Part shown: in pieces, positions 1 through 64,000 of the stretch
Layout of the letters: each line of letters begins with the position of its first letter
Position numbering within the stretch: the stretch's first letter is position 1
DNA from: Acetobacterium malicum subsp. dehalogenans DSM 11527
GTDB lineage: Bacteria; Bacillota; Clostridia; Eubacteriales; Eubacteriaceae
Direction: 5' to 3'
Assembly (NCBI RefSeq): GCF_000472665.1
Contig: NZ_AXAC01000024.1
Span: 1-64,000, forward strand
DNA: 64,000 nucleotides
Made by a program: the position numbers and the translations under genes
Notes under the pieces: generated by a model
What the model saw: the letters and a program-made list of their open reading frames with translations, nothing else
The model's database searches: none
Told to the model about the DNA's origin: nothing

Positions 1-328
1 TTCCAGTGTGACCGTTCGCCCTCTCAGACCGGTTACCCATCGTCGCCTTGGTGGGCTGTTATCTCACCAACTAGCTAATGGGACGCGGGTCCATCCTATG
101 GCACCGGAGCGTTTAATATATCTGCCATGCGACAAACATATATTATAAGGCATTACTCCCAGTTTCCCGAGGCTATTCCTTTCCATAGGGCAGGTTACCC
201 ACGCGTTACTCACCCGTTCGCCACTTTCTAAAAGATCCGTGCAAGCACTTCTCTTTTGTCTCGTTCGACTTGCATGTGTTAAGCATACCGCCAGCGTTCG
301 TCCTGAGCCAGGATCAAACTCTCAATAA
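1..328 (-). rRNA. rrs: 16S ribosomal RNA, 5' part
   Basis: Read on the minus strand, the sequence ending near 328 begins with the universal bacterial 16S 5' motif AGAGTTTGATCCTGGCTCAG followed by GACGAACGCTGGCGG. Conserved helices continue to the window edge, where the gene is cut off. Only about the first 330 nt are present, so the rest of the rRNA operon lies to the left. The exact mature 5' end is inferred to within a few bases. Confidence 0.97.
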
Positions 329-538
329 AAGTTTGTATTTAAAGCCTTTCGGCCTTTAAATGCTGTCTCATTTGAATAACTGTATTTTAGACTCTACCGA
401 GTTAATGTTTTAAAGAGGACATCTCTCTGTTTCTATTTTAGCCATCATTCACCCTCGCGGATGTTTCGGCTGTTTTACAGGTTTTATGGTACTATTCTCT
501 TTTCTATGACCGCCGCTCCTTACTTAAGAAGCTTTTCT
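329..538 (-). other. 16S rRNA operon leader
   Basis: About 200 nt of transcribed leader between the rRNA promoter and the mature 16S end. It holds a small hairpin at about 339-361 (arms AAAGGC and GCCTTT), probably part of pre-rRNA processing or antitermination. No convincing gene is seen; an apparent reading frame across this area runs into the tRNA genes. Confidence 0.6.
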
Positions 539-567
539 ATTGTACCGTCGTTGCTCTCGATTGTCAA
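539..567 (-). promoter_or_regulatory. rRNA operon sigma-A promoter
   Basis: Minus-strand -35 TTGACA (562-567), 17-bp spacer, -10 TACAAT (539-544). It lies between tRNA-Cys and 16S, so the rRNA operon can be transcribed independently of the upstream tRNAs. Confidence 0.85.
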
Positions 568-587
568 GTTCTTTTTCAAAGTTTTTT

Positions 588-661
588 TGGAGGCGCCACC
601 CAGATTTGAACTGGGGGTGAGGGTGTTGCAGACCCGTGCCTTACCACTTGGCTATGGCGCC
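588..661 (-). tRNA. tRNA-Cys (GCA)
   Basis: Cloverleaf on the minus strand with acceptor stem GGCGCCA/TGGCGCC, discriminator T, encoded CCA, and anticodon loop CTGCAAC giving anticodon GCA. It is the last tRNA before the 16S promoter. Confidence 0.95.
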
Positions 662-670
662 GTGTTAAAT

Positions 671-745
671 TGGAGCGGAAGACGAGATTTGAACTCGCGA
701 CCCTCGCCTTGGCAAGGCGATGCTCTACCACTGAGCCACTTCCGC
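671..745 (-). tRNA. tRNA-Gly (GCC)
   Basis: Cloverleaf on the minus strand: acceptor GCGGAAG/CTTCCGC, anticodon loop TTGCCAA giving GCC, T-arm GTTCAAATC, encoded CCA. It lies 9 bp upstream of tRNA-Cys and is probably co-transcribed with it. Confidence 0.95.
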
Positions 746-754
746 TAATAATGG

Positions 755-830
<76 letters not shown>

Positions 831-890
831 ATATAAATAAAATAGTTTTGTTTGTCTTCAATCGTTTCGGCAATACATTTGTCTGCCTAA

Positions 891-930
891 CTAAGTGATT
901 CACACCAAATCAAAGATTTGGGTTCTCTAC
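891..930. repeat. small structured repeat, copy A
   Basis: On the plus strand: AAGT, GATTCACAC, a hairpin with arms CAAATC/GATTTG, GTTCTCT, ACTT. Together with copy B (1142-1208) it shows a fixed internal motif (GATTCACAC and GTTCTCT) between variable paired stems. Its right end runs into the tRNA-Phe fragment. Confidence 0.45.
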
Positions 931-952
931 TTTGCGACTGAGCTATTTGGAC
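924..952 (-). pseudogene. 5' fragment of a tRNA-Phe gene
   Basis: The minus strand reads GTCCAAATAGCTCAGTCG followed by a changed D-loop and GTAGAG. This matches the acceptor 5' strand and D-arm of the intact tRNA-Phe about 120 bp away, with a C-to-T change near its start and an altered D-loop. The anticodon and T arms are absent, so it cannot be a functional tRNA. Confidence 0.75.
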
Positions 953-1298
953 ATGTAATAATACTAATGATAAGTTGATCGTGTTAAACGTTTAAAGTTC
1001 GTCGCATGACTTTGCCACGCCGTGGTTAATTACCCAATAATTGGAGAACTCCATTAACCTTGGGGTAGCAAGAAATTGCTATTCTTTTATTGTTTACAAT
1101 TATCTCCTATTTTGCTTATTATAATTTAAAGGAAGCAAACTGTCGATAATTGCATAAGCGATTCACACAAAAATGTTCACTCACTACGTTCGTGCATTTT
1201 TTGTTCTCTGCTTATCAAAATGCGTAAGTATTATCACTGTCGTTTCGCTTGCGCTCAACTTCCGACCAATTTCAGGTATAAAATTGGGATAATACTTA
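953..1298. other. spacer between tRNA groups
   Basis: Apart from structured repeat B, this roughly 350-bp AT-rich gap between tRNA-Asp and the tRNA-Phe fragment contains only short dyads, for example near 1016. I see no open gene with a ribosome-binding site. Confidence 0.5.
1142..1208. repeat. small structured repeat, copy B
   Basis: On the plus strand: ATAAGC, GATTCACAC, a longer AT-rich hairpin ending CATTTTTT, GTTCTCT, GCTTAT. The outer stem AAGC/GCTT replaces AAGT/ACTT of copy A, a compensatory change. Function unknown. Confidence 0.45.
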
Positions 1299-1375
1299 TG
1301 GCGACCTGGAAGAGACTCGAACTCTCGACCTCCAGCGTGACAGGCTGGCATTCTAACCAACTGAACTACCAGGCC
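1299..1375 (-). tRNA. tRNA-Asp (GTC)
   Basis: Cloverleaf on the minus strand: acceptor GGCCTGG/CCAGGTC, D-arm AGTTCAGTTGGTTAGAAT, anticodon loop CTGTCAC giving GTC, T-arm GTTCGAGTC, discriminator G, encoded CCA. Confidence 0.96.
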
Positions 1376-1389
1376 GCATGGATAAAAAA

Positions 1390-1465
1390 TGGTGGTCGCA
1401 ACAGGGCTCGAACCTGTGACCCCCTGCTTGTAAGGCAGGTGCTCTCCCAGCTGAGCTATGCGACC
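1390..1465 (-). tRNA. tRNA-Val (TAC)
   Basis: Cloverleaf on the minus strand: acceptor GGTCGCA/TGCGACC, D-arm AGCTCAGCTGGGAGAGC, anticodon loop CTTACAA giving TAC, T-arm GTTCGAGCC, encoded CCA. It is first in the tRNA run, directly behind a consensus promoter. Confidence 0.96.
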
Positions 1466-1486
1466 ATCAGTTGAGATACAAGCGTT

Positions 1487-1515
1487 ATTATACGGCAGTA
1501 AAAACTAATTGTCAA
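1487..1515 (-). promoter_or_regulatory. tRNA operon sigma-A promoter
   Basis: Minus-strand -35 TTGACA (1510-1515), 17-bp spacer, -10 TATAAT (1487-1492): full consensus, about 20 bp upstream of tRNA-Val. Confidence 0.9.
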
Positions 1516-1542
1516 CCATTTTATTGTTTTTTTTTTGATTTT

Positions 1543-2286
1543 TTATCTTTTTTCGGCAATGACCTGAATACGTTCGCCTTCATTACTACCTTGCAGGAAG
1601 GTTCCGAAGTCGTAATACTTCATATTTTTAAAACCAATATTGGTCAGACACCGATGAATATCCTCGATCGTATAGAAATATTGAACCTGGGTCTCTTCGT
1701 GGCGATTATAGGTCCCATTCTTGTTTTTCTCGAAAAAGGTTAAATTAAAATGCACCGCATTTTGAGCAAAATCAGGTTCGTTTTCCCAAACACAGAAAAT
1801 ATCATCCAGATCATAAACATAGGTATTATCCATAATCGTTTTTTTGTATTTGGTCACCGTGTTAACATCAAAAAGCAGAATTCCCTCGCTTTCCAGACAT
1901 TCAAAACTGCTCAGAAAAAAGCTCTGTAATGCTTCCAGATCTGGCAGATAGTTGACACTGTCGCAGCAGGAAATGACGGCATCGAAGGTTTGATTGATCT
2001 GAAAATTACTCATATCACCCAAATAAAACTGAATATTTTTGAGTCCCATCCGATCTGCTTTTTCATCTGCAACCGTCAGCATCGCTTCGGATAAATCCAC
2101 TGCTGTCATATTCAGTCCCTTTTGAGCCAGGTTGCAAGTAATATTCCCTGTTCCGCAGCCAAATTCTAAAACCGTCTTAATATCTCGCTTGCTATTAAAA
2201 AACAACCGTTGTACATAATCGGACCATTTTGAATAATCTATTTCTTTCATCAGTTCATCATAAACCTGTGCAAATTCTTCGTACAT
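1543..2286 (-). CDS. class I SAM-dependent methyltransferase
   Basis: A 247-aa soluble protein with a Rossmann methyltransferase fold. Motif I (VLEFGCGTGN) sits at residues 39-48, the acidic motif II (AVDLSEAML) near 62, and a motif IV-like SCCDSVNYL near 106. The N-terminus (MYEEFAQVYDELM) is typical of the small YqeM-like group found throughout Bacillota, whose substrate is generally unknown. An AGGAG ribosome-binding site precedes the ATG. It lies 15 bp downstream of the M20 gene in the same direction, so the two are probably co-transcribed. Specificity cannot be read from the sequence. Confidence 0.85.
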   Translation of the reverse strand: MYEEFAQVYDELMKEIDYSKWSDYVQRLFFNSKRDIKTVLEFGCGTGNITCNLAQKGLNMTAVDLSEAMLTVADEKADRMGLKNIQFYLGDMSNFQINQTFDAVISCCDSVNYLPDLEALQSFFLSSFECLESEGILLFDVNTVTKYKKTIMDNTYVYDLDDIFCVWENEPDFAQNAVHFNLTFFEKNKNGTYNRHEETQVQYFYTIEDIHRCLTNIGFKNMKYYDFGTFLQGSNEGERIQVIAEKR

Positions 2287-2301
2287 AATTAGTTCTCCTG
2301 T

Positions 2302-3459
2302 TTAATATTTTTTTGAATAGTTTATAAATTTAAGTGACGCTTCCAGCCCTTTTAACAAGACCACTTCGTCAAAATTGAAATCTGAAGTATGCAGATTTTT
2401 ATTATACCCCTTTTCTTCATTACCGGTTCCCAACCCAATATATAAACCCGGCACTTCTTTCTGAAAATAGGAAAAATCCTCAGATAACATCACTTTTCGA
2501 AATCCGACCCTGTTTTCCAGCGGGGTCAGTTCTTCGAAAATCCTATAAAGCCTTTCGTTATTGATAACGGGCGGATACATATCAACAAATTCCAGTTCAA
2601 TCTTACAACCGTGGGTTAGTTCGACTCCTTTTACGACTTCACCAACCCGTTGATGCAATTTCGCATGACTCTTATCGCTAAAAGAACGAATGGTGCCCCC
2701 AAGTTTGACCTCATCGGCCACAACATTCACTCGCGTTCCACCATTGAGCAAGCCAATTGAGATAACCACACTCTCCATCGGATTGGTGTTCCGGCTGACA
2801 ATGCTCTGGAAAGCGGTGATCAGGGAAGCACTGGCGACGATGGCATCCATTGACCGCTGTGGTTCGGCAGCGTGACCACTGATACCATGCACGGTGATAA
2901 AGAACTCACTGTTCTGGCCCATCATCGGCCCCGACTTGGTCCCCAGTTTACCTTCCTCGATAAAGGGAAAAAGGTGATAGCCGAAGATGGCTTTAACCGG
3001 GTATTTTTTGAAGATCCCGGCATCAATCATCGGTTTTGCCCCACCAGGACCTTCTTCGCCCGGCTGAAAGATCAATAGTACACTTCGCTTTCGTTGATTG
3101 GGAAAATCAGCCAGATATTTTGCCAACAGCAGATTCATGGTCATATGTCCGTCATGTCCGCAGGCATGCATCCAGCCAGGATGCCGGGAAACATAATCGT
3201 GTTCAGCTTCTTCGCGAATACAAAGGGCATCCATATCAGCCCGAAAAGCAATGGGATCATCATCACATTGACCTCGTATATATAGGATCAGACCGGTCTC
3301 ACAGACTTTTTCCGGCTGATACCCCAAGTTTACCAGGTAATTGATGAGGTAAGCCTGGGTTTTTTCTAAATCAAATCCCTCTTCCGGAATGCGATGGAGT
3401 TCACGGCGCAATTGCCTTGCCTCATTTTGATAATTTTTCACTAGCTCACTATATTGCAT
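2302..3459 (-). CDS. M20-family amidohydrolase
   Basis: 385-aa metal-dependent hydrolase of the peptidase M20D/aminoacylase (HipO/YxeP-like) group, which splits N-acyl amino acids or related amides in the cytoplasm. It shows the metal motif MHACGHDGH at residues 97-105, a second metal/catalytic cluster (QPGEEGPGGA) near 135, a central lid/dimerisation domain with SGHAAEP, and a C-terminal histidine segment (NLHTSDFNFDE). The start chosen is the ATG at 3459. An upstream in-frame GTG would place the AGAAGGA ribosome-binding site inside the gene. Substrate unknown. Confidence 0.88.
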   Translation of the reverse strand: MQYSELVKNYQNEARQLRRELHRIPEEGFDLEKTQAYLINYLVNLGYQPEKVCETGLILYIRGQCDDDPIAFRADMDALCIREEAEHDYVSRHPGWMHACGHDGHMTMNLLLAKYLADFPNQRKRSVLLIFQPGEEGPGGAKPMIDAGIFKKYPVKAIFGYHLFPFIEEGKLGTKSGPMMGQNSEFFITVHGISGHAAEPQRSMDAIVASASLITAFQSIVSRNTNPMESVVISIGLLNGGTRVNVVADEVKLGGTIRSFSDKSHAKLHQRVGEVVKGVELTHGCKIELEFVDMYPPVINNERLYRIFEELTPLENRVGFRKVMLSEDFSYFQKEVPGLYIGLGTGNEEKGYNKNLHTSDFNFDEVVLLKGLEASLKFINYSKKY

Positions 3460-3530
3460 ATTGTTCCTTCTCACTAAATCTCTTCAAAACTCTAACCTAT
3501 CATACCTGATAAGTTAGAATCGCACAATGG

Positions 3531-4601
3531 TTAACGCACTGTCATGGTATAGGTATCGCCATAATTTTCTTCATCAAATACAAACGCATCTTTTAAACCA
3601 CTGGTGACAACGATCTTGTTTTCGTTGGTAATAAAAATAGCTTCCACATCCGACAGTGCTTCAACCTTTTTTAAACCTTCATCAAGCCCCAATAAAAACA
3701 GGGTTGTCGACAGACTGTCGGCATCTACAGAAGCTTCAGTAACCACGGTTACCTGAATCAGCCCTGAATCAGCCGGATAACCGGTAAATGGATCTAAAAT
3801 ATGATGATACCTTTTCCCGGCCTCATCCGTAAAATAGCGTTGATAATCCCCAGAAGTCACCACTGAGCCATCTTTGAGGGATAAAACCCCCAGGTATCCA
3901 TTACCCGGATTTCTGGGATCTTCAACGCCAACCCCAAAATCGCTGTTATCAGCTTTTCCGCCCATCACCAGCACATTTCCACCAAGGTTAACAATGGCGT
4001 GCTCCACCCCTTCTTCTTTGATAACAGCCATTACCTCATCAGCAATATAACCCTTGGCGATGGCGCCCAGGTTTACCGCCATCCCCGTATCGGTTAAATA
4101 TACCGACTGATCGGCGGGATTCAAAACAATTTTAGTGTAATCAGTTTTTGCTTTTGCCACATTGATTGCTTCAGGCACTGGGGCTTCTTTTGTTTCTGGG
4201 GAGTGAATACCCCAGAGATCCACTAACGGACCGATCGTCACGTCGAAATATCCGCCGGAATTTTGGGAATACGCCAGGCTCTTTTCGATGATTCGGTATG
4301 TATCTTCGGATACCGTAACTGGCTTGATCCCGGCATTTTCTTTAATCAGCCCCAGATCACTTCCGGTTTCAAAGGCGGTCAGACTACTGTTTAAAGCAGT
4401 TATCCGTTCGAAAGGTTTATCCAACAAACTTTCGTCTGACTCCCCATAAAGAGTTATACTGACAAAGGTGTCCAGTAAAAAATCACTGCGGGACACTGTT
4501 TTTCCCTGATCACAACCCGATAAGAACACCATCAACAGTAATAAGGCCACACCAATCCCAGTGATTTTCCATCGCTGCTTCTTCACACTTAATAGATTCA
4601 T
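3531..4601 (-). CDS. apbE: FAD:protein FMN transferase, lipoprotein
   Basis: 356-aa ApbE. The enzyme transfers FMN from FAD to Thr/Ser of flavoproteins such as subunits of Rnf/Nqr-type complexes. The N-terminus is a lipoprotein signal with lipobox LSGC (Cys30), so the protein is anchored on the outer face of the membrane. Family motifs are present: DTFVSITLYG near 44, GAIAKGYIADEV, NLGGNVLVMGG, VTSGDYQRYF, HHILDPFTGYPAD and the Mg-binding SVDADSLSTTLF. It is divergent from the NusG_II/Gx-transporter pair, a common arrangement near redox-complex genes in Bacillota. The target is not visible here; Rnf is an inference. Confidence 0.93.
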   Translation of the reverse strand: MNLLSVKKQRWKITGIGVALLLLMVFLSGCDQGKTVSRSDFLLDTFVSITLYGESDESLLDKPFERITALNSSLTAFETGSDLGLIKENAGIKPVTVSEDTYRIIEKSLAYSQNSGGYFDVTIGPLVDLWGIHSPETKEAPVPEAINVAKAKTDYTKIVLNPADQSVYLTDTGMAVNLGAIAKGYIADEVMAVIKEEGVEHAIVNLGGNVLVMGGKADNSDFGVGVEDPRNPGNGYLGVLSLKDGSVVTSGDYQRYFTDEAGKRYHHILDPFTGYPADSGLIQVTVVTEASVDADSLSTTLFLLGLDEGLKKVEALSDVEAIFITNENKIVVTSGLKDAFVFDEENYGDTYTMTVR

Positions 4602-4743
4602 TTATTACACCAGTTCCTTTAACAAATAACTGTATTATATCAAAGTCTCTGAAAAAAAGCATAAAAAAATGGTAAAGTCTTTACCATCCGGCGTTTTTCA
4701 GATAAAATAAGAACGTTCTTAATTAATATATAAAGAGGTCTCT

Positions 4744-5088
4744 ATGAAAAAAAACGAAATCATGATCATCATCGGCTTACTTGCTGTCAGTTTAATCGGC
4801 ATCGCCGCTTTTTATTTAATCAAGGCCAGCGATGAACCACTTTCGGTTCGGGTCACCCGTCAGGGCGAAATTGTTGCCGTTTTTCCGCTCTCTAAAGATC
4901 ACACCGAAACCTTTACTGATGCTGCCGGTTCAAATACGCTTGAGATTTCTGGCGGAACTGCCAAAATGGTGGAGGCCGACTGTCCCGATCATATCTGTGT
5001 CAAGACCTACCCCATTTCCAGCCCCGGGGAAACCATTGTCTGTCTGCCTCACAAACTGGTGGTGGAAGTTATCACCGGTGAATCCTGA
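4744..5088 (+). CDS. NusG domain II-containing membrane-anchored protein
   Basis: 114-aa protein with one N-terminal membrane helix (residues about 7-26) followed by a small beta-rich NusG_II domain carrying CPDHICVKTYPISSPGETIVCLPHK, a Cys-containing segment typical of this family. Its job is unknown. The gene is usually found next to a Gx/HepA-like transporter and near ApbE or Rnf/quinone genes, as here. An AAAGAGG ribosome-binding site precedes the ATG. Its TGA overlaps the ATG of the next gene, indicating translational coupling. Confidence 0.85.
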   Translation: MKKNEIMIIIGLLAVSLIGIAAFYLIKASDEPLSVRVTRQGEIVAVFPLSKDHTETFTDAAGSNTLEISGGTAKMVEADCPDHICVKTYPISSPGETIVCLPHKLVVEVITGES

Positions 5089-5624
5089 TGAATTCCAAAG
5101 CTTACCGTCTGGTTATTCTCAGCCTGTATGTGGCGATGGCTCTGATTCTCAGTTATATTGAAAGCTTAATCCCCTTGCCACTGCCAATTCCCGGAGCCAA
5201 AATCGGCCTGCCTAATATTATCACCCTAGTTTCTCTGTTGACCCTGGGGTGGCCGCTAACCCTACTGGTAGTAATTGCCCGGATATTTTTAGCTGGGTTC
5301 CTGTTTGGCGGCGGTTTTTCGATTGTCTACAGTCTTGGCGGTGGCCTGTTAAGTCTTCTCGTGATGAGCCTGCTGTTGCACTTTTTCAAAGATAAAATAT
5401 CGATTATTCTAATCAGTGTTTTCGGAGCCATTACCCACAATCTGGGTCAAGTCATTGTTGCTGCTATTGTTGTCCAAACCACCAGCCTGCTGCTCTATTT
5501 TCTGTTTCTGATGCTACTGGCCATCCCCACCGGGTTATTTATCGGCATCACCGCCCGGGAGCTGATGCGTCTGCTCGGCAAAACCACCATCTTCGCAAAG
5601 CTAAACCTGCCTCAAAAAAAATAG
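5088..5624 (+). CDS. Gx transporter family membrane protein
   Basis: 178-aa very hydrophobic protein with about five to six membrane helices, of the family once labelled heptaprenyl diphosphate synthase component I and now Gx transporter (ECF S-component-like). The N-terminal segment SYIESLIPLPLPIPGAKIGL followed by PNII is the family signature. It is coupled to the NusG_II gene by an ATGA overlap and ends at a bidirectional terminator shared with the sensor kinase gene. Substrate unknown. Confidence 0.85.
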   Translation: MNSKAYRLVILSLYVAMALILSYIESLIPLPLPIPGAKIGLPNIITLVSLLTLGWPLTLLVVIARIFLAGFLFGGGFSIVYSLGGGLLSLLVMSLLLHFFKDKISIILISVFGAITHNLGQVIVAAIVVQTTSLLLYFLFLMLLAIPTGLFIGITARELMRLLGKTTIFAKLNLPQKK

Positions 5625-5652
5625 CCAGTCATCACTGACCGGCTATTTTTTA
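5621..5652. terminator. bidirectional terminator
   Basis: Hairpin AATAGCC.GTCA / TGAC.GGCTATT with a TCAC loop, followed by T6 on the plus strand and preceded by A8 (T8 on the minus strand). It separates the convergent Gx-transporter and sensor-kinase genes. Confidence 0.9.
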
Positions 5653-7404
5653 TTGATCTTTAAATTTTGGTAATGTGATCTTAAATTCGGTTCCTTCGCC
5701 TACCTGACTTGATACGATGATTGTTCCGCGGTTGTTATGAACGATATGTTTAACAATCGCCAGTCCCAGACCGGTGCCGCCCTTCTCCTTGGAGCGGCTT
5801 TTATCGACCCGATAAAATCGCTCAAAGATCCGGTCGACATCCTTTTCCGGAATTCCGTAACCATGATCCCGAACTTGGATAACGACCGCTTCATCATCTG
5901 CGGATAAGGTAACCTCCACCCGCTGCCCCGGATCCGAATATTTAATGGCGTTGTCAATGAGATTAATCATCATTTGGCGGAATTCATCCGCTACAAACTC
6001 CAGTTCGATGGATTTTTCACAGTTCAATGCCAGCTCCATTGCCTTGTCTTCGGCACTCAGCTTTAAAATATCAAAAATCTGCATAATTTCCGTATCGGTG
6101 CGAAGTAATTCAAACTTTCTGTCAAAGCCCCCCTTATTTTCCAGCTGCGACAAAACCAGGATATCACTGACCAGTCGGCTGAGACGATCACTTTCTTCAT
6201 AAATAATAGAATAAAACCGTTCCAGGGTTTGGGGATCAGTAATTTGATTGACTTGAATGGTTTCAATAAAACCTTTGATGGTGGTAATCGGCGTTTTTAA
6301 CTCATGGGAAACATTAGCAACAAAGTCCCGACGCATTTTTTCCAGGTTTTTTAACAGGGTGATATCCTCAAAAATAATAATATGACCGTTAATACTATTA
6401 TTTTCTTCAATCTGATTAATATAAACCCGTAATACCTGATTCGAATGAATCCGTGATTCGAAGCTCATTTTTTCGCAGGCATCATTTTCCAGATAGGTCA
6501 TCAGCTCCATAATAAACGATTCCCGATAGACTTCCAGGATATTCTGCCCGATCACTGCTTCTTTCAGCGGTATCCGCAATACCTTGCGCGCCGCTTCATT
6601 TAAATGAACAATGCGGTTCTTTTTATCAATGGCAATAACACCGTGATTCATATTGGACAAGATGGATGTAAGTTCGGCATTCTTCTGATTCATCTCGGTA
6701 AAAGAGTTATTCAACTGGACCGACATCTGATTGAGGGATTCAACCAGTTCCCCGATCTGATCTTCACGGATCATCGTGAGCTGCTGTCCATATTTTCCAG
6801 AGGCGATTTCTCTGGCAAAGATGGAGGCATTTTCCAATGGTTTCAGCTCCCGATTGATAAAGTAATTAATCAGCAGGGTTGTTGCCAGAATTGTTGTTAA
6901 TATCACAAAAATAATATTGTTGATCATTTCAAACATGGCATCATCCATGGCATTCACTGGCATGGAAATACGCAATACTGCCGCAACTGAATTATTTTCA
7001 TCAAAATACGGGGTGGCGACATAAATCATTTCGTCCTTAATGGTGTTAGAAAAACGAACCTCAGTTGTTTGATTACCGGACAGGGCTCCTATAATTTCGG
7101 GACGATTTTTATGGTTTTCCAAACCGCCCAGACCCTGGACCGATTCGTAGGTTACCTCCCCTTGACTATTAATAATCGTCATCCGGACATTAGTACTTTT
7201 GGCAAAATCATCCAGATTCTCTTTATTTCCGGATTCCAGAAAATCTGGCAATATGTAGTTCATAATATAATCGCCATTTTTTTTGATATTGTTCTCAGTG
7301 TCGGCATAATAACTCTGCCGAAAACTGATGGTGGTGAATAGACCACAGATTACAATACTGGCAATGATAATGACCGTCAGTGAAATGGACAGGCGTTTCT
7401 TCAT
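5650..7404 (-). CDS. PhoR/WalK-type sensor histidine kinase
   Basis: 584-aa membrane kinase: TM1 (residues about 7-27), extracytoplasmic sensor (28-162), TM2 (163-183), HAMP (184-238), PAS (about 245-350), HisKA with phospho-acceptor His367 in VSHELKTPIT, and a HATPase domain with N-box NLIDNAIKYSD, G1 DHGYGIPE, F-box FERFYR and G2 GGTGLGLAIV. It autophosphorylates and passes phosphate to the response regulator 9 bp upstream. The layout matches PhoR/PnpS kinases of phosphate starvation, but WalK-like kinases look similar, so the signal is uncertain. The AGGAG ribosome-binding site overlaps the spacer. Confidence 0.9.
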   Translation of the reverse strand: MKKRLSISLTVIIIASIVICGLFTTISFRQSYYADTENNIKKNGDYIMNYILPDFLESGNKENLDDFAKSTNVRMTIINSQGEVTYESVQGLGGLENHKNRPEIIGALSGNQTTEVRFSNTIKDEMIYVATPYFDENNSVAAVLRISMPVNAMDDAMFEMINNIIFVILTTILATTLLINYFINRELKPLENASIFAREIASGKYGQQLTMIREDQIGELVESLNQMSVQLNNSFTEMNQKNAELTSILSNMNHGVIAIDKKNRIVHLNEAARKVLRIPLKEAVIGQNILEVYRESFIMELMTYLENDACEKMSFESRIHSNQVLRVYINQIEENNSINGHIIIFEDITLLKNLEKMRRDFVANVSHELKTPITTIKGFIETIQVNQITDPQTLERFYSIIYEESDRLSRLVSDILVLSQLENKGGFDRKFELLRTDTEIMQIFDILKLSAEDKAMELALNCEKSIELEFVADEFRQMMINLIDNAIKYSDPGQRVEVTLSADDEAVVIQVRDHGYGIPEKDVDRIFERFYRVDKSRSKEKGGTGLGLAIVKHIVHNNRGTIIVSSQVGEGTEFKITLPKFKDQ

Positions 7405-7413
7405 ACCACACTC

Positions 7414-8109
7414 CTATTTTTCAATGAAACGATATCCTACCCCACGGACAGTTTCGATGTATTTCTTACCATCTTCGGATTGTTCCTCAATTTTTTTTCT
7501 TAAATAGCGGATATGGACATCAACGGTGCGGGTCTCGCCATAGTAATCAAAGCCCCAGATCTGGTCCAGTAATTGATCCCGGGTCAAAACCTGACCGCGA
7601 TGTTTGGCTAAAAATACCAGTAGTTCATACTCTTTTAGAGTAAGGGCTAATTTTTCCCCATTTTGATAGACTTCAAAAGCCTTTGGCTCAATCAATAAAT
7701 CGCCGATTACGATGGTTTCATCTTCTTTCGACAAAAGAATTTCAGTTCGCCTTAATACTGCTTTGACTCTGGCACAAAGTTCTTTGACGCCAAAAGGTTT
7801 GGTAATGTAGTCATCCGCCCCGATTTCCAGTCCCAGGACCTTGTCAAATTCTTCACTTTTGGCCGTCAGCATAATAATCGGGATATAGGAAATGATACTA
7901 TTGGCCCGGATCTCCCGGCATATACTGATACCATCTTTTCCTGGCAGCATCAAATCCAAAATAATCAAATCCGGCAAGACATCGAGGATCTTCTCAATCG
8001 CCATCGCCCCGTCCTGAACACCGTCGACTTCGAATCCATGGGTTTCCAGGTTAAATTTAATCAACTCATATATATTTAACTCATCTTCTATTATCAGTAT
8101 TTTTTTCAT
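7414..8109 (-). CDS. PhoB/PhoP-family response regulator
   Basis: 231-aa OmpR/PhoB regulator. The receiver domain (1-120) has acidic pocket E8/D9, phospho-acceptor Asp52 (ILDLMLPGKDG) and the switch Lys in ITKPFG. The C-terminal winged helix (135-230) has the recognition region RTVDVHIRYLRKKIE and the terminal YIETVRGVGYRF. It is first of a two-gene operon with the kinase and has an AAGGAG ribosome-binding site. Paired TTTACA motifs upstream (8167-8172 and 8186-8191, minus strand) could be autoregulatory sites. Confidence 0.92.
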   Translation of the reverse strand: MKKILIIEDELNIYELIKFNLETHGFEVDGVQDGAMAIEKILDVLPDLIILDLMLPGKDGISICREIRANSIISYIPIIMLTAKSEEFDKVLGLEIGADDYITKPFGVKELCARVKAVLRRTEILLSKEDETIVIGDLLIEPKAFEVYQNGEKLALTLKEYELLVFLAKHRGQVLTRDQLLDQIWGFDYYGETRTVDVHIRYLRKKIEEQSEDGKKYIETVRGVGYRFIEK

Positions 8110-8139
8110 CTTGACTCCTTGTTTTTTGTGTGTACTGAA

Positions 8140-8191
8140 ATTATATCACATCATGAAATTCTATTATGTAAATTTTTGATTAAATTGTAAA
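8140..8191 (-). promoter_or_regulatory. promoter and possible Pho-box repeats of the two-component operon
   Basis: Minus-strand -10 TATAAT at 8140-8145 with no good -35. Upstream lie TTTACA (8167-8172), TTAATC (about 8178-8183) and TTTACA (8186-8191). The pattern resembles an activator-dependent promoter with degenerate PhoP boxes, but spacing is irregular. Confidence 0.4.
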
Positions 8192-8351
8192 CTATTACAT
8201 AATTCTGAAAACGTTATAGGAAAAATAATGATTGAATTCTATGTTTTATCTCCATATAATGAATTTATCACATAATCCTTTATCTCTAAATGAATTACTC
8301 CCCTTTTTCATTTAGAAAAACGAGCTGTTTCTTCTGAAGCGGTTCTTTTTT
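8192..8351. other. AT-rich spacer upstream of the response regulator
   Basis: About 160 bp of AT-rich sequence between the possible Pho-box repeats and the activase terminator. No gene, RNA motif or strong dyad recognised. Confidence 0.5.
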
Positions 8352-8386
8352 TTGCAAAAAATTAAGACCGGCTGTCAAGCCAGTCT
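8352..8386 (-). terminator. terminator downstream of the activase gene
   Basis: Minus-strand hairpin AGACTGGCT-TGAC-AGCCGGTCT (8365-8386, one mismatch) followed by TAATTTTTTG. It touches the right end of an interspersed palindromic element, so the element lies between the activase stop and its terminator. Confidence 0.7.
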
Positions 8387-8594
8387 GAGGTTGTCGCTAA
8401 ACTACCGTACCGACCAATTGTTAATCTGTTGTTCGCTGCGCCATGCGAAATCCGCTTTGCTCCTTTCGCATTGGTCGCGGGCAGTCGCCAACTACAAGCA
8501 AGCTTGTGATTGGCTCGTTGCCTGCTCGCAGAATCGGACAGGCTCTGCCGTATCCGCTCCGATGCGTACAACATGATGTAACAATTGTCGGTAC
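8385..8594 (-). repeat. interspersed palindromic element, copy 1 (long form)
   Basis: Reverse-oriented copy of the family with termini GTACCGACAATTGTTA and TAACAATTGGTCGGTAC; core 8407-8594. It carries an extra internal segment of roughly 90 bp with its own hairpins (for example GCGAAA/TTTCGC), shared with copy 7. A right-hand tail CGACAACCTCAG runs to 8385. Apparent reading frames inside it are not genes. Confidence 0.85.
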
Positions 8595-8644
8595 TACGTT
8601 AGTACTATTTCTACAATTTTTGTCAAACCAAACTAGCCAATTTC

Positions 8645-11600
8645 TTAGCTTTTCCGATCCAGATTCCGTTTGGCGGTTTCCATCATCAGTTTGATGCGGT
8701 TCAGCTGATTGACTTCGCTGGCACCCGGATCATAGTCAATCGGGGCAATGTTGGAAAGCGGATATTTTTGGCGGATCGGTTTGATCATCCCTTTTCCCAT
8801 TACATGATTAGGCAGACAGGCAAAAGGCTGGACGCAGACTATGTTTTCTACCCCATCATCGATCAGCTCCATCATCTCGGCGGTCAAGAACCAACCTTCG
8901 CCGCCCTGATTGCCCAGGGAAATCAGTTCCTGGGCTTTTTTAGCTTTTTTCTCAATGGTCGAGGGGGCATGGAAGTGGGTGCTGGCATTCAGGGCAAGCT
9001 TCATATTTTTTCGCGAGAACTCCAGCAGTTTAATGATCAGTTTGGCACTCTTCATCGATTTCCGTTTACCTGATAGTTCCTCATATTTAAAGACCTGATT
9101 GTAACAACAGTACAGGAAGAAATCCATTAAGTCCGGCATGACCACTTCGGCCCCTTCAGCTTCCAGCACTGCCTGGAGGTTGTTATTGGCGGTAGGATGG
9201 TATTTTACCAGAATTTCGCCGACGATGGCAACCTTGGGCAATTTTTTATCGATTCGCGGCAGGACATCAAATTCATTGACAATGGCCCGGACGTTTTCTT
9301 TGAAATCCCGGAGATTCCCATTTTTCATCCCCGCTTTTATTTTTTTGCGCCAGTGTTGATACAATTCTTCGGTTGATCCCGGATGGAGCTCATAAGGTCG
9401 GGTCCCGCTGACGACACGTTGCAGCAGATCACCATAGACAATCCCCACCAGCAGACGGGTTAACAGTGGCAGACTGAGTTTAAACCCGGGATTCTTTTCC
9501 AGACCGATAGCACTCAGGGAAATAACCGGAATTTGCGACATCCCCGCTGATTCCAGGGCTTTTCTGATAAATGCCACATAGTTGGAGGCTCGGCATGGTC
9601 CTCCGGTCTGAGTCATTAATACCGACACATTGTCGAGATCGTATTTTCCCGATTTCAGGGCCGCCATAATCTGGCCGGTGGTGATAATCGTCGGATAGCA
9701 GGCATCATTATTAACATAGGTTAAGCCTTCATCAATGGCAGCATTATCCACACTGGGCATCACTTCAATATGATAACCATATTTCTCCATCGCCTCTTCC
9801 AGAAAGTCAAAATGGATCGGGGACATCTGTGGAGCCAGCAGGGTATGTTTCTTTTTCATCGCTTTGGTAAAGACCACCCGTTGTTTCATCGGGGTTGGTG
9901 CCACCACAATACTATTTTTCTCCCGTTCAATCATCGCCGCTTTTAGCGATCGCATCCGGATCCGGATGGCCCCCAGATTGTTGACTTCGTCAATTTTAAT
10001 CAGGGTATAAATATTGCCATGACTTTCCAGGATCTCCTGAGTTTGCTCCGAGGTCACCGCATCCAGTCCGCAACCAAATGAAGTCAGCTGCACCAGTTCC
10101 AGAAAATCATGCTGGTTAACCACCTCCGCCGCCTTATATAAGCGGCTGTGATATTTCCACTGATCCAGAACGCGGAAACGTTCATCTTCTTTGGGATGAT
10201 AGAGATGGGCGATGGCGTCTTCGGTGAGCACGGCCATGTCCAGCCCGGTAATGATATGATCCAGACCATGATTGACCTCCGGATCGATATGATAGGGCCG
10301 GCCAGCCAGGACGATGCCCTTTTGTCCGGTTTCTTTTAAATAGGCAATGGTTTCTTCCCCTTTTTTCTCCATGTCCCGACGGAAGGCTTCTTTTTCAGCA
10401 ATGGCGGCATCCATGGCTTCGGTAATCTCCAGACGATTGACGCCATAGACACCGAAAATTTCGGCCAACCGTTCTTCCAGCCGCTGATCATTGTCAAAGG
10501 GCAAAAACGGATTCAAGAAGGTGATGCCGGCTTTCTGGACATCATCCTGATTATGCTTAATGGTTTCCGGATAAGACATGACAATCGGGCAATTGTACCA
10601 GTTATCGACATCGTCAAATTCTTTTTCCTCATAGGGAATACAGGGATAGAAAATCAGGCTGATGCCCTGATCCAGCAGCGCCTGAATATGGCCATGGGCC
10701 AGTTTGGCCGGATAGCAGACCGACTCCGAGGGGATACTTTCCATCCCTTTTTCATAAATCTTGCGATTGGATTCCGGGGATAACACCACCCGGTAACCGA
10801 GATGAGTAAAAAAGGTATGCCAGAAGGGATAATTTTCATAGAGTTTTAACACCCGGGGGATCCCGATACTGCCCCGGGGTGCTTCTGCTTCAGCCAGCGA
10901 GGGATAATTAAAAATCCGCTGATACTTGTATTGATAAAGGTTAGGCAGATCGGCATTTTTCTTGACATTCCCCTCGCCAATCTCGCAACGGTTTCCGGTA
11001 ATGTGGCGGCTGCCATCGTTAAAACGGTTAATGGTCAGCAGACAGTTGTTACTGCAACCACCACAGCGTTTGTGGCCGACTTCCACCTGAAAATCGTCCA
11101 GCGCTTCTAAATTCAAAAGATTGCTGCGTTCCCCTGAGAGATAGTTTTCCCGGGCAATCAGCGCCGCGCCAAAAGCGCCCATCAGGCCGGCTATATCGGG
11201 GCGGATGACATCTTTTTCGGTGATCTTTTCAAAGGTCCGCAGCACCGCCTGATTATTAAAGGTGCCGCCCTGGACGATGATATGCTCGCCCAATTCTTTG
11301 GGATTATGGATTTTGATAACCTTCTGCAAGGCGTTCTTGATAACCGAATAGGACAGCCCCGCCGAGATATCCCCGACTTCGGCGCCCTCTTTCTGAGACT
11401 GTTTGACCTTGGAATTCATAAAAACGGTGCAGCGAGTCCCCAGATCCACTGGGTTTTCCGCCATCAGTGCCGCTTCGACAAAGGCCTGCATGTCAAGATC
11501 TAATGATTTGGCGAAGGTTTCCAGAAACGAACCACAGCCCGAGGAGCAGGCTTCATTGAGAATAATGCTATCGATGGTGCCGTTTTTGATCTTCATGCAC

Positions 11601-12880
11601 TTCATATCCTGACCGCCGATGTCGAGAATAAAATCGACCTCAGGACAGAAATATTTGGCGCCCTTATAATGGGCAATGGTTTCAATTTCGCCGATGTCTA
11701 TTTTCAGCGCTTTTTTGATCAGACTTTCACCATAGCCGGTAACCGTTGACTTGGCGATATAGACATCGGCCGGCAGGGATCCGTAGATTTCTTTGATTAT
11801 TTTGATCGATTGGGCCAGCGGACTGCCCTCGTTACCGCCATAATAACTGTACAGCAAAGCGCCGTCGTTATCGATCACAACCGCCTTGGTGGTGGTGGAG
11901 CCGACATCAATCCCCAGAAAGCAGCAGCCGCTATGATTTGTTAAGGCTTTTTTGACGACCTGATTTTTATCATGTCGGGCCCGAAACTGTTGCAGCTCTA
12001 CCTGATTCTTAAACAACGGTTCCAATCGACCAACTTCATTCTCAGATACCGAATCCAGATTTTCAACCGCCTTGACCAGCTCAGCCAGATGCATTTTAGC
12101 TTCTTTTTCAGCCGAATAGGCCGCCCCCATGGCAACAAAGAGATTGGACTTTTCCGGAAAAATAATCTGTTCCTCTGTCAGTTTCAAGGTTTCAATAAAC
12201 CGTTGTCGCAGTTCCGACAGAAAATACAGCGGCCCCCCTAAAAAAGCCACATTCCCCCGGATCGGATGGCCGCAGGCCAGCCCGCTGATAGTCTGGTTGA
12301 CCACTGCCTGAAAAATCGAGGCAGCGATATCCGCTTTCTCCGCTCCTTCATTAATCAGCGGCTGAATGTCCGTTTTTGAAAAAACGCCGCATCGGGATGC
12401 AATCGGGTAAATCATCGTATGGGTTTTGGACAGTTCGTTAAGCCCCTCAGCATCAGTTTTTAACAACGTCGCCATTTGATCGACAAAAGCGCCGGTTCCG
12501 CCAGCACAGGTGCCGTTCATCCGCTGTTCGATGGTGCCCGTGAAAAAGGTGATCTTGGCATCTTCGCCGCCCAGCTCAATGGCGACCTCGGTTTTAGGTA
12601 TGACCCGATCCACCGCCAGGGTACTAGCCACCACTTCCTGAACGAAGGGAATACCCAGCCATTGGGAGATCATCAGCCCACCGGAACCGGTGACACAAAC
12701 CCGGGTTTCCAAATCTCCCAGTTGTTCATAGGTTTCTTTTAAAAGATTGACAATGGTGACCTTGATATTCGATAAATGACGCCGGTATTCTTCGTAGATG
12801 ATTTCGTTTTGATCGTCAATAACCACGACCTTAATGGTCGTGGAGCCGATGTCGATGCCCATTTTATAATTGCTTTTCAT
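8645..12880 (-). CDS. double-domain 2-hydroxyacyl-CoA dehydratase-type activase (BadF/BadG/BcrA/BcrD + DUF2229)
   Basis: 1411-aa fusion. Two ASKHA ATPase domains follow each other: domain 1 starts at [16 protein letters not shown] (7-22), with Cys125 in NGTCAGGTG and Cys164 in [10 protein letters not shown]; domain 2 starts at [17 protein letters not shown] (321-337), with CSSGCGSF and RCTVFMNSK. In characterised activases these two cysteines ligate a [4Fe-4S] cluster shared across a dimer, and ATP hydrolysis drives a low-potential electron into a dehydratase or reductase. A Cys-rich link ([10 protein letters not shown]) and a long DUF2229-type region with DACYPTIIT and [13 protein letters not shown] follow. 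No partner dehydratase subunits are encoded nearby, so the electron acceptor is unknown. It lies 50 bp downstream of the FGGY kinase and is probably co-transcribed with it. Confidence 0.88.
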
Positions 12881-12930
12881 TGTTTTTTATGACCTCTTCT
12901 CTAACATGTCGGTTGTGATCTTATCTGAAT

Positions 12931-14466
12931 TTAATCATATGATTGATATAAGGGTTTTACCCGACGATATAATTGCTTGTATAGTTTATTATAGATTCCT
13001 GTATATTTGATAACATTTTCCGGGTTGGGATCAAAGATTCGTGATTTTTGGATCATCGCCGCCCCGGCTGCTTGAATGTCGGGATAATGGTTTAATCCCA
13101 CAAAGGTAGCAATGGCAGCCCCTAAACCCGTGGTTTCATAAGTCTGCACCCGGTAAACCGGCCGGTTTAGAATATCGGCCATGATCTGAGCCACCCCATC
13201 ACTGCGGGAGCCCCCGCCAGACAGGCCAACGGCCTGAATTGGAACTTTTGTCTTTCTTTCAATCCGTTCCAGCCCTTCCAATAAAGCATATCCCAGACCT
13301 TCGATGATGGCCCGGTAAATATGCCGTTTATCGTGACCCTCACTAAAACCCATAAAGGTTCCCCGGGCTTCGGGGCGAAAAGCTTCGCGTCCCCAGTAGG
13401 GCTGATGAATCAGACCATCGGCTCCCGGTAGGGTGGTTTCCAGATAGCCCTCAAGGATCTCATGGATCACTTGGGGATCAGACTGATCGAGAAATTCTCG
13501 GGCATACCAGTCGACCATCCAAAAGCCGTGATAAATAGTAACCTCCGGGTTGTAGGCATCATTCTCTACCGCCGCAAAGGAGGGGTAGAAGGGATACAGC
13601 TCCACGTATTTTTTAGTGGTAATCTCCACCGTGGCTTGAGTTCCCAGTGAGATGCTGGCAATATCCGGGGTCAACGCGCCGACACCAATCGTTTCGCAGC
13701 CTTTATCCGTCCCTGATGCCACAATCGGCAAACCCGATGGCAGGCCGGTGATTGCGGCGACTTCGGCAGTTAACTGACCGATGATTTCGCAAGAATCAGT
13801 TAGCTCATAGCATTTTTCCGGCTCCACCTGAAGAATCTGACTTTTTACATTATACTTGCCACACCACTGCTTCTTTTTGGTATCAAAGGGCAGATGGCCA
13901 GCGGTATTGGAACGGCTGTCGGCTATTTTTCCAGTTAAGCGGCTCAAAAAATAGGTCGACAGAAAAACGACCTTGTGGGTTTTGGCCCAGATTTCCGGTT
14001 CCTGCACCTTGATCCAGTTGACATGAGCAGTCTTGCTGAATGATTTGGCATACGCGCTGAAACCAATGCACTTAAAAAGCAGAGCATAAGGCCAGGGATA
14101 GGGCAACGGCTCTGCCAATTCCCGGCGGTCCAGCCAACTGATGAAATTGCGCAGCGGTTCACCCTTTTCGTCCACCACCGTGATGACGTCCCGCTGACAG
14201 GATACCGTCATCCCCTGAATGGTTAGGAACAGTGCCGGGTCTTTAGTCTTGAGCTCCTGAACTACCTTGACCAGTGCCTTCCAGAACATTTCCGGTGACG
14301 CTTCCTTCCACTGAAAATGTTTTGAATAATAACCCTTGAATAATTCTTCGCTTTTGGCCAACTCATTACCCTGCTCATCAAAAAGAATCCCCCGGAGTCC
14401 TCTGGTGCCGCAATCGATAGTCAAAACTGTGTTCTTTTTGGGGGCGTTCTTTTCGTTATTATTCAA
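12931..14466 (-). CDS. FGGY-family carbohydrate kinase
   Basis: 511-aa sugar-kinase fold: N-terminal phosphate loop VLTIDCGTRGLRGILFD (14-30), ATP-site segments SGTDKGCETIGVGAL and SISLGTQATVEI, and C-terminal GLSGGGSRSDGVAQIMADIL plus ETTGLGAAIATFVGL. Members phosphorylate pentuloses, polyols or similar compounds, and this one cannot be assigned a substrate. The start is TTG at 14466, supported by GGGAG eight bases upstream; the nearby ATG is out of frame and runs into a stop. It is first of a two-gene sigma-A unit with the large activase, an unusual pairing. Confidence 0.87.
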   Translation of the reverse strand: MNNNEKNAPKKNTVLTIDCGTRGLRGILFDEQGNELAKSEELFKGYYSKHFQWKEASPEMFWKALVKVVQELKTKDPALFLTIQGMTVSCQRDVITVVDEKGEPLRNFISWLDRRELAEPLPYPWPYALLFKCIGFSAYAKSFSKTAHVNWIKVQEPEIWAKTHKVVFLSTYFLSRLTGKIADSRSNTAGHLPFDTKKKQWCGKYNVKSQILQVEPEKCYELTDSCEIIGQLTAEVAAITGLPSGLPIVASGTDKGCETIGVGALTPDIASISLGTQATVEITTKKYVELYPFYPSFAAVENDAYNPEVTIYHGFWMVDWYAREFLDQSDPQVIHEILEGYLETTLPGADGLIHQPYWGREAFRPEARGTFMGFSEGHDKRHIYRAIIEGLGYALLEGLERIERKTKVPIQAVGLSGGGSRSDGVAQIMADILNRPVYRVQTYETTGLGAAIATFVGLNHYPDIQAAGAAMIQKSRIFDPNPENVIKYTGIYNKLYKQLYRRVKPLYQSYD

Positions 14467-14500
14467 AATTCATTCTCCCGACATCAATTCATTTCGTATC

Positions 14501-14528
14501 ATTATACCAAATAGTTGTTAAGTGTAAA
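14501..14528 (-). promoter_or_regulatory. sigma-A promoter of the kinase-activase unit
   Basis: Minus-strand TTTACA (14523-14528), 16-bp spacer, TATAAT (14501-14506), directly after the terminator of the TIM-barrel gene. It makes the kinase-activase pair a separate transcription unit. Confidence 0.75.
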
Positions 14529-14530
14529 AC

Positions 14531-14571
14531 AAAAAGCGTTGAATAAAAAGAATTAACTTTCTATTCAACGC
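14531..14571 (-). terminator. terminator of the Tm-1/TIM-barrel operon
   Basis: Minus-strand hairpin with perfect 10-bp arms GCGTTGAATA/TATTCAACGC (14562-14571 and 14536-14545) followed by TTTTTGTTTT. Confidence 0.88.
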
Positions 14572-14609
14572 ATGATTCTACATTACTTTACCAATTCGTT
14601 CAGGCCTTT

Positions 14610-15437
14610 TTATAGTTTGATGTCTTTGAAATCCTTAACCTGTTTGGTGATGGCAATTTCGGTTGGTAGCCGTTCGATACTCGATGCTCCGAAGAAACCA
14701 CAGACTCCTTTGGTCCGATCCAGGACATATTTGGCATCTTCCGGTTCGGCCACCGGACCGCCGTGAACAATAACCATAATGTCAGGATTGATGGCCTTAC
14801 CGGCATCACAGATTTCCTGGGTTAGCTTAACGCAATCGTCCAAAGTTTTTGAGGTCCCGGCCCCGATACTGCCTTTGGTTGTCAGACCCATATGAGCAAC
14901 CAGAACATCAGCTCCGGCCCGGGCCATTTTTTCAGCTTCTTCGACATTAAATACGTATGGTGTCGTTACCAGATCCAGTTCGTGGGCTTTCCGGATCATC
15001 TCTACTTCCAGATCATAGCCCATGTTGGTTTCTTCCAGGTTTTGCCGGAAGACACCATCGATTAGACCGACTGTGGGGAAATTCTGAACCCCGGAGAAAC
15101 CGGCTTCTTTGACCTGTTTCAAGAATATTTCCATATCTCTAAACGGATCAGTTCCGCAGACCCCAGCCAGCACTGGCGTATCCTTGACAATCGTCACGAC
15201 TTCTCGGGCCATGTCCATGACAATGGCATTGGCATCTCCATAGGATAACAACCCGGCTAAAGAACCCCGGCCGGCCATCCGGTAACGACCGGAATTATAA
15301 ATAATAATCAGATCCACGCCACCGGCTTCGGCACATTTTGCCGAAATCCCGGTACCAGCTCCAGCACCAACCACCGAAATCCCCTTGGTTTCCTGTTCTC
15401 TTAACCGTCTTAACACTTCTTCTCGTTTTATTGCCAT
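14610..15437 (-). CDS. TIM-barrel PEP-hydrolase-family protein
   Basis: 275-aa protein of the family annotated 'phosphoenolpyruvate hydrolase'/TIM-barrel signal transduction protein, homologous to the C-terminal half of plant Tm-1. Features include [19 protein letters not shown] near 22, [60 protein letters not shown] and [14 protein letters not shown]. The reaction is not firmly established for the family. The ATG at 15437 has GAAGGAG upstream; a longer frame from 15476 would overlap the preceding gene and lacks a site. The sensor domain of the regulator upstream is a paralogue. It forms a pair with the Tm-1-like gene, 28 bp upstream. Confidence 0.88.
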
Positions 15438-15465
15438 GTTAATTTCTCCTTCGCTATGTACTTCT

Positions 15466-16674
15466 CTATCCTTCAATCATTGAAATCAGTTTTTTCGCCA
15501 TTGCCAGGGCAAAGGCTTCGTCGTTGATGTCGGTATCCATTTCCACCAGTTCGACTTTTTTTTCGATGTTTGCCCGTAATTGAGCAAACAGTTCCGCATC
15601 TTCGGCCGGGCCATAGAATGGTGCCCCTTCGACATCAATAGCGGAAACCCCTTTTAATGGCAGGAATAAAGCAACCGGGCCGGTGGCCATATTCAGCTTG
15701 CTGGCGATAATTTTGCCCATCTGGGAACACTCGTCAACGGTGGTTCGCATCAGGGTGACGCTGGCATTATGTTTATAGAGGTTTCTGTCTTTATATTTTT
15801 CGGGAACGGTTTCTATCGCCCCAAAATTAACCATATCCAACGCTCCTACCGACACAACCTCCGGAATTCCGGCTTTGGCAGCGGCTTCCAGGCGGGTTGG
15901 TCCGGCTGTGAAAACGCCGCCGGCCACCTCATCGCACCATTCGGTGGTGGTCGCATCGAAAACGCCTTTGATAAAGCCCGCTTCAATCAGACTTTCCATG
16001 GCCATACCCCCGGCACCGGTGGCGTGAAATACCAGGACCTCATACCCCTGATCTTCCAGATATTCTCTGGCCGCGGTGACGCAGGGCGTGGTGACCCCAA
16101 ACATTGTCGCCGCCAGCAAGGTCTTTTCTTCTTTAAGCTCAGGAATATCGAAACTGGCCATCCCAGCAATAGCGTTGGCGGCATTAGCCAGAATGTGATT
16201 CGAAATACTGTTAATCCCGGAAATATCCACCACCGAATACATCATGGTAATATCTTTTTCCCCCACATAGGGACGGGTATCGCCTGAAGCCACGGTGGAC
16301 ACCATAATTTTTGGCACCCCTACCGGCAGACTACGCATCGCAAAGGTGCCAATGGTTGTTCCGGCTGATCCGCCCAGACTAATGACCCCATCAACCTTCC
16401 CCTGGTCATAGAGATCTTTAGTAATTTTAGCCGCCCCGGCCATCATGACATCAATACCGAGACCCCGATCATGTTGTTTTTGCAGTTCTGCAAGTGTTGC
16501 CCCCCCCGCAATGGCGACGGTTTCACTGGTGACATCCGGCACAAATAAGGGCTCGCCGATAACCCCGCAATTGACTGTGGTGGTACTGAGACCCCGCTTT
16601 TCAATCAATTCTTTAATAAACTGGAATTCATGACCCTTGGTATCAAAGGTCCCTACGATTAATACATTTTTCAT
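15466..16674 (-). CDS. Tm-1-like ATP-binding domain protein (UPF0261)
   Basis: 402-aa member of the UPF0261/Tm-1 N-domain family: N-terminal [20 protein letters not shown] (residues 4-23), the glycine-rich segment [25 protein letters not shown], and [18 protein letters not shown] near 220. In plants the equivalent domain is fused to the TIM-barrel domain and binds ATP; here the two are separate adjacent genes. It is the first gene behind a sigma-54 promoter, with a GGGGGG ribosome-binding site. The biochemical role in bacteria is unknown. Confidence 0.87.
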
Positions 16675-16727
16675 TCCATGCCCCCCTTGAATTTATTTTT
16701 TGATAACTTTTCTTGTTATATTAACTC

Positions 16728-16742
16728 GCAAGGTTTATGCCA
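16728..16742 (-). promoter_or_regulatory. sigma-54 (-24/-12) promoter
   Basis: Minus-strand TGGCATAAACCTTGC: GG and GC separated by exactly 10 bp, matching TGGCAC-N5-TTGC at all but one position. It lies 54 bp upstream of the Tm-1-like start codon, downstream of an enhancer-binding regulator gene. Confidence 0.85.
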
Positions 16743-16818
16743 AGTATTAAAATCAACCAAGCCGCTGTTTCAGCCATTCTAAATCCAGGTGTGAGAAAAC
16801 CTTTTCCCAAACAAATGA

Positions 16819-16863
16819 GAAATGGGCAATATTTTCCCATTTCGAGTAAATATTGCCCATTTC
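16819..16863. promoter_or_regulatory. inverted-repeat enhancer site for the sigma-54 regulator
   Basis: Perfect 16-bp arms GAAATGGGCAATATTT and AAATATTGCCCATTTC with a 13-bp centre, and an extra half-site CCCATTTC at 16836-16843. It sits about 75-120 bp upstream of the -24 element, the usual position of an enhancer-binding site. It begins right after the regulator stop codon, so it could also act as that gene's terminator, but no clear T-run follows on the minus strand. Confidence 0.65.
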
Positions 16864-16864
16864 T

Positions 16865-18715
16865 TTACTCCATGGGTTCCTGGTCTTCCATGGACAAATT
16901 AAATTTGATTATTTTGTTGTAAAGGGTTCGCCGGGAGATGCCGATTCGGTTGGCCGCTTCGGTACGGTTCCACTGGCAGGCTTTGAGAACGCCCAAAATA
17001 TAGGTGCTTTCCAGGTGTTCCTTACTGGTCGCCAGCATCACTGAACCCAACTGATCAGGAATCTGGGGTTTAGGGGTGAATTTTGGTTTATGCATTTCTT
17101 CCACCGCCATGTCATCCCGGCGGATATATTTTCCTTCGCTGAGGATGACCGCTCTTTCCAGGACATGCTTCAACTCCCGAACATTTCCGGGCCAGGAGCA
17201 TTCCATCAGATAGGCCATGGCATCCGGGGATAATCGTTTTTCTTCTAACTGATATTTTATTTTAAACTCTTCCAAAAAGCGATTACATAATAGCGGAATA
17301 TCTTCGGTATGCCGCCGTAGTGGCGGCGTGTTGATTTCCACCACATTCAATCGATAGTAGAGATCCTCCCGGAAACGATTATCGGCTACTGCCTGTTTAA
17401 TATCGACATTGGTGGCGCAGACAATCCGCACATCAACATAGATGGTTTTCTCGCCACCCACTCGTTCAAATTCCTGCTGCTGAATAATCCGTAGCACCTT
17501 CGCCTGGAGGTCCACGTCCATTTCCCCGATCTCATCCAGAAACAGCGTACCATGATTGGCCAGTTCAAATTTCCCCAGCCGCCGTTTGTCGGCCCCGGTA
17601 AAGGCCCCCTTTTCATGACCGAACAGTTCACTTTCCAATAAGTTAGGCGGTAAAGCGGCGCAATTCACTTTAATCAACGGACCCAGACAACGTTTGCTGT
17701 TAAAATGCAGAGCTTTGGCCACCAGCTCTTTTCCAGTTCCACTTTCACCCTGAATCAAAACGTTGACATCCTTATCGGCGACCTTATTGATTAGTTCATA
17801 CATATCCTGCATGATCACACTTTGCCCAACAATTTCGTCAAAGCCCCGCTTTTTTAGCAGTTCTTTCTTGAGATGCTTATTTTCCTGCTTTAATTTATAA
17901 TAATTTTTAAACTTATCCGTCGTTTCCGATATCGCCAGTTCAGTGGGTATCCGCTCAAAGCTGGAGCCGCCGATATAACCGATGGTCTGGGAATTTTTAT
18001 AGAAATAATAGGCATCCTCCGGAGAATTAATGGGGCCGCCATAGATCATCTTATAGGTTCGGGGATTGATCTCATCGACGGCAGCAAAAATTGCTTCAGT
18101 CATTTCCAGACATTCGTTAATGGTGGAAAAAACTTTACCGGATTTCTCGCCGCCCCGGGTCCAGCCAAAATGAGCACAGATCACATCCACGCCTACCCGG
18201 GTCATCGCCCGGGCCTGCTCCTGATCAAAAACAAAGGCAATGGTAAAGAGGTTGGCAGCCACCGCTTTTTCCATAAACTCAATTTCCTGGTCATAACCCA
18301 GCCCTTTTTCCTCCAGCCATTCCCGGAATTGACCATCAACCAGACCAATGGTGGGAAAATTATTGACCCCGCTAAAACCCAGATCCCGGACTTTTTGAAT
18401 CAGTTCCTGATGGGTATAGTTGGGATCAGTGGCATTAATACCGCAGATCACCGCCCGTTCCTTAAGCTTAGGCAATATTTCCCGGCTGGAAAAGTCAAAT
18501 ACCAGCTCATTGCTATTGGCAAATGGCATCATACATCCAATCGAAGGAATCCCCGCCGACCGAAATCGCCCGGCACTGAGGGCCAACAGTAAATCAGCCC
18601 CGCCCTTAACGGCCTGCTTGGCAAAAAGCCCGGACCCTACGGCCACCCCAATCACTGGTTTATTCATCTTCAAACTATTCTGGATCATTTTCTCGATGGC
18701 TTCTTTTTTCTTCAT
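16865..18715 (-). CDS. sigma-54 enhancer-binding regulator with N-terminal TIM-barrel sensor
   Basis: 616-aa regulator. Residues about 1-265 are a PEP-hydrolase-like TIM barrel (AGRFRSAGIPSIG, LGFSGVNNFPTIGLVDG, VDVICAHFGWTRGG, IYGGPINSPEDA, FERIPTELAISE). The AAA+ domain has Walker A GESGTGKELVAKAL, the sigma-54 contact loop GAFTGA and Walker B TLFLDEIGEMD. The C-terminus is a Fis-type HTH (TEAANRIGISRRTLYNKI). There is no receiver domain, so activity is presumably set by a small ligand bound to the barrel. The start at 18715 is chosen for GGGAG seven bases upstream; an ATG 18 bp earlier has no site. It most likely activates the adjacent Tm-1/TIM-barrel operon. Confidence 0.92.
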   Translation of the reverse strand: MKKKEAIEKMIQNSLKMNKPVIGVAVGSGLFAKQAVKGGADLLLALSAGRFRSAGIPSIGCMMPFANSNELVFDFSSREILPKLKERAVICGINATDPNYTHQELIQKVRDLGFSGVNNFPTIGLVDGQFREWLEEKGLGYDQEIEFMEKAVAANLFTIAFVFDQEQARAMTRVGVDVICAHFGWTRGGEKSGKVFSTINECLEMTEAIFAAVDEINPRTYKMIYGGPINSPEDAYYFYKNSQTIGYIGGSSFERIPTELAISETTDKFKNYYKLKQENKHLKKELLKKRGFDEIVGQSVIMQDMYELINKVADKDVNVLIQGESGTGKELVAKALHFNSKRCLGPLIKVNCAALPPNLLESELFGHEKGAFTGADKRRLGKFELANHGTLFLDEIGEMDVDLQAKVLRIIQQQEFERVGGEKTIYVDVRIVCATNVDIKQAVADNRFREDLYYRLNVVEINTPPLRRHTEDIPLLCNRFLEEFKIKYQLEEKRLSPDAMAYLMECSWPGNVRELKHVLERAVILSEGKYIRRDDMAVEEMHKPKFTPKPQIPDQLGSVMLATSKEHLESTYILGVLKACQWNRTEAANRIGISRRTLYNKIIKFNLSMEDQEPME

Positions 18716-18763
18716 GGTTTTTCTCCCACTCATATCAATCTGACTTTATTATACAGCCCCCTG

Positions 18764-18805
18764 TCAAAAAACGCAAAAAGACTATTGCAGTGTTCTGCAA
18801 TAGTC
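18764..18805 (-). terminator. terminator stem-loop, distal copy (rnpB)
   Basis: Minus-strand hairpin GACTATTGCAG/CTGCAATAGTC (18780-18805) followed by TTTTTGCGTTTTTT. It is a near copy of the stem at 18950-18975; the palindromic element lies between the two. Confidence 0.85.
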
Positions 18806-18807
18806 CC

Positions 18808-18950
18808 AGACTGTCAAAAAAGATAACCCAGTACCGACAATTGTTACATCATGTTGTACGCATCGGAGCGGACACGGCGAAGCCTGTCCGATTCCGCGGC
18901 GAACAACAGATTCACAATTGGTCGGTACGGTAGTTTAGCGACAACCTCAG
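18808..18950 (+). repeat. interspersed palindromic element, copy 2
   Basis: Core 18831-18928 runs from GTACCGACAATTGTTA to ACAATTGGTCGGTAC. The left tail CAGACTGTCAAAAAAG and right tail GCGACAACCTCAG are shared with copy 7. Nested helices include TTGTACGC/GCGAACAA and CGGACA/TGTCCG. It is inserted between two copies of the rnpB terminator stem. Confidence 0.88.
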
Positions 18951-18975
18951 ACTATTGCAGAGTCCTGCAATAGTC
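18950..18975 (-). repeat. terminator stem, proximal copy
   Basis: GACTATTGCAG-AGTC-CTGCAATAGTC, the same arms as 18780-18805 with a different loop and no T-run of its own because the palindromic element follows directly. Confidence 0.75.
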
Positions 18976-18988
18976 CTTACTTACATTT

Positions 18989-19334
18989 GTGATTTACTAA
19001 ATCTATAAGCCGAGTTCTGTTTAAATAGTCATCTATCTCGATTTATTGTTACCAATAAATTCTAGCGACCTACCATAGGACAACGACGAGCAGCCGTCTT
19101 TCAAGGTCCGTTCTTGGTCTTGCTCCAGGTGGGGTTTACATAGCCGCTGTGTCACCACAACGCTGGTGAGCTCTTACCTCACCCTTTCATCCTTACCATT
19201 GCTGGCGGTATACTTTCTGTTGCACTTGCCTTAGAGTCGCCTCCACCGGGTGTTACCCGGCACCCTGCTCTGAGGAGCTCGGACTTTCCTCAACCGGATT
19301 GCTCCGGGTGCGACTATCTGATTTACTAAATCAC
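18989..19334 (-). ncRNA. rnpB: RNase P RNA
   Basis: About 346 nt on the minus strand with the conserved bacterial RNase P segments: GAGGAAAGTCCGAGCTCC near the 5' end, GGTAAGGATGAAAGGGTGAG, and ACAGAACTCGGCTTATAG near the 3' end. The catalytic RNA trims tRNA 5' leaders. Near-complementary ends (GTGATTTAGTAAATC and GATTTAGTAAATCAC, one mismatch) extend helix P1. Ends are placed by that pairing and by the promoter. Confidence 0.95.
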
Positions 19335-19337
19335 TAT

Positions 19338-19366
19338 AGTATACACTGTCTGCTCTAAAACTTCAA
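19338..19366 (-). promoter_or_regulatory. rnpB promoter
   Basis: Minus-strand TTGAAG (19361-19366), 17-bp spacer, TATACT (19338-19343), placing the start 4-8 bp upstream of the inferred RNA 5' end. Confidence 0.85.
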
Positions 19367-19385
19367 GCCTTTTTTACTGTAACCC

Positions 19386-20504
19386 TTAATAATTCACAAT
19401 AAAATCCCGGGCTGTTTCGGCTACGATCATTTCCGGGCAGGCATCTGCCAGGCCCGCTGTCAGTATTTGCTGGAAGCAGTTGGTTACCCATTTCTCAGTA
19501 CCATAATGGCCGGCATCCAGGACCCAGATGTTGTTTTCCAGGGCCCGTTGCCCGTCGTGGTGCTTGAGATCCCCGGTGATCAGCACATCCGCTCGTTTAG
19601 CTTTGGCCAGACCGATCATGTCCGCTCCAGCGCCGGAACAGATGGCCACCCGCCGGACGATATCCGGCACCTTGCCAGCTCCTCTTAAGGCGACCAGACC
19701 CAGCCGTTCTTTGGTATTGGCAATGAAATCTGCGGCATCCATCGGTTGGCTTAACACCCCAATTTTTCCCAATCCGTTTTCATTGATCAGACCACCGTTT
19801 TCCAGAGCGATGACGTCATAGGCCATTTCTTCATAAGGGTGATTTCTTTTTAACGCAGCAATCAGATTCTTTAAATCCGGTGCAGCGACTATCGCTTCAA
19901 TCCGGTCTTCGGAAACACTGGTCAGTTTATTGAGATCGCCAATAAAAGGTTGGGCCCCCTCAAGCGGACGGAAGGTACCGGTACCGGGCGAGCGATAGGT
20001 GCAATAATCATAATCGCCAATAGCTCCGGCGCCATTTTTCCCCAACACTTCAATGATTTTGGGACTGGCCTCCACCGGGGTAAAAACCACCAGCTTGTAA
20101 TAAGCCGTCGGATTGGAAGGTTCCAGCGTTTTGATCTTTTCGAGACCCATAATCTCGGCCAGATAATGATTAAGTCCTCTTGCGGCCTTATCCAAATTGG
20201 TATGGGCTACATAAACAGCGACATCATTTTTGATTAGCTGGGCAATGATTTGACCCTTTTCCCAGTCGGTGGACAGAGTTTTTAAACCATTGAAAATAAA
20301 TGGGTGATGGGCGATAATCAGGTCCGCCTGCTTCTTAACGGCCTCATCTACCACCTCGGCGGTGATATCCAGAGTTAACAGAATCCGCTTGATAATCTGC
20401 TGACGGGATCCTACCTGAAGACCGACGTTATCCCAGTCTTCGGCCAGTTTTTCGGGAGCATGGGTTTCAATTATTTGGATGATTTGATTTAGTTTGACAG
20501 ACAT
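19386..20504 (-). CDS. Nif3-like dinuclear metal centre protein (YqfO type)
   Basis: 372-aa member of the Nif3/YbgI family with an inserted NGG1p-interacting-factor domain in the middle (about residues 130-235), as in Bacillus YqfO. Metal-ligand motifs are ADLIIAHHPFIFNG near 60-73, YVAHTNLDKA near 98, and the C-terminal DVLITGDLKHHDGQ plus DAGHYGTEK. Its biochemical role is unsettled; it has been linked to GTP cyclohydrolase-type and regulatory functions. It overlaps the end of trmK by 16 bp, and a GAGGTG ribosome-binding site lies inside trmK, so the genes are coupled. Confidence 0.92.
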   Translation of the reverse strand: MSVKLNQIIQIIETHAPEKLAEDWDNVGLQVGSRQQIIKRILLTLDITAEVVDEAVKKQADLIIAHHPFIFNGLKTLSTDWEKGQIIAQLIKNDVAVYVAHTNLDKAARGLNHYLAEIMGLEKIKTLEPSNPTAYYKLVVFTPVEASPKIIEVLGKNGAGAIGDYDYCTYRSPGTGTFRPLEGAQPFIGDLNKLTSVSEDRIEAIVAAPDLKNLIAALKRNHPYEEMAYDVIALENGGLINENGLGKIGVLSQPMDAADFIANTKERLGLVALRGAGKVPDIVRRVAICSGAGADMIGLAKAKRADVLITGDLKHHDGQRALENNIWVLDAGHYGTEKWVTNCFQQILTAGLADACPEMIVAETARDFIVNY

Positions 20505-21190
20505 CTTTTCACCTCATTCAGTTTTTCGATAAACAAACTGCTTTCCTGAAATTGTTTCGCTGCAACCACTGTGGTTTTTCCCCGGGTACTCCTGACAATC
20601 TGCTGCTCCAGAAATATTTTCCGTTCGATCAGCGCTATGAGTAGAGGATGTTTATAGAGATAAAATTCGAAACCCAATTCATATTCCAAGGGATTGGTAA
20701 AAGTCATCGTTCCCGGTTCAGCAACAATTATTTCGTAAACCCGATCCCCCTCACGAGCCAGCTCTTCTCTGATGATGCGAAAACCGGATGCGGCCAGATA
20801 TTTTCGCAGCACTGCCTGATTATTCATCGGCTGGAGCACCAGTTTTTTCTTCTGTCTGGCCACATCTGGCTGGGCTTCCAGCAAGTCCCGGATCAGGAGC
20901 CCCCCCATGCCAGCCATGACGACGGCGTCAACCTCTCCGGGTTTAAGCACAGAGAGACCCGAACCAAGTCGGGTCTCTATCTGTTTTTCCAATTGCTGTT
21001 CACTGATAATTATTTCAGCTTTTTTAAGCGGCTGCTGGTTGGTATCACTGGCGATTGCCCGGGAAACCAAATTGTTTCCGACCAGGTACACCGGTAGATA
21101 ACCATGGTCGGTACCAATATCGGCCATGGACTTTACTCCAGCCACACAGCTGGCAATCACTTCAAGCCTTGGACTTAACTTAATCTTCAT
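20489..21190 (-). CDS. trmK: tRNA (adenine(22)-N1)-methyltransferase
   Basis: 233-aa SAM-dependent enzyme that methylates A22 in the D-loop of tRNA. The N-terminal LSPRLEVIASCV is followed by the SAM motif MADIGTDHGYLPVYLV (about 22-37), then AIASDTNQQPLKKAE and the catalytic-loop region DAVVMAGMGGLLIRDLL. Its start follows the rpoD stop by one base. The dnaG-rpoD-trmK-nif3 order is conserved in Bacillota. Confidence 0.93.
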   Translation of the reverse strand: MKIKLSPRLEVIASCVAGVKSMADIGTDHGYLPVYLVGNNLVSRAIASDTNQQPLKKAEIIISEQQLEKQIETRLGSGLSVLKPGEVDAVVMAGMGGLLIRDLLEAQPDVARQKKKLVLQPMNNQAVLRKYLAASGFRIIREELAREGDRVYEIIVAEPGTMTFTNPLEYELGFEFYLYKHPLLIALIERKIFLEQQIVRSTRGKTTVVAAKQFQESSLFIEKLNEVKRCLSN

Positions 21191-21191
21191 T

Positions 21192-22343
21192 TTAGGTTAA
21201 ATAATCCTTTAATTTCTTGCTGCGGCTGGGATGTCTCAGTTTGCGTAAGGCCTTCGCTTCAATTTGTCTTATTCGTTCGCGGGTGACATTGAATTCTTTG
21301 CCGACTTCTTCCAACGTCCGAGCCCGGCCATCATCTAAACCAAAACGCAATCGCAGAACCTTTTCTTCCCGTTCGGTCAGGGTGTTCAAGACCTCAATCA
21401 GCTGTTCTTTCAGCAATGCATAAGAGGCGGCTTCGGCTGGTGCCGGAGCATCTTCATCAGGAATGAAATCACCCAAATGGCTGTCTTCTTCTTCCCCGAT
21501 TGGTGTTTCCAGAGAAACCGGATCCTGAGCAATTTTCTGTATTTCGCGAACCTTTTCTTCCGAGAAGCCCATTTCCTTACCAATTTCGGCTGGGGTCGGT
21601 TCCCGTCCATATTCCTGTAACAATTGCCGGGAAACCCGGATCAGTTTATTAATGGTCTCGACCATATGCACCGGAATCCGGATCGTTCTGGCTTGATCGG
21701 CAATGGCCCGGGTAATCGCCTGGCGAATCCACCAGGTGGCGTAGGTACTGAATTTAAAACCTTTTGTATAGTCGAATTTCTCAACCGCCTTGATCAAACC
21801 CAGGTTTCCTTCCTGGATCAGATCCAGAAATGACATTCCCCGCCCCACATAACGCTTGGCAATACTGACGACCAGACGGAGGTTGGCTTCGGCCAATTCT
21901 TTTTTGGCGGAATCGTCGCCAGCTTCCATCCGACGGGCCAGAGCCATTTCTTCATCACCGGTTAATAAGGGGACCTTACCGATTTCTTTGAGGTATAAAC
22001 GAACCGGGTCATTGACACTGACCGAATCTGCCAGCTCAATTTCCTTCTGGTTTTCTTCCTCAAGCTCCGCGGCCTCCAGAGCTTCCAGTTCGAGATCGGT
22101 AAAGGCAATTTCGATCCCTTCCTTTTGCAGGTATAAATAGATTGAATCAATTTCTTCGGGATCAAGATCCGCCTTATCCAGAATTTCTTCAAAATCGTGG
22201 TTATTTAAATTCCCTTTTGATTTTCCGCGTTTTAACAGCTGCTGCACTTCTGGCATCAGCTCAATTGCGACTTTTTCAATTTCAATGATGTCGTCGTCAA
22301 TATCGATGATCACATCGTCGGTTTTTGCTTTCTCTAGTTTCAT
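21192..22343 (-). CDS. rpoD: primary sigma factor sigma-70/sigma-A
   Basis: 383-aa housekeeping sigma factor that directs RNA polymerase to the TTGACA/TATAAT promoters seen across this window. An acidic N-terminal region 1.1 (about 1-90) precedes region 1.2 ([16 protein letters not shown]), region 2 ([43 protein letters not shown]), region 3 and region 4 ([20 protein letters not shown]). It has a GGGAGG ribosome-binding site and lies one base after the dnaG stop. Confidence 0.98.
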
Positions 22344-22344
22344 T

Positions 22345-24123
22345 TTAGTGCCTCCCGTTTTCTTTCATCATTTTCTTAATCTCTATGAATTGATTGGTGA
22401 GCCGTGCCACCTCATCGTCGTTACCATTGGTTGATTCTCTTTTTATTTGTTCAGAAAGTCGGTCAAGCTGAGCTTCATTATAAAAACGATTCATTATTTC
22501 CAAAGCATCTTGATAATCTGACCGGGAGACTTCATCCTCGTTCATCATAAACTCAACTATTTTTTTGACTTCTTCTGAATCTTCAAAATGTGACATAATC
22601 TGATTGACTTCAAACCTGATCCCTGTTTTGCGCTTGTCTGAAAGGGTCCTGAGTAAATCTTTATAAAAAGGATCGGTCAGATAGTCCATCGGAAACTCAT
22701 CGATGATGTCGGGTGTTTTTAAACAAAAGCGAATCGCTAATTCTTGGGCTTTTTTATATGCCCTGGGAATTTTTAGCGGGGCGGCTTCGCTGGGGGGTAG
22801 CTCCACCAGCTGGGAAGAATTGTCGGATCGGGTTTTTGAACGCAAAACTTCGCGCCGGATCACTTCCTGATTAATTCCCGTTTCACCGGCAACTATTTTG
22901 CTGTAATAATCAATTTCTACCGATGTCTCCAGCTGTCGCAATACTTTGATTGCCTCATTGCCATAGCGGAGCCGGCCATCAGTTTGGGACAGATCGTTGT
23001 GACTTTTTAGTAACTCCAGCTCATACTCAACAATCGTTAAAGCCTTGGCAACAAAATCCTTAAAGCCCTGCTGGCCATACTTCTGGACAAAGGAATCGGG
23101 ATCCTCATTTATCGGCAAGTTTAATATTTTAACATTTAAGCTAGTTTTTTTCAAGATATTCATGGCTTTTTCAGTTGCCGATTTCCCCGCGCTATCTCCA
23201 TCAAAGGCAATAATCACTTCGCTGGCATAGCGTTCCAGGATTTTTCCATGAAACGGGGTAAAGGCCGTACCCAACGCAGCCACGGTATTCTTGATCCCTT
23301 TTTCATACAAGGAGATCACATCCATATAGCCTTCAACAATAAATAAACGCCCTTCTTCCAAAAAGTTTTTGCAGTGATTCAAATTATAGAGCTCATAACT
23401 TTTAGAAAAAATAGGGGTTTCTGGGGAATTAAGATATTTGGGCCCATTTTGTCCGGCTGCCATCAAGCGACCACCGAAGCCGACAATCTGGCCCCGGGGA
23501 TTAACGATCGGAAACATAATCCGGCTGCGGAACCGATCATAATGTCGTTTCTTTTCCGAAGCCAGAATCAGACCTGAATCCAGCATTTCCGTCATCGTAA
23601 AGCCTTTGGTGTTAAGGAAATCGGTTAATCGACTCCAGTCTTCACTGGCATAACCCACCCCAAATTCCCGGATCGTTTCCTGACTGATCCCTCGCTGCAG
23701 CAGATATTCCCGGGCTGGTCGCTCTGTTTTTAAAACTTTGTAATAGTAATTCGCCGCTTCCCGGTGCATTTCATACAGGCGTTTCTTTTTTTCGTAAGCC
23801 TGATGATCTTCCTGTTGGTTCTGCTTTTCCGGCAAAACCATATTTACCCGAGCTGCCAGAAATTTGAGTGCGTCGACAAAAGGCAGTTTTTCCATTTCCA
23901 TAACAAAGGTAATTACATTGCCGCCCGCTCCGCAGCCAAAACAATGATATAACTGTTTTTCTCGGGAAACCGTGAACGATGCCGTTTTTTCATTATGAAA
24001 CGGACATTTACCTTTGAAAGAATTACCCACCCGTTTTAAGGTCATGTAACCCGAAGCGATATCCACAATATCATTTGCCTCAATGACAGATTGTATCAAT
24101 TCTTCGGAGTAGTAATTTGTCAT
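22345..24123 (-). CDS. dnaG: DNA primase
   Basis: 592-aa primase that makes RNA primers at the replication fork. The N-terminal zinc ribbon has Cys40, His43, Cys61 and Cys64 ([19 protein letters not shown]). The RNA polymerase/TOPRIM core includes FGGRLM, the acidic [10 protein letters not shown] and [16 protein letters not shown], and a helical C-terminal domain binds the replicative helicase. It is first of the macromolecular-synthesis operon dnaG-rpoD-trmK-nif3, with an AAGGA ribosome-binding site. Confidence 0.97.
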
Positions 24124-24262
24124 TTGTTTTTTCCTTTTTTATAAAGTCTTGACTTTTGAGGGTCTATTAACTCTATTCTAAATAAAATTCAATTCTCCTT
24201 TTTTTAATATCCTTTATTTTCAAATTTAAACAAAAATAAAGTTTCATTAATCTTTCAAAATA

Positions 24263-24279
24263 TTATCAACAGTGGATAA
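24263..24279. promoter_or_regulatory. paired DnaA-box-like motifs upstream of dnaG
   Basis: TTATCAACAGTGGATAA holds TTATCAACA on the plus strand and TTATCCACT on the minus strand, each one mismatch from TTATCCACA, in a compact inverted arrangement in the divergent spacer between dnaG and the 85-aa gene. It could be chance in AT-rich DNA. Confidence 0.3.
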
Positions 24280-24341
24280 TATTTAATTATTGGGGTATTT
24301 AAAAACTAATAACACTATTTTTAAAAGAAAGAGGTATTTTT

Positions 24342-24599
24342 ATGGAAAAGAAAAAAGTTATTGAAGTCATTCATGAAAAAGTGAAAGTTGCCAATTTTGA
24401 TGATCATGGAAAAGCTGTTCTCAACATGGATGACGTCGGCGACGGCCAAGTGATTATGGATGTGCTTGAAGAATTGAAATCAGATACAAGCTTCGATTTT
24501 GATTTTGACTTGGACAAAATGTTATTAACCGTTCATAATCCTGATGATGATCTGGACGGATTTGCCAGAAGACACCCATCTCCCCAAAAATGTAAATAG
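24342..24599 (+). CDS. small acidic protein of unknown function
   Basis: 85 aa, strongly acidic in the middle (DFDFDFDLDKM), ending in a basic, Cys-containing tail (RRHPSPQKCK). No family recognised and no signal peptide or membrane segment. AAAGAGG stands eight bases before the ATG, and a strong terminator follows at 24644, so it is a believable single-gene unit divergent from dnaG. Confidence 0.7.
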   Translation: MEKKKVIEVIHEKVKVANFDDHGKAVLNMDDVGDGQVIMDVLEELKSDTSFDFDFDLDKMLLTVHNPDDDLDGFARRHPSPQKCK

Positions 24600-24643
24600 A
24601 ATTGACCCAAAAACCCTATCTAGCGGTTAATAAACGAACTAAA

Positions 24644-24675
24644 AGCTCCATTGGACTAGACCAATGGAGCTTTTT
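24644..24675. terminator. terminator after the 85-aa gene
   Basis: Perfect 11-bp arms AGCTCCATTGG/CCAATGGAGCT followed by TTTTT on the plus strand. A4 on the other side makes weaker minus-strand use possible. Confidence 0.9.
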
Positions 24676-24691
24676 CTGTGATTAAACGTCA

Positions 24692-24713
24692 GAGAAACCC
24701 CGCAGGGTTTCTC
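24692..24713 (-). terminator. hairpin downstream of pyruvate:ferredoxin oxidoreductase
   Basis: Perfect arms GAGAAACCC/GGGTTTCTC with a 4-nt loop, 16 bp after the stop codon, but with only a poor T-run on the minus strand. It may work together with the next hairpin. Confidence 0.55.
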
Positions 24714-24728
24714 CGCTTATAGATTAAA

Positions 24729-28316
<3,588 letters not shown>

Positions 28317-28323
28317 CTATGAA

Positions 28324-28356
28324 ATTATATCATATTAGTTTTTGAGTGTATACACT
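28324..28356 (-). promoter_or_regulatory. promoter and palindromic operator of the pyruvate:ferredoxin oxidoreductase gene
   Basis: Minus-strand TATAAT at 28324-28329. A perfect 12-bp palindrome AGTGTATACACT at 28345-28356 covers the -35 position (TATACA), suggesting a repressor or activator site. The regulator is unknown. Confidence 0.5.
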
Positions 28357-28505
28357 TTAATAAGGGTAATTTTTTGCTGCTATTTTCCGGCAATTTTTAA
28401 CTTGTTTACCCGAAAACGATTAACGTTATACTTTTTTATGATTTATATTTCTTTTAAATGGATAAGATAGTTTGTTCGAGAACTTTTATTCACGCAAACT
28501 ACTTT

Positions 28506-28576
28506 TTCACAATAATTCACTGCGGATGAACTGTTAAAATGTTTAATAACAGTTCATCAACAGTAATTTTTGTGAA
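28506..28576. repeat. 71-bp two-tier palindrome
   Basis: Inner perfect 12-bp arms GATGAACTGTTA/TAACAGTTCATC (28525-28536, 28547-28558) are enclosed by an outer imperfect stem TTCACAATAATTCACTG / CAGTAATTTTTGTGAA. No T-run follows, so it is not a standard terminator. It lies between the symporter stop and the oxidoreductase promoter. The remaining DNA between 28254 and 28615 shows nothing else but AT-rich sequence. Confidence 0.65.
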
Positions 28577-28615
28577 GTAATAACTTTTTTTATTTTTTTT
28601 ATTGCTCAAAAATCA

Positions 28616-30040
28616 TCATTTCTTTTTAGCTTCTTTAAAAGCCAGCTTTTCTGGGATTAAAAAATCTGACTGGAATTCGAAACATTCCTTGGCTACCACA
28701 CTGCTTAAGACGAGCAGACTGATCAAGTTTGGAATGGCCATCATCCCGTTCATGGCATCTGATAAATTCCAGACGATTTCCAGCGCGGTGGTGGCACCAA
28801 CAAAAACAACCAGACAATAGAGGATCCGGTAGATGGTTACAGCGATCGGCGCTTTGATTAAGTATTCCAGTGACTTTTCACCATAGTATTCCCAACCCAG
28901 TATCGTTGAAAAGGCAAAAAGGGTAATTCCAACAGTGACAATATAACCGCCAACAGGTCCTAATGCTGATTGGAAAGCAGCAATGGTAAGATTTGCACCC
29001 ATCAAAATTTCACCACTGGCATCCAATGTTCCCAACACCCCTGACGAGGCAATTACCAGACCCGTAATCGTACAGACAACGATGGTATCAAAGAAGGTTC
29101 CAGTCATATTGATATAACCTTGTCGTGACGGATGATCAGTTTTTGCCGCTGCGGCAGCAATTGGCGCCGAGCCTAAACCGGCTTCATTTGAGAATACGCC
29201 CCGGGCCACACCCCAACGCATGGCTGTCAGCATCGTCGCAATAATGGTTCCGCCAACACCGCCAGCCATTGCCGTCGGCGAAAAGGCCATCGTAAAGATT
29301 TCAGCGATACCAGCTGGTAAATTTTCAAAATTGATGATAATAACTACAATTGAAGCCAAAACATAGAAAACAGCCATAAAAGGTACGATTACGCCGGATA
29401 CCTTCCCAATACTCTTGATGCCGCCGAGAATAACCATAAATGCCAGAACCATCAGAATCAGTCCGGTTATCCAGGTCGGTACCCCAAAGGTACCATTCAC
29501 TGCTCCAGCAATGGAGTTGGCTTGGGTCATGTTCCCGATTCCAAAGGATGCCACCGTGGCAAACAATGAAAATAAGAACGCCAGAGTCAAGCCGATTTTT
29601 TTATTTTTGAAGCCATTTTTCATGGCATACATCGGTCCGCCGGCCATTTCGCCTTTAGCATTGGTTTCCCGGTATTTAACGGCCAGAACACTTTCGGCAT
29701 ATTTGGTCGATAATCCAAACAGGGCTGAAATCCACATCCACACCAGGGCTCCTGGCCCCCCCAGCACCATCGCCGTTGCGACACCGACGATATTCCCGGT
29801 TCCAATGGTGGCCGCCAGGGCTGTCATCAGCGATTGGAATGGTGAAATATCACCACTGGAATCGTCTTTGTGGGTCTTGTCCTGCTTAGCAAAGACCGAT
29901 TTTAGCGCATAGCCCAGGTTGAGCCATGGCTTGAATTTTAAACGCACGGTTAAGAACATACCTGTCCCCATTAGCAGTGCCAGCATAACGGGTCCCCAAA
30001 CAAAATTATTTACAGCTGAAATGATCTCCGAAAAATTCAT
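28616..30040 (-). CDS. sodium:alanine symporter (AGCS family)
   Basis: 474-aa integral membrane protein with about 11 helices that imports alanine with Na+. The signature loops IGTGNIVGVATAMVLGGPGALVWMW and AKYRETNAKGEMAGGPMY-type segments are present, as is RGVFSNEAGLGSAPIAAA. An AAGGGGG ribosome-binding site precedes the ATG. It follows alanine dehydrogenase in the same direction with a 210-bp gap that holds a long hairpin, so lrp, ald and the symporter are likely one alanine-use unit. Confidence 0.94.
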   Translation of the reverse strand: MNFSEIISAVNNFVWGPVMLALLMGTGMFLTVRLKFKPWLNLGYALKSVFAKQDKTHKDDSSGDISPFQSLMTALAATIGTGNIVGVATAMVLGGPGALVWMWISALFGLSTKYAESVLAVKYRETNAKGEMAGGPMYAMKNGFKNKKIGLTLAFLFSLFATVASFGIGNMTQANSIAGAVNGTFGVPTWITGLILMVLAFMVILGGIKSIGKVSGVIVPFMAVFYVLASIVVIIINFENLPAGIAEIFTMAFSPTAMAGGVGGTIIATMLTAMRWGVARGVFSNEAGLGSAPIAAAAAKTDHPSRQGYINMTGTFFDTIVVCTITGLVIASSGVLGTLDASGEILMGANLTIAAFQSALGPVGGYIVTVGITLFAFSTILGWEYYGEKSLEYLIKAPIAVTIYRILYCLVVFVGATTALEIVWNLSDAMNGMMAIPNLISLLVLSSVVAKECFEFQSDFLIPEKLAFKEAKKK

Positions 30041-30097
30041 ATTGCCCCCTTAAAATTATAAGCTTTGTTATCGATTACAGTTTTGTTTCAAATCTTC

Positions 30098-30147
30098 TGA
30101 TAATAAGGGCTTCACCATTATCTGTAACAGTGTCACCCTTACTATCA
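30098..30147 (-). promoter_or_regulatory. intercistronic hairpin between ald and the symporter gene
   Basis: Arms TGATAATAAGGG and CCCTTACTATCA (one mismatch) enclose 26 nt. No T-run on the minus strand, so processing or mRNA stabilisation is more likely than termination. The rest of the 210-bp gap is AT-rich with no gene. Confidence 0.45.
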
Positions 30148-30250
30148 GTTATCTAGAGCTAAATTTTATGTCTTTTTTTTCGTTTCTTTATTTCTCAATG
30201 CTGATGATTAAAATTTTCGTTTCCGGGTTGATTAAAATTAATTCTTAAAC

Positions 30251-31366
30251 CTACAGCAACTCTTCTGCTGGTACGTATTCTTTATTTAAGCCTTCAGCTA
30301 CGCCCTTACAGGTAACATGTCCCTTGTAAGTATTTAATCCTAATAATAATGCAGGATCTTCCTTCATGGCCGCTTCTGGTCCCTTGTTGACAATCGCCAT
30401 TAAATATGGCAGGGTGGATCCGGTCAGCGCATAGGTGGATGTTCGGGGAACGGCACCTGGCATATTGGCAACGGAATAATGGATCACACCATGTTTTTCA
30501 AAACAGGGATCATCATGGGTCGTGCTGTGATCAATGGTTTCGACTGAACCACCCTGGTCAATGGCAACATCGACAATAACTGATCCTTTTTTCATGTTTT
30601 TAACCATTTCTTCAGTGACCAGTTTTGGCGCTTTTTCGCCGGCAACCAGAACCCCACTGATCAGTAGATCTGATTTCCTGGTCAATTGAGCCATGTTATA
30701 GGGATTACTGATCAGTGTCGAAACCCGACCATTAAAAACGTCATCCACATAGGTTAATCTTGGTTTGCTGATATCGATAACGGTAACATGTGCTCCCAGA
30801 CCCACTGCCATTTTCGCTGCGTTCATACCCACTGTACCAGCTCCGATGATCATTACTTCGGCTGGCAATACGCCGGTAACGCCGCCTAATAACATACCGA
30901 CTCCGCCATGGTAGCGCTGCAGCATGGTGGCACCAACTTGAACTGACATTCTTCCCGCCACTTCACTCATAGGGATTAATAAAGGCAGCGAGTGATCTGG
31001 TAATTGGACGGTTTCATAAGCAATCCCGGTAATTTTTTTCTTCATTAATATATCGGTTAAAGGCAGGTTTGGAGCAAGATGTAGATAGGTAAATAAGGTC
31101 TGTCCTTCTTTCATCAGTTCATATTCTGACTCGATCGGTTCTTTTACTTTTACAATGATATCGGATTGTTCAAATACTTCTTTGGCCTGTTGCAGGATTA
31201 CGGCTCCTTCAGCTACATATTCACTATCTGCGATGCCACTTTCGAGACCGGCTTTTGTTTCAACTAGGACCTTATGTCCACTCGCCACCAAGGCATGAAC
31301 ACCTGCTGGTGTTACGGATACACGTGATTCATTGTTCTTAATTTCTTTTGGAATACCTACAATCAT
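30251..31366 (-). CDS. ald: alanine dehydrogenase
   Basis: 371-aa NAD-dependent enzyme converting L-alanine to pyruvate and ammonium. The N-terminal [20 protein letters not shown] is diagnostic, as are [23 protein letters not shown] and the Rossmann motif [19 protein letters not shown] near 170. AGGAGG lies before the ATG. It sits between an Lrp-type regulator and an alanine symporter; pyruvate can then pass to the ferredoxin oxidoreductase encoded downstream. Confidence 0.97.
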
Positions 31367-31442
31367 GATAAAAACCTCCTGTTTATTTAATATAATTTTT
31401 GGAACATTGTGATTATGAAAACCTTTACATATTCTTGTCTTC

Positions 31443-31886
31443 TTACGGAAGGATTGAATATGTATTCTTGACGGTTGACAGGGTTACAATCGTTTTCGTC
31501 TTTTGTACCCCGGGAACTGTTTTAATGCAATTTAGCACTGCTTCCAAACTTTGGGTATCTTTGGTAATAATTTTAATTAAATAATCATAATCTCCGGCCA
31601 GATAATCACACTCAATGATCTCACTCTCATTTTCTACCAGTTCGACAAAGCCATCAATAAAACTGGGATGCTTAAGTGATATAAACATATAGGCAACCAG
31701 ATTTTTATTCATTTTTTGAGTCGATAAAATAACCGTATATTTTTGAATGATTCCGGAAGAATCTAATTTTCGTATTCGTTCGCTGATTGCTGGAACCGAT
31801 AAGCTGACTTCGCTGGCAATTTCGGAAGCCGTAACTCGGGCATTTTTCTGCAACAGCTTGAGGATTTCAATATCAATTGAATCCAT
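31443..31886 (-). CDS. Lrp/AsnC-family transcriptional regulator
   Basis: 147-aa regulator: N-terminal HTH ([20 protein letters not shown], then [21 protein letters not shown]) and a C-terminal RAM/ACT-like ligand domain ([16 protein letters not shown]). Members bind amino acids as octamers. It lies 76 bp upstream of ald in the same direction, so an alanine-responsive role is likely but inferred. A minus-strand TATAAT lies at 31919-31924. Confidence 0.93.
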
Positions 31887-31918
31887 GTAAGCTCCCTTCT
31901 ATTAAAATTATTGAGTTC

Positions 31919-32189
31919 ATTATATCCGACTTTGTAAGCATATTAAACGTTTTCAATGAATAACAAGTGATCTTTTTGTCAAAAGAAAAAAATACTTTAA
32001 ATGTTTAATCATTACCGGTAACTTATTGCTCCCATGATTAATTATTTTATCCGCTTTTATTTTCCAATTGAAAAACTGAAGCTAAATTTAAAAAAACTTA
32101 AAAAATTAAGTCTCTCATCACAGTTATTTAATCATTATTATTCACTAAGTCGCATAAATACAGATCTCAATTATTAATTTTTTATGATT
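31919..32189. other. promoter region of the alanine unit and AT-rich spacer
   Basis: Minus-strand TATAAT at 31919-31924 is the likely -10 of lrp; its -35 (TTTAAT) is weak, as expected for a regulated promoter. The remaining DNA to 32189 is very AT-rich and shows no gene or clear structure. Confidence 0.45.
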
Positions 32190-32228
32190 TCACGCCAGTC
32201 CGTCGTCACTAACGACCGACTGGCGTGA
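32190..32228. terminator. strong hairpin downstream of the polyphosphate kinase gene
   Basis: Arms TCACGCCAGTCCGTCGT / ACGACCGACTGGCGTGA with one mismatch and a short loop. A clear T-run is missing on the minus strand, so termination efficiency is uncertain. Confidence 0.55.
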
Positions 32229-32277
32229 TTGTTTAAGTTGTCTGGAGGTCATTATCATTATATTCCAAAGGGTTAAG

Positions 32278-33759
32278 TTAATTATTCAAGCGTTTTTCGA
32301 TGGCGGCAATGGTTTCGTTAAGAACCTTGATCCTGGCATAATATTTATTCTGGGCTTCCACAATAATCCAGGGGGCATTGACAGTTGACGTTTTCAGCAA
32401 CATTTCATCTACGGCTATTTTATAAAGCTCCCACTTCTCCCGGTTGCGCCAGTCTTCGTCAGTGATTTTCCATTCCTTGTCGGGATTCTCCTCACGCCCG
32501 GTAAACCGCCGCAACTGCTCATCCTGATCGATTTGGAGCCAGAATTTGATGACGATGGCACCCCAATCCGAGAGTTGTTTTTCAAATTCATTGATTTCCC
32601 GATAACTCCGCTCAAACTCTTCCTGGGCGCAAAAGCCTTCAATCGGTTCCACCATTACGCGACCATACCAGGTACGATCCCATACACCCAGATGACCATT
32701 TTTAGGAATGTCCCGCCAAAAACGCCAGAGATAATGATGCTTTCTTTCAATATCACTGGGACTGGCGGTGGGGTAAACGGTATAACCCCGGGGATCGAGA
32801 TTTCGGGTCAACCGTTTAATACAGCCACCTTTACCAGCCGCATCCCATCCTTCAAAACCGGCAATCAGGGGAATTCGGCGGCGATAGAGTTCGTATTGAA
32901 GCAACCTAATTTTTTTCTGACCTTCTTTTATCTGAATCTGATATTCTTCTTCACTGATGACCTGATCCAGCCCAATCCCATCAAGTATTTTCGATTGGAA
33001 GGGCATGTCCCCGACCTGAATCAGCGGTTTAAGCTCAGCCTCGGGAACCATTTTTGCTGCTTCAATGGCTTTTTCCAGACGTTTTTCCAGAACACTCAAG
33101 ACCTTGATCAAAGCATAGTCTTTTTGTTCGCCTTCGATAATCACCCAGGGAGCACAATCGTTGTCGGTCAGCTCCAGGCCCCGGTTGACTTTTTCATAGA
33201 GTTTATCGTAGTGCTTGTTCTCCTTTTTATCCCGGGGAGTCACCCGCCAGGCGGTGGCATCATTTCCCAGCAGTTTAATGAAGCGTCGTTTTTGTTCTTT
33301 TTTGCTGATATGAATAAAGAACTTGAAAATAATCATGCCATCTTCGGATAAGGCCTCTTCAAATTCATTGGCCTGTTTCATCAGCCCCTGCATATTCAAG
33401 GCATCGATGGATTTACGATAAACCAGATCGCTGTAATAACTGCGATTAAAAATGGCAATCTGACCTTTCTCCGGGGTCTTGGTCCAATAACGCCATAAGA
33501 ACGGACGGAAGATCTCATCCTCGTTTTCCTGTTTTTTAAAATTGTGAACCCGGAAGGATCGTGGATCCATGGGCATCAGCAGTTCATTTATCAGGGTTCC
33601 CTTCCCGGCCGCATCCCAACCTTCAAACAGAATTAATACCGGTATCCCCATGTCGTGCAGGGTCCGTTGCAACTCCCCCAACCGAACCGTCAGCCGTTCT
33701 TTTTCCTGGCGGTAACTTTCTTTGTCAATTGTTACACCCAAATCAATCTTCTCCAGCAT
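32278..33759 (-). CDS. pap: polyphosphate:AMP phosphotransferase (double PPK2 domain)
   Basis: 493-aa protein with two PPK2 domains in tandem, each with a Walker A FEGWDAAGKG (near residues 44 and 302) and a conserved Walker B/lid region (IFNRSYYSDL; WDRTWYGRVM). Class II PPK2 proteins of this layout transfer phosphate from polyphosphate to AMP, giving ADP. The second half normally holds the active site. AGGAGG stands before the ATG. Transcribed alone; cytoplasmic. Confidence 0.92.
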   Translation of the reverse strand: MLEKIDLGVTIDKESYRQEKERLTVRLGELQRTLHDMGIPVLILFEGWDAAGKGTLINELLMPMDPRSFRVHNFKKQENEDEIFRPFLWRYWTKTPEKGQIAIFNRSYYSDLVYRKSIDALNMQGLMKQANEFEEALSEDGMIIFKFFIHISKKEQKRRFIKLLGNDATAWRVTPRDKKENKHYDKLYEKVNRGLELTDNDCAPWVIIEGEQKDYALIKVLSVLEKRLEKAIEAAKMVPEAELKPLIQVGDMPFQSKILDGIGLDQVISEEEYQIQIKEGQKKIRLLQYELYRRRIPLIAGFEGWDAAGKGGCIKRLTRNLDPRGYTVYPTASPSDIERKHHYLWRFWRDIPKNGHLGVWDRTWYGRVMVEPIEGFCAQEEFERSYREINEFEKQLSDWGAIVIKFWLQIDQDEQLRRFTGREENPDKEWKITDEDWRNREKWELYKIAVDEMLLKTSTVNAPWIIVEAQNKYYARIKVLNETIAAIEKRLNN

Positions 33760-33813
33760 AATAGCCTCCTAAACCATATGATTTTTGATTTTTATTAAGT
33801 CCAAATAAAATAC

Positions 33814-33840
33814 AAAAAAAGGGCGTCTTAAAAGACGCCC
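33814..33840 (-). terminator. terminator of the isocitrate dehydrogenase-family gene
   Basis: Minus-strand perfect hairpin GGGCGTCTT/AAGACGCCC followed by T7, eight bases after the stop codon. Confidence 0.92.
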
Positions 33841-33847
33841 TCATTAA

Positions 33848-35041
33848 CTAGATAAATTTTGCATAGATCGTGTCGAGGTTAGGGTTGGACAGGGTTTCCA
33901 TCACATAATCAGCATATTCCGAACCGGTTGCGCCGGTTTCCCGGCCGGTGAGGACTAACTTCTTCTCATATAATCCGCACACATCCAAGGCTTTTTGAAG
34001 CTGTTCGGCCTTTTCATTATAACCAATGTGGACTAACAGCATTCCAGCTGCCCGGATAATACTGCAGGGATCGGCATATTGGCCACGACCTTCTTCGACC
34101 ATTCGTGGGGCTGACCCGTGGATGGCTTCAAACATCGCATATTGTTTGCCGATGTTGGCAGAACCGGCGGTACCAACGCCGCCCTGGAACTCAGCCGCTT
34201 CATCGGTTAAGATATCACCATAGAGATTCGGTAAGACCATCACCTTAAACTGACTACGACGTTTTTCATCAACCAGTTTTGCAGTCATAATATCAATATA
34301 CCAGTCATCCATTTCGACGGTGGGATAATTTTTGGCAATGGCTTTAGCCGTATCTAAAAACTTACCATCGGTTGTTTTGATAACATTGGCTTTAGTAACA
34401 ACGGTCACCTTATTTTTGCCCGACTTCTCGGCAAAATCAAAGGCTGCCTTAATAATTCGCTCCGATCCGTCCTGAGTGGTGACGGTGAAATCAATGGCTA
34501 AATCATCGTTGACATGGATACCCTTGCTACCAACGGCATAAGCTCCCTCGGTATTTTCCCGGTAGAAAGTCCAATCGATGTTCTTTTCCGGCACTGAAAC
34601 CGGGCGAACATTGGCGAATAAGTCCAATTCTCGACGCATGGCCACATTGGCACTTTCGATATTAGGCCATGGATCGCCTTCTCTGGGGGTTGTCGTTGGC
34701 CCTTTCAGGATGACATCGCAGGCTTTTAGCTCTGTCAGAACGTCATCAGGTATTGCTTTTCCGCATGCAGCGCGATTTTCAATCGTCAAACCGTCAATAA
34801 TTTTAAAGACAATCTTGCCCGTTTTAACATCGTCTGCCAGTAGAAACTCTAACACCCGTTGGGCTTCTGAGGTAATAAATGGCCCAATGCCGTCACCACC
34901 AACAATGCCGATAATAATTTTATCTTTTGCTGTGAAATCGGTAAAATCCTTTTGAACCTTCATTTTTTCGATACGGGTCAATTGTTCTTTAATCAACTCT
35001 CCGAAATGGGCCTTTGCCCGCTCAATTTGTTCTTCGATCAT
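33848..35041 (-). CDS. isocitrate/isopropylmalate dehydrogenase family protein
   Basis: 397-aa beta-decarboxylating dehydrogenase: IIGIVGGDGIGPFITSEA near 43, the substrate arginine cluster ANVAMRRELDLFANVRPV, TFYRENTEGAY, and the metal/cofactor region LPNLYGDILTDEAAEFQGG and EAIHGSAPRM. It most resembles NAD(P)-isocitrate dehydrogenases, which supply 2-oxoglutarate for glutamate synthesis in organisms with an incomplete citrate cycle. The start at 35041 is set by GGAGG just upstream; a longer frame from 35074 lacks a site. Cofactor preference is not clear from the sequence. Confidence 0.88.
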   Translation of the reverse strand: MIEEQIERAKAHFGELIKEQLTRIEKMKVQKDFTDFTAKDKIIIGIVGGDGIGPFITSEAQRVLEFLLADDVKTGKIVFKIIDGLTIENRAACGKAIPDDVLTELKACDVILKGPTTTPREGDPWPNIESANVAMRRELDLFANVRPVSVPEKNIDWTFYRENTEGAYAVGSKGIHVNDDLAIDFTVTTQDGSERIIKAAFDFAEKSGKNKVTVVTKANVIKTTDGKFLDTAKAIAKNYPTVEMDDWYIDIMTAKLVDEKRRSQFKVMVLPNLYGDILTDEAAEFQGGVGTAGSANIGKQYAMFEAIHGSAPRMVEEGRGQYADPCSIIRAAGMLLVHIGYNEKAEQLQKALDVCGLYEKKLVLTGRETGATGSEYADYVMETLSNPNLDTIYAKFI

Positions 35042-35107
35042 ATATCCTCCGTCAACTTTATTTATTAGTGTCATATGTAAGTGCTAAATGGCAACACAAA
35101 TTGCCGG

Positions 35108-35614
35108 TCAAGCTCTGGACATCATACTTTTAAGCCGTTTGATCGGCTGCGTATTTTTAAAAACCAGTTCATTGGTCGCCACAAATTTATCCACTGCGGT
35201 GACTACCCAGCTACCAAGATTTGCCGGTGGGATGGGAGTCAGCGGAAACATGTGTTTTACGATCATATCAGCCTGGCGCTCGTCGATATCAAAATATTTT
35301 TCGGCATTTTCCAGGGCTGTTTTGGGATGGGAAAAGCCATGCATTTCCTTGATCCGATTCAGACCCTTACCGGTTTTAACTTTACCTTGCCATGATTCCA
35401 GAAAAAAATCATGGAGCGTTGCCCCCCGGGCAATCGATGCATAGTCCATGCCTAAAAATCTGGCTACGCGATAGGAATAATAACCGACTGCAACTGAATG
35501 TTGATATAAACCATTGCCGTGATGATCAATTTCCCGTAATTTTTGGAATTCACTGTGTGTAATAATATCGCCAACAATGGTTTCAAACTCACTATAATAC
35601 TTTTTTGTTTCCAT
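35108..35614 (-). CDS. HD-domain phosphohydrolase-like protein
   Basis: 168-aa soluble protein with an HD domain: His in YQHSVAVGYYSYRVARFLG and the HD pair in GATLHDFFLESW, followed by HGFSHPKTALENAEKYF and DMIVKHMFPL. This is the YfbR/uncharacterised HD group seen throughout Bacillota; the substrate is unknown. An AAAGG ribosome-binding site lies upstream. It precedes the isocitrate dehydrogenase-family gene in the same direction with a 66-bp gap and is possibly co-transcribed. Confidence 0.82.
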   Translation of the reverse strand: METKKYYSEFETIVGDIITHSEFQKLREIDHHGNGLYQHSVAVGYYSYRVARFLGMDYASIARGATLHDFFLESWQGKVKTGKGLNRIKEMHGFSHPKTALENAEKYFDIDERQADMIVKHMFPLTPIPPANLGSWVVTAVDKFVATNELVFKNTQPIKRLKSMMSRA

Positions 35615-35805
35615 TGAGACCTTTCTTTGATTGTAATTTTTTTGTTATTTATTCAGCCTTGTTGAGCCGAATCTTTAAATATTATAGCATAGTATCTTTA
35701 TTTTAAGTTAAAATAATGGCTGATGTTCTTAAAAAAAACAAAAAAAGATTCGATTATTCTTAAAATCATGTTAAACTAAATAAAAAAGAACAGGAAGGAT
35801 TAACC

Positions 35806-36264
35806 ATGAAAATTAAAAATCTACTTATCGGAACAGGTGTTGTTTTGGCGACTGGCATGGCCCTTTATCATGCTTGTGTGATCAAAAAAGGGAAAGCGTT
35901 CGAAGCCGGCTTTGATAAAAGTCCTGAATCCATGGACGAATTGGCTCTCTATGGCGGAAAAATGAAAGACTATCGCGATCAAACCATGCGGGATACCAAA
36001 ATTGGGGCTTTCTTCGGCGGCATGCAGCTCGATTTTTCTGACGTTGTCACCGAAAAAGATGATTATCGCATGGATATCAGCATTATCAATGGTGGCCTGA
36101 ACATCATCGTTCCTGATAACTTTAAATTAAAAATCGTGGATACCTGCAAATTTGGCGGCATTGCCGATCATACTGTGTGCATCGATCCGGATAATTCAGT
36201 GGCTCTTTCTGTTTTTGCCGACATCACCTGTGGCGGGCTCAATTTCGAAAATATTTCTAAATAA
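35806..36264 (+). CDS. LiaF-like membrane-anchored protein
   Basis: 152 aa: one N-terminal membrane helix (about 5-25), a short charged linker, then a beta-helical domain (IGAFFGGMQLDFSDV; MDISIINGGLNIIVPDNFKL; FGGIADHT; ALSVFADITCGGLNF) like the C-terminal part of LiaF/cell-wall-active antibiotic response proteins. In LiaF this part senses or regulates envelope stress. No kinase or regulator gene lies nearby, so the role is unknown. CAGGAAGG precedes the ATG. Confidence 0.75.
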   Translation: MKIKNLLIGTGVVLATGMALYHACVIKKGKAFEAGFDKSPESMDELALYGGKMKDYRDQTMRDTKIGAFFGGMQLDFSDVVTEKDDYRMDISIINGGLNIIVPDNFKLKIVDTCKFGGIADHTVCIDPDNSVALSVFADITCGGLNFENISK

Positions 36265-36325
36265 CCCCTCCTGGATAAGCATCGCGAACCAGTTTTGATG
36301 ATAAAATCAGTGCGCTCCGAACCCA

Positions 36326-36367
36326 TAAAAAAACTGAAATCAGCCTGGGCCGATTTCAGTTTTTTTA
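36326..36367. terminator. bidirectional terminator
   Basis: Arms AAACTGAAATC/GATTTCAGTTT (36331-36341, 36352-36362) flanked by A- and T-runs on both sides. It serves the LiaF-like gene and the convergent pgi. Confidence 0.9.
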
Positions 36368-36406
36368 TGGACAAATTTATTAAGTTCAATAAGGTACTTG
36401 AAATCT

Positions 36407-37744
36407 TTATAACCGTTCTTCCAACTCCGCCGTTAATTCTTCATAGCCCGATTTATGAAGCAGGGCAAACATGTTCTTTTTATAGGCTTCCACCCCCGGC
36501 TGATCAAAGGGATTGACCCCCAGCAGATAGCCGTTTAATCCGCAGGCTTTTTCGAAGAAATAGATCAGTTTGCCAATATGGAAGGCATCCAATTTTTTGA
36601 GATGAATAATGCCATTGGGAACCCCGCCATCAACATGTGCCAGCAGCGTGCCCATAAAGGCTTTTTCATTCACCGCATCGATTTCCCAACCGGTGAGGTA
36701 ATTCAGACCTTCGAGATTCTTTTCATCCCGAAACACCTTGATCACCGATTGGTCGTCCTCGATGACAAGCACCGTTTCAAAATGATTTTTAGGACCATCC
36801 TGAATCATCTGTCCCAGCGAATGGAGATCGGTGGAGAAATGTGCCGAGGCCGGAAAAAGACCCTTGCCGTCTTTGCCATCACTTTCACCGAATAATTGTT
36901 TCCACCACTCTGCCAGATATTCCAGCGATGGATCATAATCGACTAAAATCTCAATGTTCTTGCCGCGGTTGTATAGCACATTTCGGTACAGTGCATACTG
37001 AAAACAGGGATTTTTTTCAAACTTGGGTTTGTTATAATCCTCATAACCGGACTTCGCTCCATCCATCAGAGCATCAATGTCTATTCCCGCCACTGCGATG
37101 GGCAATAAACCTACGGCAGTGTAAACTGAGTAACGACCGCCAATATCATCGGGAATTACAAAGGTTTCATAGCCTTCTTCATCGGCCATGAACTTCAGTG
37201 CTCCTCTGGCCACATCAGTTGTCACAAAGATTCGCTCCCTGGCCCCATCTTTGCCATATTTTTCTTCCAGAAATTTTTTTAAAAAACGAAAGGCCATGGC
37301 CGGTTCTGTGGTCGTGCCGGATTTTGAAATGACATTGACACAAACCTCCTGATCCTTAAGCAAAGCCAGCAGCTTCTCCAGATATTTCCCACTGATATTC
37401 TGGCCGGCAAAATATATTTTAGGGGCCTTTCTTACCGATCGGGGTTCTTCATTAAAAAAAGGGCTGGTCAGGGCTGAGATTACCGCTTTGGCGCCCAGAT
37501 AAGATCCGCCAATCCCGATGACCACCAACGCATCACAGCGGTCCTGGATTTTTTTTGCCGCCTGTTTGATCCGGGCAAACTCGGCCTGATCATATTTAAC
37601 CGGATAGTCAACCCACCCCAGAAAGTCGTTGCCAACCCCGGTCTTATTCATCAATTCATCATTGGCTTTGGCCAACTGGTCAAATCGATTTTCAAACTCA
37701 CTGGGGTCTATATTTGCATAAGAGAGATCAAAACGAATACTCAT
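36407..37744 (-). CDS. pgi: glucose-6-phosphate isomerase
   Basis: 445-aa short-form isomerase typical of Bacillota, interconverting glucose-6-phosphate and fructose-6-phosphate. Motifs include [19 protein letters not shown] near 78, [17 protein letters not shown] (phosphate site), [17 protein letters not shown] and the C-terminal [16 protein letters not shown] with the catalytic Lys region. An AGAAGG ribosome-binding site precedes the ATG. A palindromic element (copy 3) lies just upstream. Confidence 0.97.
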
Positions 37745-37791
37745 AATTTTTACCTTCTTTCTTACTACTTTTTTAACATGTTAAGATAATT

Positions 37792-37919
37792 CAAAAAGAT
37801 AACCCAGTACCGACAATTGTTACATCATGTTGTATGCATCAAGGCGGACACGGCGATAGCGTGTCCGAGCTTGCAGCATACAACGGATTAACAATTGGTC
37901 GGTACGGTAGTTTAGCGAC
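37792..37919 (+). repeat. interspersed palindromic element, copy 3
   Basis: Core 37807-37905. It shows the clearest compensatory changes: the middle helix is TTGTATGC/GCATACAA and the next is CAAG/CTTG, where other copies have CGGA/TCCG. The apical stem CGGACACG/CGTGTCCG is perfect. It lies in the divergent spacer between pgi and the aldo/keto reductase gene. Confidence 0.87.
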
Positions 37920-38101
37920 GATAGTACTTTCAGTCTATTTTCATTTTACACCATTAGTGATTCGAGTGTCAATTGATGTTCGCCCCTCAATCTGAAAGAA
38001 AGTTGAAATTCAGTGAATCTTCTGACCAATCCCTCATAAGAGGTGACTTTTTTTATTCGATATGTTAAAATAAGCAAAATCAAGTAAAGAAGAGGTGTAA
38101 A
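37920..38101 (+). other. upstream region of the aldo/keto reductase
   Basis: AT-rich sequence with a possible -10 TTAAAAT near 38064 and an AAGAGGTG ribosome-binding site at about 38090-38097. No other feature seen. Confidence 0.4.
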
Positions 38102-39121
38102 ATGGAAACGCGAATACTGGGAAAAACCGGATTAGAAGTGTCCCTTATTGGGTTTGGTGGTATTCCAATTCAACGCTGTAACCAATGGGAAGTCGACGAA
38201 ATTGTTGAAAATCTTATTGAAGAAGGAGTTAATTTCATTGACACTGCCAGAGCTTACACCAATAGTGAAGAAATGATTGGGGAAGCCCTGAAACAGTGGG
38301 GCCGGGAACATTTTTATCTGGCCACTAAGACCCCCAAGCTCAGTTATGACGAGGTCATGGCTGATGTTAAAACCAGTCTGGCTGAATTACAGACTGCTAC
38401 CATTGATTTATATCAGTTCCATAATGCCAAAACCATGGCTGCCTACGAAACCATAATGGGCCCAGGTGGCGGTTATGAAGCATTAGTCGAATGTAAAAAG
38501 CAGGGATTGATTAACCATATCGGCATTACCTCCCACAGTTATGAGGTGTTGGACCGGGCTCTGGATGAAGATAAATTCGAAACCATTCAATTTCCATATA
38601 ATATTGTTGAAAATCGAGGAGCACCCCTCTTTGAAAAAGCCAAACAAAAAAATGTCGGTGTCATTATTATGAAACCGCTGGCCGGCGGGGCTTTTATCCA
38701 CGCCAACTTCGCCCTGCGATGGGTCGCCGAAAATCCCAATATTTCGGTCCTGATTCCTGGCATGGATTCTGTTAAGCAGGTGTTGAAAAACACCAAAGTC
38801 GGCAATGACTTCGTGCCTTTGTCTGATGACGAACGCCAGACCCTGGAAGCCGATGCTAAAGCACTTGGTAAAACCTTCTGCCGCCGCTGCGGCTATTGTG
38901 CGCCCTGTCCCCAGGGAATTGATATCCCAATGCAATTTATTGTCGAGGGTTATTACCGCCGCTACGATCTGGAAGAATGGGCACTGGACCGCTATCGCAG
39001 TTTTGCCGCCAATGCCTCTGATTGTGTCCAATGTGGCGAATGCGAACCCCGCTGTCCTTACAATCTGCCGATCCGGGAGATGCTGAAAAAAACCCGGGAA
39101 CTGTTTGATCCGCTGGTATAA
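38102..39121 (+). CDS. aldo/keto reductase with C-terminal 4Fe-4S domain
   Basis: 339 aa: an AKR barrel (catalytic-type DTARAYTNSEEMIG near 48; KTPKLS; MKPLAGGAF) followed by a ferredoxin-like tail with two cysteine clusters, CRRCGYCAPCP (about 260-270) and CVQCGECEPRCPYN (about 301-314), for two [4Fe-4S] centres. Fe-S AKRs of anaerobes are thought to couple carbonyl reduction to ferredoxin; the substrate is unknown. Monocistronic, with its own terminator. Confidence 0.93.
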   Translation: METRILGKTGLEVSLIGFGGIPIQRCNQWEVDEIVENLIEEGVNFIDTARAYTNSEEMIGEALKQWGREHFYLATKTPKLSYDEVMADVKTSLAELQTATIDLYQFHNAKTMAAYETIMGPGGGYEALVECKKQGLINHIGITSHSYEVLDRALDEDKFETIQFPYNIVENRGAPLFEKAKQKNVGVIIMKPLAGGAFIHANFALRWVAENPNISVLIPGMDSVKQVLKNTKVGNDFVPLSDDERQTLEADAKALGKTFCRRCGYCAPCPQGIDIPMQFIVEGYYRRYDLEEWALDRYRSFAANASDCVQCGECEPRCPYNLPIREMLKKTRELFDPLV

Positions 39122-39131
39122 AAAGTTAACT

Positions 39132-39175
39132 AAAAAGGCCAGTATCCTTTTCTTTCGATTAGGATGCTGGCCTTT
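39132..39175. terminator. terminator between convergent genes
   Basis: Long hairpin AAAGGCCAG.ATCCT / AGGAT.CTGGCCTTT with flanking A- and T-runs. It serves the aldo/keto reductase and gldA. Confidence 0.88.
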
Positions 39176-39193
39176 AATATTTTACATATAGTC

Positions 39194-40291
39194 TTAGTCA
39201 CACAGATACAGACGGCCCAGCGCATCAGCTGCCATAATAGCGGCATAAACGGTGTCAGCGTCGACATCAAATGGCATGTTATGAATAGTTTCGCCAGGAT
39301 CGGCAGCCGCTACTGCCACCGCCATGATTTTTTCCGGGGTTGGTTCGGTACAGCCCAATTCGCCCAGAGTAATTGGCAGGCCAACTGATAGACAGAAATC
39401 AATCACTTCTTCGATATCTTCCATGGATCGGTTTTCCATCACCAACTGAACCAGGGTTCCAAAAGCTACTTTTTCGCCGTGATACATATGGTGGCATTCA
39501 GATAATACAGTTAAGCCGTTATGGATGGCATGACAGGCCGCCAGACCGCCACTTTCAAAACCAACGCCACTGAGGTAGGTATTGGCTTCAATAACATTTT
39601 CAACCGCTGGCGTACAGGTAGCTGCTTCGACGGCCAACTTAGCTTTTAAGCCGTCTTCGATTAAAATATCATAACATAATCGTGCCAGAGCCAACGCCGA
39701 TCGGGTTGGATGAGCGCCTGACATCGTGGTTCCGTTAGAATCTACCGTCGCCTGAGCTTCAAAATAGGTAGCCAAAGCATCGCCCATCCCAGCCACAAAT
39801 AATCTGGCCGGAGCCGCTTTGATAATGTCGGTATCCATCACCACAATTTCAGGATTTTTAGGCAGGACTAAATACTCATCAAAAACACCGTCTTCGGTGT
39901 AGATAACCGATAAAGCCGAGCAGGGCGCATCGGTGGATGCGATGGATGGTGCAATCACAACCGGCAGTTTTTCATAGTGAGCGGTAGCTTTGGCGGTATC
40001 CAAAGTTTTTCCGCCACCGATACCAACAACCACGTCGCAACCTTCCGCTTTGACGATTTCCTGCAACCGGGCGATTTCGACCTTTGAGCATTCGCCGTTA
40101 AATTTTTCGGGTGTAAATTTAATTCCCGCCGCTTCAAAACTGGCTTTCAATTCGTCCGCTTTGGTCCGCATCATGGTTCCGCTCATCAATACCAACGCAG
40201 ATGTTCCAAATTTTCCTACATGTTCCGGTAATTTACCAACTTCTCCGGCACCTTGAACATAACGGCTGGGAGACATAATTATTTTTTGCAT
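39194..40291 (-). CDS. gldA: glycerol dehydrogenase
   Basis: 365-aa iron-type/zinc-dependent alcohol dehydrogenase fold: nucleotide site VVVGIGGGKTLDTAKATAHY near 87, STDAPCSALSVIY, metal ligands including Asp in VAGMGDALATYFEA and His in HAIHNGLTVL and HHMYHGEKVAFG. It oxidises glycerol to dihydroxyacetone with NAD. CGGAGG before the ATG. Monocistronic. Confidence 0.95.
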   Translation of the reverse strand: MQKIIMSPSRYVQGAGEVGKLPEHVGKFGTSALVLMSGTMMRTKADELKASFEAAGIKFTPEKFNGECSKVEIARLQEIVKAEGCDVVVGIGGGKTLDTAKATAHYEKLPVVIAPSIASTDAPCSALSVIYTEDGVFDEYLVLPKNPEIVVMDTDIIKAAPARLFVAGMGDALATYFEAQATVDSNGTTMSGAHPTRSALALARLCYDILIEDGLKAKLAVEAATCTPAVENVIEANTYLSGVGFESGGLAACHAIHNGLTVLSECHHMYHGEKVAFGTLVQLVMENRSMEDIEEVIDFCLSVGLPITLGELGCTEPTPEKIMAVAVAAADPGETIHNMPFDVDADTVYAAIMAADALGRLYLCD

Positions 40292-40490
40292 TTTCTACCT
40301 CCGAAAATAAATTTATTTCGTTATTATTATATCAAATAATCGAAACGATGAATTCGTTATCATCTGAAAAATACAGTCCAGAGTAGATACTATTCTCGTA
40401 AATATTTTGTTATTTTTACAAACCCTTAATGAAATCAGTAATTTTTTGTTCCATTCTATAACTATTTCAATTAATCCATCTGTGAATAGA

Positions 40491-40522
40491 AAAAGCGCCC
40501 AACTTATAAGTTGGGCGCTTTA
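40491..40522. terminator. terminator downstream of clpB
   Basis: Perfect arms AAAGCGCCCAACTT/AAGTTGGGCGCTTT with a short loop; the minus-strand side ends TTTTTC. The adjoining 40292-40490 DNA is AT-rich promoter-side DNA of gldA without other features. Confidence 0.9.
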
Positions 40523-40533
40523 AAATTCTAAGT

Positions 40534-43137
<2,604 letters not shown>

Positions 43138-43220
43138 AATTGTACCTCGTTTTTAAATATAATTAGATTTCATTTTTTTTGTTTTGTTAGTATCATAAAC
43201 ACATTTTCAAGATAAACGCA

Positions 43221-43318
43221 GTACCGACAATTATTACATCATGTTGTTTGCATCGGGGCGAACACGGCGTAGCCTGTCCGATCCAGCAGCAAACAACAGA
43301 TTAATAATTGGTCGGTAC
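43221..43318 (+). repeat. interspersed palindromic element, copy 4
   Basis: Core from GTACCGACAATTATTA to TAATAATTGGTCGGTAC. The outer helix carries a compensated G-to-A/C-to-T pair relative to other copies, and the middle helix is TTGTTTGC/GCAAACAA. It lies between clpB and the RHH gene. Tails are more divergent than in copies 2 and 7. Confidence 0.87.
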
Positions 43319-43350
43319 GGTATTTGAGCACTAGCCTTACGTTTGTGTAA

Positions 43351-44004
43351 CTAATCGGGATTGTTTTTCTTGTAATCCTCCCGATAAATGGTTTCCAGGA
43401 CGTTGAGCAGATCGTTTGCTTCTGCTTCATCGACTTTCGAAAAATAAACATTCATGGCCCGGTCGATCATTTTTAAGTAACGGGTCAGGTTATCAGTGAC
43501 GGTTTCGATGTCCTGGGTCAACTCACCTTCATCTTCAAAGGCTCGGACAAATTTGTGATTGGTCAGATTTTCTGCTAAATCTCCATGATCCGCTCGCTGA
43601 TCTTTTTCGATACCGGCTATCAGCTTGAAAAATTCATCAAAATGATCATTCAGATTTTCAGATTTAGTTCGGGAACTGATTTTCAGCACCGCATATTTAC
43701 CCCGCTTGCTACTGATAAATTCGTAACTGTAGCGCACCTTGGGCCGATACTTGTATTTGAGGCTTTTGCCAAATTGAATACTGGAATTCTTATTAATCTG
43801 GCTCACCGACAGGGTGTCACTGAAATTTTCATCCAGCTGTTCAAGAATTTTTTGGATTTTCTGTTCCGGTGTTACCAGCCCGATTTTTTCAGCCAATATA
43901 TCATTGATCAATTGGGAGCGGTTCGTATTATTTTCATAAGCAATCTGGTCTATTTTTTCAACTATCTCATCGAATAGCATTAAACTGTATACACTTTTTA
44001 TCAT
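43351..44004 (-). CDS. ribbon-helix-helix-like protein of unknown function
   Basis: 217 aa. Residues about 1-42 (SVYSLMLFDEIVEKIDQIA, then ENNTNRSQLINDIL) look like a ribbon-helix-helix DNA-binding domain. The rest (TPEQKIQKILEQLDENF onward) is alpha-helical, acidic and matches no family I know. AAGGAGTGATG precedes the ATG. No toxin partner adjoins it. Monocistronic, downstream of the pyrophosphatase and upstream of clpB. Confidence 0.65.
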   Translation of the reverse strand: MIKSVYSLMLFDEIVEKIDQIAYENNTNRSQLINDILAEKIGLVTPEQKIQKILEQLDENFSDTLSVSQINKNSSIQFGKSLKYKYRPKVRYSYEFISSKRGKYAVLKISSRTKSENLNDHFDEFFKLIAGIEKDQRADHGDLAENLTNHKFVRAFEDEGELTQDIETVTDNLTRYLKMIDRAMNVYFSKVDEAEANDLLNVLETIYREDYKKNNPD

Positions 44005-44175
44005 ATCATCACTCCTTTTATATAAATTATAATTCTATAATATTATTCAGTCAACCATTTTATATATATTGCATCGCATTTTATATTTGAACTCAGATTT
44101 ATTTAAGTTTTTGATAAAGCCCTTTTGATTACTGGATACCCGATTTTTGCCGGCCTAATCTCAACCCCAACGACA

Positions 44176-44211
44176 AAAAGAGACCTGAATGCCGCGTGTG
44201 CATTCAGGTCT
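44176..44211 (-). terminator. terminator of the pyrophosphatase gene
   Basis: Hairpin AGACCTGAATGC/GCATTCAGGTCT; on the minus strand it is followed by CTTTTTG. The rest of the 44005-44274 spacer is AT-rich. Confidence 0.85.
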
Positions 44212-44274
44212 TTCTGCATAAATTAATTTAATTATTTTATTAAATCAAATTAAACTAAATGATTAAAACTCTAC

Positions 44275-46245
44275 TTAGATTAAGAACAATGGCGCAAATA
44301 CCAATGATACGATGGTCATCAGTTTGATCAGAATATTAATAGAAGGTCCGGAAGTATCCTTGAAGGGATCACCAACGGTATCGCCGACAACGGCCGCTTT
44401 ATGGGCATCACTGCCTTTTCCGCCATGAGCACCGCCTTCAATGAATTTTTTGGCATTATCCCAGGCACCACCGGCATTTGCCATAAAGATGGCCATTAAT
44501 ACCCCGGTAACCAGAGCACCTGCTAAAAGTCCACCCAGTGCATCAGCACCAAGAATCAGACCCATTGCTAAAGGAGCAACAACTGCCATTAAACCAGGAA
44601 CGATCATTTGACGGAGCGCTGCAGCGGTAGAAATATCCACGCATTTGGCATAATCCGGTTTTTGCGTGCCTTCCATAATTCCTGGGAATTCCCGGAATTG
44701 ACGACGCACTTCTTCGATCATTTCATTAGCCGCAGAACCAACTGCTTCCATGGTTAAGGCTGAGAACAGGAATGGTAACATCCCACCGATAAACATCCCG
44801 ATGATAACGTTAGGATTTAAGATATCAATACTATCCAGACCAACAACTTCAGCATAAGATGCAAATAAAGCTAAAGCAGTTAAAGCCGCAGAACCAATCG
44901 CAAAACCTTTACCGATGGCTGCGGTGGTGTTACCAACGGCATCCAACTTATCAGTGATTTCACGGACTTCTTTAGGCATTTCTGCCATTTCAGCAATTCC
45001 GCCAGCGTTATCGGCAATTGGGCCGTAAGCATCTACCGCAATGGTCATTCCACAGGTAGAAAGCATCCCAACTGCTGCTAAAGCAATACCAAAAAGGCCA
45101 AAAGCTGCGTAAGCAACAAAAATTGCTACTGACATCGCTAAAATTGGGAACATGGTTGATTTCATCCCGACAGCCAAACCGCTGATAATTGTGGTTGCGG
45201 CACCGGTTTCTGATTGCTGGGCAATGTGTTGAACCGGTTTATAATGTTCTGAAGTATAGTACTCCGTTAATTTACCAATAACAATCCCGACTGCCAAACC
45301 GGCCACAATCGCAATAAATGCCGAATATCCGCCAGTAAAGTAGTTAGACAGGAAGAAAGAAGCAATCACAACCAGAATACCGCTGACATAGGTTCCCATG
45401 TCCAGCGCGCGTTGCGGGTTTGAACCTTCTTTACCACGAACAAAGAAAGATCCGATGATTGAGGCAAAAATACCCACTGCTGCTAAAAGCATTGGGAATA
45501 AGATCCCATCATAACCATCAAGAACAAGTACGCCTAAGGTAATGGCTGAGATTATTGAACCAACATAAGACTCGAATAAATCCGAACCCATACCGGCAAC
45601 ATCGCCAACGTTGTCACCAACGTTATCAGCGATAACAGCAGGATTACGCGGATCATCTTCAGGAATACCGGCTTCAACTTTACCAACCAGGTCAGCTCCA
45701 ACATCAGCAGCTTTGGTGTAGATCCCGCCACCAACACGACCGAACAGCGCAATCGAAGATGCACCCAGACCAAAACCAGTTACAATGGTAACATCACCAA
45801 ATAATAAGTACAGGACACTGACGCCCAGCAAACCCAGACCAACAACACACATACCCATAACCGCGCCGCCGGAAAAAGCCACTGAAAGTGCTTTGTTCAT
45901 TCCGCTTTGCTGAGCTGCATTAGCCGTTCTGACGTTGGCTTTAGTCGCAACCTGCATACCGAAAAATCCGGCCAGGATTGAAAAAATAGCCCCAACCAGG
46001 AAACATATTGCGGTTGTTAAGCCTAAACCAGGTGTAACGGTTAAAATAACAAATAAGACAGCCACAAAGATTGCGATCATTTTATATTCACGTTTTAAGA
46101 ATGCCATGGCACCTTCGTGGATATATCCCGCGATTTCTTTCATTCTGTCTGTACCGGCGTCAACTGCAGTTACGCGTTTTGCAAAAATAAGCGCAACAAG
46201 CAACGCCACGACTCCAATAGCTGGAGCCAGAAACAATAATTCCAT
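44275..46245 (-). CDS. hppA: membrane-bound ion-translocating pyrophosphatase
   Basis: 656 aa, about 16 membrane helices, coupling PPi hydrolysis to cation export. Catalytic loops: [38 protein letters not shown] and the C-terminal [15 protein letters not shown]. The [10 protein letters not shown] segment (Ala in place of Lys) marks the K+-dependent subfamily, which includes all known Na+-pumping forms. Na+ transport, as in Acetobacterium, is inferred. The start at 46245 is preferred because AGGGGG lies eight bases upstream; the TTG two codons earlier is too close. It stands alone between secG and its own terminator. Confidence 0.96.
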
Positions 46246-46294
46246 TCTCAATTTCCCCCTGTAAGTTTTTGCATCTCTCTAATTCAGATGCCTG

Positions 46295-46525
46295 TTATGA
46301 TACGATTGAATAAACGAATGCCGACAACATGAATAAAACGCCTGAGATTTTAGTTGCTTTTTCTAAAACACCTTCAAATCCCTTTGCTTTTTTCTTTCCA
46401 AATAAGGTCTCAGCACCACCTGCGATGGCTCCTGACATCCCTGCTGTTTTTCCCGGCGACAAAAGTATCGCGGCAACAAGAACTAGGCTGGAAATTATTA
46501 AAACGACCAGTAAAGCTTCTTTCAT
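46295..46525 (-). CDS. secG: preprotein translocase subunit SecG
   Basis: 76-aa subunit of the Sec channel with two membrane helices (about 4-24 and 52-72) and the conserved glycine-rich loop LLSPGKTAGMSGAIAGGAETLFGKK between them. The ATG at 46525 follows GGAGGTG; the upstream in-frame GTG is part of that ribosome-binding site. It stands at the tail of the glycolytic gene run, as in many clostridia, but a terminator separates it from gpmI. Confidence 0.93.
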   Translation of the reverse strand: MKEALLVVLIISSLVLVAAILLSPGKTAGMSGAIAGGAETLFGKKKAKGFEGVLEKATKISGVLFMLSAFVYSIVS

Positions 46526-46590
46526 TAGTATCACCTCCGTAAATAATCGTGCACGTTATAATATCATAACCAAAAAACATTTTCAATCAT

Positions 46591-46613
46591 AAAAAAAGTC
46601 TCGATGGAGACTT
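46591..46613 (-). terminator. terminator of the glycolytic operon
   Basis: Minus-strand hairpin AAGTCTC-CATC-GAGACTT followed by TTTTTTT, about 40 bp after the gpmI stop. Confidence 0.93.
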
Positions 46614-46650
46614 TTCCTATGTAAACGGTCACAGTTTTTGTATTTTTGCT

Positions 46651-48186
46651 TTATTCACCCTTAATCAACGTTTCACCTGTCATTTCGACCGGTTTGGGCA
46701 GTCCCATCAGCTCCAGCAAAGTGGGGGCTACATCGGCCAGACGGCCATCATCTCTCAGCGTCACATTGCCATCACCAAGGAGAATGCATTTGACCTGGTT
46801 GGAGGTATGGGCGGTAAAAGGCATATGGGTTTCGTAATCGATCATTTTTTCGGCATTGCCATGATCGGCTGTAACAATCACCTTGCCACCTTTTGCCAGA
46901 ATAGCGGTGATGACTTTTTTAGCACACGCATCGACCACCTGAACAGCTTGCTCGGCTGCTTCGAAAATGCCGGTGTGGCCGACCATATCGGCATTGGCAA
47001 AATTAAGGATCATCAGCTGATATTTGTCACTTTCAACGGCGGCGACAGCTTTATCAGCCACCTCATAAGCACTCATCTCCGGCTGTAAATCATAGGTTGC
47101 CACGTGGGGCGAGGGTACCAGAATCCTGTCTTCCATGGGGTATTGCTTTTCTAGTCCACCATTAAAGAAGTAGGTCACGTGGGCATACTTTTCGGTTTCA
47201 GCAATCCGCAGTTGAGGGATACCCAGATTACTGAGATATTCGCCCAGAGTGTTGTCGATAGTCACCGGTTTATAGGCAATTGCGACATTTTCAAAGGATT
47301 TATCATATTGCGTCATCGTCACAAAATTTAAACCTAAAAAACCAGTTTTTCGTTCGAATTCCTTAAACTCAGGATCGATAAAAGCTCGCGTTAATTCCCT
47401 GGCCCGGTCGGGACGGAAATTAAAAAAGATTATTGTGTCATTTGACTTGATCGCTTTATCTTCGGCCGTATCGATGATGGTTGGCAGCACGAATTCATCG
47501 GTAATTTTAGCCGCATAGGTTTCTTCCATAACTTGCAGGGCCGACGCGGCATGATTGCCGGCACCCATTGTCATGGCATCATAGGCTTTTTCAACCCGAT
47601 CCCAACGGTTGTCACGATCCATGGCATAGTAACGTCCCATGACGGTGGCGATTTTCCCCACTCCCAGTTGCGCCATTTTAGCTTCCAAAGATCTGATGTG
47701 ACCAATCCCGCTATCAGGAGCGGTATCCCGGCCATCCATCAGACAATGGACATAGACCCGTTTTAAGCCCTGTTTTTTAGCCAAGTTCAGTAACGCGTAA
47801 AGATGGCATTCATGGCTGTGAACACCGCCATCGGACAATAAGCCCATCAGGTGCAGGGCGCCGTCATTTTCCTTAGCTGAACGAATCCCCGCCAGAAAGG
47901 CCAGGTTGGTAAAAAAATCGCCATCTTCGATGGATTTAGTAATCCGGGTCAGCTCCTGATAGACGATCCGGCCAGCCCCCAGATTTAAATGGCCAACCTC
48001 GGAATTGCCCATCTGACCTTCGGGCAGGCCAACACCAAGGCCACTGGCGGTAATCAGAGTATGGGGATTGTCCTGTGAAATGGCATCAAGAAACGGTGTT
48101 TGGGCCTGTTCAACGGCATTGCCCTCGGTACATCTGGTAAAGCCGTAGCCATCCAGAATAATCAGGGCAGTTAAATTTTTATTCAT
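46651..48186 (-). CDS. gpmI: 2,3-bisphosphoglycerate-independent phosphoglycerate mutase
   Basis: 511-aa Mn-dependent enzyme interconverting 3- and 2-phosphoglycerate. The alkaline-phosphatase-type domain has metal ligands in LIILDGYGF and TADHGNAEKM, and the phosphoserine is in MGNSEVGHLNLGAGRIVYQ. The central transferase domain has HCLMDGRDTAP and RYYAMDRDNRWDRV. The ATG at 48186 is used; an earlier TTG would enclose the GAAAGGTG ribosome-binding site. Last gene of the cggR-gap-pgk-tpi-gpmI run. Confidence 0.97.
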   Translation of the reverse strand: MNKNLTALIILDGYGFTRCTEGNAVEQAQTPFLDAISQDNPHTLITASGLGVGLPEGQMGNSEVGHLNLGAGRIVYQELTRITKSIEDGDFFTNLAFLAGIRSAKENDGALHLMGLLSDGGVHSHECHLYALLNLAKKQGLKRVYVHCLMDGRDTAPDSGIGHIRSLEAKMAQLGVGKIATVMGRYYAMDRDNRWDRVEKAYDAMTMGAGNHAASALQVMEETYAAKITDEFVLPTIIDTAEDKAIKSNDTIIFFNFRPDRARELTRAFIDPEFKEFERKTGFLGLNFVTMTQYDKSFENVAIAYKPVTIDNTLGEYLSNLGIPQLRIAETEKYAHVTYFFNGGLEKQYPMEDRILVPSPHVATYDLQPEMSAYEVADKAVAAVESDKYQLMILNFANADMVGHTGIFEAAEQAVQVVDACAKKVITAILAKGGKVIVTADHGNAEKMIDYETHMPFTAHTSNQVKCILLGDGNVTLRDDGRLADVAPTLLELMGLPKPVEMTGETLIKGE

Positions 48187-48232
48187 ATGATCACACCTTT
48201 CGGTCAAAATATTTTAGGCTATTGTGAGAACC

Positions 48233-48330
48233 GTACCGACCAATTGTTAATCTGTTGTTCGCCGCGGCATCGGACAGGCTTTGCCGTGTCCGCTCCGATG
48301 CGTACAACATGATGTAACAATTGTCGGTAC
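48233..48330 (-). repeat. interspersed palindromic element, copy 5
   Basis: Complete short-form core in reverse orientation in the gpmI-tpiA gap. It keeps all helices, with CGGACACGGC and GCCTGTCCG at the apex. The tails found in copies 2 and 7 are missing. Confidence 0.88.
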
Positions 48331-48372
48331 TCACTTCATCTTCTTTCTTTTATTCTTACTATTATCCCTGAG

Positions 48373-49110
48373 TTAAAACTTTGCAATCTCCGAAAAAGTC
48401 GGTTTCAGGGAGGCGCCTCCGACAAGGGCGCCGTCGATATTGTCCATGGCCATCAGATCCTTGATATTTTCGGGGTTGACGGAACCGCCGTATTGAACCC
48501 GGACTTTTTGGGCGGCATCTTCGCCGAACATTTTAGCGATGGTTTGGCGGACCCAGCCGCAGGCTTCGTTGGCTTCTTCTTTGCTGGCTGTTTTGCCCGT
48601 GCCGATGGCCCAGATTGGTTCGTAGGCAACGACCACTTTAGTGATGTCTTCAATTCCTTTTAATCCGGCTTCCATCTGACCAACAACCTTGGCTTCAGCT
48701 TTGCCGCTTTCTCTTTCTTCCAGGGTTTCACCACAGCATACGATCGGGGTAATCCCCAGGGTCAGGGCTTTGATGGCTTTTTTATTGACGGTTTCATCGG
48801 TTTCGTTAAAATACTCCCGTCTTTCGGAGTGGCCAATCAAGACATATTTGACGCCAACGGCCTGCAGCATTTCTCCGGAAATTTCGCCGGTGAAGGCGCC
48901 ATTTTTTTCAAAGTGCATATTTTGAGCGCCGATACCAACATTGGAATTTTTTGCCATTTCCACGGCTTTTTGCAGACCCAGATAGGTGGGACAAAAAACC
49001 ACTTCAGCTTCGGCCCCAGCCACCAATGGCAACAGGGTATTCATCAATTTTTCAGTTTCAAAAACATCATTATTCATTTTCCAGTTTCCGGCAATAATTG
49101 GTTTTCGCAT
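48373..49110 (-). CDS. tpiA: triosephosphate isomerase
   Basis: 245-aa TIM barrel interconverting dihydroxyacetone phosphate and glyceraldehyde-3-phosphate. Substrate Lys in AGNWKMN (near 11), catalytic His in VLIGHSERR (near 93), catalytic Glu in VVAYEPIWAIGTG (near 165), phosphate loop YGGSVNPENI. AAGGAG before the ATG. Confidence 0.98.
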   Translation of the reverse strand: MRKPIIAGNWKMNNDVFETEKLMNTLLPLVAGAEAEVVFCPTYLGLQKAVEMAKNSNVGIGAQNMHFEKNGAFTGEISGEMLQAVGVKYVLIGHSERREYFNETDETVNKKAIKALTLGITPIVCCGETLEERESGKAEAKVVGQMEAGLKGIEDITKVVVAYEPIWAIGTGKTASKEEANEACGWVRQTIAKMFGEDAAQKVRVQYGGSVNPENIKDLMAMDNIDGALVGGASLKPTFSEIAKF

Positions 49111-49182
49111 CGTATTCTCCTTAGATTTGATTATTTAAGCCATATGTAATTTAAAGAATCAAACAAATATTGCTTTGATGTC

Positions 49183-49267
49183 GGTTTCCGCAAACAATTT
49201 AGTAACGTGTAGGCGAACAGTCGATAGACTGTACGACGTACAGTGTAGAAATTGTTTAGCGCAAACC
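49183..49267. repeat. second type of palindromic element in the tpiA-pgk gap
   Basis: Outer imperfect arms GGTTTCCGCAAACAATTT and AAATTGTTTAGCGCAAACC surround inner hairpins (ACAGTC/GACTGT; CTGTACGACGTACAG). Same nested design as the main family but unrelated in sequence. Only one copy is seen here. Confidence 0.6.
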
Positions 49268-49307
49268 GGCAGCGAAGCTCACGGCAGTTTGTTAATTACC
49301 TATTTGT

Positions 49308-50498
49308 TTATTTATCCTGTAATATTTCAATACCGGGCAGTTTTTTTCCTTCGAGGAATTCCAGTGACGCGCCGCCGCCGGTGGAAATATGGCTCATACC
49401 CTCTTCGTAGCCGAGGATTTTAACTGCGGCGGCCGAATCTCCACCGCCGATGATGGTAATGGCATCAGAATCCGACATGGCTTTTGCCACTGCTTCCGTT
49501 CCTTTGGCAAAGGCGGCCATTTCAAATACGCCCATGGGGCCGTTCCAGATCACTGTTTTAGCACCCAGAATGGCTTTGGCAAAGGTTGCCGCGGTTACCG
49601 GACCGATATCCAGTCCCAACGAATTGGCGGGAATGGCATTGATATCGACAACCACAAATGGCGCGTCAGCGGCAAAGGTTTCGGCGGCCACCACATCCAC
49701 TGGCAATAGTAGGTTAACCCCTTTGGCCTTGGCTTTTGCGACTAACTCATTGGCCAGCTCCATTTTATCTTCTTCCAGCAAGGATTTTCCAATTTCATAG
49801 CCCTGGGCTTTCAGGAAGGTAAAGGCCATACCACCGCCGATGATCAGGGTATCGACCTTTTCCAGTAGATTGTTGATCACGCCAATTTTGTCTGATACCT
49901 TTGATCCACCCAGAATCGCTACAAAGGGGCGTTCCGGATTTTCCAGGGCTTTGCCCATAAAATCCAATTCTTTCTGGATCAGGAAACCTGAAACGCCAGG
50001 TAAGAATTCGGCAATCCCGACCGTTGAGGCATGGGCCCGGTGAGCAGTTCCAAAGGCATCATTAACAAAAACATCACCCAGTTCAGCCAGTTCTTTTGAA
50101 AAGCCCTGGTCATTTTTCTCCTCTTCGCCCCGGAAACGGGTATTTTGAAGTAACAGCACATCACCTGGTTTCAGTCCCGCTGCAGCTGCAACAGTCAGCG
50201 ATCCGGTGACTGCTCCGTCATCATTGAAGATCACTTCTTTTTTCAGTAATTCAGACAGCTTCTTTGCCACTGGTTCCAGGGAATATTTAGGATTCGGCTG
50301 GTTTTTAGGGCGGCCCATATGGGACATTAAAATCAATGAAGCCCCCTGTTCCAGAATATAGTTAATTGTTGGCAAAGCCGCGGTGATCCGGGTTTCATCG
50401 GTAATGACGCCGTTTTCATCCAATGGCACATTAAAGTCGGCCCGCATTAAAACTTTTTTTCCTTTTAAATCAATATCAGATACCGTTTTTTTACTCAT
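49308..50498 (-). CDS. pgk: phosphoglycerate kinase
   Basis: 396-aa monomeric kinase making ATP from 1,3-bisphosphoglycerate. N-domain substrate residues in [14 protein letters not shown] near 16 and SHMGRPKN near 59; C-domain nucleotide site [15 protein letters not shown] near 196 and the terminal [11 protein letters not shown] with [24 protein letters not shown] precedes the ATG. It lies between tpiA and gap. Confidence 0.98.
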
Positions 50499-50542
50499 CT
50501 TCTTATCCTCTCGGTTATAAATTCAGTTATCGTAAGTATACC

Positions 50543-50597
50543 GTGCCGAGTAATTGTTAATCTGATGCATATAACATGATGTAACAATTTTCGGTAC
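50543..50597 (-). repeat. interspersed palindromic element, copy 6 (deleted form)
   Basis: A 55-bp remnant in the pgk-gap gap: the outer termini (GTGCCGAGTAATTGTTAATCT and ATGTAACAATTTTCGGTAC, each with changes) and ATAACATGATG remain, but the apical helices are gone. Confidence 0.7.
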
Positions 50598-50626
50598 TGC
50601 TTTTGTTTTTTCTTATAAACAATTTC

Positions 50627-50661
50627 AGAAGCCTTTGCAATGTTTTTGCATAAGCTTCTGA
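50627..50661 (-). promoter_or_regulatory. intercistronic hairpin between gap and pgk
   Basis: Perfect outer arms TTTCAGAAGC/GCTTCTGAAA plus inner GCA/TGC pairs. No strong T-run on the minus strand, so it may be a partial attenuator or a processing/stability signal after gap. Confidence 0.5.
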
Positions 50662-50709
50662 AAAGTCTTGTGTCGTTATTTTATTATTTATTTATGCTGT
50701 TTGGGTTGA

Positions 50710-51759
<1,050 letters not shown>

Positions 51760-51770
51760 TCAGCCACGCG

Positions 51771-52832
51771 CTATTTTGTGTCTGACATGGTTTGCAATTT
51801 TCTTAATATTTCTCTGGCGGCGCTTTCATCGGTGATCAAGACAATATTCTCACGAATCCGACTAACCGCAATAATTGATTCCGCTTTGGTGACCCCGCCG
51901 GCAACGGCTATAACATGCGGTATTTTCTTAAAATTATCAATCCCGATGCCAATGGTACTGGATGGTGAAATAACCTGGCCATTAATATCAAAGTAATGCC
52001 CAAAGGCTTCCGCCACAGCGCCCTGTTCCAGAATTTTTCGCTTGTCGGCGGTGGCCAGATTCCGCCAGTCGGCCAGCACATCAGCCCGACCCAATCCGAA
52101 GATAAAGATATCGATGTTGTCCATTTTATTGAATACCCTTTTTATCTCAGGATAATCTTTTAATGCTTCCAATAATCGCTGATCGATATTATCCGGTAAA
52201 TGGAGGAGCTCATAATTGGAATGAAGCTTCAGGCCCATTTCGGCGACCACGTTGTTGGCCTGGGTGGAATGGCTTTTTCCGATCCCGCCCCGGGCCGGGA
52301 TGACATAAACATCGGGATAAAAGGCTTCCCGCATTTCATCGGCAACAGCAGCGGTACAGCTTCCGCCGGTCAATGCCAGGGTGTCCTTATATTTCATCAC
52401 CGATAAAACATATTTTGCCCCGGAACGTCCCATGAATCGCAGGACTTCATAATTCATATCCATATCGCCGGGACAAATAATGACCCGTTTGAGATGGAGA
52501 CGATCCATCAGTTCTTTTTCCAATTGTTCAAGACCGTTATAGGTATACAGCAGACCCTTTAGCTGGATCAGTGCTTCCTTACCGGCATCGGTAATGACAA
52601 CACCCTGCCGTTCCACCGAAACCAGTTTTTGAGTTTGAAAAAAATCGATCTCATTGCGGACCTGACGTTCACTCATGTCCAGAACAAAGGCAAGATTTCT
52701 CCGTCCGATGGGCTGCTCACTGCTAATGGTTGACAAAATATTGTAACGCATTTCAATGAGACGATTCACTTCCGGAGCGACAAGCTGTTGAAGTTCAATG
52801 ACTTCTTTACTGATTTTTAATTGATTTGACAC
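51771..52832 (-). CDS. cggR: SorC/CggR-family central glycolytic repressor
   Basis: 353 aa: an N-terminal HTH segment (IGRRNLAFVLDMSERQVRNE, about 42-61) and a SorC sugar-phosphate-binding domain (PGDMDMNYEVLRFMGRSGA; LALTGGSCTAAVADEM; IPARGGIGKSHSTQANN; HYFDINGQVI). In Bacillus, CggR represses gap and is released by fructose-1,6-bisphosphate. The start is GTG with AGAAGGGTG upstream. It is the first gene of the glycolytic operon, behind a promoter with an operator that likely mediates autoregulation. Confidence 0.94.
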   Translation of the reverse strand: MSNQLKISKEVIELQQLVAPEVNRLIEMRYNILSTISSEQPIGRRNLAFVLDMSERQVRNEIDFFQTQKLVSVERQGVVITDAGKEALIQLKGLLYTYNGLEQLEKELMDRLHLKRVIICPGDMDMNYEVLRFMGRSGAKYVLSVMKYKDTLALTGGSCTAAVADEMREAFYPDVYVIPARGGIGKSHSTQANNVVAEMGLKLHSNYELLHLPDNIDQRLLEALKDYPEIKRVFNKMDNIDIFIFGLGRADVLADWRNLATADKRKILEQGAVAEAFGHYFDINGQVISPSSTIGIGIDNFKKIPHVIAVAGGVTKAESIIAVSRIRENIVLITDESAAREILRKLQTMSDTK

Positions 52833-52863
52833 AGAATCACCCTTCTTTCGGATACATGCTCAC

Positions 52864-52884
52864 TTTTGTCCCGGTGGGACAAAA
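52864..52884. promoter_or_regulatory. CggR-type operator
   Basis: Perfect 9-bp palindrome TTTTGTCCC-3-GGGACAAAA covering the expected transcription start. On the minus strand it contains TGTC-CCAC-CGGGAC, which equals the central TGTC-N4-CGGGAC of the Bacillus CggR operator. Confidence 0.75.
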
Positions 52885-52886
52885 TC

Positions 52887-52915
52887 ATTATACCCCATTT
52901 TAAATTTAAAAACAA
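52887..52915 (-). promoter_or_regulatory. glycolytic operon sigma-A promoter
   Basis: Minus-strand TTGTTT (52910-52915), 17-bp spacer, TATAAT (52887-52892). The operator begins 2 bp downstream. Confidence 0.85.
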
Positions 52916-53005
52916 GTTAAAAAAGACCAAAAACTAAAAGAAAATCCCAGCCCGATTTTCTCGGATCTACAGGCATTTGGCTGTGATTAGTCTTTGGTCA
53001 ACGGT

Positions 53006-54457
53006 CTACCGGTACTCTTTTCGTTTGGAGGAGGGCTGGATCAAAAGTGCTTCACGATATTTGGCAACGGTGCGCCTGGCCACATCGAGATTTTTTTCCT
53101 GCAATAATTCTGACAATTTCTGATCACTCAGTGGCTTTTTCTTGTCTTCTTGTTCGATTAATTCCTTAATATAGCGTTTGATGGCGTCAGAAGAACGATC
53201 CTCTTCACCCTGAGTATATCCCCGCTTAAAGAAAAACTTCAGGGCAAAGGTGCCCTTGGGGGTTTGGATATATTTTCCCCGAATCGCCCGGCTGACGGTA
53301 GATTCATGGACCTCAATCGTCTCAGCAATTGTTTTGAGGGTTAACGGCCGCAGATCCCCCACCCCTTCAAAGAAAAACCCCCGCTGGGACTCGGCAATGG
53401 CAGTAATGACTTTTTTGATGGTATCGCGTCGCTGTTCAATGCTTTTGATCAGAAAAGCGGCACTGTCCAATTTTTTCTCAAGATAAAGTTTGGTTTCATC
53501 ATTTTTATCCGGGTTTTTGAGCAGCCCCTTATAGTAATTATTGATCCGTAACCGGGGTGCCGATACATCATTGACTTTCACCACCAGCTCATCATTGACA
53601 ATTTCGATGCTCCCATCCGGGATCACGTAGGACACCCGTTCCGAACAGGAAAATTCCCGGCCGGGTTTTGGTTCCAGCGTTTTAATCACCTCTTTGAATT
53701 CATAGACATCCTCAATTGATAAGCCGGTATCCTGAGCGATCCGCTTAAACTGGTTATCGGCCAGATCGATCAGGTGATTTCTGACAATGTCCATAAACAC
53801 TTCTTCATCATCATACCCCATCTGACGCAATTGAATCAGTAAACACTCTTCAATATTTCGACATCCTACCCCACTGGGATCAAAACCCTGGATGATCTTA
53901 ATCATTTTCTGAATGCTTTCTTCATCGACTTCTAAAATGTTTCCGACATAGTCCATGTCGACAATCAGGTAACCGTTGTCATCGATACAGTCAATCAAAT
54001 ACTCGCCGATTCGTTTTTCCGTTTCACTGAGGTTTTTTTCCAACATGTTAAATTGAAAATGCAGATATTCGTAAAGGGTTTTCTCCTGAGAAGTAAACTT
54101 TTCAAAACCGTATTCGTCATCGGTATCACCACTTGACTGAGTCTGGCCGCGATAGTCAGAATTTTCCATGCTGTGAAAATATTCGTCCCACTGGATTTCC
54201 TCCTTAGGCGGCTGCTCAACAACGGGCTCTTCTTTAACCAATTCCCCCTTGAGCGGTCCGCCATCTTCATTAACGGGTACCACTTCTTTAATTGACACCT
54301 CATTAAATTCCAGTACCGGATTTTCCATAATTTCAGTTTCGATCAAACCATTAAGTTCCATCGCGGTCAGCTGCAGAATCTCAATCGATTGCCGCATTTC
54401 CTGGGTCATAATCAATTTTTGGGTTTGGGTTATATTTAAATCAAATTTGATATTCAT
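53006..54457 (-). CDS. rpoN: RNA polymerase sigma-54 factor
   Basis: 483 aa: region I (LIMTQEMRQSIEILQLTAMEL, near 15-36) that holds polymerase inactive until activated, an acidic region II (about 55-115), the core-binding domain, an HTH-like segment (TIAETIEVHESTVSRAIRGKYIQ) and the RpoN box ARRTVAKYRE near the C-terminus. It lies 170 bp upstream of cggR in the same direction, a common clostridial order. It would serve the -24/-12 promoter at 16728-16742. AGGTG precedes the ATG. Confidence 0.97.
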   Translation of the reverse strand: MNIKFDLNITQTQKLIMTQEMRQSIEILQLTAMELNGLIETEIMENPVLEFNEVSIKEVVPVNEDGGPLKGELVKEEPVVEQPPKEEIQWDEYFHSMENSDYRGQTQSSGDTDDEYGFEKFTSQEKTLYEYLHFQFNMLEKNLSETEKRIGEYLIDCIDDNGYLIVDMDYVGNILEVDEESIQKMIKIIQGFDPSGVGCRNIEECLLIQLRQMGYDDEEVFMDIVRNHLIDLADNQFKRIAQDTGLSIEDVYEFKEVIKTLEPKPGREFSCSERVSYVIPDGSIEIVNDELVVKVNDVSAPRLRINNYYKGLLKNPDKNDETKLYLEKKLDSAAFLIKSIEQRRDTIKKVITAIAESQRGFFFEGVGDLRPLTLKTIAETIEVHESTVSRAIRGKYIQTPKGTFALKFFFKRGYTQGEEDRSSDAIKRYIKELIEQEDKKKPLSDQKLSELLQEKNLDVARRTVAKYREALLIQPSSKRKEYR

Positions 54458-54485
54458 TTTTCACCTGATTATTTTATTTCTGAAT

Positions 54486-54511
54486 CAAAAAAAGACTAAC
54501 TTTCGTTAGTC
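54486..54511 (-). terminator. trxB terminator, distal copy
   Basis: Minus-strand hairpin GACTAAC-GAAA-GTTAGTC followed by TTTTTTTG. Palindromic element copy 7 separates it from trxB and from the partial stem copy at 54749-54763. Confidence 0.85.
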
Positions 54512-54743
54512 CCAGACTGTCAAAAAAGATAACCCAGTACCGACAATTGTTACATCATGTTGTACGCATCGGAGCGGACACGGCATCGCCTGTCCGATTT
54601 TCGCGAAGGCAACGAGCCAATCACAAGCTTGCTTGTAGTTGGCGACTGCCCGCGACCAATGCGAAAGGAGCAAAGCGGATTTCGCATGGCGCGGCGAACA
54701 ACAGATTAACAATTGGTCGGCACGGTAGTTTATCGACAACCTC
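54512..54743 (+). repeat. interspersed palindromic element, copy 7 (long form)
   Basis: Core 54537-54723. It carries the extra internal segment shared with copy 1, including GCCAATCACAAGC/GCTTGTAGTTGGC and GCGAAA/TTTCGC hairpins. The left tail CCAGACTGTCAAAAAAG and right tail CGACAACCTCA match copy 2. Reading frames inside it are spurious. Confidence 0.88.
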
Positions 54744-54748
54744 ACACC

Positions 54749-54763
54749 AACTTTCGTTAGTCC
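54749..54763 (-). repeat. partial duplicate of the trxB terminator stem
   Basis: GGACTAACGAAAGTT on the minus strand, a 15-nt copy of the stem at 54494-54511, directly after trxB on the other side of the palindromic element. Confidence 0.75.
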
Positions 54764-54778
54764 TAATCATATCACAAT

Positions 54779-55696
54779 CTACTTAAGTTCTTCAATGTAT
54801 TTGATCACATTTACTGCTGCAATAGCACCATCGGCAGTAGCGGTAACCACCTGTCGCAAGGATTTACGGCGGATATCACCCGCAGCAAAGATCCCCGGGA
54901 TGTTGGTGCGCATTTCATCATCGGTAATCAGATAATCCCGGGCATCCCGTTCCAGCTGGCCCACAAAGGCTTCTGAATTCGGTTTCTGACCGACAAAAAC
55001 GAAAACGCCGTCAATCGGAACTTCGATCACTTCGTTGGTAACAACATTTTTAACCATGATCCCTTCCACCAGCCCGTTGCCCTTAATTTCTTCAACCACA
55101 CAACTGAGCATCATCGATATTTTATCATTTTCCTGAATGCGCTGCTGCAGAATTTTGGCGCCCCGGAGTTCATCCCGACGATGAATAATGATAATTTCAC
55201 TGGCGAATTTGGTCAGATACAAAGCTTCTTCCAAAGCGGTATCGCCGCCACCAATGACAGCGACCTTCAAGCCTTTGAAAAAATTCGCATCACAGGTGGC
55301 ACAATAGGAGACTCCCATTCCGCGGAGTTCGCGTTCTCCTTTGCAGCCAATCAGTTTCGGTTCTGCTCCGGTTGCCATAATGATGGTTTGCGTCTCAAGA
55401 TTTCCGGAATCCGTTTCGACGATGAATCCCGTTTCGGTCTGTTGGAACCTGATGTAGGTTCGCGTCGCAAACTCCACACCGAATTCTTCGCATTGTTGCC
55501 GCATCCGCTCAGTTAATCCCGGTCCGGTACTATCGGGCGGAGAACCTGGGTAGTTTTCGATTTCCCAGCTGGTCGCAATCTGTCCACCAATGCCACCTTT
55601 TTCTATAATCAGCACTTTCAGGGCACCTCGGGCAGCGTAGATCCCGGCGGCCAAACCGGCTGGTCCGGCCCCCACTATGATTGTATTGTATCTCAT
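54779..55696 (-). CDS. trxB: thioredoxin reductase
   Basis: 305-aa flavoprotein: FAD site VGAGPAGLAAGIYAARG (8-24), redox-active CATC in GVSYCATCDANFFKG (near 133), NADPH site VIGGGDTALEEALYL and HRRDELRGAKIL, FAD-binding C-terminus GIFAAGDIRRKSLRQVVTA. It reduces thioredoxin or a related disulfide protein; whether NADPH or ferredoxin is the donor cannot be told, though HRRDxxR favours NADPH. It lies between fliJ and rpoN, in its own unit with a terminator. Confidence 0.95.
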   Translation of the reverse strand: MRYNTIIVGAGPAGLAAGIYAARGALKVLIIEKGGIGGQIATSWEIENYPGSPPDSTGPGLTERMRQQCEEFGVEFATRTYIRFQQTETGFIVETDSGNLETQTIIMATGAEPKLIGCKGERELRGMGVSYCATCDANFFKGLKVAVIGGGDTALEEALYLTKFASEIIIIHRRDELRGAKILQQRIQENDKISMMLSCVVEEIKGNGLVEGIMVKNVVTNEVIEVPIDGVFVFVGQKPNSEAFVGQLERDARDYLITDDEMRTNIPGIFAAGDIRRKSLRQVVTATADGAIAAVNVIKYIEELK

Positions 55697-55734
55697 CTTA
55701 ACACCTCTTTCTCTGATTTGACTTTTCCTAAAGA

Positions 55735-56184
55735 TCAGGATCCATCCTTCATAATTTTGCTGGTGGTAATAAACTCTTCCATCTCTTTTTCGTTTTCTTT
55801 AACAATTTCCTTTTTATATTCATCGTATCGATTTTCTTTGACGATTTCCAGCGATCGGGTTTCCAGTTTCAAGTTCTTTACCACTTCAATCTGAATGTCG
55901 ATTTTTTCGGTAATTTCATCAATTCTTTTCTCAACGATTTTGATCTGTTCTTTCAAAAAGGACATATAATGAATATAAACCTGACAGGCCGTCGGCGTGA
56001 TTGAAGCCGCCATATCCCGCTCATAGTTTTTTTGACATTTATCCTGCTGATCTTCCAGATCCAGTTGTTTATCCATTTCATCGCTTAACTGCCTGGTCAG
56101 CCCACCCAATATCATCATTTCATTTTCCAGATTTTGATCTTTATAGGAAAGCAGCTTTCCTAAATGGAATTGGAACTTTTTCAT
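55735..56184 (-). CDS. fliJ: flagellar export chaperone FliJ
   Basis: 149-aa, almost wholly coiled-coil protein (MKKFQFHLGKLLSYKDQNLENEM, long Glu/Lys-rich helices). It belongs to the export ATPase complex and links FliI to the export gate. Weakly conserved in sequence; identified by its position after fliI (4-bp ATGA overlap), size and heptad pattern. It is the last gene of the flgB-fliJ run here. Confidence 0.85.
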   Translation of the reverse strand: MKKFQFHLGKLLSYKDQNLENEMMILGGLTRQLSDEMDKQLDLEDQQDKCQKNYERDMAASITPTACQVYIHYMSFLKEQIKIVEKRIDEITEKIDIQIEVVKNLKLETRSLEIVKENRYDEYKKEIVKENEKEMEEFITTSKIMKDGS

Positions 56185-57485
56185 AAGACGGCCTTCTTCA
56201 TGGCTTCAACGCTGTTATCATAGAAACACTTTTCGTCAACCTTTTGCTGTAAAAATTTATTAATACCGCCGATTTTTTTAATGGCAATATCCAGTGACGG
56301 ATTGGTTCCGCTTTTGTAGGCGCCAATGCTGACCAGATCGTAGTTGGTATCGTACACCGACATCATATTACGCATCGAAGACGCTGCCTCCATCTGGTCT
56401 TTGCTGACAATGTTGGACATCAGCCGGCTGACACTATTAAGTACATCAATGGCCGGATAGTGGTTTCTGGCGGCAATCTTACGGGACAGCACAATATGGC
56501 CGTCAATGATCCCGCGAACCGTGTCAGCAACTGGTTCGTTCATATCATCCCCTTCAACCAGAACTGTATAAATGCCGGTTATGGAGCCGGTTTCGAAATT
56601 TCCACTGCGTTCCAGCAGTTTTGGCATCATGGCATAGATCGAGGGGGTATAACCCCGAGCTACGGGCGGCTCACCGGTAGCCAGACCGATTTCCCGCTGG
56701 GCCATGGCAAACCGGGTTAAGGAATCCATCATCAGTAAGACATCATTGCCCTGATCCTTGAAATACTCGGCAATGGTGGTCGCTGTTAAGGCACATTTCA
56801 TCCGCTGCATCGGCGGCTGATCTGAGGTGGCAACCACAATTACTGACCGTTCCAGGCCTTCCTGGCCTAAATCATTTTCGAGAAACTGGCGGACCTCCCG
56901 GCCTCGCTCGCCAACCAGGGCAATTACATTAACCTGGGCTTTGACATTCCTGGCGATCATCCCCATCAGGGTACTTTTCCCGACCCCGCTACCAGCAAAG
57001 ATTCCCATTCTCTGGCCCTTGCCAATCGTCAATAAACCATCTATTGCCTTTACCCCAAATTCCAGGATATCGTCAATACATGGCCGTGAAAAGGGATTTG
57101 CCCCAGCACTTTGAATCTCGTAGGGGGTTGTGTTTTCGATCGGTCCGCCCCCATCAATGGGTTCGCCCATAGCATTAACAACCCGACCAATCATATCATC
57201 TGATACCCCGATTTTCAGGGATGAGCCGGTGGGTTCGACAATATTGCCAAAGCTAATCCCTTCCGGTTCTTCGTAGGGCATTAATAACACCTTATTGCCC
57301 CGAAATCCGACTACCTCAGCCAAAATAAAACGGTCGGCATTCTGATCAAAAATCTTACACAAATCACCAATACTGCATTCCGGGCCGACCGACTCAATCA
57401 TCATGCCGACGACTTTTTCAATCTTCCCGAAATAATGATAGGTTTCTGCCCGTTGAATGGCTTTGCAAATCTCAGATGTATTCAT
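56181..57485 (-). CDS. fliI: flagellum-specific ATP synthase FliI
   Basis: 434-aa F1-beta-like ATPase powering flagellar type III export. Walker A GIFAGSGVGKSTLMG (near 164), catalytic GERGREVRQFLENDL, Walker B VLLMMDSLTRFAMAQREIGL, and DGHIVLSRKIAARNHYPAID. GGAGGCG precedes the ATG; the end overlaps fliJ. Confidence 0.97.
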   Translation of the reverse strand: MNTSEICKAIQRAETYHYFGKIEKVVGMMIESVGPECSIGDLCKIFDQNADRFILAEVVGFRGNKVLLMPYEEPEGISFGNIVEPTGSSLKIGVSDDMIGRVVNAMGEPIDGGGPIENTTPYEIQSAGANPFSRPCIDDILEFGVKAIDGLLTIGKGQRMGIFAGSGVGKSTLMGMIARNVKAQVNVIALVGERGREVRQFLENDLGQEGLERSVIVVATSDQPPMQRMKCALTATTIAEYFKDQGNDVLLMMDSLTRFAMAQREIGLATGEPPVARGYTPSIYAMMPKLLERSGNFETGSITGIYTVLVEGDDMNEPVADTVRGIIDGHIVLSRKIAARNHYPAIDVLNSVSRLMSNIVSKDQMEAASSMRNMMSVYDTNYDLVSIGAYKSGTNPSLDIAIKKIGGINKFLQQKVDEKCFYDNSVEAMKKAVL

Positions 57486-57497
57486 TTTCGCCTCCAG

Positions 57498-58280
57498 TTA
57501 CGAACTCTGTTCGATGGCTTTCTCCAATTGATCCAATTGCACCGGCAGACTCATATCAATGACCGAATCATTGGTTTCCACCATGATCTTATCCTCGTCC
57601 TTAAGGATGATCACCTTTGATTTTTTTGCCAGTTTTTTCAGTTTTTCTGACATTTCCTTATTGATATGAAGATCCAGGGTTTTTTGATTTTCAGATAAAT
57701 AGATTTTCAGATTCTCTTCATCCCCGTGAATCACCTCATCAAAGAACTTTAAAAACAGATCCCGATCTTCCTGAACCTGATGTTTCATTATTTTTTTGGC
57801 AATTTCAAAAGCGATGTCCAGTAACTCCTGTTCCTGATTGTCAAGTGCCCGCTGCCGTTCAAGATTGATTTGTTCAAGGATTTCGTCTATTTCCCGTAGT
57901 TTATTTTCTATTTCCGCTGCCGCCTGAGCCAGGCCTTCATTCAGACCTTCTTTAAGGCCCGCCTGAAAACCTTCCTGGGTACCATCTTGCAAGCCTTCTT
58001 CATGTCCTGTCGCATAGCCCTGGGAAAAGCCTTCCTGATAACCGGTTTCCTGAGATTTTTCTTTAATCTCCTGACTGGCTCTGATCGCTTCCTTCATCAG
58101 CTCATTGGCCGCATGCATCGCTTCGACGCTTTCATCATGGTCGATTCTATTTTCAGCTATTTCTTCATTATGAATGACGTGACCTTCGTTGTCAGTTTCT
58201 GTTTCAGGCTGATGTGCAACCGGCAGAACAACTGGTGCCGTTATTTGAGAAACCCATTTAGCTTTTACAATACTAGACAA
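57498..58280 (-). CDS. fliH: flagellar assembly protein FliH
   Basis: About 260 aa, the negative regulator and stator-like partner of FliI. A Gly-rich repeat region (EGFSQGYATGHEEGLQDG..., about 95-130) with GxxxG spacing typical of FliH is followed by a C-terminal domain (EIAKKIMKHQVQEDRDLFLKF). The start is taken as TTG at 58280, just after AAGGACGAG inside fliG; a GTG 18 bp earlier is also possible. It overlaps fliG by 8 bp. Confidence 0.9.
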   Translation of the reverse strand: MSSIVKAKWVSQITAPVVLPVAHQPETETDNEGHVIHNEEIAENRIDHDESVEAMHAANELMKEAIRASQEIKEKSQETGYQEGFSQGYATGHEEGLQDGTQEGFQAGLKEGLNEGLAQAAAEIENKLREIDEILEQINLERQRALDNQEQELLDIAFEIAKKIMKHQVQEDRDLFLKFFDEVIHGDEENLKIYLSENQKTLDLHINKEMSEKLKKLAKKSKVIILKDEDKIMVETNDSVIDMSLPVQLDQLEKAIEQSS

Positions 58281-59277
58281 TGATCTCGTCCTTTCCACCC
58301 TTAGATGTTACAATTTCGCCTTCTTCTTCCAGTCTTCTGATAACCGAAACGATCTTCTGTTGTGCTTCTTCTACATCTCGAACCCTGACATTATGCAGGA
58401 ATTCCATTTCGCTTTTGACCGTTTCACCCATCCGCTGGGACATATTAGCGAAAATAACATCCGCAACACCTTTGTTTGCCCCCTTAAGAGCAATTGACAT
58501 TTCTTTGGTATCAACTTCCTGTAAAAAGCGTTGAATCGACATCGAGTCAAGAATAACGATATCTTCAAATACAAACATCCGTTTTCTGATTTCTTCAGAC
58601 AGTTTGGCGTCGTTTTTACTAAGCTCGTCAAAGATGTATTTTTCAGTACCACGATCAATGTTGTTCATAATTTCAGCAATATAGTTGATCCCACCAACTT
58701 CAAGTAAATCGAAGGATACAACTGACTCAAATTTACGTTCCAGAATAGTTTCCACCTGTCTGATAATCTCAGGTGAGGTCCGGTCCATCCGGGCAATCCG
58801 CTCGACTACTTCGACCCGAATGCTCTTGGGTAATTCAGAAATAATCGCTGATGCCTGATCGGCCCGGGCATAGGACAAAACCAGGGCAATCGTCTGGGGA
58901 TGTTCGTTCATAATCATGTTCATTAAATTTTTATAATCTGCCTTACGAATAAACTCAAAGGCTTTTGTCCGCAGGGTTTTGGTTACCCGCTCTAACAGCG
59001 CGCTGCCTTGCTGTACCCCAAACGCTTTTTCCAGGACATTTCGGGCATAATTAACACCACCTTCGATGTAGACCTTCTGGGCCACACAAAGACCATAAAA
59101 TTCGTCAATAACCTGATCTGCCACCTCTGGAGGAACACTTTCCTGACGGGTGATCTCGTAGGTTAAAATTTCAATTTCGTCTTCCTGCAAATGCTTATAA
59201 ATGCTGGAAGCAATATCTGCACCCAGCGAAATAACCACCTGGGCTGCTTTTTGTCTTGGTGTTAAACTAACATCCAT
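58273..59277 (-). CDS. fliG: flagellar motor switch protein FliG
   Basis: 334 aa (338 if the upstream ATG at 59289 is used). Armadillo-like switch protein of the C-ring. The N-domain binds FliF (TPRQKAAQVVISLGADIAS), the middle domain has the EHPQTIALVLSYA motif, and the C-domain carries the torque helix charges (VLDSMSIQRFLQEVDTKEMSIALKGA). The ATG at 59277 is preferred because AAGG directly adjoins the first ATG and would not work for it. Confidence 0.95.
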   Translation of the reverse strand: MDVSLTPRQKAAQVVISLGADIASSIYKHLQEDEIEILTYEITRQESVPPEVADQVIDEFYGLCVAQKVYIEGGVNYARNVLEKAFGVQQGSALLERVTKTLRTKAFEFIRKADYKNLMNMIMNEHPQTIALVLSYARADQASAIISELPKSIRVEVVERIARMDRTSPEIIRQVETILERKFESVVSFDLLEVGGINYIAEIMNNIDRGTEKYIFDELSKNDAKLSEEIRKRMFVFEDIVILDSMSIQRFLQEVDTKEMSIALKGANKGVADVIFANMSQRMGETVKSEMEFLHNVRVRDVEEAQQKIVSVIRRLEEEGEIVTSKGGKDEIIV

Positions 59278-59301
59278 ATTCGTCGACATCCTTCATGCGT
59301 A

Positions 59302-60897
59302 TTATTCACTTTCATTTTTCAGCCATGATTTAAATAACTGAGCCGCAATTTCTGGATTTGTGGTTGCAAACTCTTTAATTTTTTCCTTTTTATCGTCTTT
59401 AAGGGGATGAATCGGTTCAATCGAGTCTAAACGCTCTGCTGCCAGAGCCCCAAACAATTCATCTGTTTCGGCATCTTCATCGGTAACAAAAGCTTCTTCT
59501 GCACCTTTCCCGCGTTTGCCCCGCTTCTTTTTCTTGTCCTTACCATCAGCCTTTTTCTTTTTACCGCGGGTCAAAACAAACAGCAGTATCAGCAACAGCA
59601 ACAGTACACCAGCGCCGATCCCGCCAAATACCAGTAAGCGTTCGGTGGTAAAGATTGGCTCTGCGACGGGTTCTTCTTCCGCCTGAACAAATTCAAAGTT
59701 ACGGACGGTAACGCTCTGGGGAGTTACCCCAGCCGCAAAAGCCACCAGTTGGACCAGGTTTTCCCGGGCTACCGGGGTCATTGCCGGATCATTAATGGCA
59801 ATCCCAATCGACACGGTTTCAATGGCAGGATCCAGTTTTTCGGTTTGGGTTATTTCCTGACTCACGGAGTAGGTGGTGTTTTCATTAATCCCAGTGACAA
59901 TTCCACCATTCGTTAAGGCATTCTGGGCATAGGTTGTGACATCCGTATTCCCAGTCGTTCCAGCAACTCCGCCCACGGTTCCGTCTTCATTGGAAATGGC
60001 CAGACTGGAGGACTCCTGATTAATGACACCGGAATTATCACCATCCGGTGACGGTGTATAAACTGTTGCTTCCTGTTTAACGGCATCGGTGTTAAGCGTT
60101 GCCGTTACGGATACCTTATATTGATCAGGATCATAAGGTCCATCTAAGACGTTATTCACTTTTTGGGTAAGATCATTTTCAATCGCCTTGGTCAGTTTCA
60201 TCTTGGACTCGCCACCATTGGCAGCAGCCAAATTATTAACCAGATCATTTCCGTTACCATCGGTTAAGGCGATATTATCGGTGGTCAGACCAGCCACGGA
60301 CTTAGCGACCAGATTCTGGATTCCCGAAATCTGTTCTTTTGATAAGGTACTCCCTGTTTCTAAATGAATGATCACCGATGCGGTGGTCGCTTCCGTTTCC
60401 TGCAAATAAAAAACATTCTCAGTCGGCACCGAAATGGTTACAATAGCGTCACTAACCCCATCCAGGGTTTTAATACTGGCCCCAATCCGTTCCTGTAATT
60501 GCATGTTTTCATACTGTTTTCGCTCGTAATCAGTGGAAAGCATGCTGCTATTATCCTGGATAACATAATAGCTCAAGCCATTTTTAGGGTAACCCGCGGT
60601 TGCCAGCTCCATCCGGATCTGTGCCTCATCCTCTTTCGGGACCATAATGTTGCCACCGGCATCAAGCTTGACATCCGCCTCCATCTCAGTCAGCGCCGCC
60701 ATGATTTCAGTGGTTTCAGCCTGAGTCAGATCTTCAAAAAGGGGAACGTATTCTTTGTAATTTAATAGTGCTGTCAGGCCGATGGACGCCAATAAAACCA
60801 GGACCACCCCGCCAATCATCAAGATTTTGACTTTTTTGGATGTTCCGGTCCAGAAGTTTTTTATTTTTTCTAAAACGCCCTTAATTTTCTCATTCAT
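59302..60897 (-). CDS. fliF: flagellar MS-ring protein FliF
   Basis: 531-aa ring-forming membrane protein: TM1 near 26-46 (ILMIGGVVLVLLASIGLTAL), secretin-like ring-building domains with YVPLFEDLTQAET and EAQIRMELATAGYPKNGLSYY, TM2 near 437-457 (LLVFGGIGAGVLLLLLILLF), and a Lys-rich then acidic cytoplasmic tail that binds FliG. The long Lys-rich stretch after TM2 is unusual but not unique. The start overlaps a possible 47-codon frame by 8 bp. Confidence 0.96.
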   Translation of the reverse strand: MNEKIKGVLEKIKNFWTGTSKKVKILMIGGVVLVLLASIGLTALLNYKEYVPLFEDLTQAETTEIMAALTEMEADVKLDAGGNIMVPKEDEAQIRMELATAGYPKNGLSYYVIQDNSSMLSTDYERKQYENMQLQERIGASIKTLDGVSDAIVTISVPTENVFYLQETEATTASVIIHLETGSTLSKEQISGIQNLVAKSVAGLTTDNIALTDGNGNDLVNNLAAANGGESKMKLTKAIENDLTQKVNNVLDGPYDPDQYKVSVTATLNTDAVKQEATVYTPSPDGDNSGVINQESSSLAISNEDGTVGGVAGTTGNTDVTTYAQNALTNGGIVTGINENTTYSVSQEITQTEKLDPAIETVSIGIAINDPAMTPVARENLVQLVAFAAGVTPQSVTVRNFEFVQAEEEPVAEPIFTTERLLVFGGIGAGVLLLLLILLFVLTRGKKKKADGKDKKKKRGKRGKGAEEAFVTDEDAETDELFGALAAERLDSIEPIHPLKDDKKEKIKEFATTNPEIAAQLFKSWLKNESE

Positions 60898-61033
60898 CGT
60901 CTTTTTTCATCCATCCAAAATATTTTATGTCAGTGATCTTTCTTAAATCTGTGCATTCAAACAAGGGATACTGATCATTAAACGAATTTTTCTGATCGAT
61001 ATCCTCAGCCAGTCTTAGATATTGTTTCGCCAC
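60890..61033 (-). CDS. possible small protein between fliE and fliF
   Basis: A 47-codon frame starting GTG fills the whole fliE-fliF gap. It begins 8 bp after the fliE stop and its TGA overlaps the fliF start by 8 bp (ATGAATGA). The product is mixed-charge with aromatic residues (VAKQYLRLAEDIDQK near its start, KYFGWMKKDDE at its end), no membrane helix. There is no clear ribosome-binding site, so translation would depend on coupling to fliE. No family recognised. It could be chance. Confidence 0.3.
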   Translation of the reverse strand: MAKQYLRLAEDIDQKNSFNDQYPLFECTDLRKITDIKYFGWMKKDDE

Positions 61034-61041
61034 ACTCAAGT

Positions 61042-61362
61042 TTACAAGCCTGTGTTCATAACGGTCTGATAAGCCTCTAACACCTTATTGCGAAGTTGAA
61101 CCATGGTTTGCAATGCAACATCTGCTTTGGCGGTATTAATCATCATGGTGTGCATATCATCCATATTGCCAATTGAAAGATTGTAGGCATCAACCTTAGT
61201 TGCTGCTTCCGTTTCTTCCACATTATTAATAACGTCCTGCAAGACATTTTTAAAATCTCCGGCAACACCGGTTTCCGCAGCTGTTGCCGCATTTGCGGCA
61301 TTTCCGGCAACGGAGCTAATCCCTGTTGTGCCAATAATTGAATTCATGGGTACTATAAACAT
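61042..61362 (-). CDS. fliE: flagellar hook-basal body protein FliE
   Basis: 106-aa small protein connecting the MS ring and proximal rod and needed for export. Typical C-terminal region NMDDMHTMMINTAKADVALQTMVQLRNKVLEAYQTVM. AAAGGAG before the ATG. It follows flgC by 12 bp. Confidence 0.93.
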   Translation of the reverse strand: MFIVPMNSIIGTTGISSVAGNAANAATAAETGVAGDFKNVLQDVINNVEETEAATKVDAYNLSIGNMDDMHTMMINTAKADVALQTMVQLRNKVLEAYQTVMNTGL

Positions 61363-61374
61363 AATTTTCTCCTT

Positions 61375-61812
61375 TTATCGGCCAATTTCCAGGGCCTTTA
61401 GCACAATTGATTTTGTGGCATTAAACGCCGTTACATTGGCTTCATAAGCCCGGCTGGCGCCCATGGCATCAGTCATTTCCTGAGCCGTGTTCACATTGGG
61501 ATACATGACATAGCCCTCAGCATTGGCATCAGGATGGGTTGGATCATAAACCGGCACTAACGCCGATGGGTCATCGATAACGGCCTCAACCTGGACCCCA
61601 TCTTTTTGAACCACACCAGTGGCTGTTTTTAGGGCATCCTGAAAGGTTCCGGTACTGACACTACTCAAAACCGTCATTTTTCGACGATAGGGTTCCCCAT
61701 CTTCGGTTCTGGTAACCTGGGCATTGGCAATGTTTTGGGCGATAATATCCAATCGATACTTTTGCGCCGTCATACCAGATCCTGAAATATTAAAAGAACT
61801 TAAGAAACTCAT
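61375..61812 (-). CDS. flgC: flagellar basal-body rod protein FlgC
   Basis: 145-aa proximal rod protein with the rod/hook N-terminal signature FNISGSGMTAQKYRLDIIAQNIANAQVTRT and C-terminal helix MGASRAYEANVTAFNATKSIVLKALEI. GGAGGG before the ATG. 2 bp after the flgB stop. Confidence 0.96.
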   Translation of the reverse strand: MSFLSSFNISGSGMTAQKYRLDIIAQNIANAQVTRTEDGEPYRRKMTVLSSVSTGTFQDALKTATGVVQKDGVQVEAVIDDPSALVPVYDPTHPDANAEGYVMYPNVNTAQEMTDAMGASRAYEANVTAFNATKSIVLKALEIGR

Positions 61813-61814
61813 TG

Positions 61815-62222
61815 CTATTTCCCTCCATTAATTCCATATTTTAATCTTGAATAGGAATCGGTAACACCCCGAACCAGATAGTAATACTGCAATACCGACT
61901 TTGACATATCAATGTTTTCCGATTCCAGATCGACGTTGTTTTCATCCAACCGGCTGGACGTGGCGCCTTCGTAAACACTGATTTGGGAATCCTCAATGGA
62001 TTGAATACTCTCCATTTTATCAAGAAAACCGGTACTACTCGACTTGGAAGTCGTTTGAAGTTTGTTGATCTCAGCTTTTAATGAATCTTCAAAATTGACT
62101 TTAATCGCTTTATAACTCGGTGTTTCTGAATTAGCAATGTTATTGCTGGTAGCCTTTTGTCTTTGCCAGGTGCCATCCAGGGCTTTTTGATATAAGGCAG
62201 AGGTTATTGAATCACCAATCAT
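61815..62222 (-). CDS. flgB: flagellar basal-body rod protein FlgB
   Basis: 135-aa proximal rod protein: ALYQKALDGTWQRQKATSNNIANSETPSYKA near the N-terminus and a C-terminal coiled helix LQYYYLVRGVTDSYSRLKYGI. AAGGAGG before the ATG. First gene of the flgB-flgC-fliE-fliF-fliG-fliH-fliI-fliJ operon, behind a sigma-A promoter. Confidence 0.96.
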   Translation of the reverse strand: MIGDSITSALYQKALDGTWQRQKATSNNIANSETPSYKAIKVNFEDSLKAEINKLQTTSKSSSTGFLDKMESIQSIEDSQISVYEGATSSRLDENNVDLESENIDMSKSVLQYYYLVRGVTDSYSRLKYGINGGK

Positions 62223-62359
62223 TGTATCCTCCTTCTTTCTTTATGCTGGTCTGATTGCCAGCCTGAATTATATTGTTTATTATTTCATACTTTTGTTAAA
62301 ACCAAACCTTCTTGTAAGTCATTTTTAAATCGTATATTACAATAATATTGCATATTACC

Positions 62360-62388
62360 ATAATACCATAAGTTCTAAAAAACAACAA
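62360..62388 (-). promoter_or_regulatory. promoter of the flgB operon
   Basis: Minus-strand TTGTTG (62383-62388), 17-bp spacer, TATTAT (62360-62365), about 140 bp upstream of flgB. Elsewhere in 62223-62591 the DNA is very AT-rich with no gene, riboswitch or sigma-28 motif recognised. Confidence 0.65.
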
Positions 62389-62545
62389 ATAGATTTATGC
62401 GCTATTTTAGTTGGAATTAAGTTAGTTTTCTTTAATTATTTTTGAATTTTCACTAATTATTTGTTGAACAACCAAGCTTAAAGACAATAAATCAATATCA
62501 TAATATTATCGTTTTATCAATGTAACTTATTATATTGCGTCACGC

Positions 62546-62574
62546 AAAAAAAAGCAACCATGGCTGCTTTTTTT
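62546..62574 (-). terminator. terminator of the fliD-fliS-fliT unit
   Basis: Minus-strand AAAAAGCAGCC/GGTTGCTTTTTTTT hairpin with one mismatch and a tight loop, followed by a long T-run, just after the fliT-like stop codon. Confidence 0.75.
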
Positions 62575-62591
62575 AAGGTATTGCACACTAT

Positions 62592-62987
62592 TTATTTTTT
62601 TGCATCCAGAAATGTCCCATAGCTTGGCGTCAAACTGATTTCATAATCGGCCACTTTCTGATTCTGTTGGTTTTTCTTTAATTCCTGCAGGGTCTTCTGC
62701 TGTTCGGCTTTAATCAGATGAATACAGTTTTTATCAAGATCAAGAATCAATTTCACCAGATTATCGATCTGATTTTTCTGTTCCAAACTGCAGCCATTAC
62801 CACTGCCATTTTCACAAATTTTCAATTCCAGCTTTTGTAGTTTAACAATCAGTTCATCCCGTTCTTCCAGTATAGCAGCAAGCGATTCCCAGTCTTCAAT
62901 CTTACTGATAATCTCTTCGCCCTTTTCCACATAGTCTTTTAAAATTTGAATTTTTTCCTGACAAAATTCGGATGGCTGTTCATTCAT
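62592..62987 (-). CDS. FliT/FlgN-like flagellar chaperone
   Basis: 131-aa helical, charged protein (KIQILKDYVEKGEEIISKIED; ILEERDELIVKLQKLELKI). Little sequence conservation, but size, helix content and position directly behind fliS fit a FliT-like chaperone for the filament cap protein FliD. The two Cys around SGNGC are not typical. Stop of fliS and start are 1 bp apart. Confidence 0.6.
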   Translation of the reverse strand: MNEQPSEFCQEKIQILKDYVEKGEEIISKIEDWESLAAILEERDELIVKLQKLELKICENGSGNGCSLEQKNQIDNLVKLILDLDKNCIHLIKAEQQKTLQELKKNQQNQKVADYEISLTPSYGTFLDAKK

Positions 62988-62988
62988 T

Positions 62989-63381
62989 TTAAAGTCCTCG
63001 AGGTTTTATTGAATTATTTATTTTTTCGGCTTCTTTAAAAGAATCTTTCAAATCTCTGATTAAAGACCAAAGATCATTCATCAGTTGAAGATCCCGACTT
63101 ACACCAACCTCGCCTAGCTTTGTATGGATAAACCCATACATTTCATTAAGCTCAATAGAAATCGGATATTGCATATCCAAAGACAGATTTAAAGAAGAAA
63201 TAATCTTTTGACATTTTCCGATAGCATTAAAAGCTTTCACGTTTTCTTCACGCTCAGTAAACAGTATGGCCATTTTCAGTTGTTTTGTGGCTTCTTCAAA
63301 AAGTTTCACCACCACTTCGCCTTTTGATAAACTTTCAATGGCATATCTTTTGGACTCCTGATAAGCATTTGCATATTGCAT
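62989..63381 (-). CDS. fliS: flagellin chaperone FliS
   Basis: 130-aa four-helix export chaperone that keeps flagellin unassembled in the cytoplasm: MQYANAYQESKRYAIESLSKGEVVVKLFEEATKQL and LDMQYPISIELNEMYGFIHTKL are typical. GAAAGGAGG before the ATG; directly downstream of fliD. Confidence 0.93.
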   Translation of the reverse strand: MQYANAYQESKRYAIESLSKGEVVVKLFEEATKQLKMAILFTEREENVKAFNAIGKCQKIISSLNLSLDMQYPISIELNEMYGFIHTKLGEVGVSRDLQLMNDLWSLIRDLKDSFKEAEKINNSIKPRGL

Positions 63382-63418
63382 GACAATTCCTCCTTTCTAT
63401 CAATGATACCGATCTCGC

Positions 63419-64000
63419 TTATGCCCCAGATGAAAATTGTGTAAGAATTGAACTTTGGTTATTCAATTGCTGCAAAGCAGTTTCCAAAGCTGAAAACTTA
63501 TTCCAATAGTAAGTTTCCTGGTCCTTTAATTTCGTTTTTAAATCGTTGATGCTCTTATTTGTTTTTGTTATATTATCATAAATGCTATTTTCTGTATTAG
63601 ATAGCGTCGAGTCATAACCAGCCATTTCAATTAAAGAGCCTCGCGTTCCTTTAACGCCGGATGTTTTAGCTGCACTGTTAATAATATTATTCAGTTGTTG
63701 CGCCAAACCAGTGTCGGCCGTCGTAAATAATTCCTGAATGGCATTTCCCTTTGTTTCAATGGCTTCGGTGAGCTTATCCTCATCGATTTTCAACTTGCCA
63801 TTTTCAGCATAACCAGCAGATGTAATACCAAGATCATATAGGCTGATTCCACCTTTTACAGCACTTCCATATATCATTGTCTGCATCTGGCTAGCAATAC
63901 CTTTTATCAGCGGATCACTCCGTAAAAGCCCAACCTTTGCCTTCTTTTCCCATGCTTCAATTTCTTTTTCGCTCATATCTGCCTTTTGTTCTTCGGTCAA
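63419..64000 (-). CDS. fliD: flagellar filament cap protein FliD, C-terminal part
   Basis: The last 193 residues of FliD; the gene runs off the right edge of the window. The region LLRSDPLIKGIASQMQTMIYG and LYDLGITSAGYAENGKLKIDEDKL is the conserved FliD C-domain, ending in a long coiled coil (IYDNITKTNKSINDLKTKLKDQETYYWNKFSALE). Caps the filament and folds flagellin subunits. Followed by fliS with a 37-bp gap. Confidence 0.93.
   Translation of the reverse strand: MTEEQKADMSEKEIEAWEKKAKVGLLRSDPLIKGIASQMQTMIYGSAVKGGISLYDLGITSAGYAENGKLKIDEDKLTEAIETKGNAIQELFTTADTGLAQQLNNIINSAAKTSGVKGTRGSLIEMAGYDSTLSNTENSIYDNITKTNKSINDLKTKLKDQETYYWNKFSALETALQQLNNQSSILTQFSSGA

Follow-up and report, generated by a model that had tools for sequence, protein, structure and literature searches.

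Paired base changes in a palindromic mobile element of Acetobacterium seem largely to travel as exchanged hairpin tips

The function of a sequence as a folded RNA is by convention proved by covariation between its paired bases. The window examined in the present study, 64,000 nucleotides of contig NZ_AXAC01000024.1 from Acetobacterium malicum subsp. dehalogenans DSM 11527, holds several copies of an element whose stems differ from copy to copy by paired base changes. An earlier note, made from the letters alone, had concluded that the folded form, RNA or cruciform DNA, has been selected or is templated during copying. The copies in the window and their associated features are as follows.

8406-8594, minus strand: long copy with a 189-nt core and three inner hairpins, outside the range covered by the earlier note
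18779-18806, no strand: left copy of the duplicated terminator hairpin (target-site duplication) of the 18807 element
18807-18948, plus strand: complete short element, with left end CAGACTGTCAAAAAAG at 18807, core at 18831-18929 and right end extending to 18948
18864-18896, plus strand: CGGA/TCCG helix of copy 18831, enclosing the inner hairpin
18949-18976, no strand: right copy of the duplicated terminator hairpin of the 18807 element
37807-37906, plus strand: short copy with the TTGTATGC/GCATACAA and CAAG/CTTG variant
43221-43319, plus strand: short copy with the AATTATTA/TAATAATT and TTGTTTGC/GCAAACAA variant
48232-48330, minus strand: short copy with a core identical to that of another copy in the same genome (L040)
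50542-50597, minus strand: degenerate 56-nt remnant without interior, outside the earlier range
54494-54512, no strand: left hairpin duplicate flanking the 54537 copy
54537-54724, plus strand: long copy with a 188-nt core and left end CAGACTGTCAAAAAAG at 54513, outside the earlier range
54745-54763, no strand: right hairpin duplicate flanking the 54537 copy

The element body is one long quasi-palindrome with nearly invariant outer arms and a variable tip (short, long and other forms), and when four copies were folded on each strand, the eight structures were 7.8 to 10.4 standard deviations more stable than those of shuffled sequences. The three helix swaps previously reported were confirmed to the letter: AATTGTTA (37815-37822) facing TAACAATT (37889-37896) versus AATTATTA (43229-43236) facing TAATAATT (43302-43309) in the outer helix; TTGTATGC (37830-37837) facing GCATACAA (37876-37883) versus TTGTTTGC (43244-43251) facing GCAAACAA (43289-43296) in the middle helix; and CGGA (18864-18867) facing TCCG (18893-18896) versus CAAG (37840-37843) facing CTTG (37870-37873) in the next. 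The stems also contain imperfections that were not listed at the time, including TCACAATT in place of TAACAATT in the right arm of copy 18831, one mismatch in the third helix of copy 43221 (CGGG versus CCAG), and an A.A mismatch within the middle helix of most copies (133 of 198 arm pairs, 20 of 218 copies having been left out of the arm table).

A total of 103 element copies, of which 55 were short and 38 long, were extracted from this genome. The element was detected in 17 of 19 Acetobacterium genomes and in none of 48 other genomes of the order, and the genus name was absent among the literature matches listed. Many copies adjoin transcription terminators. For 128 copies examined, the gene gaps holding them were convergent in 29 cases and divergent in seven, against a baseline of 61:53, and orientation relative to tandem genes was unbiased (40 with, 52 against); gene orientation was taken from a crude ORF caller, by which 12 of the 128 copies overlapped an ORF.

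We class the element as a MITE. Well-preserved copies start with CAGACTGTCAAAAAAG, a sequence that three related insertion sequences (IS) of the PF13751 type (L302, L304 and L305), located in other Acetobacterium genomes, carry at one of their ends with 16 of 16 positions identical. The intact member of the three is classified as IS1182 by NCBIfam, the L305 protein scoring 362.5 bits against NF033551 (cut-off 270), and two further proteins (L390 and L391) share 92% and 79% identity with it. On these matches IS1182 is the predicted family of the partner transposase. The right end of the element, GAGGTTGTCGATAAA, agrees with the other IS end at only nine of 15 positions by hand count. This genome yielded no transposase with CAGACTGTC ends, and its two PF13751 genes, which are of the IS1182 type and the only ones matched (weakly) by the L305 protein, were rejected as partner because their ends differ from the element left end. 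In one genome, G014, the IS is present in broken form and there is no element copy.

Direct repeats scoring at least 20 were present in the two flanks of 23 of 102 copies, compared with 0.5% of random flank pairs; most of these repeats are hairpins (judged by eye), and most copies carry no recognisable duplication. Two of the IS copies (L304 and L305) are likewise flanked by duplicated hairpins. The rnpB terminator provides an empty site, with a single hairpin in the relatives L225, L227, L228 and L237, and two hairpins with the element between them in the window and in L222. Taken together, the ends, target, flanks and empty site suggest that an IS1182-family transposase moves the element, which would insert at hairpins, mainly intrinsic terminators, with the hairpin duplicated on either side.

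Covariation was then assessed across the family by counting co-changes on the same branch. Among 124 distinct short copies there were 24 such co-changes on helix pairs, 22 of them from Watson-Crick to Watson-Crick, versus 0-4 with slid partners, and among 46 long copies there were 16 versus 0-2, counts that rest on helix pairs mostly picked by RNAalifold from the same alignments, a choice that favours covarying pairs. Plain consensus-fold pairs in 83 distinct long copies gave 44 co-changes (39 from Watson-Crick to Watson-Crick) versus 5-17 with slid partners. An RNAalifold consensus over the full set of 100 distinct long copies, including variants of 180-186 nt, had almost no structure, and the later long-form counts were therefore restricted to the 187-193 nt class. 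The strictest test, a G-test against a harsher tree null, gave E-values of 0.083, 0.133 and 0.6 for the best pairs, which held the top three ranks among all column pairs; with none under 0.05, this test was rejected as stand-alone proof. A Poisson version gave a best E-value of 0.14. In these larger alignments covariation was recovered for the pairs as a set, above the slid-partner controls, and for no single pair under the strictest null. In aggregate it exceeds chance but is confounded by block exchange.

This exchange is visible at insertion sites shared between species. From a first set of 101 same-site pairs, one of which lay within this genome, we derived a non-redundant set of 57 and a strict set of 30, both free of pairs from a single genome. 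Some members of the larger set, with weak flanks (72-80%), may be paralogous and were left out of the strict one. The two members belonged to different length classes in 31 of the 57 pairs and differed in length in 16 of the 30. Such differences could be simple deletions, against which it counts that seven of nine short members have an identical junction except for its last base. In the nine strict short-short pairs, the inner helices showed nine paired and two one-sided differences, and the outer helices none paired and five one-sided. The nine inner paired differences stem from only three of the nine site pairs (five, three and one), a clustering which argues that paired changes move as blocks, although the independent sites showing block exchange are few. 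L144 and its counterpart L090 of this genome, for example, agree in their flanks and outer arms but not in the middle helix, the four-pair helix or the hairpin, each of which differs between them, and the two variants of copy 43221 also occur in a long copy that occupies the corresponding site of another genome (L346 in G011). Tip replacement at a fixed insertion site is shown by these comparisons between species. The base-pair changes in the stems are real and seem largely to travel as entire hairpin tips swapped among copies, which makes them weak evidence for a functional RNA.

Exchange of tips as units would also be expected if IS1182-type transposition replaced a target stem-loop with a mobile one, resident tips serving as targets, and a precedent exists in the IS1272 study, which proposes that the target inverted repeat is replaced (PMC5678879). 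The block borders, however, are variable, lie within homologous arms and by eye have no transposon ends, a pattern that homologous conversion fits better, and we regard replacement by transposition as highly improbable.

The outer arms behave differently from the tips. In the arm divergence table, from which 11 of the 57 same-site pairs were dropped, the outer arms had diverged by 2.1% where the flanks had diverged by 10.0% and were the lower in all 46 pairs, and the outer-arm differences, summed over 25 outer pairs, comprised 37 one-sided and two double. Some copies have an additional hairpin in the left arm, which inflates the corresponding inner-arm value of 14.8% and the one-sided counts at pairs 28-30; without these copies (38 pairs) divergence was 8.8% in the inner arm and 2.0% in the outer arms. 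Low outer-arm divergence could reflect purifying selection rather than homogenisation. Of 37 copies of this genome, 33 were more similar to their nearest paralogue than to their orthologue, and so were 14 of 18 when length class was kept the same, in a comparison biased by taking the minimum over about 100 paralogues.

Selection on a DNA hairpin or cruciform might account for the paired changes, if a hairpin-recognising transposase also needs the element folded and source copies keep their pairing by compensating mutations. The insertion target is itself a hairpin, and the IS1272 transposase has been modelled as acting at the feet of stem-loops (PMC5678879). Consistent with this explanation, the outer arm also has double changes (six on the short tree), its divergence is five-fold below that of the flanks, and one-sided changes in the outer stem produce G-T and A-C equally (13:13 and 16:18), as DNA predicts. 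Resident copies, on the other hand, show no restoration of pairing, given the preponderance of one-sided outer-arm differences at shared sites, the A.A mismatch is retained in the middle helix of the commonest form, and the arm bulges are conserved and still present. We consider such selection possible, if doubtful, as the source of the paired changes.

Paired changes could also arise without selection by template switching inside the palindrome at replication, one arm being copied onto the other, a mechanism already known (PMC8794818). Few intermediates occur at the covarying pairs 29/76 (88 CG, 34 TA, one CA, one CC) and 36/67 (101 GC, 20 AT, two TT, one GT), and in three of 275 copies of at least 90 nt the right arm has lost its extra G and so matches the left. 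Template switching should nevertheless erase conserved left-right differences such as the bulges and the A.A pair, which most copies by far keep, and it leaves whole-module exchange at a fixed site unexplained; as a general account it is unlikely.

On balance, we think it probable that an IS1182-family transposase mobilises the element as a non-autonomous MITE inserted at hairpins, and that its near-tip paired changes largely arose when the tip of a copy was exchanged as a whole for a different form, the insertion site staying the same. The route may be a break at the extruded hairpin tip, repaired by gene conversion via the shared arms with one of about 100 other copies as the presumed template, although no donor was traced. 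The block movement of paired changes is probably gene conversion centred on the dyad, and compensating mutation or template switching must underlie a smaller number of isolated outer-arm pair changes (for example, G-C to A-T at pair 13/20).

The element could instead encode a structured RNA, the long form being akin to Rfam Clostridiales-1 (RF01699), with its pairs held by selection on the transcript. Known Rfam RNAs at gathering scores were rejected for the copies, the window scan giving only RNase P, 16S rRNA and tRNA. A sub-threshold RF01699 match lies at 8434-8533 on the minus strand of the window (24.4 bits, E 0.0018), and five of 15 long-copy loci matched at 23.3-32.7 bits (E 0.16 to 0.00047), in both cases on the element plus strand; the best of these, 32.7 bits, falls below the gathering score of 48, and RF01699 was found in none of the 19 Acetobacterium genomes at E ≤ 0.001 under strict filters. 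In the reverse direction, a model of the inner hairpins gave four matches in 40 loci, all at true Clostridiales-1 sites (E 0.35-0.95), which amount to three distinct copies because L282 overlaps L297. The inner hairpins of the long form appear to resemble Clostridiales-1 distantly. The plus strand gave the better fold for 43 of the 46 long copies and 122 of the 140 short ones, and in the inner hairpins G-U changes exceeded A-C changes by 50:28 on consensus-fold pairs (P 0.017 against 1:1), but this ratio was no different from that of unpaired columns (74:57, P 0.31). For this genome alone, the consensus-fold pairs gave 25:11 (P 0.029 against 1:1) and the unpaired columns 28:17; the corresponding ratios for the other genomes were 29:23 and 57:32. 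Strand-specific RNA constraint was rejected, as an initial 34:11 excess had used pairs from RNAalifold, which tends to omit pairs with A-C, and the later excess was not robust. The short form, moreover, lacks the Clostridiales-1-like part yet is the commoner form here, and the copies are many, mobile and lineage-specific. With orientation to tandem genes unbiased, and the G-U excess shrinking once pairs were chosen without RNAalifold, an RNA is unsupported and we judge it quite unlikely. The earlier conclusion stands as regards the paired changes, while its inference of selection is weakened by block exchange; since a DNA hairpin matters for the insertion site of the element, its mentions of cruciform DNA and of templating survive in modified form.

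We tentatively raise the possibility that a mobile palindrome with an exchangeable tip cassette, whose resident copies retain their arms and trade tips with others, yields textbook covariation under little or no selection for pairing, and that the tip of the long form is related to Clostridiales-1, which would in that case be a structured mobile DNA found next to terminators and not an RNA gene. The family offers a concrete case of block-wise paired changes among dispersed mobile copies whose shared insertion sites can be read across species, and a system in which to gauge the extent to which covariation screens are misled by repeat families. It also links an IS1182 partner and a hairpin target to a MITE, and provides a lead on the nature of an unexplained Rfam family.

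Several known systems share features with the element. Clostridiales-1 appears to share with it the arrangement of two hairpins, a GCUUGC loop, a CCCGC linker and a GAAAGnAGC/GCGGAUUUC internal loop, and, judged by eye, four of 15 of its loci begin right after a hairpin that carries a T-run; the element differs in scoring below gathering, lacking the third Clostridiales-1 hairpin and being closed by another outer helix. ERIC, RUP, BOX and Correia are bacterial MITEs or intergenic repeats that are likewise short, non-coding, inverted-repeat and mostly intergenic, with about 100 copies, whereas the present element targets a terminator hairpin, makes a 20-30 nt duplication and has several interchangeable interiors. 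With insertion sequences of the IS1182 family, to which IS1272 belongs, the element shares the 16-nt left end (L302, L304 and L305), the hairpin target and the flanking hairpin duplication (L304 and L305), but it has no transposase gene, its body folds into a palindrome of 100-190 nt and its right end has diverged. The hairpin is reported to be replaced in the IS1272 study (PMC5678879) and is duplicated around the element here. The palindromic GC clusters of yeast mitochondria, although unrelated in sequence, located in another genome and without an IS1182 partner, are described in PMC4478555 as mobile palindromes that merge and shuffle, and in this mobile shuffling they resemble the Acetobacterium element.

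The left-arm pattern of the element, searched with up to three mismatches allowed, was matched 104 times in the 4.05 Mb genome holding the window (G000), with 49 and 55 matches in the two orientations; the same pattern run backwards gave no matches in that genome. From the window and the fetched loci (L numbers, from G000 or from other genomes, the latter given further G numbers) a total of 103 paired copies were extracted, including seven in the window.

Length classes of the 103 paired copies
Remnant copies, 56-77 nt: 4 of 103
Short cores, 98-102 nt: 55 of 103
Intermediate cores, 130-153 nt: 6 of 103
Long cores, 182-192 nt: 38 of 103

One long copy (L108) contains a run of N in the assembly, for bases either unresolved or withheld. 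Of 19 Acetobacterium genomes, 17 carry the left arm and 18 carry the long form's right half; no left arm was found in the 48 genomes searched from elsewhere in the order. Among the matches listed in a scan of named genomes, Acetobacterium records predominate; also present are several MAGs, grouped as genus-mates, with Firmicutes or Bacillota in their titles. A further one among the matches listed (L206) belongs to a record titled Bacteroidetes bacterium (MAG), either a misbinned contig or a case of transfer.

Each core is a quasi-palindrome. Its outer arms are 27 nt long, and further in come the middle helix, GTNNGC/GCNNAC, then the four-pair helix, CGGA/TCCG, and lastly an inner hairpin; in long copies the tip is branched and contains two additional hairpins. 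The outer arms are nearly invariant across 198 copies.

Variable pairs of the element
28/r7, 198 copies: AA 133, TA 20, AT 18, CG 7, GC 6
29/r6, 198 copies: CG 147, TA 42
13/r20, 198 copies: GC 185, AT 6
35/68, 124 distinct short copies: GC 84, AT 32
36/67, 124 distinct short copies: GC 101, AT 20
37/66, 124 distinct short copies: AT 77, GC 40

Certain copies of ~205-210 nt (including L141, L182, L192, L217, L227, L258 and L331) carry a small extra palindrome, of type GGGGTCTGACCCC or GACCTAGGGGTCAGATCC, within an element arm.

The earlier note described compensatory differences between copies in three helices, and these are exact in the window sequence. Same-branch co-changes were counted by Fitch parsimony on a FastTree tree. 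The short form (124 distinct copies) yielded 24 co-changes at helix pairs, 22 of them Watson-Crick to Watson-Crick, against only 0-4 when the partner was slid by 1-3 columns, and 46 long copies yielded 16, all Watson-Crick to Watson-Crick, against 0-2; the helix pairs in both counts were mostly taken from RNAalifold on those very alignments. With pairs from a plain fold of the consensus, 83 distinct long copies gave 44 co-changes (39 Watson-Crick to Watson-Crick) against 5-17 for slid partners, the latter figures including every kind of co-change. Under a harsher tree null no individual pair was significant (best E 0.083), and the covariation thus holds as a set. The paired changes stand, but the selected fold that had been read from them does not follow.

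Copies at the same site, with flanks matched on both sides, formed 101 pairs, or 57 after removal of redundancy, all between different genomes and with a mean flank identity of 89.9%. The two copies differ in length class in 31 of the 57, and in a strict set of 30 pairs, limited to those with conserved element ends and with flanks at least 85% identical across 120 nt on each side, 16 differ by more than 10 nt. The clearest case is L144 compared with the G000 copy L090: the two are alike in their unusual ends and outer arms, yet their interiors differ at once in the hairpin and in both the middle and the four-pair helix. Nine strict short-short pairs show 9 double versus 2 one-sided differences at inner helix pairs, the doubles coming from three of the nine (5, 3 and 1), and 0 double versus 5 one-sided differences at outer pairs. 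Across 46 same-site pairs, differences in the outer arms were one-sided in 37 instances and double in 2; these arms are 2.1% different, compared with 10.0% for the flanks; the inner arm is 8.8% different in 38 pairs, extra-hairpin copies being left out. Copy 43221 has its two unusual variants in common with L346, its long counterpart at that site in genome G011, so the variants are old at the site and the inner module is what differs. We infer that replacement affects the tip as a block whose borders lie in the homologous arms to either side. If an extruded hairpin broke at its tip and another copy served for the repair, such a replacement would result, and the usual candidate nuclease for a break of this kind is SbcCD.

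Regarding a role as RNA, orientation relative to tandem genes is balanced (40 with, 52 against), convergent gaps are preferred over divergent ones (29 versus 7 in 128 copies examined; baseline 61:53), and the excess of G-U over A-C in helices is not beyond that of unpaired columns. The inner hairpins of a long copy in the window scored 24.4 bits against the Rfam family Clostridiales-1 (RF01699), below threshold, and five of 15 further loci also matched below threshold (23.3-32.7 bits), such matches always being on the plus strand. A model derived from 29 long copies gave four matches in 40 loci, with weak E-values (0.35-0.95), each of them falling on a true Clostridiales-1 site (three distinct copies). 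The two inner hairpins may share descent with Clostridiales-1. PMC2864571 lists Clostridiales-1 as probably RNA and probably not cis-regulatory. Some relatives carry multiple copies of the family (G061 has 29 matches), partly arranged in tandem, and four of 15 inspected loci begin immediately after a hairpin and its T-run. In L281-L300, from relatives in the family and order (G031, G032, G040, G048-G051, G061 and G062), it is found in tandem arrays and also, in places, directly behind terminators, and looks mobile.

Well-preserved copies reach past the core, with CAGACTGTCAAAAAAGATAACCCA at the left and GTAGTTTATCGACAACCTC at the right, and are flanked by direct hairpin duplications (e.g. 18779-18806 and 18949-18976). 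Of 102 copies, 23 have flanking direct repeats with a score of at least 20, versus 0.5% of random flank pairs. The two duplicates sometimes differ by pairing-preserving changes (L060, L119). At the rnpB-adjacent terminator, the empty site is a single hairpin (L225, L227, L228, L237), the window and L222 have the element with a hairpin on either side, and other forms of it occupy the same terminator in four further genomes (L223, L224, L226, L230). L225 also has a different palindromic element, ACAATTTTGTA ... TACAGTGTAAAAATTGTT, upstream and further from the terminator hairpin; its inner hairpin GGCGAACAG..CTGTCCGCC resembles that of the MITE, a hint that families share tips. In L046, L048 and L053 some copies seem to be nested within another palindromic repeat, one whose ends are ACAATTTTGTA.

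A PF13751 search of the genus recovered three IS copies (L302, L304, L305) with ends CAGACTGTCAAAAAAG and CAGACTGTCAAAGAAC. L304 and L305 are located between duplicated hairpins; the hairpins of L302 have diverged further. The gene is unbroken only in L305, and its protein is IS1182 by NCBIfam. No IS with element-type ends was found in G000. On its contig C25 the left end CAGACTGTCAAAAAAGATAACC stands alone between two hairpin copies (L120:2675-2696), a remnant of a deletion or excision. Other IS1182-type ISs, GGGGCTGTCGGGAAAT being an example of their ends, occur in L124, L125, L303 and L316, some adjoining palindromes.

The element is ordinary in kind, a MITE. Its unusual features are a hairpin target that is duplicated, with an IS1182-type partner identified, tips that appear interchangeable where the insertion site is fixed, and a possible connection with Clostridiales-1, an unexplained Rfam family. 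For IS1272 and the IS1182 family, PMC5678879 gives a stem-loop as the target and includes one model in which the stem-loop is duplicated. Both fit the element's hairpin flanks and, with the shared IS ends, the hairpin duplication and the IS1182 protein, lead us to call it, from these sequence features, an IS1182-type MITE.
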